Part shown: positions 1 through 64,000 of the stretch, piece by piece | Layout of the letters: each line of letters begins with the position of its first letter | How positions within the stretch are numbered: position 1 is the stretch's first letter | NCBI GenBank assembly: GCA_025266875.1 | Contig: JALLLT010000007.1 | Coordinates: forward strand, 248,001 to 312,000 | Length of the DNA stretch: 64,000 nucleotides | Origin: Fennellomyces sp. T-0311 | Taxonomy: Eukaryota > Mucoromycota > Mucoromycetes > Mucorales > Lichtheimiaceae | Direction of reading: 5' to 3' | Position numbers and translations under genes: made by a program | Notes under the pieces: model-generated | The model's input: the letters and a program-made list of their open reading frames with translations, nothing else | What the model was told of the DNA's origin: nothing | The model's database searches: none

Positions 1-830
1 GAGAAGGAAAAAGAGGGAAAAGTGGACTTGATTCTCTTGCTTTATGTCGCTGTCGTGTAACTCTTGCTTTACGCCACTGTCGTGTTACGTCGCAGCTAAA
101 CCCAAACTTTGTCTGACTGCTTTCAGGGTAAGGAACAATGAGCTGTTTTCTGGATTGCCATTCTGGCTGTCGCTCAGCGAATGTGATAAAGTAGAACGAC
201 GGAAGTGAGATCAGTGGAAAAGGTGTCCAGTGTCTGGCTACTATATCGCGGGCGACATAAGCTTGACTTCCACAGTCGAACGCCAATCGTGAGGCATGTT
301 AACGGTGAATGGATGTTACGATGAACCGCAATTATTTTAACTGGAAGCAGTCGCTCGTCTATGTCAGGCTGAAATTAATTGTGCATCCCAATGGTTTCTC
401 ATACCCTCTGTTGCTAATACTGATGGATAGCCCCTTTTTCAACCGCTCCCTCCTCAAACTTTCTTTGGACAAGTGCCAAAGGAATCTTACTTCCGGAGTG
501 ATTTACCCAACAGTACGACTTGGAAAGGGATGTTACATATCGGTCATCTATTTGAACGGTCCTTCATACTAACACCAGGATGTTCTAGCTCCTAGTCTCG
601 TAATGGGGATATGAAGCGCTGTTTATTTAATGACCTTTAGATACACGCGAGCCAAAGCCAACCCAGTTGGTCAAATACTGGTGTCCTTGTGGTTTAAGCA
701 CTTTGAACAAGTGACGAGACCAAAGAAAATGCGCTGTTGCTTAGGTCTAACAAAAAGTGCAGACCAAGTCCTGTACCTTACTTTCACTCGTACAAGCATG
801 AAAGAGCGTAATAAATAAGTTTACCGGCAA
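1..830. repeat. Upstream flank of a fifth HET gene outside the window
   Basis: Bases 1-34 are the reverse complement of the 5' leader of the HET gene at 48925 (about 48790-48826). Bases 120-310 match the leader flank at 17690-17850, and 300-830 match 39450-39970 in inverted orientation. By this alignment a minus-strand HET gene should start roughly 100 bp left of base 1. A decayed HET coding fragment sits at about 725-815 on the plus strand. No intact gene was found here. Confidence 0.7.
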
Positions 831-2530
831 TCATCGAAGAAGGATTTGTTGGTCACGTGTGTTGGATCAGATTTAAGTCCTCAGAACAGCCTGAAACGAT
901 CACGACCTTGAGATCCTATATAACCTTCTTGGACAGATGTTTATGGGAAGCATACAGCGGTTACAGTCAGTGACATTAAATTGTGCCAGAATCTGCTTAT
1001 ACGGTTGATGACACCATGCGATTGTATTTAAAGTGCAGATGCTACAGCATCCGTGTCAGCGAATGCAGCGACGTTCAATACCCCTTTTTTACGATAAAAA
1101 TTGAGGATGGAGAGCGGATGAAAACTCCTATAAAACGGTGATCTTCATAAATGACTTTGAAGAGAACGAAAGAGTGATGTTTGGTTGGAGTCACTGGTAT
1201 ATTTTTCAAGCAACACGTAGGATATCCCATTGTTATGTACTGGAAGCCGGGGAGCAGCACACGAAATCTCCCACCTACTCTATCATTACTTGCAAACAAA
1301 GAATGTTCCCCGTTATATTTGTCGTGTATTTACGGAATAGTGTACAAAGGTGGACACTTTATCTCGGCGCTTGGGAATGCTAACTGCAGCGGGAAGAAGA
1401 CAGTACTGCTCTCAGATATAGTTGCGCCAATCCCAGCCATATACGCTAAGAATACGTAGCAACATTTTATAAAGTATACCTCCGAATATAAGATGTGTTC
1501 AAACGAGCACTTTAAGTATAAGCAATTCCAATATTTTGCCGTGAACAAGTCTCTCCATCTACCTGAACTTAGGGGTAAAACTAATATCACCATGATAACA
1601 GTGCTTCCGCTTTCTGTCAACCAGCAAGAAATCAAAGAGCCTTCGTATACATATAGGCTATGTAATAAGCTTTATCCAAAAGCCAAATATTAAAGGTGTC
1701 CCGTGTTATGAGCTCTTCGAAGCGCTAGAGTGACGGGTACATCTCCATTTCCTTTGTAGCCAGTGGAATCGTTTAGTTGCATACATATTACATTTCCTTG
1801 GATGACAATTCTTTCAGCCAAGCATCACTTGTAAAGGTATTAGAAATGTGAACAACAAAGTAGGCTCATGCAATCAATTCATCAGAACCTTTATCAGAAT
1901 GTGCTGCTTATACACATTTTGCAGACGGGTGTTATTATATAGACATAAAAATTATGGGCAACTATTATTCTAACACCACATACTAATCCATGAAGTTACT
2001 ACTCGTTGGAGTCTTTACACTAATCCGTCCTGGTATTTTGGTTGTATGTGTGTGTGTATGCGGTGCGCTGACTCCCGATGTTCGCCGGTCAGAAAGTAAC
2101 TGGCGCGGTCTTCAGACTGTCCAAGGGGGGGGGGGTTAAATAGAATGCGCCTTTTTCCAAGGTCGCCCGTAGGATCGACTGTTTCTACTTACATTATGAG
2201 CCACTTATCCCTGCACCTCATCACAGAGTGGACCATACGAGCCCTATAGAGATATAAACCAATGAAGGGATCAGCTGTATCTCTCCGAATGTACGAACCC
2301 TTTCGAGTTGGTACGCTTCCCCGGTCATTGGTCTTACCGGCGGACAGTTGCGATAAACCCAAGAGGCTTGGAAATCCATACCAAAATGCATACCCAGGAC
2401 TGGGGTTACAGAAAGAAGGTTTGATTTATCCAGGCTCCCATGTGTGAATCACCATGAGATGGAAGTTACTCTCCACTCGTACCGTTGCATTGCCACGAGC
2501 TGTGCTATCGTTCGTTTGATGACCTGAGAG
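830..2530. other. Region without a supportable gene
   Basis: Only short overlapping open frames occur on both strands, the longest about 100 codons at 1330-1635, with no recognisable domain and no convincing splice pattern. A run of 11 G lies near 2126. The stretch is probably repeat-derived and decayed like its left neighbour. A short real gene cannot be excluded around 1014-1700. Confidence 0.5.
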
Positions 2531-2790
2531 ATCGCACCAAAAGAACCGGATTTCAGCAAACTATGTACAGATATTAAGCACAAAGCATATTCCAAGGAGC
2601 TTTTGTATTACTATCATCTTTTGTACACAATACTGTATATCCTTTGTACTTCACTGCTTGATACGCAAAGCACATTGTATTAAATCTCACATTGCTTGCA
2701 CAAAAACTCTATTAAAGCTATGTTGGCTTCACGTATTCATAAAACACGGGGAGCGTGTTGATAACACAAGAATTGTGCTTCTAGTACACG
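2530..2790. repeat. Inverted copy of the 3' flank of HET gene D
   Basis: This piece reads as the diverged reverse complement of about 50570-50800, just downstream of the HET gene ending at 50508. Shared marks are the stretch near 2742-2757 matching 50597-50612 and the region around 2560-2660. No HET coding sequence adjoins it, so it is a detached relic. Confidence 0.6.
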
Positions 2791-3104
2791 TGGTATGTAA
2801 CAATATTATATCTACGCAAACTTTGGAATGCCAGCATTGCCATTCCCATATATTGGACTGTGAATAAAACAGGTTTGACAACATTGCGTCTCTGAAAATG
2901 GTAATGAGACCCTTCCTATCAACCGTAGATCTTGCTGCCAACTAGTACTAGTTTTTGTGGTCCTATACAAAGACCGCCTACTATCTAGACTATATTTTTT
3001 TGCCTTAAGCTTCTCAACAGTCGGTCGCAAGTCAACAACTTGAACGCGGAATCACAATAAACTCAGCATTTCCTAAAACACGGCATAAGAAAAAGGCTCT
3101 TGAC

Positions 3105-3861
3105 ATGGAATCACACACCCTTGAACTGTATCCCGATCGTGGACCTGTCCATGTCGCCCTGTTTCGCAATGTCACGAATGCAACGGAATTGAGACAACGT
3201 TTAATAGCTCAGGACACGACATTAACCTGTGCACTTGTTGAAGCGACAGTGGTAACTAAGCTGCCATTACCAGGGAAAAAAAAGAGAACCTAAACATGGT
3301 GTAGGTCATGAACGTTTTCCATATCCTTCTTGCTGCAAATCGTGCTGTACACGATGAACATTATAATCAAATCAAGAGCCATAATGTTCATTCGGAAATT
3401 GTTGTCGATCTATCGCATACTCCCAACGTACTGTAGTATTTTTTTTAAAAAAAAGAACTCTGTTTGTTGTTAACTAAAGGCTTTTATATAGATCGCACAA
3501 TCTTTCCGGAGGTTCGGTTTGACTGATAAAACCAAGGATCTCGTGGTGGTTAAAGTAGGAGGCGATGCTACCGAGGTAGAAGATGGATTTCAAAGGGGGA
3601 GAAACAGCTACTGAATAGGAAAGTGCAGGTCGAAAAAGAGTTCCGTCAAAATGTACAAGGTGACCTAACTCCCCTGAGTCAACTGGAAGAACTGAGGGAT
3701 CTCAAGACAATTAAAAAGGTAATGCCTCTGTGTAAAAAGTAAAAGGAGATGGCGTACTGATAGGATGGCCTTTTTAGTATTATCAACTAGGCAATGAGGA
3801 GAATCCTGATACAATCATGCAGTTGATCGCGAGTGCCATGGCTCTGAAGGGCCTTTTATAA
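3105..3861 (+). CDS. CGI121: EKC/KEOPS complex subunit Cgi121
   Basis: Cgi121 is the small KEOPS (EKC) subunit that binds Bud32 and supports t6A37 modification of tRNAs and telomere maintenance. Five exons join in phase 0: 3105-3251, 3305-3427, 3492-3575, 3629-3718 and 3778-3861, giving 175 residues, the usual family length. Visible family hallmarks are VHVALFRNVTNATELRQRL near the N-terminus, ILLAANRAVHDEHYNQIKS, then NVHSEIVVDLS, FRRFGLTDKTKDLVVVKV, and a C-terminus ending in a YYQL block followed by ALKG. The ATG at 3105 starts directly at the family's first strand. All four introns are 53-64 bp. The next gene is convergent, with its stop at 4194. The gene looks intact, and the identification rests on the whole-protein pattern. 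Confidence 0.93.
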
Positions 3862-4193
3862 ACTTAATAAAATAAGCCACATGAACGATCCAATGACGGT
3901 GACATTCTTTTTCCTGAAGCGATTCGATAGGGTGGCATTGGTTTAAGGAGATAGCTAGGCTTGAATACGGGCATTCCGTGTTTCTGGGAACTCACTAATA
4001 CGCATACACACCAAGGAGACACACCAACATTTGCATGAATCTGTTCCTCCAGGGAGTCATAGATATTAAAAAAAGATGATGCAAAGAAAAGAAAAGGGGG
4101 AAAGCTAATAATGGGAACATCAGGGAGTCTCTTTTTTTTGGTACTAAACAGAACAGGCAGAATGATGCCTGGGGAACGGCTTTTTCAGTTATT
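3862..4193. other. Intergenic region between convergent genes
   Basis: A 332 bp space lies between the stop codons of CGI121 (plus) and the phosphotransferase gene (minus). It contains A-rich and T-rich runs near 4070-4140, suited to 3' ends. No gene was seen. Confidence 0.6.
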
Positions 4194-5757
4194 CTAGAGC
4201 TTGCTTGAAGTCACCAGATCTCCTTCATCAACAATCTGCAGACCCAGGGCCGCGACAGGCTTAAACATTGCTGCATATGTCTTAGCTTCTGCCGAGGACG
4301 CCTGCTTACGTGCGACACGGGCTGCAATACCTTGCGTGATGACGGCAAGCTAGCATTTTTTTTAAAGATCAGATGATGCACGCAAAATGATGACATTTGT
4401 TGCACTTACTCTGAAAAAGGAAAAGGCAACTGCAAACAACCATCGATCAATGGGATATGGTCTACCAACAGCGGAGCAGTAAGTTGGCATAAGTTCATCC
4501 GCACTGGGAACAGGCAAAGGTTCGGTAGAGTTTTTGAAACCCTTCATGATGGTGCCAGAGTTGACAGGAATATAGAATGGTTGAAGCAAGTTGGACAGAT
4601 CGGACAGAGGGTGGCCAATGGTCGACAATTCCCAATCGAGAATACCAATCACACGAGGCTCAGTTGGATGGTATACCTATCATGTATCAAAAGTCAATCA
4701 CCAATATACCATTAATGCTGCGAAAGGGCGTTACCAAGTTGTCAATCTAATGAAAATGTCATCCATTAACTCCGTATTCAACTTGGTTTAAATAAAATCC
4801 ATTACCTTATAGTCGCCGTGAACAATGGTTGCCTGATCAGCCACTTGGTTCTTTTTGAACCATGCAAATAATTCATCCAATCGAGGAATAGGACCAACAG
4901 CCTGCTTGGTTTCTTCATCAACGGCTGCAGCCTGAGCGGCCGAGACCTTGGCAAGGGAACGGATTTGACGGTCATAGAAACCAGATGACTTGCCGTAATC
5001 ACCCAAACCAATTCCCTTGAAATCAACACGATGCAGCTTGGCAAGTGTTTCCATGGCAGAGAGCCAACTATAACAGCAAATTAGTATGCTGCCATGGATG
5101 TACGATCCCTTCCTCCCCAGACATACCACTTTCGACGCTCCTCGTAGGGGATGGATGGCATGCGTACATCTTCGAAAATTCTGCCTTTAAGGAACTCCAT
5201 GACCTATGATGTTTTCTTTGTTACGCCATGTGTCTGCCACAGAGAATATAAATACGTTACATAAAATGGGGTGCCAATTACTGATTTGTCGTTACACAAG
5301 GTATAGACCTTGGGAACTGGCACGTCTGTTGATTCACCAAGAGCCTTAATGATGCGGTACTCACGCTCAACGGCATGGGCAGTGGACGACAACAGGGTTC
5401 CCGGTGGCTTCTTGCGGAGGACATATTGTTGCTTGCTGCATACATTCAGTTTCTTCGTTTTTGACATTTTTTTTTTGTCAATGAACAAACTTACTTTCCA
5501 TCCTTCAACAAGTAAGTGGGATTCGATTGACCATGCTTAAATTGTTTGATTTCCAAAGGGGCGACGAAACCTGCGACGTTGGCCACAAGGTATGCCTCGA
5601 GTACTTTTTCATTAAGCTCGTGACTATTCCCGCGCAATACAAAGTTTAGTTATATCGTTAAAGGGAGAAAAAAGGGCATCGATATGCTCGCATGTGAATG
5701 CCCGTTAACATACCCAGCTCGTACTCCAGAAGTAGCTTGACCGCTCTGTCCTGCCAT
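4194..5757 (-). CDS. APH-family phosphotransferase, ACAD10/11 N-terminal type
   Basis: This is an aminoglycoside-phosphotransferase/choline-kinase-fold protein of the kind fused to acyl-CoA dehydrogenase in animal ACAD10/11 but free-standing in many fungi. Relatives phosphorylate 4-hydroxy fatty acyl substrates; that role is inferred here. Eight exons: 5757-5714, 5623-5495, 5435-5261, 5203-5127, 5067-4806, 4746-4735, 4676-4410 and 4349-4194, 373 residues. Visible marks are the N-terminal glycine-loop equivalent around [21 protein letters not shown], the Brenner motif HGDYKIDN (H225, D227, N232) and the DFG-equivalent ILDWE with D247. Exon 6 is a 12-nt micro-exon encoding IDNL inside the catalytic loop. 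Without it the motif would be broken, which supports the model. No dehydrogenase domain follows. Confidence 0.9.
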
Positions 5758-7005
5758 TTTTTTTTGGATCAATTAGAAAAGAAAGACGTATTCCAAAGTT
5801 ATTAATGCGAGTTTAAAAAAAGGTTCGCCTGGAGTTCGAATTTCATAAAAAGGCTGACATAAAATAATCATGTCGGACACACAAAGATTCTGGAGACACT
5901 GACCATCGTTTCCGTTACCATGAAAATCATAAGTGCTTCGCAAAAACTTTGTCCCCCTCCCCCACCCCTTGCCAATGCGTACCATGCTTTCGGAACGTTT
6001 CTTTTTCATCGGAAGGCGAGCAACATGGCTACTAATGCAACCACCTGCTAGATTTCTCTTGCACATTCGATCTCTGCCCCCCTCTCTCTCTAGAGAGAGA
6101 AAGCACCCATTCAATTCCCCTGGTACCTTTTTCTTTTTCTCGCAAGATAGGACTTATGCCAACTTCAGGGAACAATTAAGAAGGTACGCTGTTTCTTTTT
6201 GTGAAAATACGAGTTGCCCATTTGCTGGCAATTCCCCTCAAGTATGTTCTCCTTCGTCTCCTCGCTTATGAACGGGCATTATGCCATCGTTATCTTCTGT
6301 TCTCCTACATAAAATAGTTCATTTTGCACATAGCTAAAAAAAAAAAAACTTGCTAATTCATCTGTATCAAAAACATAGATTTAGGAGAGCATCAGTGATA
6401 AAGAAACTGTCGGACTTGTATCACACCATCGGACGTGTGCCAGCGGTATAACAAATCAATTTTTATGCGAATAATCTCGAAGATCCATTATAAAAGAGTC
6501 AATTTCCCCTTTTAAGATGTAATGCAGAAGGGCGACAAAACCTTCTTGCTCCAGATTTTTTAGCAAACATTTTTGCCCATAAAAGTTGTTCTCCTTACTA
6601 CGATATTTTTTTAAGATGATTGCCTCACACTCTCCGCCTCTTCCAATTAGCATGGAGGCGAGTGTACCCCTCTTTTTCTTTTTTCCACAGCATTGCATAC
6701 AAACTGGTGTTACATACGAATGCAGCCATTGCTACTCCTCCCTCCTATCGCCCTCTCCTCCCTTTTCATCCACCGATGTTTTTTTTTCTTGCTGCTTCAT
6801 TAGATGAGGGATAGTAGACGACTGATCGGCTGCTATTCTCTGATTACGATCTACATAGCGACCCAGTTCATTTATAGAACTTGTCAAGTTTAACAGGATC
6901 TGCTTCTCTCTCTCTCTCTTTTTTTTTCCCCCAACCACTTTTTCTTTCCACTTCTTTAATATTATTCCTTTTAATCGATCGTAATCGACACTTTATAATT
7001 TACAA
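5758..7005. other. 1.25 kb divergent intergenic region
   Basis: This shared upstream space lies between the minus-strand phosphotransferase gene and the plus-strand seven-helix gene. It holds long pyrimidine tracts, poly-A/T runs (around 6336, 6776, 6905) and a small palindrome of alternating CT/AG near 6083-6102. Open frames are short and low-complexity. No gene is supported. Confidence 0.6.
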
Positions 7006-9080
7006 ATGACTCATCTTAGCGACTTTAGTTTTTTACGTAAGAAAGTCGAGATAATTATTCTTGCACGAAATGAATACGTATTAAGGAAAAAAAACATTTA
7101 GAACGAGCTGTTTCTCTCGCGTACCTTTATATTTGGTACCTTTACCGTGTTTATACACTGGATGGATTCAATTGTTTGCGTCCATCACGTTTCCGACAGG
7201 GTGAACTGAAAAGTGTAGTTACTTTGCTAATATTGGTCATGGTACCGTCTCAGCTTTATTACGGTAGGTTCATATACAGACAATTGAATGCATATTCATA
7301 TGTAAATTTGGCAGATATTACTACATGCAAGATAAAGTATGAAGAAGGCTTTGCCACTATCTTTGGTCATGTTTTTACCAAACCTGAACAAATGTGGACT
7401 GAAGCTGATCAAGCACTCGTTATTCCTACTGGTAAGAACAAAGTTGGCCACCCACCACATAAAAAAAAATTATATCTATTCTTTCACCACCCCTTTCCCC
7501 TCCTTCACATACAAACACACATACACACATTAACCGCTTCAACCTCACTCTCTCGTTATATTTCCTTCCCCCCTTTTTTCTCACAGAACCTTTCCCCCCT
7601 ACGGTCCCTATTTTTTTCTTGATGATGTATAATTAGCTAAAGTAATAATTTGGGATTTATAGAGTACAGTCTTTGCATCGGTTTCTCTCTTCAAACGTAT
7701 GTGTTACGAACAACTTTGTTTTTTGAAAGGCAACAATACTAAAGTTATCCAATTTATAGGGGCACGCTTCTTTTACTGCAATGTTTCTGGAATTACTTGG
7801 CCAATTCAGTTGCCAAGGCAAGTTTCATGAGCAGTAAGGAGTTTTTGTTCTATATTGGCTGGTAATATATCTCTTTTATTTTTCAAAGTTGGTATGAGCT
7901 TTAACTGTGCATTATAGGACCATAGTCAGCATGATCAGTTTCCCTGTTCTTCAATATAACTTTTCACGTGATGTTTATGATCCAACGTACAAAGAAATCA
8001 TGCCAGAATTGGTTTATGGTTGTGGTATGTGATTATTTGCCTGTATCCTTTTTGATAGATGATTAACATGACGCACATAGAATTGCTTATCGTTGCCATT
8101 CTTGGTGTGATTTCACACTTCCGTTTCCGAAAGCTTCTCAACAATTCTCGCGATTCGAACAATGCACGATCAATCACCCATAAGATCCGTTATTTCCAGG
8201 TACCGGTTCGACTTGATTACTCTAGAATCTGATTATTCATGACCGTTTACAAAAATAGGAATTAAATTTGATTCTTTCGGTTGTCTTGTTTATCGATTCA
8301 ATGTCGTTCATCATTCTCAGTGCTGATGGTCTTACGGGACACAAGACTCTCAACGCACACAAGTTTTCGGCCGACTTTTTGATTTGCAACAGTAAGCTAC
8401 TTCCGAGAATGGGAAGCAAGATTTTAATCTAACAAACCTATACAGTCAATGTAACGTCAGTGATTGTATGGTTTATCGTTGTCTTGATTTTCCATCCCAA
8501 ACCTGCGAATCAAACGACTGTACCCAACTTGCCGGCACCTACGCAAGACTTTTTATCTACTGGGAAACAATACGACGCGTATGCCGGATCTCCTATTTTG
8601 ATGCCCCAAGGATCACAGGCATCGAGCGAATTCATGCACTACACGAAATCCGGTTCAGTAATTGTTCCCATGGCAAATCAGCCTAGTTATACCAGTGGTA
8701 CAACATTTCAACTCAATCCACTCGCCACAATTCCAGCTCAAAATAACATGACGATGCATTCGACAACACCTTCAACAGCCACACTCGTTTCAACTCCGTT
8801 ACCCAAGCGATCGCCAGATGAGAAAACAGCATCATCCCCTCCTCAAAACAACATGATGCCTTCGTTGAACGAATCCAATATCACTGCTGTGAATCATGAA
8901 ACAAACGGGGATTGGGAATCCGTTGTGGATTGGTCGATTCAACATGATTCTTCGGTCAGACAGTCCAATAATTATTTGCAGTCGACAAATGTTCGCCGTC
9001 AAAAGTCGGATGATTCCATGTGGTTGCATCAATCGCCTCGTGGCGGTACCAACAACAACAACAACGTGAGATCCCCTTGA
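7006..9080 (+). CDS. Putative seven-transmembrane receptor-like protein
   Basis: I do not recognise the family. Eight exons splice in frame: 7006-7036, 7102-7263, 7315-7431, 7730-7817, 7918-8024, 8081-8199, 8259-8391 and 8446-9080, 463 residues. Seven hydrophobic segments follow a very short N-terminus: around residues 14-30, 49-66, 105-125, 133-145, 170-186, 209-228 and 255-272. A tail of about 190 residues rich in Ser, Thr, Asn, Gln and Pro ends in a short Asn run. The topology suits a fungal GPCR-like or RGS-N-like sensor, but no RGS box or other signalling domain is visible. The intron after 7817 has a GC donor. The start at 7006 was chosen because the open frame upstream of 7102 has a stop at 7071 and splicing from 7036 restores a Met. 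Function unknown. Confidence 0.7.
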
Positions 9081-9772
9081 ACCATTTTCTTTATCAATTC
9101 GTAGTGCTTCCTTTACGTGCCTTTTTTTCCCTTTTACTCCCCGAACCGTCCCGACTCCAATCCGTTTCTTTTAATATAATTATTCATCTTATCCGTAATA
9201 TCGAACCGTGGCTTCTTTATTTGTGTAATAGTGTGTTATGTACTAGGAGATTCCCTGCTTCAAACAAAGTGTTCTAATATCACCGACGTTCCTAGGAAGA
9301 CTTCATGTTTGGTATTGCTTGCTGATACAACTGGCATTAATATACACGGCATTGCGTGGGTGATTTGATTATGCGTCTGCATTCACCGTATCGCTGCGTC
9401 TTTTGGCGGCTGCCTTTGGAGCGGCATTCATTGTAACGCGTTGCCAGGATAATGAAATGGAATCCATGGCAACAGATACAGATGTTGAATCCCCAGCAAC
9501 GAATAGGTGATGGATATGGATCACGGATTGCTGCGATAGACGAGCACCAAGAAAGAGCTCGCACACGTGACGGATGAAACGGGTGCAGAAATTGCAATTG
9601 GGAAATCGGATGCCGAAATAGTTATATCGAAAAGGAGTCACACTTGGCCGCACACACCTTTCCCTGTTCTGCTCTGGTTGTGGTGTGCGTCTTTGTGGAT
9701 ACCTTTTTTTTTTTCTTTTGCTGCTTGCCCCTTCCTATCCACGCAGCAAGGCGCTACAAAGTTAACACAGCA
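9081..9772. promoter_or_regulatory. Intergenic region upstream of the Spp1-like gene
   Basis: The 690 bp between two plus-strand genes contains pyrimidine-rich stretches (9118-9140, 9700-9740) expected of a fungal promoter. Minus-strand open frames at 9337-9653 have no protein character. No element could be named. Confidence 0.4.
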
Positions 9773-11850
9773 ATGTCTCAGAGCCCTTTGGAAAAAGCGC
9801 CAACTCTATCCGGAGGACAGCATACGAATACACATTTACCTAGTGCGCGATCGTCGTTTAGCTCTTTTAGTCATGGCGACAGCAACGGGAGGAGTCTCAG
9901 TGCACTCAACATTGGGTCGATTCTGAATCCAGTGTCCAGCTATGAAAGTCAAGATCGAATGGATGACTATGGCAGGTCAGAGCCCTCGTTGTTGTTCCAT
10001 TCGGCGCGATCGGTGGCAGGAACACAGTACACGAATGGCGTTGGTGACTACGCGAGTGGCGCAAACGAGAGTGAGAAACGCACAAATGATGAGTCGACGA
10101 CGTTGAAATGGCAGCCTGTGGAAACCCCGCAGGACCATGGTAGCACCGAGCATTATCTGTATCCATATCGACCCGACTTGCCAATGCTGGCCAGCTCACT
10201 CGAGTTCATCAACGAAACACCCCCGCCCTACGATACCCTTCCACGCCCCAGTTCCGCCCCAATGTATACCTCCTCGCAGTCTAGCAATGGCTTCTACTAC
10301 TACTACCATTACCCCACGCCGGAATCCCCGAACATCCACTCGTCCACGCCCTTTTTCCATGACGACTCTCGCAAGCGTAGTCTGCCGCTGGACCACGCAA
10401 CCCAGCCCAAACGGGTGCGCCAGAACAGCGACGTTGTCCTTGCCTCATTCCCGCCGCCTCTCATGTACCATCACCCCCCGCAGAACCAGTTCTACCCGCC
10501 GCCCTCGTACGTACAGCCTCCACCGCCGCCGCCCCCGCCCAAAGAGAAGAAGAAGTCCAAGGCAAAGCCGGTCGATGGAAAGCCGGCAAAGAAGGGTCGA
10601 CCTCTCAAAAACCCGCCGGTATTAGACGCAGGATCGTCGATACCTCAAGTATGAAAAAATATGTTACACAGCGCGTCTGACAGCGTCTCGATTTGGACAT
10701 CAACTGACGATCAATTCATTAGGAATCATCTGCCACACCCGACTTGTCGTCGTCGGCAGCCACGGATGACGCTCAGGTACCCGAATAGTCCGTGTTTTTG
10801 CTCAAAGAGGTCGCTCACCCTACCGCATATTAGCCCAAAAAACCAAAGAAGCGCGGCCGGCCGCCCAAATCCGATGCAGAAAAAAAGACAAAGCCGCCGA
10901 CGGAAAAGAAGAAAACAGTTAAAAAAGGAACCAAAACAGCTGCGTCTAAAAAAGAAGACCCCGTCCTGTATTGCACCTGTCAAAAGCCGCTCGAGAGCCC
11001 GATGTACATGCTCTCCTGCGACCACTGCGGCCGATGGTTCCACGGCGTCTGCGTGCACATCACCCGGAGCGAGGGCGATTTCCTTGATCTCTACTACTGC
11101 GCAGAATGCTCCAATGCCACCGGGAAGCAGTCAACGCTGCGGCCACCCTGCGCCAACCCGGCATGCGACAATCCGGCGAGACTGTGCACCAAAGGCAAGG
11201 AGCGCTCCAAGTACTGCTCAGATGCATGCGGCATCCAGGTTGCTCGCGAGCGACTGGATCGAGCCCAACGAGCGTACTTGGCAGACAACCCAAAGCCGCA
11301 GACGATGGAGCAGACAATGAAGGCAATGTTGCAGTCGCAGCAACAGGGCAAGAGCCAGCTCAACATTGATTCGAACGCATGGGACATGCATCGGCTGGCG
11401 TTGATGAAGACCGAGCGGATCAAAGCGCGGGGGATTGTCAAGTTTGTGGACATCCAGGCGCAATTCCTGACGTGTGTCAAGGAGTCGCTGGATCAAGCCA
11501 ACAACGAGCCCAAAATATGCGGATACGACTCGCGACTGGCATGGCAAAGCAGCGTGTGGCACGCCATCAAAAGCATCTCGCGGGACGGGACTGACATAAA
11601 GGTGGAGTTTGTCAACAATGTCGATGGCGCGGATCAATTCACGGTGTGCACCAAGACAGGCAAATGTCCCAAGCATGATCAGTGGCACATATTGCGCGAG
11701 GCCGAGCTGAGCAGTGAGCGCAAGACGCAGATCAATCTGCTGACCATGCTGGACCGCAAGCGAAAACAACTCAAGTCGAGAATCCATCAACGGCTGCAGC
11801 AGCCCGAGGGATGGACATTCCTGGAAAATGGTACCATCTGTCACGACTGA
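9773..11850 (+). CDS. SPP1: COMPASS (Set1C) PHD-finger subunit Spp1/CFP1
   Basis: This is the PHD-finger subunit that reads H3K4me and tethers the Set1 histone H3K4 methyltransferase complex. Three exons: 9773-10648, 10723-10776 and 10834-11850, 648 residues. The long N-terminus is Ser/Pro/Tyr-rich and disordered, with two AT-hook-like patches (KKGRPLK near 280, KKRGRPPK near 315). The PHD zinc ligands are C357, C359, C372, C375, H380, C383, C399 and C402. A CFP1-C type Cys motif (CANPACDN, then SKYCSDACG) and a C-terminal helical region follow. The order PHD then CFP1_C identifies the Spp1/CFP1 group; no CXXC finger is present, as in other fungi. The protein is longer than yeast Spp1 because of the N-terminus. 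The frame is open to 9644, but ATG 9773 is the first good start. Confidence 0.9.
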
Positions 11851-11988
11851 TCTGTATAATACATACACACACACACATGCACGCACGCACGCAACATATA
11901 TGTTATATAGCAAACACGTACACATTATATAAACAACCCTTTTGCATATTATTAGTTATATTTTTATTAGCGCAAATAAGGAAAGTAA

Positions 11989-12585
11989 TCAGTAATTGAT
12001 GCGAGCGAACCCAGGTCGCTGCAAGTTGACTTTGGGCATTGGATTCTCCACCTCATGCGGAATCACCATGGTTTTCAACGTCGTCTTGATCTCTTTGACG
12101 CGAATGCCTCGGTACATTAACTCATTGCGTCCGTCATCCACTGACGGGTCTATTTGCTCCTCCTCAATTGTCTCCTGTGGGCGATGGTGATTGTCGAGTG
12201 TCGATGGCCCCACCAGCCAGGAAAACCGAGCCGAGTAATGCCTTGACGATGCTGAAGATGACGATCGGGAACGAGTCCCTAAAGGCGGTAAGCTGTGTTG
12301 ACTGCTCATACTGCTGCTTCGTTTGGGTCGTGGTGCCATGGCATCATGGGGTATCTTTTTGTTGCTGTGGTGTTGTTGTTTGGGTGTGCGAGTGCTTTCA
12401 CTTTGACTTCGAGCTCGATTCGGTACAATAGATGCACTGCCCTGGGCCATGGACGATGAACCTCGACCATTGTTTTGGACAGCTTTGGCAATCGCTTGGG
12501 CCATCGCCTCAATATCAAATTCTGAACTCTCGCCTTCTGTCGTTATGGATGCTTTGCCAGAAGCAAATGATGGTGTGCCTTCCAT
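11989..12585 (-). CDS. Ser-rich protein of unknown function
   Basis: A single-exon frame of 198 residues, convergent with the Spp1-like gene. The N-terminal part contains a short helix (FDIEAMAQAIAKAVQNNGRG). The middle is Ser/Arg/His-rich and probably disordered. The last 55 residues (ELMYRGIRVKEIKTTLKTMV onward) look ordered and conserved-like. I know no family for it. The upstream neighbour on the same strand, the GDSL lipase gene, ends 159 bp before this start. An extra 5' exon is possible. Confidence 0.6.
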   Translation of the reverse strand: MEGTPSFASGKASITTEGESSEFDIEAMAQAIAKAVQNNGRGSSSMAQGSASIVPNRARSQSESTRTPKQQHHSNKKIPHDAMAPRPKRSSSMSSQHSLPPLGTRSRSSSSASSRHYSARFSWLVGPSTLDNHHRPQETIEEEQIDPSVDDGRNELMYRGIRVKEIKTTLKTMVIPHEVENPMPKVNLQRPGFARINY

Positions 12586-12743
12586 TGTTGCTTTAGAAAA
12601 AAAGAGGGTGAGAGAGAGAGAAAAAAAAAGAAAAGGGTGAAAGAAACATCATTCGTCCCTGCGGAGACCATCTGGTGTAACACGGTGCACAAGCGCTCAG
12701 GTAATTATTGTGCAACCATGGCAAAAGAAAGAAATATGATAAT

Positions 12744-14300
12744 TTACTGCAGGTACGGTCTATCTGGACTAGGACATACAAAGCCAAACGAGTCGAAATC
12801 GAGCGGTTGACGCTTTTCCTCGGGACTCGAAAACATGTTCTAAATTAATGCGTTAATAATGCATCCAAATAAACCGATTTTCTTTTCACACATACATTCC
12901 ACAAGACCATCGCAAAGACTTGATTAGCGCATTTGTTAGGATGGAAGCTGAAGTATAAAAAAATCATCAGAGGGAAATTCAAACAAGGAATGGTCAGATA
13001 TATATTTACCAGTCGATGCCACTCAAATAACCTTGCTTATACTTTGCAATCGGCAACTGACTGAACCCTGGCTGATATGCAACCTGGAAGTGCTTGTCGG
13101 ACAATGTTTCGTCTGCAGCCAATTTCTCCAGCCGTGCATTGTATTCAGCTACCATATCATCCGCAACTAACACATCGTCAACAACCAGTTTTCGCTCATT
13201 CTTTTTTCCTCCATACTTTGACGTTGCTCATCATCGTGCTGTACGCAAGAACAAACGCTCACGTGAGCGGGATTCCAGACAAATTCGCAATAAGGGTCAC
13301 CCTGAGCAGCTTCGTAGACACTTGATACATTGAACAGGGCAACAAGGTTGACGAATGACTTGCTGACGTCAGTCTTGAGCCTGACAAGGGCATCTCGGAT
13401 ATTCTTTTCAAATTCATCTGCTTGTGCAAGTAATGGCAACCTTGTCACGGGTGGATCGCAAAGAACACAAATATTATTGGCGCCAATGAAAAGAGTGATC
13501 AATTTCCATTCGTCCTTGATCCTCTGATAGTGTCGGTCAATGTTAAGCAGATGAATCAGACGTGACACCTCTCCATCCAAATCCTGCGTCTTTGCTCCAC
13601 TGATCTATTGCGTATACGTAATCGAGTTACGGACGAGTAGTTTGGATGTTACACACACGTACTGCATTGTCCAAATCCTTGCCACGCGACATTGGCAGCG
13701 TAACACCGCCAGGCCCACCTTGGGCGTCACTGTAGACGCTTAGGAAATTGGGAATAGTGTATTCATCGGGATCGGTTCCTGCTGAAAATACCTTTCCTCG
13801 GTATTCCCAAACAGATGCGAATGGCGGTCGACCTGCTTTTTTTGGTCAATATTTCTCCGCAGAGCGAACACCCCAAAAAAAGGTAATGTGACCTGAAAGC
13901 ATGCCAAAACCAGCAGTAATGCTGTCCCCAAGTGCAATGACCGACTTGATGTCCTGTAACTCTAAAATGGTAAGAAAACCTTGGTATCCCTCCCCTTTTC
14001 TATTCTGTAGTTTACGTGAGGACGCAAATGCTGAGCATCTCGCGGAGGATACCGACCGCTGTCCCAATAAAACGTCTCGCAATCAAACGCAGGCAGCTCG
14101 ACCGGACAGTGGTCTTCCTTATATGATGAATGAGAGTGTCCTCCAAGGGTATTATACACCTGCTCTAAAACATGGATCCATTCGTTGGTGAACGGACGGA
14201 TGAATCGGCGCGGTGGATCCAGTATTCCCAGCGGGATTTGCTGTTCGTTCGCTTGCAATAATCCAAACAACAGTGCTAGGAAGACAAGTAGAGCTGTCAT
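12744..14300 (-). CDS. Secreted GDSL phospholipase, phospholipase B-like
   Basis: Predicted extracellular GDSL esterase/lipase of the phospholipase B (PLB1) type, hydrolysing acyl esters of phospholipids. Seven exons: 14300-14016, 13953-13893, 13832-13663, 13604-13263, 13215-13010, 12947-12896 and 12839-12744, 403 residues. A signal peptide (MTALLVFLALLFGLLQA) opens it. Block I is ALGDSITAGFG with nucleophile S106, block III is GANN (213-216), and block V is DCFH with D354 and H357. EYRGKVFSAG and TIPNFL match the PLB substrate-pocket region. The 47 bp intron 13262-13216 is essential: reading through it gives a premature stop, whereas splicing restores the C-terminal helix and DxxH. No GPI signal is seen. 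Substrate preference cannot be read from sequence. Confidence 0.88.
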
Positions 14301-15100
14301 AATAACATGTGCTTGTTTGAAAGAAAAAAAGTAAGAAATAAAAAAGAAATATGAAACACAAAAGAAAAAGCTCCCTTCCTCGCAGCTTTATGCAATGCAA
14401 ATTTCAAGTCACGCGCACGTCGACTTGCATGCAAAGGGTTGGTGACAACATTTCGTTTGCTGGCAGCTACTTTTCATGGTAGATCATACATATTTCTCAC
14501 GACAACAAAAACATGTGTCGATTGCCAAGGACTGCAACTGAGCCTAAATTCGACACATCACGTAGTACCATTATCGAGCATTGCTTCTTCCAGTGACCAT
14601 CGCATCTTTAGCACGTAATCTGCTTGACCATTTACCCCTTGAGATACAATGGCAAATGCTATCTCTTCTTCCAAACCAATGACATTTCCGAGATCGTAAC
14701 TTCCTCAAGTCAATGGCAATAATGCATCCTCGATCTTGAACCAATCCGTTTTGCACGAAGTACAAGATTCGACGACATTGTAAGCATGCACTTGCAGAGG
14801 GCTCTATATTATTCCCCAGTACCGTGAAGCAGTATGTTTTACTCGAATTAACCACCCAGTATATGTCTACAAGTTTCCACATTATGTCGGTTGTCCAGGC
14901 TGCAAAAGGATCAACTTGCTGAGTGAGTGTCATCCGAATCACATATGCCGTAACAGAGACTGGTAAGTTATCAGCATTTTCCTATTGCACGAAAGTAGGC
15001 CGGACAGACGATAAATGAGAGTATCACAGAAGATCTACACGCAGTCTGGATTACATTCATGTTAATGGACTACTCTATTCGCGTGCTATTCTTGCAATTC
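14301..15100. other. Region of uncertain content beside the HET array
   Basis: One minus-strand open frame of 123 codons (14942-14571, open upstream to about 14985) has no recognised domain, and no splice partners were found. It lies directly next to the PhoD-like remnant and may be repeat-derived debris. Confidence 0.35.
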
Positions 15101-15103
15101 GTA

Positions 15104-15475
15104 TCACCAGGAATAGTACTGGCTGCGAAAGGAACCCAACTTTTCACCGCGAATTCCAAAGTCGCGTGTCTCGTTGTGCTTATTGCTTAGCTGTACTTGC
15201 AGTTGCAGAACTCCATGGTCGGTTGGCACAAGAAGCAGGCACGCACTACGATAAGTACGTGTACTGTAGTCAATGCCAATGTACCGAAGTAATGGGCCAG
15301 ACACCACACGCGTTGGATTGAGATTTAGGCTGTTGGATTGTTGCGCTGGAACATTACCGTAGGACTGCATAGTGGGGTCCCAGGAAAGTTGGAAAAGGAA
15401 AAAAGAGAGCTCTTCATGCGTTACGCCTGAATAGGTGGCGTTTCGTATCACCGTGCTTCCAGGCACGTGCAACAA
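15104..15475 (-). pseudogene. PhoD-like phosphatase fragment, copy 1
   Basis: A truncated piece of a fungal PhoD-like metallophosphatase. NLNPTRVV, GPLLRYIGIDY and the following beta-rich stretch align with the better copies at 24650-25445 and 42575-43330, which continue into the metal-site segments. Here the homology stops after about 95 residues at SFRSQYYSW. It abuts the decayed HET fragment at 15480-15850, so a HET/PhoD junction was duplicated together. Not expected to encode a working enzyme. Confidence 0.6.
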
Positions 15476-15479
15476 TGAC

Positions 15480-15850
15480 TACCGAAAGTGCACACACCCT
15501 TTTAGTCTCTTTTTCTTTGAATCCGAGCATTGTGCTTACTAAAAGATCGTTTTCCTTGCGTCTGCCATCTTGTTTGATGTTTGCCAGAGACCAAAGATGA
15601 GTGTTTCATCCGAAGGTCCATATCCGTGTCGACATCATGGATTCTCCAAGTATGTATGTATCTCCGCGACTTTTATATCATAGTGCATCCTGCATACGCT
15701 CAAGTACTTTGCTTTTAGCTTCAATGTCTCCTGTAACCAGAGAATGCGCTCAAAGATTTTGACATTATTAAACAGTGCCATACTCAGAAATCCTACTCGA
15801 TGGCCATTTCTCAGGTGTTTGTTATGATACTGCATATCAAAGGAGATTAT
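15480..15850 (-). pseudogene. Decayed HET coding fragment, 3' flank of HET A
   Basis: Broken reading frames reproduce the central part of the neighbouring HET genes: a stretch equivalent to TLEEVMMSTR followed by a piece like LVSGKHQTRWQTQGK. In the other copies this part reads WSLANIKQGNRRKENDLL. Stops and shifts interrupt it. The same fragment lies 3' of HET B (25550-25930) and HET C (42060-42400), but not of HET D. Confidence 0.6.
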
Positions 15851-15865
15851 AACAGCACATGTGTT

Positions 15866-17464
15866 TTATTTGATATAAAAGTCCTCAGTAGTCTGGCAGC
15901 CAAGATTGTTGAACATTTTATCCAAAGCTTCTTGGGGGCTGATGCGCGGCTCATCACGCTGGAAGTGTTTCAGAAGTATGATACCGATTATTTTGCAAGA
16001 GCCATCAGTCAACCTTCTTGCAACTGGGGAGAAATAAATATGACTATAACCAACAATGACATAGTCATGTACTCTTGGAACCACACTGTCAAATACGACA
16101 CCCAAAATGACACACTCGTCGCATTCTTCAGTGAGGGAGAGTGGCAACACTGGTGAGAGAAACTGCAGATGATTGTCTGGTTTGTAATAATGCGTGGAAT
16201 AGCAGTTTGATGTTTGAAGTATGATCCGTTGACTCCAATCCAACGCCTCGCTTTCGTCACCGAAGTCATCCATTGAGCTTATAATTTTCGTAACATTGTC
16301 CCTTGCTTTCTCTATTCGTTCGTCGTCTTTGAAGACATCGAAATTGTTGTATTGGATGGGGTGTATGGTGTGGTATCGGCAGCGCATATGTAACACCATA
16401 TTCTCGCCTATCATATAATCGCAATTCTGGTCCAGTGTAGTGTCAGAAATTGGCCAAGCTGAGTGTACTCCAGCAATGCCTGTCCACGAAGGAAGGCCAT
16501 AGGATCCCATGGTCGTCGTAAAGATAGGCTTTCCATTCCAAGAACGCAGCACCGACCCAAAACACATGAGCGATAAATCTCTTTGGGCCAAGTGTCGGTA
16601 AAATGCGTTCATTGCAGTGGACACGTCGCTGTCGTAATCAACGTCGATGGAAATAATGTCTGCAAAAATGTTGGCCAGCGCATATATCTTGTCGTGTTCT
16701 TTCGTGCTTGTACGTCTGTGCGCCCAATGGAAGACTTGGTTTGCGCTTTTCAGGGTACGTTCATTGAATCCGAGCATCATGTTGGTCAGAAGGTCGTTTT
16801 CCTTGATTGTGTCACCTTGTTTGATATTAGCAAGAGACCAAAAATGGGTGTTTCGTCCAACAACCAACATCCGCGTTGACATCATGACTTCCTCCAGTGT
16901 CCAGCTCCGTTGGAACCACAGTGAATCCACCATTTGATCAAGTGCTTTGTATTTAGCTTCCGTATATCCGTATACCGAGTCCACACGGTCGAAATCCTCG
17001 GAATCCTCAATGTTGATTTCGGGGACCAAGGCAACTGTGTGACGCGCGCTGCTGTAAATGAGATGCATTTGCTTGATTTCGCGATGCTTTTCTGCCTTGT
17101 TGGTCTGGTCGATGCAGATCTTGTCGTACCACAAGTATTCAATGCCAAAGTCCTTGCATATCTGCTGGAGGAGGTCATCGTATGTCGCGTAACAGCTGTT
17201 CACTCTTCCAACCTTTCCTCTGGTAATTTCGTGATATCCATTGTCAACGCAAACATGTTCCCCGTTTTCAAGTTTCTTGATATCGCCTGACTGCTCCCAG
17301 CAGTACGATAGGGTATGGTAGCCGTCAACAGCATCGGTGCCAGGAACCTTTTGCCAGTCCGAAGTACGGATGAGCCATGTGGGTCTGAATTCGCCTCCCT
17401 TGGAGTTGTACTCAGTGTAGTTTGGATCGGCTACTCGTTGCGGTCTTACGTATTCGATATACAT
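15866..17464 (-). CDS. HET-domain protein A
   Basis: A 532-residue protein with an N-terminal HET (heterokaryon incompatibility, PF06985) domain. Motifs: YHTLSYCW at 49-56, LWYDKICIDQ at 111-120, the IYSSAR helix near 137-141 and LWFQRSWTL at 182-190. The HET fold is related to TIR domains and in ascomycetes triggers regulated cell death; in early-diverging fungi the role is unknown. No NACHT, ankyrin, WD or other partner domain follows, and the C-terminal 330 residues match only the paralogues here. Single exon; the ATG at 17464 is shared by all four copies. Its variable stretch after SYCWEQSG resembles HET C, the middle is almost identical to HET B, and the end resembles HET D. It has a unique insertion (NLGCQ) before the last residues. 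Confidence 0.88.
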   Translation of the reverse strand: MYIEYVRPQRVADPNYTEYNSKGGEFRPTWLIRTSDWQKVPGTDAVDGYHTLSYCWEQSGDIKKLENGEHVCVDNGYHEITRGKVGRVNSCYATYDDLLQQICKDFGIEYLWYDKICIDQTNKAEKHREIKQMHLIYSSARHTVALVPEINIEDSEDFDRVDSVYGYTEAKYKALDQMVDSLWFQRSWTLEEVMMSTRMLVVGRNTHFWSLANIKQGDTIKENDLLTNMMLGFNERTLKSANQVFHWAHRRTSTKEHDKIYALANIFADIISIDVDYDSDVSTAMNAFYRHLAQRDLSLMCFGSVLRSWNGKPIFTTTMGSYGLPSWTGIAGVHSAWPISDTTLDQNCDYMIGENMVLHMRCRYHTIHPIQYNNFDVFKDDERIEKARDNVTKIISSMDDFGDESEALDWSQRIILQTSNCYSTHYYKPDNHLQFLSPVLPLSLTEECDECVILGVVFDSVVPRVHDYVIVGYSHIYFSPVARRLTDGSCKIIGIILLKHFQRDEPRISPQEALDKMFNNLGCQTTEDFYIK

Positions 17465-17499
17465 GCTTGCGGCAGACTACTCTGTGGTTCAAGGGGATA

Positions 17500-18760
17500 A
17501 AACACCAAGCTGTATGGGACAACGCACAGTTGACTCTTGCAGGCGCCGGTGAAAAGAACGAAAGAGAAGGAAACGAAAGGAAAAAATGGGCATGGTTCTC
17601 TTGTATAGTGTCACAGTGTAACGTTTGCAGCCAAGCCCATACTTTATCAAGGTATACAGAACTGATGGAGTTGTATGTCGTTCAACCAGCTGTTATCTCG
17701 CTTGTCATTCTTGCTGTCGCTCAGTGCATGTGATGGAGTAGGACGACAGAAGCGAGATCAGTGGATAGCGTGTTTGGAGCTTGCGTACGAAAAAGCTTGA
17801 TTTCCGTGGTCGAATACCCACCATGGGGCATGTTAACGCTGAATGGATGTTACGATGAACAACGACCCTTTTAAGTGGTAAAGAGCGGCGGGAGTATCGA
17901 TCTGGTAGTGCAATAAAAAAAACATGTTCTTGTCAGAGTCTGATGCTAGTGCTTCCTTGGTGCCAGCTAATGGATAACACATGCGCCAATCTTTACTTAT
18001 AAAGCATTCTGCTCCTCGACTCTTTTTTTAGACATGTACCAAAACCATCTCACGAGAGCTGATCAAAACGATAGACTCTGCAATGCGATTTGGAAGTGCT
18101 GTTTACTTTAACGGCCTTAGGTACACTCAAGCTAAAGTCAGCACAGCTAATCAAATGCCGGTGTCACTATGACATAAACACTAGCAGACACTCAAGAAGA
18201 CCGTAAAATGTAAAAACAGGAGGAAGTCGCCAAAGAAAGCAAGTGCGCTGCTTGGGTCCGAAGAAGGGAAGCAGAAAGTGTAGACCAAGTCATGTAGTTT
18301 GCTTTCATTAGGTCAAGCACGAAAGGACACAAAAAGATACTCGCATGATAAAATAAACATGCTGTATGACGAAGGTGAAACGTGTAATGGTATACAGCAC
18401 GGTCATGCGTTGATGCAGAAGATCATACAGCAATCGTCAATGTGAGCACTTCATATATACTTCCCAGTCAAGACATGTTGTTACGTATTATGTATCAGCC
18501 ACAAAGAGCAAACGGCCGTAAGAATTGAGGCCACAGTATAAGATCACTGCAAAAGTTTCATGCTGATGCATGTCCCTTAATGCCACATTGGAAATGTTCA
18601 TAGCGGTTATGCGTCAAGTAAGCGTAGCATGAAAACGCACTCGTTAGGCGGAAGAGTAAAGGAAAAAGAAGGCAGGATATCGGATCAAAAGTGGCTGCCC
18701 AGGCGGCGCAACAGTTTGTCTCGTTATTGCTGTTACCATGTTTGTTATGCATTCATCGCT
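17500..18760. repeat. HET A upstream flank with inverted HET fragment
   Basis: The flank of HET A matches the flanks of HET B (27700-28860), HET D (47600-48900) and the left window edge. At 18235-18335 on the plus strand lies a decayed HET coding piece equivalent to KSANQVL through RTSTKEHDK, in opposite orientation to HET A. No other coding potential was seen. Confidence 0.6.
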
Positions 18761-19213
18761 CTCGCCGTGCTCATCATTGTGCTTTATACTAACCGCGCTT
18801 CATTCAACTCTCAGTGCTGATTCCTTCAATTGACTCCTAATTTCCAACGCAAGTACCCTAAGTCCTTCGTTTATGACTGGAATTATTGGGATTAGGAGCT
18901 TGACTATTAAAAAGTTCAAGTCGAAGCTAGTGATTCGCATTATCTCGTGCTGGCACTCAATACCATGCGGTAAATCTTTGTTTAGTAGGTAGTTCCTTCG
19001 CATTTTCCGCACCGTATGCTAATGTCGGTTTATGTGGAATAGCTTAAGCCTATAGAAATGCCTTAGTGCACAAAACTAAACATCTTCTTCCATCCCGTTG
19101 GTATAGTACCCCATACCAATTTGCAGCACCTTCTCTCTCTCACATATACTTGTTAAACCGTATAGGATACACATTGTCCTTTCCCCTTGTAAATATCATC
19201 ACACATTTTTGCC

Positions 19214-19850
19214 ATGTACATATTATTCACGCAAGGGCCTAGCCTTTCGCATTCGCCAGCAGACGCTATAGTGGTAAGTAGCTTTTCTTAGAATTGCCTA
19301 GCATCCGATAGCTAACTTATTTTCACAAGCAATGAATTCCAATTGCTCAATTTTTTCCGCAGTCCATTACCGTAGAACACAGTATATACCAGTAAGTATA
19401 ACTTGTCTGTGATCTACCACACTTCGAAAGTTAACTTACTTTTGGAGTCACTCGGTCTTTCCTCCTCCCAAGATGCATCCTGTCTCACAAGGCAGCACAT
19501 CCTCTGGTGTCCCTGATTGCTGCTCTCACAGGTGGTGAGAATACTAGGCTTTACCTAGCGTCCGTGTCGGCTACGCGTGGACTGGTCCAGCATGTCACTG
19601 GGGTCCTCCCCCACAACTGAATCCCTGGGTTTTATTTCCAGTTGGAAGGTGTTATTCATCGCCGTCTGCAATAGTGTCCCAGTTAAGGTGGGTGGGGGAG
19701 AAAGGTAGCAGGCTCGAGGGACAAGGACTCCCGTCACAGTTTACGATGCAACGTTGGATGGACAGGTATGCTACTCTTTGAATCCTGGATGCAGATACGA
19801 TGTGGTGTGGAAGACAAGCAAGGTTCCAGCAATCCTAGGTATATCATCAT
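19214..19850 (+). CDS. Possible small multi-exon gene inside the left arm
   Basis: Good splice sites string together plausible exons: ATG 19214 to GTG before GTAAGT at about 19274, then an exon at about 19363-19391 bounded by a TTTTTTCCGCAG acceptor and a GTAAGT donor. An exon near 19472-19606 follows (ILSHKAAHPLVSLIAALTG and onward), and a later exon-like frame sits at about 19725-19850 (TVYDATLDGQVCYSLNPGC). I do not recognise the protein. The mirror copy at 46500-47190 carries frame-breaking indels (4 nt lost near 47008, an extra base near 46600), so one arm is decayed. The link between exons 3 and 4 is unresolved. Confidence 0.3.
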
Positions 19851-20149
19851 GGTGACTGAAGGTAAATGCCCGCATAGCAACGCTGCAAATAATTTTCGGT
19901 GAATTTTGGTAAATGATTTTTTGAAGTGGCTAAACATAAGCTTTTCAACCGCTTGAGTTGCTAAAAATTGTAGTACAAGTGGTTAGAAAGCTTATGTATG
20001 ACCGCTGTAACCACTTTTAATCACCAATATTATTTACAGTGCAACACGTATGCAACGGTGAACTAACTGGTTGGTATGCTGTTTAGACTAGCAAGCCCAA
20101 TGGTTTCGGATAACTTCATGCGATTTTCAATACCTATATCGTATTTTCG

Positions 20150-20510
20150 ACACACACCATCATCCATGGCTACATACCTTTCCTTAGTCCTTGTTTATAT
20201 CCGTTGCTATTGCGATATCAATAGCTGTACAGTTATCAATTGCCTTATTTGCTTGGGTGTGCAACCTTGTTCCGGCTTTACGATCATGCAGGGAAACTCC
20301 ATTAACTAAGGCTCTGTATGGCCTTCGACCTCATTGACATTAGATGGCAAGGCTATTAGAGACTCGGCCATAACGTGGATCTTTGGGCTATTAGACAAAA
20401 ATATTCATCTTCTCCGCCCCGATTCATCATCATTATAAATAGAGAGTAGGTTTCCCCAATAAAACAGAATCTCATCTTTGTTCTCGTCATTCGAAAGCCT
20501 TTTCTCGTTA
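20150..20510. repeat. Dispersed repeat, four copies in the window
   Basis: This block recurs at 51110-51480 in the same orientation, and at 45950-46300 and 39120-39430 in inverted orientation. The copies share the stretch around GGATCTTTGGGCTATTAGACA and the track running into CTCGTTAAGCGATACCA. It partly overlaps the last exon of the small secreted-protein candidate. Confidence 0.65.
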
Positions 20511-20859
20511 AGCGATACCACAGTGATCTCAGTGGGGGAGCAGTCCTTTGTTGATCCACCTTTTAAACCATGTCCACGGGATCCCATATCATCCAGGTCA
20601 GTGCCCTAATACTTTTTCTTCCACCGGTCCACTGCTCCCAACCCCGCACATGAGCCTTAGCCAGCGGATGACGACGTGATGAAACAAGCAAACCAGTAAT
20701 GTAATATTAACAATATACACTTACCAATGCAGCCAAGCCTCCTTGGTCAGCTACGCAGAGGACGCTTGACTGAGAGATATGCATAAAGATCCGGTATGGA
20801 CCGACAATATGTACATGATGACAGACAACGAGCAGCAAACACGCGGCAAAGCCCTTCAT
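20405..20859 (-). CDS. Candidate small secreted protein in the left arm
   Basis: Two exons, 20859-20725 and 20605-20405, give 111 residues. The signal-like N-terminus is MKGFAACLLLVVCHHVH. The second exon encodes a hydrophilic tail (STKDCSPTEITVVSLNEKR and on). No family is recognised. The acceptor ATTAG has no pyrimidine tract, which weakens the model; the donor GTAAGT is strong. In the mirror copy (45537-46040) a one-base change at the end of exon 1 and a one-base loss in exon 2 break the frame. So this may be the surviving copy, or both may be decayed. Confidence 0.35.
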
Positions 20860-21345
20860 CTTGATGTCTTTAGCGCGAAATGGCGAAGTGCATCCAACGT
20901 ATACAGATTTGCCCCCTTGTGCTTTTCAGTTGTGAAAAAATGTAGGATTTCCTAGTCGGCCTCTTCCACGGAATGCAGTGGTTGTATTTCTGTCTTATTT
21001 CTGCAGCCCGTCTTTCGCAAGCAGTGCAACAAGTTGTCGGCACAACCTTCAGCCTAACATTTGCATCTCACGGGTGTCAACACAAGGATCGCAGAGAGTC
21101 AAAATGTATACATTGCTATTACGTACAACGATAGCGAATAAAGCATTCCCTTTTTATCCAAGCTGTGCTGTCCTCTTTATATGTTCCCTACACTTTTTAG
21201 TTTTATTCACAAAGCGAGTTGCGGATCGAGTGATTTATTTCTTTCATCAGATTTTGCAATGGAGGATGTCCATCTACTATTATGAGCTCTGAATGCTCGG
21301 TAGCCATTCTTCGGTTGATATACCCAGATACCGTTCAATCCTTAT

Positions 21346-23065
21346 GGATGAAGACGCTCGTCATAGTTTTCATCTTAATTAGATCTCCATTTTTGTTTAA
21401 ATCCGGTTTGTTTTGATCATGCGTTCAGAATCCATGCCAAGTTGGACTTGTCGCGAAACGAGCGGTCTCAAGCGTCGATCCTAAGGAAGTTCCAGCGTTC
21501 AATGATATAGGATGTATGGCTCGCTATCCAGTAGATCACTTCATTGGCCGTCACCGCATGTTTTGAGTCGTATAGATAGACTGACTCTACCCAAGCGCAT
21601 CTTTCTTTTTTATTATTTTACTTGACCCGCTGCAGGATTGCCCAATTTACGTTACGCGGTGAGAATTCATGTGAAAATCTCAGACATGCGGACGCGTAGA
21701 GCCCACATGGTCATGGGAACCGCTGACGTCGCCCTAGTAATAAGTTGCGCAGCGCCTGCCTCCGTTTCCGGTTCTTTCATTCAAACTTGCATTGGAGGAC
21801 CAGGCTTGAGAGGTTCTTTTTCTGACGAAGGGGTAGCTAGTGGCGATGGAGCCTCCATGATCTCATGAGCGGTTAAGCCGCTATGCGGCGAGTATAATAC
21901 CCCGCCTGGTTCAGTTTTTGGTGTCTTTGAGGGCTGTCCTTGGCCTTGACAAATTCCGATGGGGTGACAGACGCCGTTGCGGATGCTCACTTGCTTCATT
22001 GCAACATTGGTAGATGCCTGAGCTGATTTGCCTCCCTGCCGGAATGCAAGTGCGCAAAGGACTGGGCTTGAAGGCCAAACTTGACGAAGGTAGTCGGCGG
22101 TGGCGAAGGAGCTCTTGTTTCGGCAAGGGTCAAGTTGCCTGCCACACCTGCCCAGATCAGTTCTTGGTGGCTTTGGAGGATGTCCTGGCCTCGACAGATC
22201 CCGAGGGAATAGAGTGTGGGTCGCTTTATGCGGCCGTTGTCTGGCCCAATCGGTGGTTGCCTCAACTGAATTGCCTTTGCTGATGTGACAATGATGAACG
22301 CACTACACTATCCATGAAGCCTTGGTTGCTGAATGATGTGTCATATTTCTGAGGAGCATCTTTTTTATTCTAATAGAGTACCTTTTTTTTGGTTGTACCT
22401 TTTGTATTCTAATAGTGTACCGTGTTTTTGTTTGTAACCTTTGTATTCTAATAAAGTACCTTTTTTTGTCTGTAGCTTGAACGTGTCCTTGTATCCCATA
22501 ACCACTTGGGGTTCTTCATTTCTGGTCCATGGTTAATGCCATCATTGTGAAAGGCTGTTGTGATTTGATCTTGTTCGACACCATCTTGGCGCTTGACATA
22601 CTTTTAGCTTGATTTTTACAAACTTGATGGAATATTAAAGGTTGCTACGCGATACGGACGTAGCGATTGTGTGAAGTGCTGCTTGTATTCAATGCACTCA
22701 AGGTGGCTATTCATTTCGTGTGAGCTTCATTGAACTTTCAGTTTATGATTTTAGGCAGATAAAGTTATGAGGTGTGGCGCGCCAGAACTCTTCTTGCTCT
22801 TCCTGCTTTCCCTACGACCGCTTCCAGAACTACATGCTTCTTTAAAGATTCACACACTCTCAACTATAAGCAAAAGGTAACAATTTGGCCATTGCCCACC
22901 TGGAGATTCCGACGGCAGGGTCACCATAAAGTTATCTAATATGTCTAAGCGGTGCTCCAGTTTAAGCCTGCGTGACATGTTTGCGTATTTGACATGATGG
23001 TGGTGTCTGGGTCATCCGTAAGCCAGCATTATTAGGCCATGTCCTTCCCTTGAAACCAATACAGA
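21346..23065. repeat. Left-arm-specific insertion with internal repeats
   Basis: The mirror arm lacks this 1.7 kb and has an unrelated 185 bp piece (44878-45062) instead. Inside, two diverged tandem copies of about 230 bp lie at 21790-21985 and 22060-22270 (both run from GGCTTGA through ACGAAGG to CTCGACAGATCCCGA or CTTGACAAATTCCGA). Three copies of a roughly 42 bp unit containing TATTCTAATA and GTACC lie at about 22367-22480. It is more GC-rich near 21640-22280 than the surroundings. No transposase or LTR was recognised. Confidence 0.6.
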
Positions 23066-24440
23066 GCTACGGCACAAAGGTGGTAAAGAATGCGACAGGA
23101 TCACTGAATACCAAAGTACTCGGATCGGCATCTTTATAACCGACAATGGCAGAAAGTTTACTTTCAAAGGATACGATTGGGAAACGGAACGAACTGTATA
23201 CGTCACTTTTCAACGCTTGATCCAACACATATGCAAAGAATTAATACAGTGGCCGCTTCATATAATGATGTTTTATATAATGATAATTCGATATAACAAT
23301 ACCATTTTCGATGCACTAAAACGGTAGTCACTGTCGAATCCCATTTTAAAATAACGATACTTTGGTATAACGATAAAATTTGGGCCGCACCATGGTATCG
23401 TTATATAAAGCGGTCACTGTAGAGCAGTTCGCAACGTCCCGAATTACGGGTAAGTCGTGCAAGGAGAATATCAAAAAAGCGGCATATCGGATTCAATCGC
23501 ATTGATTATCTCGAAAGAGACGAGTTTAGGAAAACTGACATTTCTGATGATGCGTTGGTGGAAGAGCTATATCAATAACGACCGCTCAGACCACCACCAC
23601 GTGGCCTCAGGATTTTCATATTCATTGGAGCAAAGATGAGGATTATTAGGATCCATACGAAGTAGATGAAGAGGAAGTCAAAAGTAATGCCATCATTTTC
23701 ACGACATTGTATAATCTGCTTCAAAAACAAAACACGCTTGAGGTCTTTCATTTGGCTAATACATCAATCAGAGAAAATGAACGGAAATCATGGAGATTTC
23801 TACCGAAACGAAGCCAAACACTTTGCCGACAACCTCAACTTGCTTAACTTAAGCGAGCTCTCGCTTACTGGCCACATATTTCGAGGCTGCAGTCGGCAAT
23901 TATTTATCCCAATGCCCCGTTTTTGAAATACTTGAGGTCACTATTGCTGTGCAGAGTCTTACTGATTCAGATACGCGCATCACGCTGGTCAGCATAACAT
24001 CACTGAAATCCACTGCCAACTTTATACCGTGATGAATACAGCTCTTCCTGGGGTGACTGTACGAATGATTATGCAAATAAAAAAAAACGGCATATACAAC
24101 TTGCTTATCGCCTTGGCAGCTAGCAGTAGCTACCAATTGGAACACTTTTCGTTCAGCAGCAACATTTATGGCGAAGAGCAAGTTTATCAGAGTCTGGACT
24201 AATGGATTCTGTACTGAAAGTCAACAGATCAACCCGCTCCTTGCGACGTTTATTGCTCCATCATAGCAGTTACTTTGATCCAGAGGGTTATTTCGATGGT
24301 TATGAAGGCGCGACATTAGACAGCCATAGAAGAATCACATGGGATGAGTTGAGTCACTTTACGGCATCAACCCGAAGCAGTCATATTGAGGAGTTTGGAT
24401 CGAAAATATAGAGTTACCAACCACCATTGGCTGAAATAAC
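23066..24440 (+). pseudogene. Decayed divergent HET-like gene and unknown fragment
   Basis: The frame around 23075-23240 (TERTVYVTFQRLIQHICKEL and upstream) resembles the HET-gene stretch YVTYDELLQQICKDF. It is more diverged than the four intact paralogues and is cut by the MITE at 23247. Downstream, broken frames at 23420-24440 include a leucine-rich piece (LLNLSELSLTGHIFRGC) that may come from an F-box/LRR-like gene. The mirror copy spans 43600-44877. Nothing here can encode a full protein. Confidence 0.4.
23247..23419. mobile_element. MITE, 173 bp, pogo/Tc1-like ends
   Basis: The element has imperfect terminal inverted repeats of about 23 bp: CAGTGGCCGCTTCATATAAT at the left end and, read inward from the right end, CAGTGACCGCTTTATATAAC. 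It is flanked by TA on both sides (23245-23246 and 23420-23421). CAGT ends with a TA target duplication are typical of pogo/Tc1-mariner elements. It has no coding capacity. The mirror element at 44610-44692 occupies the same site. Confidence 0.8.
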
Positions 24441-24649
24441 TCTTTGAAAGAGCTGCATTGTGTCAGATCCATATATCTAGAAGAAGAAAAGTTGGTCGCT
24501 CCTTCCTTTTTTTTATTAAGAGCATGATCGGTGGGAAAAGTCTCTCAAGGGACAACTGATCAGGCGTGCCATGGGGGGGATAAAAATATGTCTGCCAGAT
24601 ATCAAACATAAATTGAACACTGCTATCCCAAAGAATGATAGAGGAAAAA

Positions 24650-25445
24650 GCGAAATATATGGTAGTATATAGTAGATTGATGTGCGATACGTCGAGCAAC
24701 CTATATGGTCATCCCACATATTCACGGATGGTATACATAGTAGCATATGCTTTTGTAATCACTGGATTTTATTTAGGCCTATTTTGCCACTACCGTCAAC
24801 TTGACAAAACCAGGTACCATGGTACATACCCGAAACACTGCATGTGATTCTGAAAGAAAAAGTGCTCCATACCGTCGCACATCTCAGTACTCAGCACCAT
24901 CGCCAGACACTTCTTTGAGTCCTTTCCGTCCGTCCACAGCTTCATAATTTCCTCCTTGATCAGCTTATCCTGGTACAGTTGGTCTCCACCACCCAACAAG
25001 ACATGAAAGAGCGCAACATTGTGCCGATCAAGCACGTCTTGCCACAGTGACGCTTCCTTCCCATCAATTTGACCTTTGTCTCCTGTGGAATATCAGAGAA
25101 ACCACTGCACGAGTAAAACATGAATTTCATGGACTCGTTGTATACCGGCAAATGGAATTCCTGCGGTCCGAATGCCTCGCTCTGGCATGTCACCACTTGT
25201 CTGGTGGGCTCAAGCGGAAGACGCAAATCGTATCGCCAGAAATGGCACTGACCGCGGAATGAATCCAACATTTCGCCTGGAATGCTAAAGGCGCGTGCCT
25301 CGTTGTGCTCATTGCGTAACTGCACTTGCAGTTGCGGAGCTCCGTGGTCTGTTGACACAAGCAGGCACGAACCGCGATAAGTGCGTGTACCGTAGCCAAT
25401 GCCAATGTACCGAAGCAATGGGCCGCACACCACACGCTCTGGATT
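24650..25445 (-). pseudogene. PhoD-like phosphatase remnant, copy 2
   Basis: The longest remnant of a fungal PhoD-like (PhoD_2 type) metallophosphatase. Segments in order are GPLLRYIGIGYGTRTYRGSC, FWRYDLRLPLEPTRQVVT, MKFMFYSCSGFS, then in another frame LWQDVL and FHVLLGGGDQLYQDK, and finally PSVNMWDDH, the equivalent of the metal-binding NIWDDHD block. The GGGDQ and DDH blocks identify the family. Frame changes between segments, for example near 25085, and the missing N-terminus show that it is a pseudogene fragment. Confidence 0.7.
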
Positions 25446-25549
25446 GAGTTTTAGGCTGTTGAATTGTTACACTGGAACGTTACCATAAGGCTGCATAGCG
25501 GGGGTGCCAGGAAGTTCCTTTTGTTGGAAAAGGAAAAAAGAGAGTTTTT

Positions 25550-25930
25550 CATGTGTTACGCCCTGAATAAGTGGCATTTCGTATCACCGTGCTTCCCGGC
25601 ACGTGCAACAGTGGCTGCCGAAAGTGTAGCACACTTTTAGTCACTTTTTCTTTGAATCCGAGCATTGTGCTTACTAAAAGATCGTTTTCCTTGCGTCTGT
25701 TACCTTGTTTGATGTTTGCAAGAGACCAAAGATGAGTTTTTCTTCGGACGATCCATATCCGGGTTGACATCATGAATTCTTTAAGTATGTATCTCTGGGT
25801 CCTTTAAACCATAGTACATTCTGTATACACTCAAGTCCTTTGCTTTTAGCTTCAGTGTCTACTGTAACCAGAGAATGCTCTCAAAGGTTTTGACATTATT
25901 AAACAGTGCCATACTCAGAAATCCTACTCG
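25550..25930 (-). pseudogene. Decayed HET coding fragment, 3' flank of HET B
   Basis: Broken frames on the minus strand include MMSTRIWIVRRKTHLWSLAN and IKQGNRRKENDLL, the central HET-gene segment, running into unrelated sequence just before the PhoD-like remnant. Same arrangement as 15480-15850 and 42060-42400. Confidence 0.65.
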
Positions 25931-25995
25931 ATGGCCATATCTCGGGATTTGTTACGATACTACATGTCGAGGGACATTATAACAGCACATGTGCT

Positions 25996-27582
25996 TTATT
26001 TGATATAAAAGTGTTCAGTAGTCTCGCAGAACATTTTATCCATAGCTTCTTGTGGGCTGATACGCGGCTCATCATGCTGGAAGTATTTCAGAAATATGGT
26101 ACCGATTATCTTGTAAGAGCCATCGGTCGACCTTCTTGCAACTGGGGAAAAATAAATGTGAGCATAACCAGCAATGACATGGTTACGTATTTCTGGAATC
26201 ACACTGTTAAATACGACACCCAAAATGACACACTCGTCGCATTCTTCCGTGAGGGAGAGTGGCAACACCGGTGAGAGAAATTGAAGATGATTGTCTGGTT
26301 TGTAATAATGCGTGGAATAGCAGTTTGATGTTTGAAGCATGATCCGTTGACTCCAATCCAACGCCTCGCTTTCGTCACCGAAGTCATCCATTGAGCTTAT
26401 AATTTTCATAACATTGTCCCTTGCTTTCTCTATTCGTTCGTCGTCTTTGAAGACATCGAAATTGTTGTATTGGATGGGGTGTATGGTGTGGTATCGGCAG
26501 CGCATATGTAACACCATATTCTCGCCTATCATATAATCGCAATTCTGGTCCAGTGTAGTGTCAGAAATTGGCCAAGCTGAATGTACTCCAGCAATGCCTG
26601 TCCACGAAGGAAGGCCATAGGATCCCATGGTCGTTATATATGCAGTAGTCCCATCCCAAGGATACACCTTCGATCCAAAGCACATGAGCGATAAATCCCT
26701 TTGGGCCAAGCGTCGGTAGAATGCGTTCATTGCAGCGGACACGTCACTGTCGTAATCAACGTCGATGGAAATAATGTCTGCAAAAATGTTGGCCAGCGCA
26801 AATATCTTGTCGTGTTCTTTTGTACTTGTACGGAAGTGCGCGTGACGGAGGACTTGGTTTGCGCTTTTCATTGTACGTTCCTTGAATCCGAGCATCATGC
26901 TGGCCAGAAGGTCGTTTTCCTTGACTGTGTCACCTTGTTTGATATCTGCAAGAGACCAAAAATGGGTGTTTCGTCCAACAACCAAAATCCGCGTTGACAT
27001 CATGACTTCCTCCAGTGTCCAGCTCCGTTGGAACCACAGTGATGCCACCATTGGACGAATAGCTTTGAATTTAGCTTCGGTATATCCATATACATGGTTC
27101 ATACAGTCGAAGTCCTTGGGATTCTCAATGTAGATTTCGGGGATCAAGGCGACTGTGTAACGAGCGTTGCTGTAAATCAGATGCATTTGCTTGATTTCGC
27201 GATGCTTTTCTGCCTTGTTGGTCTGGTCGATGCAGATCTTGTCGTACCACAAGTACTCGATGTCAAAGTCCTTGCATATCTGGTGGAGGAGCTCGTCGTA
27301 TGTCACATGAAAACCGCTCACCGTTCCATTCTTTATTTTTCTTATTATATGACGCCCTTCGTCAACCAAGCTGTATTCTCCGTCTGCCTGTTGGTATTTT
27401 CCGCCTGATTGCTCCCAGCAATACGATAGGACGTGGTAGCCGTCAACAGCATCGGTGCCAGGAACCTTTTGCCAGTCGGAAGTACGGATGAGCCATGTGG
27501 GTCTGAATTCGCCTCCCTTCGAGTTGTACTCGGTAATGTTTGGATCGGCTACTCGTTGTGGCGTGACGTACCCGATATACAT
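25996..27582 (-). CDS. HET-domain protein B
   Basis: A single-exon HET-domain protein of 528 residues, starting at ATG 27582, the start shared by all paralogues. The frame is also open upstream to 27699, adding 39 residues, but that stretch matches non-coding leader in the other copies. HET motifs: YHVLSYCW near 49-56, LWYDKICIDQ, IYSNARYTVAL and LWFQRSWTL. The N-terminal variable stretch (KYQQADGEYSLVDEGRHII) is almost identical to HET D. Residues about 300-410 are almost identical to HET A. The C-terminus (AMDKMFCETT) matches HET C. Function is inferred only from the domain. Confidence 0.88.
   Translation of the reverse strand: MYIGYVTPQRVADPNITEYNSKGGEFRPTWLIRTSDWQKVPGTDAVDGYHVLSYCWEQSGGKYQQADGEYSLVDEGRHIIRKIKNGTVSGFHVTYDELLHQICKDFDIEYLWYDKICIDQTNKAEKHREIKQMHLIYSNARYTVALIPEIYIENPKDFDCMNHVYGYTEAKFKAIRPMVASLWFQRSWTLEEVMMSTRILVVGRNTHFWSLADIKQGDTVKENDLLASMMLGFKERTMKSANQVLRHAHFRTSTKEHDKIFALANIFADIISIDVDYDSDVSAAMNAFYRRLAQRDLSLMCFGSKVYPWDGTTAYITTMGSYGLPSWTGIAGVHSAWPISDTTLDQNCDYMIGENMVLHMRCRYHTIHPIQYNNFDVFKDDERIEKARDNVMKIISSMDDFGDESEALDWSQRIMLQTSNCYSTHYYKPDNHLQFLSPVLPLSLTEECDECVILGVVFNSVIPEIRNHVIAGYAHIYFSPVARRSTDGSYKIIGTIFLKYFQHDEPRISPQEAMDKMFCETTEHFYIK
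26286..26634. repeat. Gene-conversion tract shared with HET A
   Basis: About 350 bp that match 16164-16515 in HET A with only a handful of differences, while the flanking coding sequence is clearly more diverged on both sides. This is the signature of a recent conversion between B and A. Confidence 0.75.
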
Positions 27583-27699
27583 GCTGCGGCAGACTATTCT
27601 GTGGTTCAAGGGGATAAAACACAAAGCTTTACGGGACAGTGTACAGTTGACTCTTGCAAGCACCGGTGAAAAGGACGAAAGAGAAGGAAAAATAGGCAT

Positions 27700-28870
27700 G
27701 ATTCTCTTGTTCTATGTCGCTGTTGTGTAATCCTTACTTTACGCCACAGTCATGTAACTCCTGCTTTACGCCACTGTCGTGTAACGTGGCAGCTAAACCC
27801 AAATTTTATCAGGGTTACAGTGCAGATGATGCCGTGTATCGCTCAGGGCTTGTGATGGAGTAGAACGACAGAAATGAGATCAGTGGGCAGCGTGTTCGGA
27901 GCCTGCGTACGAAACAAGTTTGATTTCTGTGGTCGAATACCAATCGTGAGATGCGTTGTGGCGTTTTAACGGTGAATGGATGTTACGATGAACCACAACC
28001 GTTTTTAGTAGCAAAGGGCGGCGGCAATGCTGGCCTGATAGTACAGTGGAAAGAAGCAGAATCTGATGCTAGTACTTTCTTTGTACCAGCTGATGGATAA
28101 CACATGCGCCAATCTTTACTTATAAAGCACTCTGCTCCTCAACTCCTTTTTTAGACAAGCACCATAATCATCTCACGAGAGCTGGTCAAAATGATAGGCT
28201 CTGCGATACGATTCGGAAGTACTGTTTACTGTAACGGCCCTTGGATACACTCAAACTAAAGTCAGCACAGCTAATCAAAGGCCGGTGTCACTATGACATA
28301 ACACTCGCAGACCTTCAAGAAGACCGTGAAATGTAAAAGCAGTAGGAAGTCGTCAAAGAAAGCGAGTATGCTCCTTGGAGTCGAAGAAGGGTAACATAAA
28401 ATATTGACCAGGTCCTGTACCTTGCTTTCACTAACTCAAATACGAAAGAACACAAAGGGATACTCTCATGATAAAAAAAAACCTAGCTGTATAGCGAAGG
28501 TGAAACGTGCAATTAGTATACAGCACGGCCGTGCCTTGGTGTGGAGAACCAGACAGCAATCGTAAATGTGAGCGCTGCATACATCCCGGTCAAGACATAT
28601 GGTCGCGTGTTATGTTCGGCCACAAAGAGCAGACGGCCGTAAGAATTGAAACCGCAGTGTAAGATCACTGCAAAAATTTCATGCTGGTGCACACCCCTTA
28701 ATGCCACACTGGCATCGTTCATATATGTTATGCGCCAAGTAAACATAGCATGAAAGCGGATTCGTTAGGCAGAAAAGAAAAGGAAAAAGACAGGCAGGGT
28801 ATCGAATCAAAAGTGGCTGCCCAGGCGGCGCAACAGTTTGTCTCGTTATCGCCATTGCCATGTCTGTTTA
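27700..28870. repeat. HET B upstream flank with inverted HET fragment
   Basis: Homologous to the HET A flank. The decayed inverted HET coding fragment lies at about 28370-28465 on the plus strand. No gene was seen. The flank ends near 28870, where the unique central segment begins. Confidence 0.6.
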
Positions 28871-29938
28871 TGCATTGATCGCTCCGTAACGTAAAAAACT
28901 GTCATCGGTAAAAGAGAGGCAGAGCGCGCATCGACAAGCCAATGCAAACTATACTTCCTTTGGTCGTTACACTCGACAACCAAAACTGAGGGGCATCCGG
29001 TGTATGCTGATCGATTGTTTGTGTCACAATCCGTACACATACGTAGCAGGTGGGCGTTCTTGCCGTGTGTTGCTTTTCTGTGGAGTGAATTTCTTCGTCT
29101 CACTGGTACGTAGTTACTCGACCGAAGTTTCTGTAGGCGAAATATTTTTGATGGGAAAACAACGAACGTCCCTAAAAGCCATGCATACTTTATACCTAAA
29201 GCTGAGCCCAGTCCTGTTTTTTTGCAGGTCCTGCATTCCACTGTCCCAGTAACATTTCCAAACACAGGTCTATTGTATTTTCAGGTATGCGTGTTTTGTT
29301 ATGGAAACAGAGTCTATGCTGCCAACAGTAACCTCTTTTTATAAATAGCGTATTATTAAATGTCGTCTATGCAATTAACCGTATATTAAAGGTCGCGGTG
29401 CGGGGCCACTGTGCGGGACACATACATGTGGCTTGCTACGGTGTATGCCATTTGGCCAGAGAAAGACGGTCAAGGGACCACAAAAATTTTACGAGCGTAA
29501 CCAGCTTGGTAACAGTTTCCCATATTCTGTTCGTAAGAGATATAGGCCGTACCGTTACTTTCCAGCCAGTTAGGTTAGAATGCACCTTTATTGCGGTGTA
29601 ACGTAATATTGAAAAACGCGGTAATCTGTTACAGTTCGACCATAAAGAGCAATAGACTGTGATAAAGAAATACCGGAAGCAGTAACGAGTTCGTACGAAA
29701 CGACCGTTAAAGATGTGTTGCGGATGGACGATGCATTACGGGCTTAGTGCTTTGGTCAATGAGTAACCTTCACAAAGTTATGTAAGCATTGTTGACAGCG
29801 TCGCAAGGACCAGAAAGCTTACGTAACGTACGATAGGGTAGCAGGTGGGCAGCCCTGGCGACCAATCAAATTGAGCTCAGTTAGTTCTGGCATTATAAGT
29901 TTCTTTTTCTCCTCTCCTTTTTTTTTGCAACTCAAACA
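28871..29938. other. Unique region upstream of the ankyrin gene
   Basis: The first kilobase of unique sequence between the arms. Two overlapping open frames (minus 29265-28846 and plus 29004-29252) have no recognisable domain. A pyrimidine tract at 29900-29925 directly before ATG 29939 looks like a fungal core promoter. Confidence 0.4.
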
Positions 29939-31056
29939 ATGTATGGCGATAATAACGACACCAACGGGTTGCGCGATCACGTTCATCACAGGCATCGACC
30001 GGTATCCCCTCGCTCATACGTGTTGCACAGTGGACCCAGCGAGAGTCAGCACATGTCACCGGCATTGTCGGAAGCAAGGCGACCTGGCGATGTAATTCGA
30101 ATCCACAAAACCAGTTACAATCGCATCACTTCTTATCATGAGCGGAAATCGAGCACAACGGCGGCCACCACGAAACTGAAAAACCTATTTGTGAATAATC
30201 GAGAACGAGAAGAGCTTATGACGGCCTGTTCCAAGGGTGACGTCGATAGAGGTAACCGCTGCGAAGGAAAAAAAAAGCACGGGTTGCACTAGACGGTTTT
30301 CTTTTTTTTTTAGTGAACCATCTGCTTACCCACACAAAGCCCAATGTGAATCCAGACATGGTTCGAGACTCGAAACTCCGAACACCTCTTCTGGTGGCGT
30401 GTGCAGCAGGCAAAGCGGACGTGGTACGCATTCTGATACGTTGGGGGGCGGATGTGAATAATCCAATGGGAGATATTATCGGCAATAAACCGCTGGATTT
30501 GGCGGTCATCTCCAACAGCTTTGATACGGTTCTGGCATTGCTTGAAGCAGGTAATACAACGTTGATTACATAATTCGAAGGTGCTGAATTTTTTATCCCA
30601 ACATAGGCGCTCATGTGGCACAGCCTGTAGCACCGTTGATGAGGCCGGATGACGGGTTACCGGCGCCCGTCCAGCAACGCATGAGTGCGCGGTCGCCGCT
30701 CAGTCTAGCTCAGTCCCGGCTGGACCTGATGATTGCCGAGGCGCAAAAGGGCCAGGCCACCCGACAGCGCGAGATCTGCATGGATCAAATTGTTCAGGTA
30801 ATTAAAAACGCTGCTGCAGCGTGTGGGCGTTTCTTTGATGGGTTGACGCTGTGTGCTTTAGATTATCAAGCTGCTTAGATACTTTTCAGCCGGCAAACAA
30901 CATTCCTTCTCCTACAACGATAATGTCACGCGCGAACTGGATGAGCTTGCATCCAAACTCTCGTCCATTGGAATACAAGAGGACGCTCCCACCCCCCAAG
31001 ACGATCTTGAGATCATGACCAGCTTGCGAGACGTGATCTCCAAACTGCACATCTAG
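29939..31056 (+). CDS. Ankyrin-repeat protein
   Basis: Four exons: 29939-30251, 30314-30550, 30607-30797 and 30862-31056, 311 residues. The N-terminal 75 residues are His/Ser-rich and probably disordered. Ankyrin repeats follow, best seen as REREELMTACSKGDVDRVNH, then LRTPLLVACAAGKADVVRIL and KPLDLAVISNSFDTVLALLE. The C-terminal part is helical (RLDLMIAEAQKGQATRQ onward). Likely a cytosolic protein-interaction module; the partner is unknown. It is tail-to-tail with DDRGK1, with 44 bp between stop codons. Only about two to three repeats are present. Confidence 0.82.
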
Positions 31057-31100
31057 TTGCTCCTGTGAGATTGCCTTCCTCCCTGTTTCTTCTCTTTGTT

Positions 31101-32215
31101 CTAATTCCCTTGTAATATCGACACGATGTCTCGACACGCGTGCCTTATCGATGTCTTGCCATTCTTCTCCAAATATCTCGCCAGCTTGCCGTAGTCCTCC
31201 TCTGTAACAAACATGAATGTTGACTCTGACCATAGCGACAGTCGGAACTCGGGAGACGTGGCGCACAGTTCCTTAAGGATCTCTGTAGCTTCCTATATTA
31301 CCTTGTTCACTATCGTTATCTCTCTCTCTCTCCCCTCCTCCTCCTTGCGCCTGCCTACCTCTTCCGAGAAGCCTGATGTGCTGGCCAGTGTTTCCATTGT
31401 ACACACCTTTAGTCGCTATATATATGTATACGCATATAGATAGAGCTGTTTAACATCCACATGATGCGCTTCCGTGTGAACATCTACTCACCTTTGCAGC
31501 ATCTGCAATCCGTCCGCTGTACTTTTCGAACCGACTGCGCCTCCTCTTGGCCACTTTCTCTTCCGCCTTTTCTCGCTTTTCTCGCTCCTTCTCCTCTTGC
31601 TTTGCCTTTTTCTGCTGTGCCTTTCTGCGACGTTCGCTCTGTCCAAATAAATTGCACGTTGGTGAGCCTAGTTCCAAACTGCGGCTTCCCTCTGTTGTTG
31701 TACCTCCTGCTCTCTTCGGATCGACTCCTCAGCCTTGCGTCGTCTAAACTCTTCTTCGAACACATCGTCTTGTGCCCGTCGCAAGTCGCGCTGATGGTTC
31801 ATGTACTGCAGAGGAAAATCAGACCCTGGCGACTATTTGAACATGCCGTGCGTCACTTGCCTCGCGATACTGTCGCATCTGTTCCTTCCTCTTGAGCTTC
31901 TCGCCTTTCTTTTTGCCAATCTTTTTGACGTGGATGGCTGTCGACGAGCCCTCGCCAGGATCGTTATCACCCTCTGCCTCTTGTACGTAGTTTTCAAGTT
32001 GTTCTGAATCACTGTCATCCAAATCCTGCAGCGATGCAATAGCCGTGGTATCTATACTTACCATGTGAGAATGCATAAGTCAAAAAAAAGGCGTGAGTGC
32101 ATCACTAACCTTCGGTTGTATTTTGCAATCGCTCACGAAGTTCCAGTAGTACTAGAATGCCCAGTACGCAAATGGCAATGGGTATAAAGACGATTAGCAA
32201 GTCATTGCCCGCCAT
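31101..32215 (-). CDS. DDRGK1: DDRGK domain-containing protein 1 (UFBP1) homologue
   Basis: An ER-anchored partner of the UFM1 E3 ligase UFL1, acting in UFMylation and ER quality control. Six exons: 32215-32110, 32051-31861, 31805-31704, 31638-31492, 31406-31359 and 31292-31101, 261 residues. An N-terminal membrane segment (LLIVFIPIAICVLGILVLLE) comes first, then an acidic stretch, a long charged coiled coil (KKAKQEEKEREKREKAEEK) and a C-terminal PCI/winged-helix part (METLASTSGFSEEEATEILK, then EEDYGKLARYLEKNGKTSI). The order and length fit DDRGK1. Where the family name motif DDRGK should stand, this protein reads WSEST, directly before FMFVT (family FIYIT). The intron after 31861 has a GC donor. 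Identity is inferred from architecture. Confidence 0.8.
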
Positions 32216-32327
32216 AACGGAAAGGAAAAGGTGATAGAAATCAAAAGGTGATAAAAATCAAAAAAAGTGCGTGTGTTACACTGCCACGCTCGCAATTGGG
32301 ATACGTTTCTTTCTTCGACTCGCCATC
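32216..32327. promoter_or_regulatory. Bidirectional promoter, DDRGK1 and cytochrome b5
   Basis: Only 112 bp separate the start codons of the divergent DDRGK1 and cytochrome b5 genes, so both must share this promoter. It is A-rich on one side. Both products are ER-membrane proteins, so co-regulation is plausible but not shown. Confidence 0.6.
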
Positions 32328-32891
32328 ATGAATTTCGACGAAATCAGCAAGCACAACAAACGCGGCGATCTTTATGTTGTCATTCATAACAAGGTCTATG
32401 ACGTTACCGCCTTTTTAAGCGAAGTATGTTGGCTTTTTTCATGCGTTGACCCTTATCCGTGCTGAACTACTCTCTGGACAGCATCCTGGAGGCGAGGAAG
32501 TGCTCGTGGATGAAGGCGGTGGCGATGCTACCGAGTCCTTTGAAGATATCGGTCATTCGGAAGATGCGAGACAAGTGCTGGAAAAGTACTACATCGGTGA
32601 CTTGGACGCAAAGGTAAAGTGGGCATGCTTCTCGCATAGTTTAGCTTGACGGAGTGTATGTTTGTAGAGTGCTCGAATCACCACCAAGGCGAAACCGCCG
32701 CCGCCACCCACTACGCTCCATACCCCGTCAGGTAACGCTGGCTCAAACTACAGGTAACGATCCAACGTGCTGTAAACCATTCGGTCCTGGCTGATATCTG
32801 TGGTTTCTATAGCACCATGACAGGCGTCGTCGTCCCGCTGCTTGTGCTGGTTCTGTCGATTCTGGGCGTCAAGTACCTGTACGCACCCTAA
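32328..32891 (+). CDS. Tail-anchored cytochrome b5
   Basis: A microsomal-type cytochrome b5 that passes electrons to lipid desaturases, hydroxylases and P450s at the ER. Four exons: 32328-32423, 32482-32613, 32668-32753 and 32813-32891, 130 residues. The heme domain has [13 protein letters not shown], the first heme ligand in HPGGEE (H33) and the second in DIGHSEDA (H57). A Pro-rich linker (KPPPPPTT) leads to a single C-terminal membrane segment ([20 protein letters not shown]), so it is tail-anchored. Length and order are standard. Confidence 0.95.
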
Positions 32892-33114
32892 ATGCTATTC
32901 GAAATAAAAGCGTGGACAGATTGAAATGAAAGAGCGTAAACTGTTTACATTATGATTTATTTGAGCAGAAAGTCCTGCAGAATATGTGATGGGGGAGAGT
33001 GGTGGAGCTTAATAATCTATGCAAGTTAATGCAGGTGTCTACGCAGCGTATGGGCCTGGTTATTCTCATGCACGTCATCGCTGTGGGGGACATGTCGCTT
33101 ACCGGCTGGAAACA

Positions 33115-33396
33115 TTAGTCGCCGCATCGGCCGTAGTTGTATTCACTGCGATCGAGAATGCCAAGGGGGTTGCAGCACTTCAAAAATACATCTTCCACAG
33201 CCTCACTTCGGGTAGGGAAAACACACTCTTCGCCGCTGCTCTGCAGTCGTCCTCCAGCTTGAGCACAGCAACCGGGTGTCGCGAGTTTATAGCCATCTTC
33301 ACACTTGCACTTGGATTGGTCGTCAGCCTGGACTCCACTTGATGCAAAGAGAACAACACAGGTTGCGGCTGCAACAAGGAAACCTGCTTTCACCAT
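33115..33396 (-). CDS. Small secreted cysteine-rich protein
   Basis: A single-exon protein of 93 residues with a clear signal peptide (MVKAGFLVAAATCVVLFASS). The mature part is about 68 residues with eight cysteines in the order C-x-C, CC, C, CC, C. This spacing is not the hydrophobin pattern. No family is recognised. Such proteins in fungi are often cell-surface or effector-like, but nothing here shows a function. Confidence 0.65.
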   Translation of the reverse strand: MVKAGFLVAAATCVVLFASSGVQADDQSKCKCEDGYKLATPGCCAQAGGRLQSSGEECVFPTRSEAVEDVFLKCCNPLGILDRSEYNYGRCGD

Positions 33397-34349
33397 GACA
33401 ATAGTATAAAGAAAAAAGAAAGATGTTACTACATACTCTATGCATTATTTTATACCTTTCAAAACGATCTCCTTAGCATTCTCTTGGTATACGACGATCT
33501 TGTGTGTGTGTGCGATCACCCCTACACGCAGAAAGGCTAAAGGGGTTAGGAAGGTTCGAAAAAAAGGACTATTCGCTTCGTTCCAAGCCGACTCCTTTTT
33601 TTTTGCAGTGTTTTTCCTACTCAATGTGCACTCAAAACCCATCTTCTTGGGGGCGTTAAAAGTCGTTGTAGAAATTTACTCCTGAGAGCTTCTTTTGGCT
33701 TTAGTCAAACTATAATGCATACATTATCCAACGCTGCAGATCTTTCTGTCAAAAGCTCCTAAAGTCTGTGCTGCTCGAGTCGATTGCTATGTCCGTTTAT
33801 ATTCTGCTTCATTGTTCTCAATGGCACGAAGAATGGTCGAATGCTATAGAGTGGCAAAAAAAAGAAGAAAATACTAGGATGATGCCCCCCTTGTATTCGT
33901 TGGCTCGAGATGCAAACCAAGAGGGTGTCTGATGATAGCCCCATAGCCTGCATGCTAGGACGTCTGTTAGGAGTACAAAGACGGTTGACCCGTTAAATCA
34001 GTGAAGCTTTTTGCAGAATTGGCTTTTGCACCGGACATACCATGTAATCTGGGCATAGACTCCTGACGTGTGATCTAGCCATTCTTTACTCCTCCTCTCC
34101 CTTCCCGAGTAACCTGAAATTTTGAAGGCAAGATTACATCCATTTATATATCCTATGTCAGGGTGAAAAAAACACTGTTAGACACGTTTTTTGAAGTCGT
34201 TAGTAAAGTAATACCTGGTTTGGGAACACAAGATATGAAACAGTGGTTATTCAAGTCACGTCCGTTTTACGACGCGCTTTTTTTTTGTTTTTTGTAACCC
34301 TTTTTTTTATTATTATTTTACTTCGCGACAGTAAGGTGTCATTGTCATC
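33397..34349. other. Intergenic region
   Basis: Upstream space of two divergent genes. It holds T-rich tracts near 34270-34320 before the start of the DDT gene. Short open frames on both strands lack protein character. No gene is supported. Confidence 0.5.
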
Positions 34350-36541
34350 ATGGCAGCAAACAAGTCGTTAGAATCTACAAACCCACCTGTCAAGAAGAAA
34401 ACTGTTCAGGGAACAAAACCTACCGGGACAAAGCCAACGACCACAACACAACGCGCCGCACCTACTGTCGCGGTAACAGACGCGTCGCCACCAGGTAGCG
34501 TACCTTCGTTTGAAGCGCGACAGCTGAATGCTCATTCCAAAGTAGAGAAAATATTGCAGTCGTCGTGGAAGTTTCTGTACTGCTATCATTTTCTGTCACT
34601 TTTTTATACGTTGCTTCGCATTCCGTCATTCACTTTGGAAACTTTGGAGAATGCTTTGAAACTTACCAACGCATCTTCACTGGCCCGATCAGAAGGCAGT
34701 TTTCTCGCTGAAGAAATGAACACCAGCCTTGTTATTGACACTGCACCTGTTGACACAGCACGCAAGCTCCTTGAACAGATACTCGCCGCCCTTTTAAAGC
34801 ACGCTCGCAATCGCTCGACAAAGTAAGTTTTCAAAAAATAATAGCAATATATTATTTGCTCTATCTCACTGGCCATCTTGCCAGTACGGACAGCTGCCAC
34901 GGTCATTTGTACGACTTTTTATCTGCACAAGATATATCATTGAGCAAGCCCAAAGATAGCTGGACTATCTTTGATCTGGCTGTGGCAGACAAAATCAGAG
35001 CATTGAAATCATTGATCGATATGATCGAGTCATCAGACAAAATCGTTTATCTGCGGTCGGATATGCCTCCAGAGCATATGGTAAGGGTTACTGTAAAGTC
35101 CGGTCTCTCACATGGTCTAATCTAGGTACATCATTAGCGCCTGACGCCCCTGGGTGAAGATGCTGAAGGGTGGAGATACTGGATGTTTAATGGTAAATGC
35201 CTCAAGATATGACTCCAGCGAAGAATGGTCAATTAACGTGGGCGCAGAAACGCGGTTGTATCGAGAGTTACCGATGCCGCAAAAGAAGGGCATGCCAATT
35301 ATCGGTGATAGGGAATATACCTTTGAATTGGTACGATATCGGGAAGAAAAAGCGAAAAAAGCCAGAGAGGCTGATGATATGGGATTAGGTGTGTGATACG
35401 GTTGAAGGCTGGTACGCTTGTGTCTCACGATTCTCGGTGAAAACACGTAACCATAATGAGAAAGCACTCGGGCTTCAAATTGTGGAAACTATTGGGCCCG
35501 ATGTGATTGCGAAACTAGAAGCTATAGAGGCAGCAAAGGCACGGGAAGAAGCAAGGTTGGAGCGATTAAAGCGTATCGAAGAAATGCCACGGAAGCGTAG
35601 TCGGCGATTAGAAGCCAAGGTAACAATTTCAATTACAAAATGGGACATTTGGGCTAATAGAGTTTTAGTCGGATGAACTGAGCAAAAGACGGAAAACGGA
35701 TGAACTCGAAGAGCAACGACTTGCGCTGGAGAGATACGAACGACAACGATTAATAAAGCAACAGCGAGAAGAGGAGGCATTAGAAGGGGAACAAATGAAA
35801 AAGAATGTGAGTAATATATCAATCGCTCTTGCTACCATGCAATTCTTATCGAGTTTTTTTTTTGGTTTACCCAGGAACGAGAGCTCAAGAATTATGTTTT
35901 CCAATTGATCGATGACAAATTGACGACAGCCATGGCGCATGAAGAAAACACCGACACTCGCAAACGACGTTCGTCTCCTTTCATACGTGATACTCCTGAA
36001 ATCGCGTTCTTGAAAGACCTACGCGGTATATTGAGAAAGTCTGCACATCAAGAAGAACGGGTGGCCAAAATGCGGGGCTGGGCTTCCATTCTCGATGACG
36101 ATAGCGTTGTATATATGCAAAAGGGACCGAATGAGGATGCCCCGCTGGTACTTGGGCAAGGACTTGTTTTGAAAGGTGCTGGTGCATCTGGGGGTAAGCA
36201 TACTTGCCTAGAGATGTGGCTGTTTCAGGGCTAATGAATGATCTATATATCTCTGTGTGTGTATATATACAGATTTGTCCTCGCCACTCTTGAAAAATAT
36301 CTTACGTGTATACCTCTCAACAATACCTAATGAAGAAAGCGATGCGGGCATGAGTATAGAGATGATACGGAGAAAGCTGTTGTTGGGACGATATACGGCA
36401 GATGAACGATTCTCTGGTCTCGAAAACTTTATCCAAGATCTTGATTTGGCTTTGCCTGCCGAAAGTGAACGTGTAAATACTGCTTCGCCACAACAACTTG
36501 CAGCACGTCTTCTCGTTAGGATATTCCAACCGCCTCAATAA
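34350..36541 (+). CDS. DDT/WHIM-type chromatin remodelling protein
   Basis: Resembles the DDT-WHIM subunits of ISWI-type remodellers (RSF1/CECR2/Ioc3-like). Exons: 34350-34822, 34885-35080, 35138-35192, 35224-about 35388, about 35389-35619, 35669-35806, 35875-36193 and 36273-36541. The DDT-like helix pair (LLRIPSFTLETLENAL) lies near residue 95. The WHIM-like part has DSWTIFDLAVADKIRALKSL and LTPLGEDAEGWRYW. A charged coiled coil (EAAKAREEARLERLKRIEE) and a helical C-terminus follow. At 35388-35400 the frame shifts inside a short GT run. No normal intron explains it: the only GT..AG is 19 nt. So the copy is either frameshifted or carries an assembly error. The specific family member cannot be decided. 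Confidence 0.65.
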
Positions 36542-36991
36542 CATCTGAAATTAGTTTTTCCCTCCTCAAACGTCCCCTCAAATTGTATTAGTTCCTTTAA
36601 TCAGATTATAAAATTTGATAGCGTTGATTAGGTATATCCTTGTACAGTAATATTTTTAGCTTCTAACTTGTATAAGCATGATTGCATTATTTGTCCTCGT
36701 AATTTACTTTGAAATAAGCTCTCGCCTTAACGGGACAATGCTGTGTCTAAATGTCCGCCCAATAAGGAGTGTGCCTTTGCGTCAAGTAATTGACTTTTAT
36801 GACTCAAAATATGCGTGTTTCAAAGTACACTCATCATACGTACGTGGAAAACATACTTCCATATCATGGTGGCAGTATCCGAGCCCATGGACTCCTCTCG
36901 ATATCCTAATGGCAAAAAAGGCGAAGACTCTGAAAGAGGGTTTATTTGAGAGATCATGGGATATTAAATATTTGTTACTGCTTACTTTAGT
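36542..36991. other. Intergenic region
   Basis: Downstream of the DDT gene. An isolated plus-strand open frame (36678-36995) has no domain or splice context. No gene is supported. Confidence 0.5.
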
Positions 36992-37720
36992 CTAGAACGC
37001 ATATATATTTGCAGCACAAAATATGTACACCCACCATAGGGTCAAGGCAGTAATGGACAGATGTAAGAATAGCTCATAAAAATCACACTGCCATGGGGGA
37101 GACAAAAAGCACCTAGCGCTGGCGTTCCAACAACCGCAGCGAATTGGAAGGTTTGGTGGTGGGATGGATGAATTGTGGTAAGATACCGCTTTCGAAAGGT
37201 TACTAACAGCGATATTGAATGATGGTGCTAAATCATTTGCATGGTGGAGAGGACAGTCTGGATTCGTGCACTGGATGGCGCCGGTAGCTCCCATCCACGC
37301 GATACTTTTGCAGTTTTGTCAGTGCACGGCATACAGCGCATGTCTTGGATGAACGATATTCGTCAGTGACGATGATATCCTCGCATGACTCAAGATCTTG
37401 CCTCAATTTTGAGTCACGCTTCTAGCATATACCTTGATTCGACTGTTGATCGCTTGATACGTGGCCTGAAAATTACGTGCCGCTATCGATTGCTGTAGGC
37501 GCCAAAGCATTGCAAGCTTTCGATGCAGGGCAAAGTACCATATCTCTCTCTCGTCCTTGGTTCTCTATCCCTCCTATTGCCGCCATCCTTCTCCTTGTCT
37601 CATATGCGTCGCTTGGTATGCTTTGTTCGAATGTCGCGGCCTATTCTTTTTTATTGATGCTGTATACGTTTTCGCTTTGGGTGAACGTGGTATCTGTTGG
37701 GGCGGTTGCTACTCATATGA
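36992..37720 (-). pseudogene. Fanzor/TnpB-like nuclease remnant
   Basis: The minus strand carries a zinc-ribbon signature typical of TnpB/Fanzor C-termini: IIVTDEYRSSKTCAVC near 37335-37385, then after a one-base frame change near 37290 the second knuckle CTNPDCP and DLAPSFNIAV, the counterpart of the family's DxNAAxNI. Upstream frames hold a helix-like stretch (IWYFALHRKLAMLWRLQQSI) but no readable RuvC-I block. Several frames and stops are needed, so it is dead. Fanzors are eukaryotic RNA-guided DNA endonucleases carried by transposons. No flanking transposon ends or guide RNA were identified. Confidence 0.5.
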
Positions 37721-37814
37721 TGATGACGATATGCATCTTCGTACAACGCTCATTACGATGTCAGGGGTTGCCGCGACAACCCCAACGGTTTTCAGGCTGT
37801 CATGGCTGTCAATG

Positions 37815-38850
37815 ATTATCATTTGGCGACGTTGCTGTGAACACAGTGATAAGCATACATATACTGCGCTCTTGATCCAAACGTTCTACCTGTTCTCTTG
37901 TTTCTTGAGGCAGGGCGGCTTTGTCCAATTTTGAGGCTTGCAACTGAAACAACTCGGCACGCACGTCCGTTAACTTCTTTCCTTCAACGCGCAGTTCTTC
38001 GCTCCACCCACAGCTTCGCGTAGACATTACGATCCCGAGCCTTCTTGTCCTTGTTCTTTTTTTCCGTTCTGGAATGTACAACCCAGGTCTGCACGTTTGA
38101 TCTCGTACTTCTTGTATTTCTTGCGTATGGATATGAGCTCGACCTGTAGCTCATTGACCTTCTTCTTCGGAAGTTGGTTGAGATCTGGTCGATGTTTGTC
38201 CTTTCCGGCCCTAATTCTGCTGCTGAAGGGTGCGATGTTTTCTTCCCAACGGCCTTTATCGCCTTCTTTTTCCGTTTCTAAGCCTTCCTGATCTTTTCCT
38301 TGCCAGTATAACTCTTTGCTGTAGTGCATGCATTGTCACAGCCCTACCCTTTCCTTTGCGATCAGGAACCACTTTGTCCACACTGGAACCGGAGTAGCTA
38401 GATCCTTCGTATTGATCAGCAGACTGGACACTGCTTGCTTGGGTGGCAGCTTCGTTCCTTTGAACAACTACGACTTCCTTCTTGTCGGCGCCATCGACCT
38501 TTGTACTAATCGGATTGCCCTTGTCAAGCTTCTTGGAAAGAGCGTAATCCTATTTGCCCTTTTCTCCTTTCTCGGCTTCCTCTTTGTTACTAGGAGCTTT
38601 TGATGAACGAGACAGATTGTCAAGCTTTTAGAATAATGTTGTTAGTGCGAATAATAAATATCATCCGTCTGCCTTTGCGACCGATTCGTTTAGCTTTTCA
38701 ATCACAGAATCATCTTTGCCGCGCACAATCGCACTCTCAAGCTCTTTCCGGCGATGATCGGCGGCTACAGTTGACAATGATGAAGCTGGTACGGACGTCG
38801 GCTGATACTTCAGTGGTTTGAAGGCTTCAAAAAAAGTTGATATGAGTATA
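37815..38850 (-). pseudogene. Decayed coiled-coil protein gene
   Basis: Protein-like stretches follow each other in changing frames: FKPLKYQPTSVPASSLSTVA near 38830, DSVIEKLNESVAKADG, a Ser-rich part near 38450, VNELQVELISIRKKYKKYEI near 38130 and ELRVEGKKLTDVRAELFQLQ near 37980. At least one in-frame stop (near 38550) and frameshifts near 38330 and 38040 interrupt them. The original family is not recognised. It lies directly upstream of the Fanzor-like remnant on the same strand. Confidence 0.5.
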
Positions 38851-39999
38851 CCGTGACTTTAAATGGTCGCTTAAAAACCAACCCTGGACTCTAAAAAGTT
38901 GCACAGTTGAAATCATTTGGCCTTCTCGCTGAGATATGATTCAGTATGTTGCAGCACACTAACAGTTGTCTTACTCCTTGAATTGATCACTTGAGCATAC
39001 TTTCTGGCGGAAAAATAGAAAACATGAAGTCAGACCCAACTGCATTCGGTGCCTCTTTATTAGGCTAATGTGGTATCGCTTGATGAGACCCAATATACAT
39101 TGTTGTTTTATTGTGAAAGTTAGTCTCTGCTTGTACTAACGATGAATCGGGACGGGGAAGACGAATGCTTTGCGTAGTGACCCTAAAGATCCATGTTATC
39201 ACCGAGTCTCATATGGTCTTGTCACACGTACTGTCAAAGAAACCGAAGATCTGCAACCAAGTTAACGGGCTTACCCTACATGATCGGTAAAGCCAGATCA
39301 AGGTTGCAGTCGAAAGCAAATAGGGCAATCGATAACTGTACGGTTGTTGATACTGCAATAATAACGTATATAAACAAGGACGAAGGAAAAGCATGTAACC
39401 ATGGATCATAGTGTATGTCGGGAATACGACATGAGGGTTTACAACCGATCCAATAAACCCTTCTTGGATAATAGTTGGTAAAGCATGTATTGCGCTTTTT
39501 CATGCTTGTACGAGTTAAAGTAAGATACAGAGTTTGATCTGCACTTATTGCTGCATCCAAGCAATAGCGCGCTGTCTTGGTTACTTTTTCCTGGTTTTAA
39601 TTTTCTTGATCTGCTCACGTATTCACGAGCTGTAAGCCACAACAATGCCAGTATTTGATCAATCGGTTGGCTTTGGCTTGCGTGTATCTAAAGGCCATTA
39701 AGTAAGCAGTACTTCATATCCCCATTACGAAATTAGGAGCTAGAACATTCTGGTGTTAATATGAGTAACCATCCAAATAGATGGCCCATACGAAGCATCC
39801 CTTTCCAAGTCGTACTGTTGGGTCAATCATTCCGGAAGTAAGATTCGTTTGGCACTTGTCCAAAGAAAGCTTGAGGAGTAAAGCGGTTTAAAAGATATGT
39901 TAACCATCAGTATTAGCAGCGGAGGGTGTGATAAACAATTGGGATGGGCCAATTAATCTCAGCCTGAGATGGACGATCCACGCTCTTTGTCAGTTAAAA
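38851..39999. repeat. Boundary of unique segment and right-arm outer flank
   Basis: Sequence from about 39120 on is repeat. 39120-39430 is a copy of the dispersed block also at 20150, 45950 and 51110. 39475-39565 on the minus strand is the decayed inverted HET fragment. 39650-39970 matches window bases 300-600 in inverted orientation. No gene. Confidence 0.55.
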
Positions 40000-40419
40000 C
40001 GGTCGTTGTTCATCGCAACATCCATTCACCGTTGACTCGTCGTAATCTCAACACATCTCACGATTGGCGTTCGACCACGGAAATCAACTTGTTTCGTACG
40101 CAGGCTTTGAACACGCTGCCCACTGATTTCACTTCTGTCGTTCTACTCCATCACATGCACTGAGCGACGCCAGAATGGCTATCCAGATAACAGCTCGTTG
40201 AACGACACACAACTCCATCAGCTCTGTATACTTTGATAAAGTATGGGCTCGGCTGCAAACGTTACACTGTGACACTATACAAGAGAACCAAGCCCTTTCG
40301 TTTCCTTCTTTTTCCTTCTCTTTCGTCCTTTTCACCTGCATCTGCAAGAATCAACTGTACACTGTCCCATAAAGCTTTGTGTTTTATCCCCTTGAACCAC
40401 AGAATAGTCCACCGCAAAC

Positions 40420-42024
40420 ATGTATATCGAATACGTCACACCGCAACGAGTAGCCGATCCAAACTATACCGAGTACACCTCGAAGGGAGGCGAATTCAGA
40501 CCCACATGGCTCATCCGTATTTCCGACTGGCAAAAGGTTCCTGGCATCGCTGCTGTTGACGGCTACCATACCCTATCGTATTGCTGGGAGCAGTCAGGCG
40601 AGACCAAGAAACTTGGAAACGGGGAACATGTTTGCGTTGACAAAGGGCGCCATCGTATTAAAGTTGCTGTAGAGAAACGTAGAGCGTCCACTTTTTTTCG
40701 AAAGCATAGGACAACGAAAGTGACATACGACAAATTGCTCCAGCGGATATGCAAGGACTTTGGCATTGAGTACTTGTGGTACGACAAGAGCTGCATCAAC
40801 CAGGCCAACAAGGCAGAGAAGCATCGCGAAATCAAGCAAATGCACCTCATTTACAGCAGCGCGCGTTACACAGTCGCCTTGGTCCCCGAAATCTACATTG
40901 AGGATTCCGAAAACTTTGACTGGATGGACTATTTTGGAGAGTGGACCGTAGCTAAGGACAAGGCAATTAATCAAATGCGGAAATCACTGTGGTTCCAACG
41001 GAGCTGGACACTGGAGGAAGTCATGATGTCAACGCGGATGTTGGTTGTTGGACGAAACACCCATTTTTGGTCTCTTGCCATTATCAAACAAGGTGACACA
41101 ATCAAGGAAGACGATGTTCTGGCCAATTTGATGCTCGGATTCAAGGAGCGTACAGTGAAAAGCGCAAACCAAGTCCTCCGTTACGCCCACTTCCGTACAA
41201 GCACGAAAGAACACGACAAGATATTTGCGCTGGCCAACATTTTTGCAGACATTATTTCTATCGACGTTGATTACAACAGCAATGTTTCCGCTGCAATGAA
41301 CGCATTTTACCGACGCTTGGCCCAAAGGGATTTATCGCTCATGTGTTTTGGGTCGGTGGTGCTTCCAAGTGGAGAGGATATGTTTAGGATGACCATGGGA
41401 TCCTATGGCCTTCCTTCTTGGACAGGCGTTGCTGGATTGCACCCAGCCTGGCCAGTTGCTGATACTACACTGGACCAGAATGGCGATTATACGATAGACG
41501 AGAATATGGTGTTACATATGCGCTGCCGATACCACACCATACACCCTCGCAAATACGACAATTTCAATGTCTTCGAAGAAGAGGAACGAGCGAAGAAAGC
41601 AAGGGATAATTTTGTGAAGATTATAAGCTCAATGGATGACTTTGGCTACGAAAGCGAGGCGTTGGATTGGAGTCAATGGACCATGCTCGAGTTAAACTGC
41701 TGTTCCACCCATTATTACAAACCAGACAACCATGCTCGATTCCTCTCACCGGTGTTGCCACTCTCCCTCACCGAAGAATGCGACGAGTGTGTCATTTTGG
41801 GTGTCGTATTTGACAGTGTGATTCCAGCAGTAGTCGATGATGCCTTTGCTGATTATGATCACACTTATTTCTCGCCAGTCGCAAGAAGGTCGACCGATGG
41901 CTCTTACAAAATAATCGGTAACATACTTCTGAAACATTACCAGCATGATGAGCCGCGTATCAGCCCACAAGAAGCTATGGATAAAATGTTCTGCGAGACT
42001 ACTGCACACTTTTATATTAAATAA
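40420..42024 (+). CDS. HET-domain protein C
   Basis: A single-exon HET-domain protein of 534 residues. HET motifs: YHTLSYCW at 49-56, LWYDKSCINQ (the conserved I and D of the usual KICIDQ are replaced by S and N), IYSSARYTVAL and LWFQRSWTL. The variable stretch KKLGNGEHVCVDKGRH groups it with HET A but contains an extra 8-9 residues including RRASTFFRKHR. The middle (VAGLHPAWPVADTTLDQN) groups it with HET D, and the end (AMDKMFCETT) with HET B. The CINQ variant falls in the conserved motif and could alter activity. Role otherwise inferred from the domain. Confidence 0.87.
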   Translation: MYIEYVTPQRVADPNYTEYTSKGGEFRPTWLIRISDWQKVPGIAAVDGYHTLSYCWEQSGETKKLGNGEHVCVDKGRHRIKVAVEKRRASTFFRKHRTTKVTYDKLLQRICKDFGIEYLWYDKSCINQANKAEKHREIKQMHLIYSSARYTVALVPEIYIEDSENFDWMDYFGEWTVAKDKAINQMRKSLWFQRSWTLEEVMMSTRMLVVGRNTHFWSLAIIKQGDTIKEDDVLANLMLGFKERTVKSANQVLRYAHFRTSTKEHDKIFALANIFADIISIDVDYNSNVSAAMNAFYRRLAQRDLSLMCFGSVVLPSGEDMFRMTMGSYGLPSWTGVAGLHPAWPVADTTLDQNGDYTIDENMVLHMRCRYHTIHPRKYDNFNVFEEEERAKKARDNFVKIISSMDDFGYESEALDWSQWTMLELNCCSTHYYKPDNHARFLSPVLPLSLTEECDECVILGVVFDSVIPAVVDDAFADYDHTYFSPVARRSTDGSYKIIGNILLKHYQHDEPRISPQEAMDKMFCETTAHFYIK

Positions 42025-42059
42025 AGCACATGTGCTGTTATAATCTCCTTCGATATGCA

Positions 42060-42400
42060 GAATCATAACAAACACCTGAGAGATGGCCATCGAGTTGGAT
42101 TTCTGTGTGTGGTACCGATTCATAATGTCAAAAACTTTGAGCGCATTCTCTGGTTACAGGAGCCATTGAAGCTAAAAGCAAAGCACTTGAGCGTATGCAG
42201 GATGCACTATGATATAAAAGTCGCGGAGATACATACATACTTGGAGAATCCATGATGTCAACACGGATATGGATCTTCGGATGAAACACTCATCTTTGGT
42301 CTCTGACAAACATCAAGCAAGGTAACAGACGCAAGGAAAACAATCTTTTAGCAAGCACAATGCTTGTGTTCAAAGGAAAGAGACTAAAAAGGTGTGTGCA
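42060..42400 (+). pseudogene. Decayed HET coding fragment, 3' flank of HET C
   Basis: Mirror of 25550-25930: broken frames of the central HET segment beginning near 42060 and ending at about 42400, just before the PhoD-like remnant. Confidence 0.6.
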
Positions 42401-42574
42401 CTTTCGGTAGCCACTGTTGCACGTGCCGGGAAGCACGGTGATACGAAACGCCACCTATTCAGGGCGTAACACATGAAAAACTCTCTTTTTTCCTTTTCCA
42501 ACAAAAGGAACTTCCCTGGCACCCCCACTATGCAGTCCTACGGTAACGTTCCAGTGTAACAATTCAACAGCCTA

Positions 42575-43330
42575 AAACTCAATCCAGAGCGTGTGGTGTG
42601 CGGCCCATTGCTTCGGTACATTGGCATTGGCTACGGTACACGCACTTATCGCGGTTCGTGCCTGCTTGTGTCGACAGACCACGGAGCTCTGCAACTGTAA
42701 GTGCAGTTACGCAATGAGCACAACGAGACACGCGACTTTGGAATTCGAGGTGAAAAGTTGGGTTCCTTTCGCAGCCAGTACCATTTCTGGTGATATGAAT
42801 TGCGCCTTCCGCTTGAGCCCACCAGACAAGTGGTGACATACCAGAGTGAGGCATTCGAACCACAGGAATTCCATTTGCCGGCATACAACGAGTTCATGAA
42901 ATTCATGTTTTACTCGTGCAGTGGTTTCTCTGATATTCCACAGGAGACAAAGGTCAAATTGGTGAGAAGGAAGCGCCACTGTGGCAAGACGTGCTTGACC
43001 AGCACAATGTTGCACTTTTTCATGTCTTGTTGGGTGGTGGAGACCAACTGTACCAGGATAAGCTGATCAAGGAGGAAATTATGAAGCCGTGGACGGACGG
43101 AAAGGATTCAAAGAAGTGTCTGGCGATGGTGCTGAGTACTGAGATGTGCGAAGGTATGGAGCACTTTTTCTTTTAGAATCACGTGCAGTGTTTCGGGTAT
43201 GTACGATGGTACCTGATTTTGTCAAGTTGACGGTAGTGGCAAAATAGGCCTAAATAAAATCCAGTGATTACAAAAGCATATGCTACTATGTATACCATCC
43301 GTGAATATGTGGGATGATCATATAGGTTGC
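42575..43330 (+). pseudogene. PhoD-like phosphatase remnant, copy 3
   Basis: Mirror of 24650-25445. Readable segments are LLRYIGIGYGTRTYRGSC, LRLPLEPTRQVVTYQSEAF, MKFMFYSCSGFSDIPQE, FHVLLGGGDQLYQDKL and PSVNMWDDH. It has the same frame change before the GGGDQ block as copy 2, plus an in-frame stop near 42700. The damage therefore predates the arm duplication, with further decay here. Confidence 0.7.
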
Positions 43331-44609
43331 TCGACGTATTGCACATCAATCTACTATATACTACCATATATTTCACTTTTTCCTCTATCATTCTTTGGGA
43401 TAGCAGTGTTCAATTTATGTTTGATATCTGGCAGACATATTTTTATCCCCCCCCCCATGGCACGCCTGATCAGTTGTCCCTTGAGAGACTTTTCCTACCG
43501 ATCATGCTCTTAATAAAAAAAAGGAAGGAGCGACCAACTTTTTCTTCTTCTAGATATATGGATCTGGCACAATGCAGCTCTTTCAAAGAATTATTTCAGC
43601 CAATGGTGGTTGGTAACTCTATATTTTCGATCCAAACTCCTCAATATGACTGCTTCGGGTTGATGCCGTAAAGTGACTCAACTCATCCCATGTGATTCAT
43701 CTATGGCTGTCTAATGTCGCGCCTTCATAACCATCGAAATAACCGTCTGGATCAAAGTAGCTGCTATGATGGAGCAATAAACGTCGCAAGGAGCGGGTTG
43801 GTCTGTTGACTTTCAGTACAGAATCCATTAGTCCAGACCCTGATAAACTTGCTCTTCGCCTTAAATGTTGCTGCTGAACGAAAAGTGTTCCAATTGGTAG
43901 CTACTGCTAGCTGCCAAGACGATAAACAAGTTGTATATGTCGTTTTTTTTTATTTGCATAATCATTCGTAGAGTCACCCCAGGAAGAACTGTATTCATCA
44001 TGATATAAAGTTGGCAGTGGATTTCAGTGATGTTATGCTGACCAGCGTGATGCGCGTATCTGAACCAGTAAGACTCTGCACAGCGATACTGACCTCAAGT
44101 GTTTCAAAAACGAGGGATTGGGTAATAACTATCGACTGCAGCCTCGAAATATGTGGCCAGTAAGCGAGAACTCGCTTAAGTTAAGCATGTTGAGGTTGTC
44201 GGCAAAGTGTTTGGCTTCGTTTCGGTAGAAATCTCCATGATTTCCGTTCATTTTCTCTGATTGATGTATTGGCCAAATGAAAGACCTCAAGCGTGTTTTG
44301 TTTTTGAAGCAGATTATACAATGCCGTGAAAATTATGGCATTACTTTTGACTTCCTCTTCATCTACTTCGTATGGATCCTAATAATCCTCATCTTTGCTC
44401 CAATGAATATGAAAATCCTGAGGCCACGTGATGGTAGTCTGAGCGGTCGCTATTGATATAGCTCTTCCACCAACGCATCATCAGAAATGTCAGTTTTCCT
44501 AAACTAGTCTCTTTCGAGATAATCAATGCGATTGAATCCGATATGCCTCTTTCTTTGATATTCTCCTTGCACGACTTACCCGTAATTCGGGACGTTGCGA
44601 ACTGCTCTA

Positions 44610-44692
44610 CAGTGACCGCTTTATATAACGATACCATGGTTTTGCCCAAATTTTATCGTTATATAAAACATCATTATATGAAGCGGCCACTG
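44610..44692. mobile_element. MITE, 83 bp, internally deleted
   Basis: Same insertion site and same ends as 23247-23419, flanked by TA at 44608-44609 and 44693-44694. It lacks about 90 bp of the interior. The terminal 35-40 bp on each side are kept. Confidence 0.8.
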
Positions 44693-45536
44693 TATTAAAA
44701 TCTTTGCATATGTGTTGGATCAAGCGTTGAAAAGTGACGTATACAGTTCGTTCCGTTTCCCAATCGTATCCTTTGAAAGTAAACTTTCTGCCATTGTCGG
44801 TTATAAAGATGCCGATCCGAGTACTTTGGTATTCAGTGATCCTGTCGCATTCTTCACCACCGTTGTGCCGTAGCTTCGAGAGCATTCTCTCCGAATTTGT
44901 CGTTCCAGGTGTGTTTGATGATGGCGGCCTTATGGTGGGACATTTGATGAAGACGTTTACGGCGGTACTTTTGGCGAAGAGATGTACGACGAGGGCGATA
45001 ATGACGAAGAAGAAGACGCTAAATATTGTTATGTGGAGTACGGTGAAGGCGAGAAGAAGAAGAAGATAAGGATTGAACGGTATCTGGGTATATCAACCGA
45101 AGAATGGCTACCGAGCATTCAGAGCTCATCCTCCATTGCAAAATCTGTTGCAAGAAATAAATCACTCAATCCGCAACTCGCTTTGTGAATAAAACTAAAA
45201 AGTGTAGGGAACATATAAACAGGACAGCACATCTTGGATAAAAAGGGAATGCTTTATTCGCTATCGTTGTACGTAATAGCAATGTATACATTTTGACCCT
45301 CTGCGATTCTTGTGTTGACACCCGTGAGATGCAAATGTCAGGCTGAACGTTGTGCCGACGACTTGTTACACTGCTTGCGAAAGACGGGCTGCCGAAATAA
45401 GACAGAAATACAACCACTGCATTTCGTGGAAGAGGCCGACTAGGCAATCCTACATTTTTTCACAACTGAAAAGCACAACTGGGCAAATCTGTATACGTTG
45501 GATGCACTTCGCCATTTCGCGCTAAAGACATCAAGA

Positions 45537-46040
45537 TGAAGGGCTTTGTCGCGTGTTTGCTGCTCGTTGTCTGTCATCATGTACATATTGTCGGTCCGTA
45601 CCGGATCTTTATGCATGTCTCTCAGTCAAGCGTCCTCTGCGTAGCTGACCAAGGAGAGTTTAGCTGCATTGGTAAGTGTATATTGTTAATATTACGTTAC
45701 TGGTTTGCTTGTTTCATCACGTCGTCATCCGCTCGCTAAGGCTCATGTGCGGGGTTGGGAGCAGTGGACGGGTGGAAGAAAAAGTATTAGGGCACTAACC
45801 TGGATGATATGGGATCCCGTGGACATGATTTAAAAGTGGATCAACGAAGAACTGCTCCCCCACTGAGATCACTGTGGTATCGCTTAACGAGAAAAGGCTT
45901 TCGAATGACGAGACCAGAAATAAGCTTATGTCTTATTGAAGAAAGTTGCTTTCTATTTATACTGGTGATGAATCGGGACGGAGAAGATGAATACTTTTGT
46001 CTAATAGCCCAAAGATCCGTGTTATCGCTGAGCCTCTAAT
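45537..46040 (+). pseudogene. Broken mirror copy of the small secreted-protein gene
   Basis: The first exon keeps a signal peptide (MKGFVACLLLVVCHHVH) and the GTAAGT donor. One base more before the donor and one base less in exon 2 (near 45835), compared with 20859-20405, destroy the frame. Confidence 0.45.
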
Positions 46041-47599
46041 AACCTTACCATCTAATGTTAATGAGGCCGAAGGCCATACAAAGCCTTAGTTTATGGAGTG
46101 GCCTGCATAATCGTAAAGCCGGAACAAGGTTCCACAAGCGAGCGAATAAAGCAATTGATTACTGTACGGTTGTTGATGTCGCAATGACAACGGATATAAA
46201 CAAGGACTACGGAAAAGCATGTAGCCATGGTTGATGGTGTATGTCGGAAATATGGTATAGGTATTGATAATCGCACCAAGTTATCCGAAGCCATTGAGCT
46301 TGCCAGTCTAACAGCATACTAACCAGTTAGTTCACCGTTGCATACGTGTTGCACTGTAAATAATATTGGTGATTAAAAGTGGTTACAGCGGTCATACATA
46401 AGCTTTATAACCACTTGTACTACAATTTTTAGCAACTCAAGCGGTTGAAAAGCTTATGTTTTAGCCACTTCAAAAAATCATTTACCAAAATTCACCAAAA
46501 ATTATTTGCAGCGTTGCTATGCGGGCATTTACTTTCAGTCACCAAGATGATATGCCCAGGATTGCTGGAACCTTGCTTGTCTTCCACACCACATCGGTAT
46601 CTGCGTCCAGGATTCAAAGAGTAGCATACCTGTCCATCCAACGTTGCATCGTAAACTGTGACGGGCGTCCTTGTCCCTTGAGCCTGTCACCTTTCTCCCC
46701 CATCCACCTTAACTGGGACACTATTGCAGACGGCGATGAATAACACCTTTCAACTGGAAATAAAACCCAGGGATTCAGTTGTGGGCGAGGACCCCAGTGG
46801 CATGCTGGACCAGTCCACGCGTAGCCGACATGGACTCTAGGTAAAGCCTAGTATGCTCACCACCTGTGAGAGCAGCAATCAGGGTCACCAGAGGATGTGC
46901 TGCCTTTTGAGGCAAGATGCATCTTGGGAGGAGGAAAGACCGAGTGACTCCAAAAGTAAGTTAGTTTTCAAAGTGTGGTGAGTCACAGACAAGTTATACT
47001 TACTGGTACCGTGTTCTACGGTAATGGTCTGCGGAAAAAATTGAGCAATTAGATATCATTGCTTGTGAAAATAAATTAGCTATCGGATGCTAGGCAATTC
47101 TAAGAAAAGCTACTTACCACTGTAGCGTCTTCTGGCGAGTGCGAAAGGCTAGGCCCTTGCGTGAATAATATGTACATGGCAAAAATGTGTGATGATATTT
47201 ACAAGGGGAAAGGACAATGTGTATCCGGTCTAACAAGTATATGTGTGAGAGAGACGGGGCTGCAAATTGGTATGGGGTACTATACCAACGGGATGGAAGA
47301 AGAGGTTTAATTTTGTGCACTAAGGCATTTCTATAGGCTTAAGCTATTCTACATAAACCGACATTAGCATACGATGCGGAAAATGCGAAGGAGCTACCTA
47401 CTAAGCAAAGATTTACCGCATGGCATTGAGTGCCAGCACGAGATAACGCGAATCACTAGCTTCGACTTGAACTTTTTAATAGTCAAGCTCCTAATCCCAA
47501 TAATTCCAGTCATAAACGAAGGACTTAGGGTATTTGCGTTGGAAATTAGGAGTCAATGGAAGGAATCAGCATTGAGAGTTGAATGAAGCGCGGTTAGTA

Positions 47600-48924
47600 T
47601 AAAGCACAATGATGAGCACGGCGAGAGCGATGAGTGCATAACAAACATGGTAACAGCAATAACGAGACAAACTGTTGCGCCGCCTGGGCAGCCACTTTTG
47701 ATCCGATACCCTGCCTTCTTTTTCCTTTACTCTTCTGCCTAACGAGTGCGTTTTCATGCTACGCTTACTTGACGCATAACAGCTATAAACATTTCCAATG
47801 TGGTATTAAGGGCATGCATCAGCATGAAATTTTTGCAGTGATCTTATACTGCGGCCTCAATTCTTACGGCCGTTTGCTCTTTGTGGCTGATACATAATAC
47901 GTAACAACATGTCTTGACTGGGAAGTATATATGAAGTGCTCACATTGACGATTGCTGTCTGATCTTCTGCATCAACGCACGACCGTGCTGTATACTATTA
48001 CACGTTTCACCTTCTCATACAGCATGTTTATTTTATCATGCGAGTATCTTTTTGTGTCCTTTCGTGCTTGACCTAATGAAAGCAAACTACATGACTTGGT
48101 CTACACTTTCTGCTACCCTTCTTCGGACCCAAGCAGCGCACTTGCTTTCTTTGGCGACTTCCTCCTGTTTTTACATTTTACGGTCTTCTTGAGTGTCTGC
48201 TAGTGTTTATGTCATAGTGACACCGGCATTTGATTAGCTGTGCTGACTTTAGCTTGAGTGTATCCAAGGGCCGTTACAGTAAACAGCACTTCCAAATCGT
48301 ATTGCAGAGTCTATCATTTGGCCAGCTCTCATGAGATGACTTTGTACATGTCTAAAAAAAAAGTCGAGAAGCGGAGTGCTTCATAAGTAAAGATTGGTGC
48401 ATGTGTTATCCAACAGCTAGTATCAAAGAAACACTAGCATCAGACTCTGACAAGAACATAGTTTTCTTTTACTGCACTACCAGGTCGACATTCCCAATGC
48501 TTTTCGCCACTTAAAATGGTCGTTGTTCATCGTAACATCCATTCACCGATAACACGTCGCAATCTCAATACACCTTATGATTGGCGTTCGACCGCGGAAA
48601 TCAAGATTGTTTCGTACGCAGGCTCCGAACACGTTGACCACTGGTCCCACTTCTGTCGTTCTACTCCATCCCATGCCCTGAGCGGCACACGGCATCATCT
48701 GCTTGGTAGCCCTGATAAAATTTGGGTTTGGCTGCGACGTTACACGACAGTGGCGTAAAGCAAGAGTTACACGACAGCGACATAAAGCAAGAGAATCAAG
48801 TCCACTTTTCCCTCTTTTTCCTTCTCTTTCGTCCTTTTCACCGGTGCTTGCAAGAGTCAACTTTACACTGTCCCGTATAGATTTGTGTTTTATCCTCTTG
48901 AACCACAGAAAGTCTGTCACAAGC
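47600..48924. repeat. HET D upstream flank with inverted HET fragment
   Basis: Homologous to the flanks of HET A and HET B. The decayed inverted HET coding fragment is at about 48050-48145 on the minus strand. The leader just before the ATG at 48925 is conserved among all copies and contains a run of CTTTTTCC/CTTTCG repeats. Confidence 0.6.
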
Positions 48925-50508
48925 ATGTATATCGAGTACGTCACACCGCAACGAGTAGCCGATCCAAACATTACCGAGTACAACTCGAAGGGAGGCGAAT
49001 TCAGACCCACATGGCTCATCCGCACTTTCGACTGGGAAAAGGTTCCTGGCACCGATGCTGTTGATGGCTATCACACTCTTTCATATTGCTGGGAGCAATC
49101 AGGCGAAAAATACCAACAGGCAGATGGAGAATACAGCTTGGTTGACGAAGGGCGTCATATAATAAGAAAAATAAAGAATGGAACGGTGAGCGGTTTTTAT
49201 GTGACATACGACGAACTCCTCCAGCAGATATGCAAGGACTTTGACATCGAGTACTTGTGGTACGACAAGATCTGCATCGACCAAACCAATAAAGAAGAAA
49301 AGCGTCGCGAAATCAAGCAAATGCATCTCATTTACAGCAACGCACGTTACACAGTCGCCTTGATCCCCGAAATCTACATTGAGGATCCTGGAGACTTTGA
49401 CTGTATGAACTGGGTTACACGCAGTACTGAAGCTAAATCCAATGCACTTGATCAAACGCTGGAGTCACTGTGGTTCCAACGGAGCTGGACGCTGGAGGAA
49501 ATCATGATGTCAACGCGGATTTTGGTCGTCGGCGAAAACACCCATTTTTGGTCTCTTGCTAATATCAAACAAGGTGATAAGCAAAAGGAAAACGACCTTC
49601 TGGCCACTGTGATGCTCGGATTCAAGGAGAAAACAGTGAAAAGCGCAAACCAAGTCCTCGTATGGGCACATTTCCGTACAAGCACGAAAGAACACGACAA
49701 GATATATGCGCTGGCCAACATTTTTGAAGACATTATTTCTATCGACGTTGATTACGGCAGCGACGTGTCCGCTGCAATGAATGCATTTTACCGACGCTTG
49801 GCCCAAAGGGACTTATCGCTCATGTGCTTTGGATCGGTGGTGTACCCTTTGGATGGAAGTCCTATAAACACGACGACCATGGGATCCTATGACCTTCCTT
49901 CTTGGACAGGCGTTGCTGGATTGCACACAGCCTGGCCAGTTGCTGATACTACATTGGACCAGAATTGGAATTATACAATAGACGAGAATATGGTGTTACA
50001 TATGCGCTGCCGATACTACACTATACAACCTCGCAAATACAATTTCGATGTCTTCAAAGACGACGAACGAGCGAAGAAAGCAACCAATTATTTTTACAAA
50101 GTGATCGACGCAATGGATGACTTTGGCGACGAAAGCGAGGCGTTGGATTGGAGTCAATGGACCATGACCAAATCATCAGGCTATTATTCCACGCATTATT
50201 ACAAACCAGACCGCCAAACTCAGTTCCTCTCACCGTTGCTGCCACTCTCCCTCACCGAAGAATGCGACGAGTGTGTCATTTTGGGTGTCATATTTGACAG
50301 TGTGGTTCCAAGAGTACATGACGATGTCTTTATTGGCTACAGCCACACCTATTTCTCCCCAGTTTCAAGAAGGTTGAACGATGGCTCTTACAAAATAATC
50401 GGTAACATTCTTCTGAAACATTTCCAGCATGATGAGCCGCGTATCAGCCCACAAGAAGCTTTGGATAAAATGTTCTGCGAGACTACTGAACACTTTTATA
50501 TCAAATAA
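48925..50508 (+). CDS. HET-domain protein D
   Basis: A single-exon HET-domain protein of 527 residues from the shared ATG at 48925. The frame is open upstream to 48703, but that part aligns with non-coding leader of the other copies. HET motifs: YHTLSYCW, LWYDKICIDQ, IYSNARYTVAL and LWFQRSWTL. The variable stretch KYQQADGEYSLVDEGRHII groups it with HET B. The middle (VAGLHTAWPVADTTLDQN) groups it with HET C, and the tail (VPRVHD, ALDKMF) with HET A. Its 3' flank differs from the other three copies and instead matches 2530-2790. Confidence 0.88.
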   Translation: MYIEYVTPQRVADPNITEYNSKGGEFRPTWLIRTFDWEKVPGTDAVDGYHTLSYCWEQSGEKYQQADGEYSLVDEGRHIIRKIKNGTVSGFYVTYDELLQQICKDFDIEYLWYDKICIDQTNKEEKRREIKQMHLIYSNARYTVALIPEIYIEDPGDFDCMNWVTRSTEAKSNALDQTLESLWFQRSWTLEEIMMSTRILVVGENTHFWSLANIKQGDKQKENDLLATVMLGFKEKTVKSANQVLVWAHFRTSTKEHDKIYALANIFEDIISIDVDYGSDVSAAMNAFYRRLAQRDLSLMCFGSVVYPLDGSPINTTTMGSYDLPSWTGVAGLHTAWPVADTTLDQNWNYTIDENMVLHMRCRYYTIQPRKYNFDVFKDDERAKKATNYFYKVIDAMDDFGDESEALDWSQWTMTKSSGYYSTHYYKPDRQTQFLSPLLPLSLTEECDECVILGVIFDSVVPRVHDDVFIGYSHTYFSPVSRRLNDGSYKIIGNILLKHFQHDEPRISPQEALDKMFCETTEHFYIK

Positions 50509-51905
50509 ACCACATGTGTTATTGCAATATCTCTCGAGTTTGATCTTTGAATGTGGCACCGAGTAAGAATCAGAGATATGCAATAGAAGCACAACACGCT
50601 CCCCGTGCTTGTTCAGTATGTAAAGGTAGTGTGTGTCACTTTACGCAATGTGAGATTTACTAATATATGTTTTACGTAACAAGCAGTGAAATATAAAGAA
50701 CCGTACATTGTGTTGAAACGCTCCTAGGGATTGGAATAGGCTTTGTGCTTGAATTTGTACATAGCTTGCCGAAATCAGGATCTTTAGATGTGATCCGAAT
50801 TGCTTCTTCGTTGGTTTGTTGAATGCGCTTCCTCCTTGACCAGCCCTCCCGATCCTGGGACCTGCCACTCACTCCCTATATAGTCTGTGCTGGTACTGTA
50901 CCAATAAAGCTTACTTCCTTATACTGCCTCAGCTTCGGCCACGTAAGAGGATACCAATGTTGCCAAGTAAACTTGCATAAGTGAATTGCTAGCTCTTGTT
51001 GGATGGTTTACCTGTCGCCATGTGAAGACAGAATCGATCTAATTTCTTGGAAAAGCTCGCTCTCTCATACGCTCCCTTGAGAAGATGAACCGCTGTCGTA
51101 TTCTTGACATACACCATCATCCATATTAATATGCTTTCCGTTAGTCCCTGTTTACATCCGCTATGATCGCAACACCGGCAACCGTACAGCTATCGATTGC
51201 CTTTTGCTTGTGCGTGCAACCTTGATCCGGCTCTACCGATGATGCAGGACAATGCCATTAACTAAGGCTCTGTATGACCTTCGGCCTCATTAACATTAGA
51301 CAGCAAGGTCATTAGAGACTCGGTTATAACATGGATCTTTGGGCTATCATACAAAAGTATTCGTCACCTCCGTCCCAACTCATCATCAGTAGAAATAGCA
51401 AGTAGTTTTCCTCGATAAAACATAATCTTATTTTTGGTCTCGCCATTCGAAAGCCTTTTCTCGTTAAGCGATACTACAACCGCTGGTCTTTTCCAAGTGT
51501 ACAAATAAAGAGATTGTCATATCCTCCGAGTGTATGGATCAAAAGATAGTTGTATAGTAAAGAGATTCAACCGGTTTATCGTTCCTAAATGTACAGATGA
51601 AGAGATCATTTAAAAACCCATAAGGACGTTTTATTGGCATGTTCCTTGAGGAGTTGAACATAGAGACTGTTGTTACTCTCCGGCGTTGCTGTAAAAAGCA
51701 TACTCGGTGACTTTGTAAATGGATAAAGGATCAATGGTGTTCTTCCATGCCATCAGTATAAGGATTTTGACAGGTCTGGATGTCTCACAACAGACGGATA
51801 AAGAAACTTTCCATCAGAGCCGGTAATATACGCTATAATCCAAGTATGAACTAGCTGCTATCAATCGTATTATCTTCAGCATTTACACGACACGCACATG
51901 ATAGA
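50509..51905. other. Repeat-derived region beyond HET D
   Basis: 50570-50800 has an inverted relative at 2530-2790. 51110-51480 is a copy of the dispersed block at 20150. The rest contains short repeated phrases such as AAAGAGATTC/GAAGAGATCA near 51500-51610. No gene is supported. Confidence 0.5.
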
Positions 51906-52119
51906 ATGCCACCATCGGTTAACCAGCCACAAGTGCACTACTCGCATCATTGCCTCTCCAGACTTTCCGCCGGCAACGAGGAACCCACTAGCTATTGCCC
52001 AGTACTCTTGGAAAAGCAGGTAAAGACATGCTTTCTGTTATCTCGACAGAGACATTTCGGCCCCCATTTCCTGACTGTTCTCTCAGCTCTTTTTTATGTT
52101 TCTTGCGCCATTAAAATGG

Positions 52120-52700
52120 CAATGATTTTTACAATAAATAAAGATCTTCTGGTACATGGGCGGGGCAGAGACCCATGACCGAATTTGCGACGCCAACCTG
52201 TAAATTCATTCAGTTAGTTCATCCGTTGTACGCCCAGATCTCTGTCAAAACGTACCTGGATTAACCATAGCAGATGGCACTTTTGCATTGTCGAGATCTG
52301 ATATTATTTGGATTTGCTCCAGCCAAAGGGTCGACAGACTTGCCTGTACGGTTTCTTCTGTCACAATAACAGGGGAGCCTGTCTCTACTAGTCGCCGAAG
52401 AGCGCAGAGTAACGACCAGCCGGTCATCCTTGTTGTAGGTGAAATTTCTGCAGAAGTAGCCATAGAAACAGCACAATATGGTGATGAAGCGGCGCACATT
52501 TGGCTGGGACTGCACACCTCCTCGACCCGGAGCCGTGATCTTGCCACGGGTGTGACAAGAGCTATTAGGACGAGCAAAAAGAAAGATGCCTACTTCCGCC
52601 ACGGGGAACACACACTGAATATCACAGCAGCGCGACACCAGAGACGGTAAAAAGAATGATAAGGAAAACACCGGCTCAAAGGCCATTGTGCTTGTTATTT
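52120..52700 (-). CDS. Weak candidate membrane or secreted protein
   Basis: A minus-strand frame contains a signal-like stretch (FFLLVLIALVTPVARS, near 52590), then a Cys-containing part (VCSPSQMCAASSPYC) and SLSTLWLEQIQIISDLDNAK. A possible intron at about 52257-52194 leads to an exon ending in LFIVKIIAILMAQET. No ATG adjoins the signal-like stretch, so a 5' exon would be needed. Both strands are open here, so it may be chance. Confidence 0.22.
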
Positions 52701-52837
52701 TCGCGACCCAGCACACAGTCAGCCTCACCAGACATAACGGAAACATGGAGAAAATATCTTATTTTTCTACAAGATACAGATGTTAATCTTTTTATAACCG
52801 TAGACATGCCAAGCGCTCATTCTTACTTCCTGTACTT

Positions 52838-53495
52838 TTAGTACAGCTCTTCAACAAGCGAGAGGAACGCTCCCAAGTTGTTGTCGTTGGACAGCATCCG
52901 GATTGAAGCGAGGGGAGATGCACGCTTGCAATCAGCAAAATCTAGCATATGCTTTCGCCCAACTTCTTCATCAAACCACGCTGGAGGGTGGTGATGGGGC
53001 GGTCGAGATCCCACTAGACTTCAGCGAGCCAAGGAACAAACTGCCAGTGCTTTGCTTGGACGGCCGTAGACGGGATCGGGAAGACAATGAAGACGGCATC
53101 CAGGTCTCCATCGATGCCGTCGTAGTTGGTTTGGGGGACGCTTTGGTGGTGATGACGACGGGTATGATACCAGGGTTGTGGGAATCAGGATGCACGGTTG
53201 AAGCCATCCGGATTGATGAAAAAGTACCCAGAATCACGACAACAAGGACAACAATTGGTGGGATGCCGTTGAACAGCAGGCAGGTGGCATAAATGTCGAA
53301 GAGTATAGAGGTGTAAGCAGAGTAAGTTGCAGGGTTGAGCATGATTATAAATGCAAAGTATAGAGACGCGTCTTCATTTAGCACCCCTTCCGTCCACGTA
53401 AGATTGAGCTGACAAATAGTGTTGATATTATGGTAAAGTATGGGAGCATTAATGGCACTATCATTAGAAAGCACAGTCAGCTAGAGCAATTAAAT
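52838..53495 (-). CDS. Possible type I membrane protein, 5' end unresolved
   Basis: An exon starting after CTCTAG near 53482 reads through an ectodomain-like part (LSNDSAINAPILYHNINTIC with an NLT glycosylation site) and a membrane segment (PPIVVLVVVILGTFSSI), then a Ser/Pro-rich tail. A short 34 bp intron near 53008-52975 would link the tail to a convincing C-terminus (WFDEEVGRKHMLDFADCKRA and on), ending at 52838. Upstream exons near 53530-53830 could not be fixed. The family is not recognised. Confidence 0.4.
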
Positions 53496-53795
53496 CTTAA
53501 TAGTAGTATAATTAAGACGAATCGTATTATTCGGGTGATCCGCCTTTGCTATTTTCCAGTGTGTCCTGAAATAGAATTGGGTACGTATTCAGATCAATGA
53601 AATTGGTCCGAATGATAGCTGCGTACAGAGCTTTCGAAGCACCAGCTGCCAACCCGCCAACAAAACATATTCTCGCTACTTTGAGATGGGAACCAGTGAC
53701 ACTTTTTACGTATCCAATCGAAAGCTGATTTATCATAGGAATCTTGCCTACTATATGAGCGATACTATTTTTATTCTTGCGTTGTCGCACGAGTC

Positions 53796-54710
53796 AACCG
53801 TATTTTATCACTAGACATCATTTTCCGATTGCACTTTAAGTGCCAATGTACCACGTACTCCGATACGATGGCGCTTTTTTTGTGAATAATGCGCAAATAC
53901 GACGAAGGTGAGCGGAGCCACTGTAACAGAAGAGAACGTAAAACTACAAGTAGACATGGAGGGCACCCTGAACTGGGAAGAATATTATGTTATTCGTAAC
54001 ATACGGTGATGCATGACTTCAAACGATTACCCTTTGATTACATTGGAAAAGAAGTCAACCCGGTTTATTTCAATTAAGGGAGCTACTACATATCGCACAA
54101 TGATAATGCGTCGGATGACGATGATGAACACCTGAAACGGGGTTACCCCTTTTTATATCACGGTGATTAATGGGTAAAAGAGAGATGCAAATCAAAACTT
54201 TATAGTACGTATAGTTTAATGACGTGAAAATGATGGGCTTTGCATGAATTTGGAATATTTACTGCTAAACCCGTGCATGCAATCAGAACAATCAGGAAAT
54301 GTTCTGCGCTGTGATCTATTATGCGTAGTACCTGACATGTACATTCTAATCACACGAAACTTCATGTATATGCCTGCGGACTAGCCAATTTAAAGATGAT
54401 TCCTGAATATATTGAAACACCACCTACGCGCAACCACTTTACGCACAAAAACATAAAGCTTTTGCAATACGTATGATGAGTGATGTCGATGAGAACAATG
54501 TAGTGTTGTAAAGAAAGGAGATGATGCCATTTTTTTCTTTGGTGATATGCACCACATTCCAAACAATGCTGCCTTCTATCAGTTTCACATGGCCATCCTG
54601 TCTGCAACTTCCCATGCATACTGCGGTTGCGTAAAAAGAGATCTTATTTACATACCTGTGCATCCCCTTTTTTTCCCTCTTCTTTCTCCTCCACCTTTTT
54701 TCACTTTAGC
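53796..54710. other. Intergenic region
   Basis: About 900 bp without a supportable gene. Minus-strand open frames at 54362-54663 have no domain. A strong pyrimidine tract (54664-54705) precedes ATG 54711 and probably marks that gene's promoter or leader. Confidence 0.5.
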
Positions 54711-55528
54711 ATGACTAGTATCATTTCAAAAGTACCACAACTGCTGTTTGGAACGACAGCATCTAATGCCGATAAACAAAACGAGCTATTTGACGAGCCA
54801 AGCAGTTCTCCGCCTCCGTATGAGAAAATCATCGTGGCGAAAAAGCCGGTGGTGCAGGCAGACGAAGAAGAAATGTTGATCAATACCAGCTTGATTGGGC
54901 AGTCAGTGACTCTTATCCACATCGCTACGGAGATGCAATCCTCACATCGAATGACAATGGCGCTCGACTTGTACATGGTTGCTCTTGACAAGATGATGTC
55001 GGCCTTACCTTGTAGGTCGAAAAGCAAGTAGAATCACAACAATGAATTGACATAAATGGCAGTGGATACTGATCCGCGCGCGAAACGATTGTTACGAGAC
55101 AAGCTGACGGAGATAAAGGAGCGGTACGACCTCGATCATGAACAAGAAGCAAGCGGCATATCGGACAGCATCATCCATGCAGCCATAGCGTGTGCTGTCG
55201 CATTGAAAAAGAGCCCGATCCCAGGTGATTATGAAAACAACTCTTTAAAAGACACCGGGCTGACAAATCCAATCCAGATATCGTCACATCCGCATTGAAT
55301 TATGCGTTTTCGAGTATCCACGCCATCGACAGGACGTTCAACGTGCGAGAACGGACCTGGGAACTGATCGCCTGCGGGATGGCGAAACTGACGCAGATGG
55401 ATCAACATTACCATCTCCACCAATTGGTGACAGGAGCAGTGTACACTAGCGCTACCGCCATTGTTAAAGCAGGGATTGCGTACACTGAAACACCAGGCTA
55501 TAGCGAAGCCAAAAGGAAAAAACTATAA
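54711..55528 (+). CDS. Helical, MIT-like domain protein of unknown function
   Basis: Three exons: 54711-55011, 55063-55224 and 55278-55528, 237 residues. The middle (LIHIATEMQSSHRMTMALDL, then YMVALDKMMSALP and RAKRLLRDKLTEIKERYDLD) has the helical spacing of an MIT (microtubule interacting and trafficking) domain, suggesting an ESCRT or membrane-trafficking link. The last part (ACGMAKLTQMDQHYHLHQLV and on) is helical and ends in a basic KRKKL. A PPPY motif near residue 35 could bind WW domains. No exact homologue is recognised. It ends 29 bp from the convergent G6PD gene. Confidence 0.65.
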
Positions 55529-55557
55529 ACCATTTGTTTTATGTATACTCTTTTTTT

Positions 55558-57377
55558 TTAAAGTTTGTTTGGTGCTGAGGATACGCTTTGAATGGGCCAA
55601 TCGTAACAATGATCGCTGCGATCGTAGCCATATTTGCGCACAAAGTCGTCAAGCTCAGCAGGACCCCGGGTGCCATATGGATAGTTCTTGATGGGTACCT
55701 TGGTCTCTTTGCTGTCAATGGTATGTAACAACGGTGTGAAAATCTTCCATGCGGCCTCCAGTTCATCGTCGCGCACAAAGTTGGAGTGATCGGCCCGCAG
55801 CACGTCGAGGATCAGCGATTCGTAGGCATCGGGAATAGCCAAATTGGAGTATCGGTTATCGTACGTCAAATCAAGGTCACTTTGGATGGTTTGGTATGAC
55901 AGGCCCGGTTGTTTGTTGTTGAACTTGACATATACGGCCTCACGGGGCTGTACCCGCAGCACCAGTTCGTTGCGAGGTGACCCCTTGTAAAGGCTTCCGG
56001 CAACATTGCGGAATTGGATGCGGACTTCAACTTTAGCGTCATTCAGGGCTTTCCCGGCCTTCAAAATGAACGGCACACCTTCCCAACGCTCGTTCTGAAT
56101 CCAGCAGACAAGCGCTGCGAATGTAGGTGTTTGGCTCTCCTTGTTCTTCAAAGTCTCGTCTTCCAAATAGCCTGGCTTGCCATTTGCAGCCACATATTGT
56201 CCGAGAAGTGCGTCCTCAAGTACGATGGGCGGGATACACTTTAATACTTTAACCTTTTCGTCGCGAATCGCCTCCGACTCTGTTGATATAGGCCGCTCCA
56301 TTGCAATCAGGGACAGAACTTGCAGAAGATCTGGTGTCGCTCGGAGTTAGAACACTATTTTCTTTTTACCCGACTGGCCAGCTGGGTAATCAGCGACAAA
56401 AAACTTACGGTTTTGCATTACGTCCCTGCATTATCGATAAGTAAACAAGAGTATGTTTTAAACCAATGCCACATCCTCTTACCTGATGATCCCAAACTCA
56501 TCAAAATACCCTCCGCGACCTTCGGTGCCGATAGTTTCCTTGAAGGTGATCTGCACATTGTCGATATATTTGCGGTCCCAGATTTGGTTAAAGAAGATAT
56601 TGGCGAACCGAACCATCATGACGTTCTTGACCATTTCTTTACCGAGATAATGATCGATGCGATAGATCTTGATCTCTTGTTATCATCAAGATGCTTTATA
56701 TAGATAAGATATACAACACATACCTCATCTTCCTTGAACAATGAGCCCAACTCTTTGGCTAATTGGTTCGAACTGCCTGTATCGTGACCAAAAGGTTTTT
56801 CCACAACCAATCGGGTCAATCCGTCCTGCGCGTACACGTTCTTCTTGAGGCCTTTTGCAACCGGCACAAATACCGAGGGTGGCAATGCCATGTAGAACAC
56901 TCGATGCTTCTTTCCAGACTCCACTCCTCGATGGGCTTCGCTTTCACGTACAGCAGCGTCGAGTTGTTGCCATGATTTATCATCGTCGTACAGACCCGAC
57001 TGATAACTGGTAATTTGTTTGAATGTTTCGAGATGCTTCTTGGTTTCATCATCAGGGAGCTTGATATATTGTGTCACTCGTGCAATGTAGTCCTCATGTG
57101 TCATCTTGGTTCGGGCATATCCGATGATATGCGTTTTTTCTGGAAGGAATCCGTTGCGGTAGAGACCAAACAAGGCGGGATAGGTCTTTTTCTTGGCTAA
57201 GTCGCCGGAAGCACCGAGAACTATGCGAAAATCATGTTAGTATGTAGCAACGGAATCGCCATGGCAATGGCATGGCGACATGATGGCCTTGGAGAAACCA
57301 ACTTTACCGACGATAGTGACTGAGCCCTGCAGCTCGGAAGCAACCTGGTTACGGATTATTTCGGCGGGTGAAGACAT
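55558..57377 (-). CDS. ZWF1: Glucose-6-phosphate 1-dehydrogenase
   Basis: Cytosolic enzyme oxidising glucose 6-phosphate to 6-phosphogluconolactone with NADP, the first step of the oxidative pentose phosphate pathway. Five exons: 57377-57308, 57220-56724, 56667-56483, 56425-56409 and 56330-55558, 513 residues, the usual length. Visible motifs are the NADP-binding [10 protein letters not shown] (26-35), VVEKPFGHD, the active-site RIDHYLGKE (192-200) and the C-terminal NADP/dimer region with [12 protein letters not shown]. Exon 4 is a 17-nt micro-exon encoding most of DVMQN; leaving it out breaks the motif DVMQNHLLQ. The gene is intact. The Mtg1 gene starts 246 bp away, divergently. Confidence 0.95.
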
Positions 57378-57623
57378 GTGAGAGAGAGATAAAGAAAAGG
57401 AAAACAGTGTGTTCTAAGTTGGGAAAGACGTCCCATTATATACGCTTCCGAAAAGCATGTGTATATCCGGGTAACTTGAATATCGTCATACCCCACCAGG
57501 ATATTCCGTCTTAGTTCCGTATAATCCTCTTCTTGGGTCGGACCTGCGCGAGCGGGCTTTTGCAATATTGCCCATGTTGGGGAAGCGGGATAATTATACT
57601 TTTTTTCAAGCACAACAAAAAGA

Positions 57624-58631
57624 ATGGCTGGGCGTTTCATTCCACGATCAACATTTCATTACGATCGCGTGATAAACTGGTTTCCAGGCCACATGGCCAA
57701 GGGCCTACGCGTTATTTCTGAACGACTCAACTCGGTCGATCTTGTCGTGGAAGTACGAGACGCGCGCATACCAGTTTCGTCTGTCAATCCCAATTTCGAA
57801 AAGGTCGTTGGCAGGAAAAAACGAATGATTATTTATAACAAAGCGGATCTTGCCGATCCGCGTACAGAACAACCAGTAACACAAGCACTTGCTGAACACA
57901 ACCCAAACACGCCTGTGCTTTTCACAAGTTGTCATACACGCAGACATATTCAGTCTATTCTTCAGTACGCCGCCGCACTCGCGGATCCAATTCCGCAAGT
58001 CAACCTTATGATTGTTGGTATGCCCAACGTTGGCAAGTCGTCACTATTAAATGCATTACGACACGTGGGCGTTGGCAAGGGCAAGGCTGCGGCAACAGGA
58101 AACCAGCCAGGCGTGACCCGATCAGTCGTCGGCACGGTCAAAGTATTGGAGCATCCAGCAATTTATTTGATCGACACGCCTGGCGTCATGGTGCCTCACT
58201 TGGCTGATCCCGTGCGCAGTCTCAGGGTCGCGCTGACAGGTGGAATTCGGGATCATTTGGCAGACGAGCAGATCATGGCGGATTATCTCCTATACGAACT
58301 CAACAAGCGAAATGCCTACGACGCCTACACTTCTTATTACAAGATAGATCCAACGAACGATGTCAATGTGCTGCTGGATGCAGTAGCAAGAAGAATCGGT
58401 GCCATTGTCAAGGGAGGCGAGTTAGACCCGACTATGGCGAGCAAGTTTCTGCTGAAGCAGTACAGACAAGGCAAGCTCGGACGCTACACCTTGGATGACA
58501 CCAGCCCTGAGGCGTTGGATGCATTTTTTGAGCAAGTGAAATCTCCGGGCGTGGAATTGAGCCGGCGGCAGGAAAAAAAGCTGGCCAAGCTGGCGCAGAG
58601 GAAGGAACAGCGACGGAAAAAGGACGCGTGA
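57624..58631 (+). CDS. MTG1: Mitochondrial ribosome-associated GTPase 1
   Basis: Circularly permuted GTPase of the YlqF/MTG1 family, needed for late assembly of the mitochondrial large ribosomal subunit. Single exon, 335 residues. The permuted order is visible: G4 NKADL (72-76), G5-like SCHTR near 102, G1 GMPNVGKSS (132-140), G2 threonine in PGVTR (162-166) and G3 DTPG (184-187). The N-terminal WFPGHM is a family hallmark. The C-terminus is Lys/Arg-rich (KKLAKLAQRKEQRRKKDA). The first ATG gives a short basic N-terminus compatible with mitochondrial import. Confidence 0.93.
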   Translation: MAGRFIPRSTFHYDRVINWFPGHMAKGLRVISERLNSVDLVVEVRDARIPVSSVNPNFEKVVGRKKRMIIYNKADLADPRTEQPVTQALAEHNPNTPVLFTSCHTRRHIQSILQYAAALADPIPQVNLMIVGMPNVGKSSLLNALRHVGVGKGKAAATGNQPGVTRSVVGTVKVLEHPAIYLIDTPGVMVPHLADPVRSLRVALTGGIRDHLADEQIMADYLLYELNKRNAYDAYTSYYKIDPTNDVNVLLDAVARRIGAIVKGGELDPTMASKFLLKQYRQGKLGRYTLDDTSPEALDAFFEQVKSPGVELSRRQEKKLAKLAQRKEQRRKKDA

Positions 58632-59030
58632 ATTCCTTATATACCCATGAAGAGGTGGATGGCGTAGGAGGCGACGCGTGGATTGTGTTTCAAAGAGCCG
58701 GGTGCGGTTAGGGGGATGCGTCTCCTCGCTCATAAGTTAGAATTTGTTCTTCGTTGTATGATATTTGACACATGAAAGAGAAATTGTACATACCTCCCTA
58801 CATTTATTAAGGATGCATTAGGGAATCGTGAGATCAACAGCGGGTATTACTGTTACCCTCCTTGGGGCTTACTCCTGACAAATTCAATAGAGGACCATTT
58901 TCATTCGAACGTTGGTATATCAACCACAAACATACCAGAGGGTTTTTAAAATATCCTTTTTTTCTCTCTCTTTCGCACACTATTCCCTTCCTTTCGTTCA
59001 GCCCCCCTTCCTCTCTTTATTTTTACGAGT
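58632..59030. promoter_or_regulatory. Intergenic region upstream of the CotH gene
   Basis: About 400 bp with a pyrimidine-rich stretch (58958-59020) just before ATG 59031, as expected for a fungal promoter or leader. No defined element could be named. Confidence 0.4.
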
Positions 59031-61066
59031 ATGCGTGTTGCTTATGCCATTGCAGCACTGGTTTCCATGGCCTGCGTCGATGCGGCCACTTTTAGAGTCA
59101 TAGCACCGGGCGCAAAGAGCAGCGTACAGGTCTCCATCCGCGGCCAACGCTCCAAACTCACAGCCCAAGATCCCGACGTACCTTACTTTACAGGCGAAGC
59201 GAGCTGCAATGGCTCGTGTCCATACAAAGTACGTCTTTTCCATTTTAGTATATACTTTTGCATCTAAACTTGTATGTCTAGTACGTTGTGGATGGTGTCG
59301 AAGAGACCTTCGAACGCACACTCAATGGCGATATGACGCTCAACGATATATTTCAGCGACAGATCACCTATGCGTCCTTGCCACCCCTTCCACATCCTAT
59401 CAAAAATGTAGGTTGTCCTGCTACTGTAACGAAAAAAAAAGAAGCCACAACTCATCCAACTGGAATAGAACCCTTGGACTCGCGGTGGACCCAAAGGCTC
59501 CATCTGGGACGATCAATACGTACCATCCATCTTTATTCACGGCGACCAGACAGAAATCGAAAATATTATCAGAAACGTACCAAAGGAAAATACCATGGTA
59601 AAGTTCACCATTATCGGACCTGACCAGGCGTGGACAGTCGAAAACTGCACTTTCCGTATCCATGGTGCAGGAAAGAGTCGAAACAATGCCAAGCAGAGTT
59701 GGGAGTGGTCCTTGCCAGAGGGCAAATATATCGACAACCGTAATTGGTTCAAGATTCGCCATATGGAAGAGGATCCAACGCAAATGCGCGAGAAGCTCTA
59801 TTCAGACGTTTTGGGAGCACTCGATACGTATGCAAACCGTGCCAACATGGTCCGACTGTTTATGAACGGTCTTGGATTTGGCACGTTCAACATGCTCGAT
59901 GACGTTATCCAGTACTCGTATATCAACGCAATGTGGTATGACGGCAAGCCTCCTCGTGAGATGGGTCCTCTCTATGATGGTGCATCAGGTGCGGATTTCA
60001 AATACTATGCCGACAGCGAACACTACGAGGAGTCATGGAAACCCAACAAGGACAGTCCAGAAGAACATGACCCTATCATTGACTTTACAGACGAATTCCA
60101 ATATTTGGACACGACTGATGATGCCGAGATTGAAAAGTTCAACCAAAAGTTCAACATTGACCAATTCTTGCGTTTCATGGTGGTCGAATACCTCACTGCA
60201 GACTGGGACGGATACTGGATGGAGCAAACCAATATTGGCGCGTATTGCGATCCCACAGAAAACGATCGCTGGTACTTCCTCGGCCAGGACTTTGATGCAA
60301 CATTTGGCGTCAACCTTGTAACACCCGAGGAACGTGAAGACTTTGTCAAGATTTCATACAAGGAGTATCCCAAACGTTATCCTGATTCTGTCATGATCAA
60401 TCGCCTTTTGGAAAACCACAAGATCCGCCAAACGTTCGAGACTTACTTGAAAGACACCGTCAAAATTCTGTTCAACGACCAAACATTATCACGCCGCGTC
60501 ATCGCGTACCACGACTTTATTGCACCTGACTTGAGATGGGACCGCAGCATCAAGCAGCTCTCGCCCGGCACCAACTTTGGATGGACCTTTGAACAGACGT
60601 CCGAGAACTTGTATCACAAGGTGAATGCTCCCAATGACAACGGTGGTGGCGCTGACTGGGGCTTGCTTCAATGGTAAGAGTGCATAATCACACAGGACTT
60701 TATTCAATGTGCAACGTTGGCTAACTTGTCTCTAGGATCAAGGCCAAGTCTGCGGCGGTAGCTCAAGAATTCAACCTTACGATTTTGAGCGCATCGGAAG
60801 CATTAGAATACAGCAGACCGTCAGTGGATCCCAGCTTGGCGCAGCATAGCAACCGGCCTCACGAAGCCCTCGATGAAGGTGCACCAGCCGAGGGTGGTAA
60901 CGTTATTGATACGGATGCCCAAGATAACAAGAAGGAGGAGCAGCAGAACACTCCCCAGGAATTCGAAGCAGAGAGTCTCAAGCTCCACGCATCTGCGTCA
61001 ACCGCCAGTGTAATGTCATCCATGGTGCTGGTCATCGCTGGCGCTGCTGCCCTCAACTTTATTTAA
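59031..61066 (+). CDS. CotH-family secreted GPI-anchored kinase-like protein
   Basis: Spore-coat CotH family protein. Bacterial CotH is an atypical secreted kinase; in Mucorales the family is expanded and cell-surface members act in spore wall and host-cell binding. Four exons: 59031-59228, 59282-59407, 59469-60673 and 60736-61066, 619 residues. A signal peptide (MRVAYAIAALVSMACVDA), the kinase-like core with YLTADWDGYW (349-358) and the metal-site GQDFDATFG (380-388), a Glu/Asn-rich linker and a C-terminal GPI-attachment hydrophobic tail (SSMVLVIAGAAALNFI) are all present. All four exons are needed to keep one frame from signal to anchor. Whether this member is adhesive, structural or enzymatic cannot be decided. 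Confidence 0.9.
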
Positions 61067-61145
61067 TAATAGTCTATCTAATATAAACATTAAACAAATT
61101 TATACAACCCGTTTGCGTGCTTTTCTTTTTTTATGCATTCTAGTG

Positions 61146-62477
61146 ATGGACGACATTTATCACTACACGACTGAGGCCGTCCAAGCCAACGACAGCAATT
61201 CCAAACAGTCAGAGCAGGATGACGTGATACTCAATGCATTTAACAGCTTTGGATTCGGACAACGATGGAACAGTCTTGTCGACACTGTGCTGCAACAGGT
61301 ACTTTAGCTGCATCCTTCCCAATGACCAACGCCCTCCAATTCTAATTAATAATCCAAGAGCGAGCAAGTGGTCAATGTCGCTCGGAACGATCTGCAAGAG
61401 TTTGCTCAAGTCTTGCGAGACGATACAACACAGACGGTGGAAAAGATATCCAAAAGCGTGAAGCCCGATGTGAAAGGCAAGAAGCGAGCCACCAATGACG
61501 ATGATGAAGGTATCTGGGGCTACATACGTCAAGCCCAGTTACCTGCTGCCCTACGGTTGCCGGACAATATTGATTTGGGCAAGTTGCGCGAAGAAATGGA
61601 CCAAGGCACTCGGTTTGCAGAGCAGTATTTGCAAAAGTTTGGTGCCGAGGTGATTCAGACCGTCAACAAGCACATTGGCTTGTACGATGATGACGAGGAA
61701 GAGCCAGAAGGTAGACCGAGTACAAGCAGTAACCCGGGCAAGCGCAGTATCTTGTGAGTATCTGATGGGTTACAACGCAACAGGGCTCTCTCGTTTTTTT
61801 CTCACGATAGACATGCATAGTGCAACCAGAAAGGAGCGTCTGTTGGCAGAAATGCGCACGGACCCGGAAACATTCACAGTTAAGGTTCCTTCGGATTCAG
61901 TGGATGTGGAAAAACGGACTGATGAAATTGCACAAACGTTGGATGAGTTCCCAGATCTACGCGAAATGATGGATCGATTAGGTAAGCTCTTTTAGGGCTT
62001 GCAATGTCTATTGGCTCAAACAAAAAAAAAGTCCCAGTGGAAGTGAGCTATGTCTTATTCTGGCAGCGGTACTTCTATCATCATCAAAGGATCGAGCACG
62101 AGGATGAAAAGCGCCAGATTATCGCCAAGGGTAAGGGTTCTTTCGATTCTGTCCAATCACTCCTTAACTTTTTTTGTCTTCCAGGAGCCGAAGATGAAGA
62201 TGAGTTCAAGTGGGACTCGGACGACGAAGATGACGAAGAGGTGACCAGCAAGAATCTATCATCGAAAGACAAAGAAGCACTCGGCAAGAACGAGTCATCT
62301 AAAGGCAAAGATAAACCATCGAAGGACAAGGAGATAGTTCACAAGAGTGAACCAGTACCATCCAAGGATACTGCTGTGCCTAAGACTACTGACGAAACTC
62401 CAAAGGCGGAGGTCGAGGATAAGTCTAAAAAGCAGGAGAAGCCCGCAGATGATGATAGCGATAGCGATTGGGAGTAA
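61146..62477 (+). CDS. BSD-domain protein, Dos2-like
   Basis: Five exons: 61146-61298, 61359-61753, 61821-61981, 62032-62130 and 62185-62477, 366 residues. The central region (TFTVKVPSDSVDVEKRTDEI, then LDEFPDLREMMDRL, then VPVEVSYVLFWQRYFYHHQR) is a BSD domain with the diagnostic FWxRYF. The N-terminus is helical and the C-terminus is a long acidic/Lys-rich tail ending in DDDSDSDWE. In yeast, Dos2 is a poorly characterised BSD protein; other BSD proteins work in TFIIH or trafficking. The acceptor at 61819-61820 was chosen because the nearer AG at 61809-61810 leads straight to a stop. Confidence 0.85.
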
Positions 62478-63771
62478 AATATACGTAATCGCTACTTTCG
62501 ATCCACGATACCAGTAATTTTTTTAAAGAAAAACACAATATTGAAGTATTTATCGACTAAGCATATAATGCACATATTTCTTCCATCTTCGCATCTAATC
62601 GTATCGTACGATATTGACTATCTTTCACAAGCACGTACGCATGTGTAGGTGCTATGTCCTAGCGGAGGGAAAAAATATGACATGTGGTACAACCTTGCAC
62701 CATACTTAGAAGGGGTAAGGCAATTAGCACAGGTCAGCACATGCATGTTGGAATTGATACTACTCGTGAAGTTAATCGTGAGATAACTACTGCTACTTGC
62801 TACATGACTTCTTAGAAGAGCTACTGTGTATATAACAATGATTGCTCAGCGCGCAAAAAAAAGTCAGCAACGCTAGATATATTTCGGTAGGTAATAACTT
62901 CGATGTTATCTGCTTTTGAATTAGTGTTTAGCTCTTGAAAGTTTTGCTTATAGAAAGTTCAACTGCGAATGCGTAGGTAGATAACGGTTGATTTGTAGCA
63001 CGAGCCAAACTTACGGATGCAGATTACGTAGTTTGCCCTGGGAACTGCTACCTACTCGTGAAGGTACTTTCACGCGAGGAGAAGCAGGGGCGGAGAGTTT
63101 GTCAATGACCAACCGTCCTCCTTGAAACCTTGGCAACGAGAGGGATAGATATCCTCGGGAAGTGATATTCAATAGGGCTGGCAAGAGGCCGCAGGGACGA
63201 AGTGAACTGTTGCTCCTTGACGCGGGATTGCTTTTTCACGTCAGTTTGAGTTTTGAGAAGCAATGCAATGGTCCTTGTACTTTCAGTCAGCGCTGTTTAT
63301 GTAATAACCTTTTGCTTAATAGTGGTCGTGGGTTACGGGGTCGCGTCCAGATAAAGACATTACCCCGCTGTGTGACCAGGCTTCGCTTACAGAAATCAAC
63401 AAACTCTTTAGGTAAAATGCCAGGGCTAGCACCATGACAACCGCTTTTTGTTTTGAACTTTTACCTGGCAGCACAATGATGGTAATCCACGGTCAGTCTT
63501 ATCTATCGGAATAACATACGAAGCGTTTCCTTGGGACGGTTGGATTCGCGGAAGTAAGTTTACACGTCTTATGCGATTTTCGTTTGCAAGTGACTGGCGA
63601 CGAAACAGGACGATGAGTGGCTGCAGTCGACCAACAAGATTTCGCTGATCTTGTTCCCCGCATGTGAATTTGTCATAAGCAACTCAGTCCTTTTGTCTCC
63701 AATCCATCATCCATCTCTTTCTTCTTCTTCTTTACTTTTTTTTTCCCTCTTCTCCCCACTCTTCTAAAAAC
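62478..63771. other. 1.3 kb intergenic region
   Basis: No open frame with protein character; the longest (63162-63437) lacks domain and context. A CT-rich tract at 63700-63750 precedes ATG 63772. No tRNA cloverleaf was recognised. Confidence 0.5.
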
Positions 63772-64000
63772 ATGTCCATGCTTGCACGTGGAATGCATTT
63801 GCGTGCTGCCGCCAGACGCTGCGCGTCCAATGCCACCCTTCGACTTGCACGTAACCAACCTACTCTTGTGAAAGGAACACCACGCCTGGCTTCGGTTCGC
63901 TACTTGTCTGCAACCAGCGCGCGCTCTATTTGGATTCCCAATCGCGAGAAGCTCAGCGAGGAAGATCCGCGTCAAATGGAGCAATTCGTTGACGAAACTG
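63772..64000 (+). CDS. 5' part of a mitochondrial protein, possibly ETF-QO
   Basis: An open frame runs off the right edge after 76 codons. The first 50 residues are rich in Arg, Ala, Ser and Leu with no acidic residue (MSMLARGMHLRAAARRCASN and on), a typical mitochondrial presequence. The following SIWIPNREKLSEEDPRQMEQ and FVDET resemble the lead-in to the FAD-binding domain of electron-transfer flavoprotein-ubiquinone oxidoreductase, but the decisive GxGxxG motif lies outside the window. Confidence 0.5.
   Translation, partial: MSMLARGMHLRAAARRCASNATLRLARNQPTLVKGTPRLASVRYLSATSARSIWIPNREKLSEEDPRQMEQFVDET

Follow-up and report, generated by a model that had tools for sequence, protein, structure and literature searches.

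Mosaic HET-domain paralogues in the Mucorales fungus Fennellomyces sp. T-0311: probable gene conversion between loci

The window analysed here, a 64,000-nt stretch of one Fennellomyces sp. T-0311 contig, carries four HET genes, A to D, all of them intronless. Open reading frame calls place them where the original prediction had located them, and their matches to PF06985 score 63.7–72 bits against a Pfam cut-off of 22.5. No Pfam match to NACHT or WD40 was obtained in A–D at E 0.1, and a search for a clear fold match to the C-terminal part found none. The starts of B (ATG 27582) and D (ATG 48925) were chosen by alignment. The genes and the degenerate copies near them are as follows:

15866..17464, minus strand: HET gene A, intronless open reading frame of 532 aa, PF06985 match with E 8.6e-20
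25996..27582, minus strand: HET gene B, 528 aa from the MYI start, frame open to 27699
40420..42024, plus strand: HET gene C, open reading frame of 534 aa with a PF06985 match
48925..50508, plus strand: HET gene D, 527 aa from the MYI start, frame open from 48703
15495..15657, minus strand: degenerate HET fragment downstream of A
25630-25792 and about 42168-42373: HET fragments like the one at 15495..15657

These paralogues had been predicted to be three-way mosaics, in which A pairs with C and B with D at the N-terminus (AC/BD), A with B and C with D in the middle (AB/CD), and A with D and B with C at the C-terminus (AD/BC). A four-way codon alignment contains 91 sites that divide the genes two against two, of which 40 are AB/CD, 39 AC/BD and 12 AD/BC. 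These sites are strongly blocked, since they fall into only 22 runs (shuffle mean 56, minimum 37, 20,000 shuffles), and removal of the hypervariable V1 stretch leaves the blocking in place (p 5e-5, which is the floor of 20,000 shuffles). The 17 strictly synonymous sites give p 0.006 in the run test and p 0.011 by PHI; PHI on A–D reaches z -16.5 with all sites and z -4.9 with third positions.

The N-terminal pairing holds: AC/BD accounts for the first 31 of the 91 sites, and the AU test gives 1.4e-7 for both alternatives (about 0.0012 on third positions alone). Support for it spans about -260 upstream to nt 486, so that the 5' module runs into the upstream region. Between -261 and -51, 54 of 55 two-against-two sites are AC/BD, a high count that reflects the presence of two distinct upstream sequences: A aligns with C and B with D, and the cross pairs are about 51–55 % alike.

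16997..17725, minus strand: 5' module of A (about -261 to nt 486), which pairs with C
about 40160-40911 (C), about 27115-27850 (B) and about 48680-49392 (D): 5' modules, upstream ends approximate

The middle pairing likewise stands, with 28 consecutive AB/CD sites in columns 1001–1321 and AU values of 0.009 and 0.0001 for the alternatives; on third positions alone these become 0.18 and 0.014, and AC/BD is then not rejected. A single topology along the full alignment fails, as nt 0–486 and nt 924–1314 yield different trees by AU rejection. Different parts of the genes thus have incongruent histories, and the AU, run and PHI tests give good support to recombination or gene conversion between these paralogues.

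The C-terminal pairing is not supported. AD/BC is carried by none of the 17 synonymous sites, and in the last block AU does not separate it from AB/CD, which is the best tree (AD/BC 0.39, not rejected; AC/BD 0.025). Its sites are nevertheless concentrated: past column 1300 they account for 7 of 13 sites, up to that point for 5 of 78 (Fisher 1.2e-4). A and D have the short cassette VPRVHD in common, and of the 19 members compared, D alone shares the V8 cassette type of A:

16031..16090, minus strand: C-terminal cassette V8, A residues 459-478

B and C have different C-terminal cassettes, that of C being identical to the one in gene I outside the window, and a four-residue insert, NNLG, separates A from the other three genes. 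What remains of the predicted three-way structure is therefore a mosaic with two pairings and, for the third, a short patch lacking synonymous support. For this patch, parallel amino-acid selection in hypervariable stretches, which would mimic shared ancestry without any exchange of DNA, is a possible cause; besides the silence of the synonymous sites, a pN/pS that climbs to about 0.87 in two windows is in its favour. Against its extension to AC/BD and AB/CD, where it is contradicted, stand the reach of the AC/BD block 260 bp into non-coding DNA and the silent-site and flank data below, and as a general account it is most improbable.

Near-identity between copies includes the silent sites. The clearest case joins A and B:

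16166..16516, minus strand: A half of the A–B near-identical tract, about A residues 317-433, 350 nt with 3 mismatches
about 26284-26634: B half of the same tract

Inside this tract there are 2 synonymous differences in 69 sites, compared with a pS of 0.217 outside. Several tracts are 0–1 % diverged (A–B 3/350 nt, A–G 0/148, E–H 0/132). Fifteen tracts, hand-picked as 13 of the 17 listed plus B–D and F–I, were submitted to a silent-site test; in 14 of them silent differences are scarcer than the remainder of the pair would predict (nominal p at most 0.02), the deficit in F–I being not significant. Such scarcity argues against parallel selection. Synonymous divergence along the gene varies about fourfold (permutation p 0.0014).

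The surroundings of the genes have also been exchanged. Two spacers flanked by HET genes are near-copies of each other:

18035..25604, no strand assigned: spacer X, lying between A and B, a near-copy of X' in inverted orientation
42422..48349, no strand assigned: spacer X', lying between C and D, with approximate ends

Two alignments of X with X', of 1797 and 2105 nt, show 96.4 % and 96.0 % identity respectively. Windows of 150 nt mostly lie at 93–99 %, with patches of 86–87 % at 20149-20450 and 25152-25302, and 21345-23065 of X has no counterpart in X'. The genes at the spacer ends are far less alike than these 96 % (A–D 84.2 %, B–C 85.8 %), and the drop in identity is gene-centred in the A–D region. 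Moreover, flanks recombine across the gene, the combinations being up1/dn1 in A, B and L, up1/dn2 in D, up2/dn1 in C and up2/dn2 in E, which again speaks against parallel selection. The flank types are not fully clean, as J has a weak upstream match to A and D, with 69 % identity at 36 % coverage, and the downstream match of K to D and E covers 27 %.

A gene that looks foreign within a similar flank could also arise without interlocus exchange, if old, divergent alleles under balancing selection recombined at each locus in meiosis and the duplications sampled different alleles. The het genes of Aspergillus fumigatus are described as having old alleles whose footprint reaches only several hundred bp beyond the coding sequence (PMC11138114), similar to the gene-centred drop seen here. 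However, near-identical tracts link different loci, 10 to 458 kb apart on the contig (A–B, H–N) and on different contigs in the case of J–P, which requires exchange between loci at some point. Allelic variation as the main source is thus rather unlikely, although it is partly compatible with interlocus exchange and the probabilities of the two overlap.

Open copies with at least 70 % identity to A number 17, A included, and 15 of them lie on one contig that represents 3 % of the genome. Thirteen members drawn from these 15 (C150) were set against data simulated along a single ML tree, with rates specific to each site. The near/far incompatibility ratio is 0.77 against 1.01–1.11 in 30 simulations, the longest run of agreement 101 against 26–43, and painted segments (over 100 nt at 97 % identity or more, counted per recipient) number 28 against a simulated mean of 0.7 and maximum of 3 in 20 simulations. 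A near-star radiation on one tree, in which homoplasy and rate variation generate spurious conflict, misses all three values and is scarcely credible, even though copying switches alone show no excess in these members (301, simulated mean 326). PHI on their strictly synonymous columns is not significant (57 columns, z +0.2), a result that suits both a radiation and parallel selection. PHI is not significant in the 14 other members and weak in all 27 members compared out of 50 near-full-length open copies (p 0.018; third positions p 0.088); the run test on these 27 places only 3 of the 351 pairs above the highest value of 60 simulations. At the protein level, three overlapping Phascolomyces sets give PHI p 0.001, 0.013 and 0.001, and two Circinella sets give no signal. 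Chimeric assembly of repeats might be suspected in data from one assembly without reads, but short blocks recur over 13 open-frame genes on a 1.36 Mb contig and a like signal appears in the protein sets of another genus, Phascolomyces, making such an artefact very improbable.

We therefore regard ectopic gene conversion with crossing-over in an intronless HET family, recent and probably continuing, as the best explanation, and hold it with considerable confidence. Members of the A–D family would exchange DNA between loci by ectopic homologous recombination, the conserved blocks between cassettes providing the homology for conversion and short tracts of about 100–350 bp carrying variable cassettes from copy to copy. 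Crossovers or long conversions, occurring now and then at the genes, would also have swapped flanks and copied the spacer (X, X') between two HET gene pairs. We infer that the internal tracts arose by conversion and not by double crossover. Since several tracts, at 0–1 %, are less diverged than the duplicated spacers at about 4 %, exchange that is still ongoing is plausible in this one strain.

New receptor-like combinations arise by DNA copying among paralogues in other immune gene families. In the literature searched, mosaicism of such HET genes was not found described; what was known before is HET expansion in Mucorales and, for fungal recognition genes, exchange of the WD repeats of NLRs. 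In the portions available, reports on the hnwd (HET-NACHT-WD40) family of Podospora anserina describe concerted evolution of WD repeats, and there too HET-domain paralogues exchange DNA, proposedly to diversify recognition (PMC1805685, PMC2873952). The exchange units described for hnwd are WD40 repeats of NLR proteins, whereas what moves in A–D is HET-domain cassettes, along with the C-terminal part and sequence upstream of the gene. P. anserina het-B (Bh), which combines HET, HAD and a lectin fold, is likewise a single-exon HET protein outside the NLR architecture; according to the accessible sections, its specificity resides in the divergent C-terminal lectin-fold part of a two-gene allelic system (PMC10890737), in contrast to the shuffled family here. 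Diversity in the A. fumigatus het genes is confined to each gene and its immediate surroundings of a few hundred bp, but these genes are allelic, were mapped by crosses and in three cases tested by expression (PMC11138114), whereas the exchange proposed for A–D is between loci. Other Mucorales, by the accessible parts of the reports, also have multicopy HET genes, with 52 HET proteins among the 56 of one group in Lichtheimia corymbifera, where they are tandem too, and several genes in Apophysomyces; those parts describe no HET mosaicism (PMC4133162, PMC5604411). The Lichtheimia report stated that no other zygomycete genome sequenced by that time had HET genes, and that Mucorales do not form heterokaryons through somatic fusion (PMC4133162).

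A role of the A–D family in allorecognition or immunity is putative, an immune one being plausible. The products may be putative TIR-like, cell-death-type sensors of varied specificity, perhaps directed against intruders rather than partner strains, a possibility to be taken seriously if short of probable. More doubtful is the full proposal of a combinatorial repertoire of such putative sensors, with about eight cassettes reassorted by gene conversion for the recognition of intruders (bacteria, viruses, fusion parasites) and not of partner strains, in an early-diverging fungus whose order is said to lack somatic fusion. The exchange could instead be real but a neutral by-product of a repetitive family that creates no specificity; with an overall dN/dS of 0.40 and no 20-codon window above a pN/pS of 1, this is tenable, if not probable. 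Against it, the variable cassettes occupy the same places in the compared members, change length in frame and are diverse while neighbouring blocks are alike. Should cassette shuffling be confirmed, a HET-only Mucorales family would add another way of generating diversity to the one known from WD repeats. It would do so in a lineage for which heterokaryon control, the classic function of HET genes, is not expected, and would thereby open the immune function proposed for these genes to testing. Ordinary gene trees of such families can mislead. Among the 19 members, cassette types combine almost independently of one another (adjusted Rand index between -0.06 and 0.22, a value lowered by the many small types, 16 for V2 and 17 for V8).

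The four HET genes A and B (minus strand) and C and D (plus strand) are open frames without introns, each with the HET domain PF06985, and their mosaic structure is both real and interesting. Their codon alignment contains 91 sites that divide the genes two against two: 40 pair A with B and C with D (AB/CD), 39 are AC/BD and 12 AD/BC. The first 31 sites are all AC/BD, 28 consecutive mid-gene sites are AB/CD, and the 22 runs along the gene compare with a mean of 56 in 20,000 shuffles. This blocking persists without the hypervariable stretch V1, one of about eight variable cassettes (V1-V8) along the protein (69 sites, 22 runs vs 40, p 5e-5). In the PHI recombination test (1000 permutations) z was -16.5 over all sites and -4.9 at third positions, and the 17 strictly synonymous sites (7 AC/BD, 10 AB/CD, no AD/BC) are also blocked in order (p 0.006; PHI p 0.011). 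The AU test of tree conflict chooses AC/BD at nt 0-486 and AB/CD at nt 924-1314, each time rejecting the other two pairings, and does not decide at nt 486-924. The N-terminal AC/BD and middle AB/CD histories of the original prediction are thus borne out, with the qualification that third positions of the AB/CD block alone reject AD/BC (0.014) and keep AC/BD (0.18).

The same prediction placed a third history, AD/BC, at the C-terminus. After column 1300, 7 of 13 sites are AD/BC, interspersed with AB/CD sites, and at nt 1314-1620 AB/CD is the best pairing with AD/BC also left (AC/BD 0.025). Among 19 family members, A and D have a V8 cassette type in common, C shares its type with gene I, which lies outside the window, and B has a type of its own; a four-residue insert near the C-terminal end is found, among the four genes, in A only. 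Since B and C differ in V8 and only A of the four has the insert, the third pairing is at most a short A-D patch rather than a third history, and "three-way" claims more than the evidence holds.

The exchange is not limited to the genes' coding part. Of the 55 informative sites from -261 to -51, 54 support AC/BD, and around -270 to -120 A and C are 92 % and B and D 80 % alike, compared with about 51-55 % for A-D, B-C and A-B. The spacer between A and B (X) and that between C and D (X') are inverted copies (96.4 % over 1797 nt, 96.0 % over 2105 nt), whereas coding-sequence identity is 84.2 % for A-D and 85.8 % for B-C; identity drops within about 700 bp upstream of A and D and about 400 bp past the stop of B and C. 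The largest ORF of one part of X had no Pfam match:

21345-23065, 1.7 kb within spacer X, without counterpart in X'

Further copies of the family carry the letters E to Q. The window spans positions 248001-312000 of its contig, C150, and one of these copies lies next to it:

C150:246271-247902, gene E, a fifth close HET gene, starting some 100 bp beyond the window's left edge
1-852, sequence upstream of E, similar to A and B and also 71-75 % like stretches that precede D and C

One upstream type is found in A, B, D and L, the other in C, E, F, H, J and M. Downstream, A, B, C, G, L, Q and O share one type, while D and E have the other, which K matches along 27 % of its length. All four upstream-downstream combinations are present, so that DNA must have been exchanged across the gene at least once, with types that are not fully clean (J upstream weakly matches A and D).

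For the 13 close members on C150, PHI gave z -23 for all sites, -8.6 for third positions and +0.2 for the 57 strictly synonymous columns. Compared with data simulated along the ML tree under site-specific rates, the near/far incompatibility ratio was 0.77 vs 1.01-1.11 (30 simulations), the longest run of agreement 101 vs 26-43, and the number of long near-identical painted segments, tallied by recipient, 28 vs a maximum of 3 (20 simulations); copying switches showed no excess (301 vs a simulated mean of 326). With 27 members and 60 simulations, the share of pairs expected above their own maximum run is 1.6 %; observed were 26/105 pairs within C150, 16/180 mixed and 1/66 other, and only 3/351 exceeded the overall maximum of the simulations. 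PHI gave a weak signal over the full set of 27 (p 0.018; p 0.088 at third positions) and none in the other 14. At the protein level it was significant in three overlapping Phascolomyces sets and not in two Circinella sets.

Seventeen near-identical tracts were listed, among them A-B (350 nt, 3 mismatches), A-G (148 nt, 0 mismatches) and H-N (282 nt, 3 mismatches, copies 458 kb apart). Within the last, the V1 cassette holds an in-frame insert of 25 residues that is identical in both copies:

C150:453356, gene H
C150:911690, gene N

In 14 of 15 tracts tested (13 of the 17 plus B-D and F-I; F-I is the exception), silent differences lie below the prediction from the rest of the pair at nominal p <=0.02, values that are conditional because the tracts were picked for similarity. 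Silent divergence along the gene ranges from 0.12 to 0.52 (p 0.0014). In gene J (C150:173269-174915) the family start ATG reads ACG, with in-frame stops just upstream; it is possibly a start-lost copy, yet it carries near-identical tracts common to other copies.

The genome (45.6 Mb, 182 contigs) matches A at at least 87 places, of which 48, counted among the matches listed, are stop-free over at least 500 of 532 residues; H and N, each in two pieces, add two further copies. At least 145 HET-domain places exceed Pfam's cut-off, pieces and broken copies included. C150 makes up 3.0 % of the genome and carries, among the matches listed, 15 of the 17 open copies at least 70 % identical to A (A counted in). 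Of 98 proteins found in the protein collection, 9 are named Fennellomyces, some entries being nameless, and none sits on a contig as long as C150 despite dozens of closer open copies in the genome; most of the family seems absent from the collection, perhaps through repeat masking.

HET expansion in Mucorales is already known, with 52 HET proteins given for Lichtheimia (PMC4133162) and several HET genes for Apophysomyces (PMC5604411), as is exchange among paralogues, described for the hnwd genes (PMC1805685, PMC2873952). Mosaicism of HET-only genes was not found in the literature searched, most subscription papers and bioRxiv preprints being beyond its reach.

HET domains are described as TIR-related cell-death domains (PMC10197012, PMC12881547, PMC10890737). 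In the predicted model of A (pLDDT 91), the N-terminal part aligned best with TIR domains in a second look, at low Z (at most 4.8); Foldseek gave no significant match for the model. On it the variable cassettes fall on two hairpins (strands 77-83 and 86-92 in the first, 455-465 and 468-483 in the second), on a helix at residues 168-178 and on loops. Overall dN/dS is 0.40, and the highest pN/pS, about 0.87, is reached in two windows, a pattern suggesting a constrained protein some of whose patches are relaxed or diversified, short of proof of positive selection. A sensor with reassorted specificity patches would fit these data; neutral exchange in a repetitive family fits too, and the "ongoing immune" part of the earlier claim exceeds the evidence. 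Fusion parasites of Mucorales exist. Since Mucorales are described as lacking heterokaryons by somatic fusion (PMC4133162), defence against intruders would be at least as likely as allorecognition.

Other features of the window include HET remnants and, right of the cluster, ordinary genes:

15495-15657, 25630-25792 and about 42168-42373, degenerate HET fragments that resemble the middle of the genes at about 70 % and lie downstream of A, B and C
30256-30573, plus strand, ankyrin-repeat ORF between B and C
34335-34826, plus strand, DDT-domain ORF between B and C
55558-56301, minus strand, glucose-6-phosphate dehydrogenase C-terminal domain gene, an ordinary gene right of the cluster
57624-58631, plus strand, ribosome-binding GTPase (MMR_HSR1) gene, likewise ordinary and right of the cluster
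59595-60677, plus strand, CotH kinase domain gene (PF08757, by Pfam)
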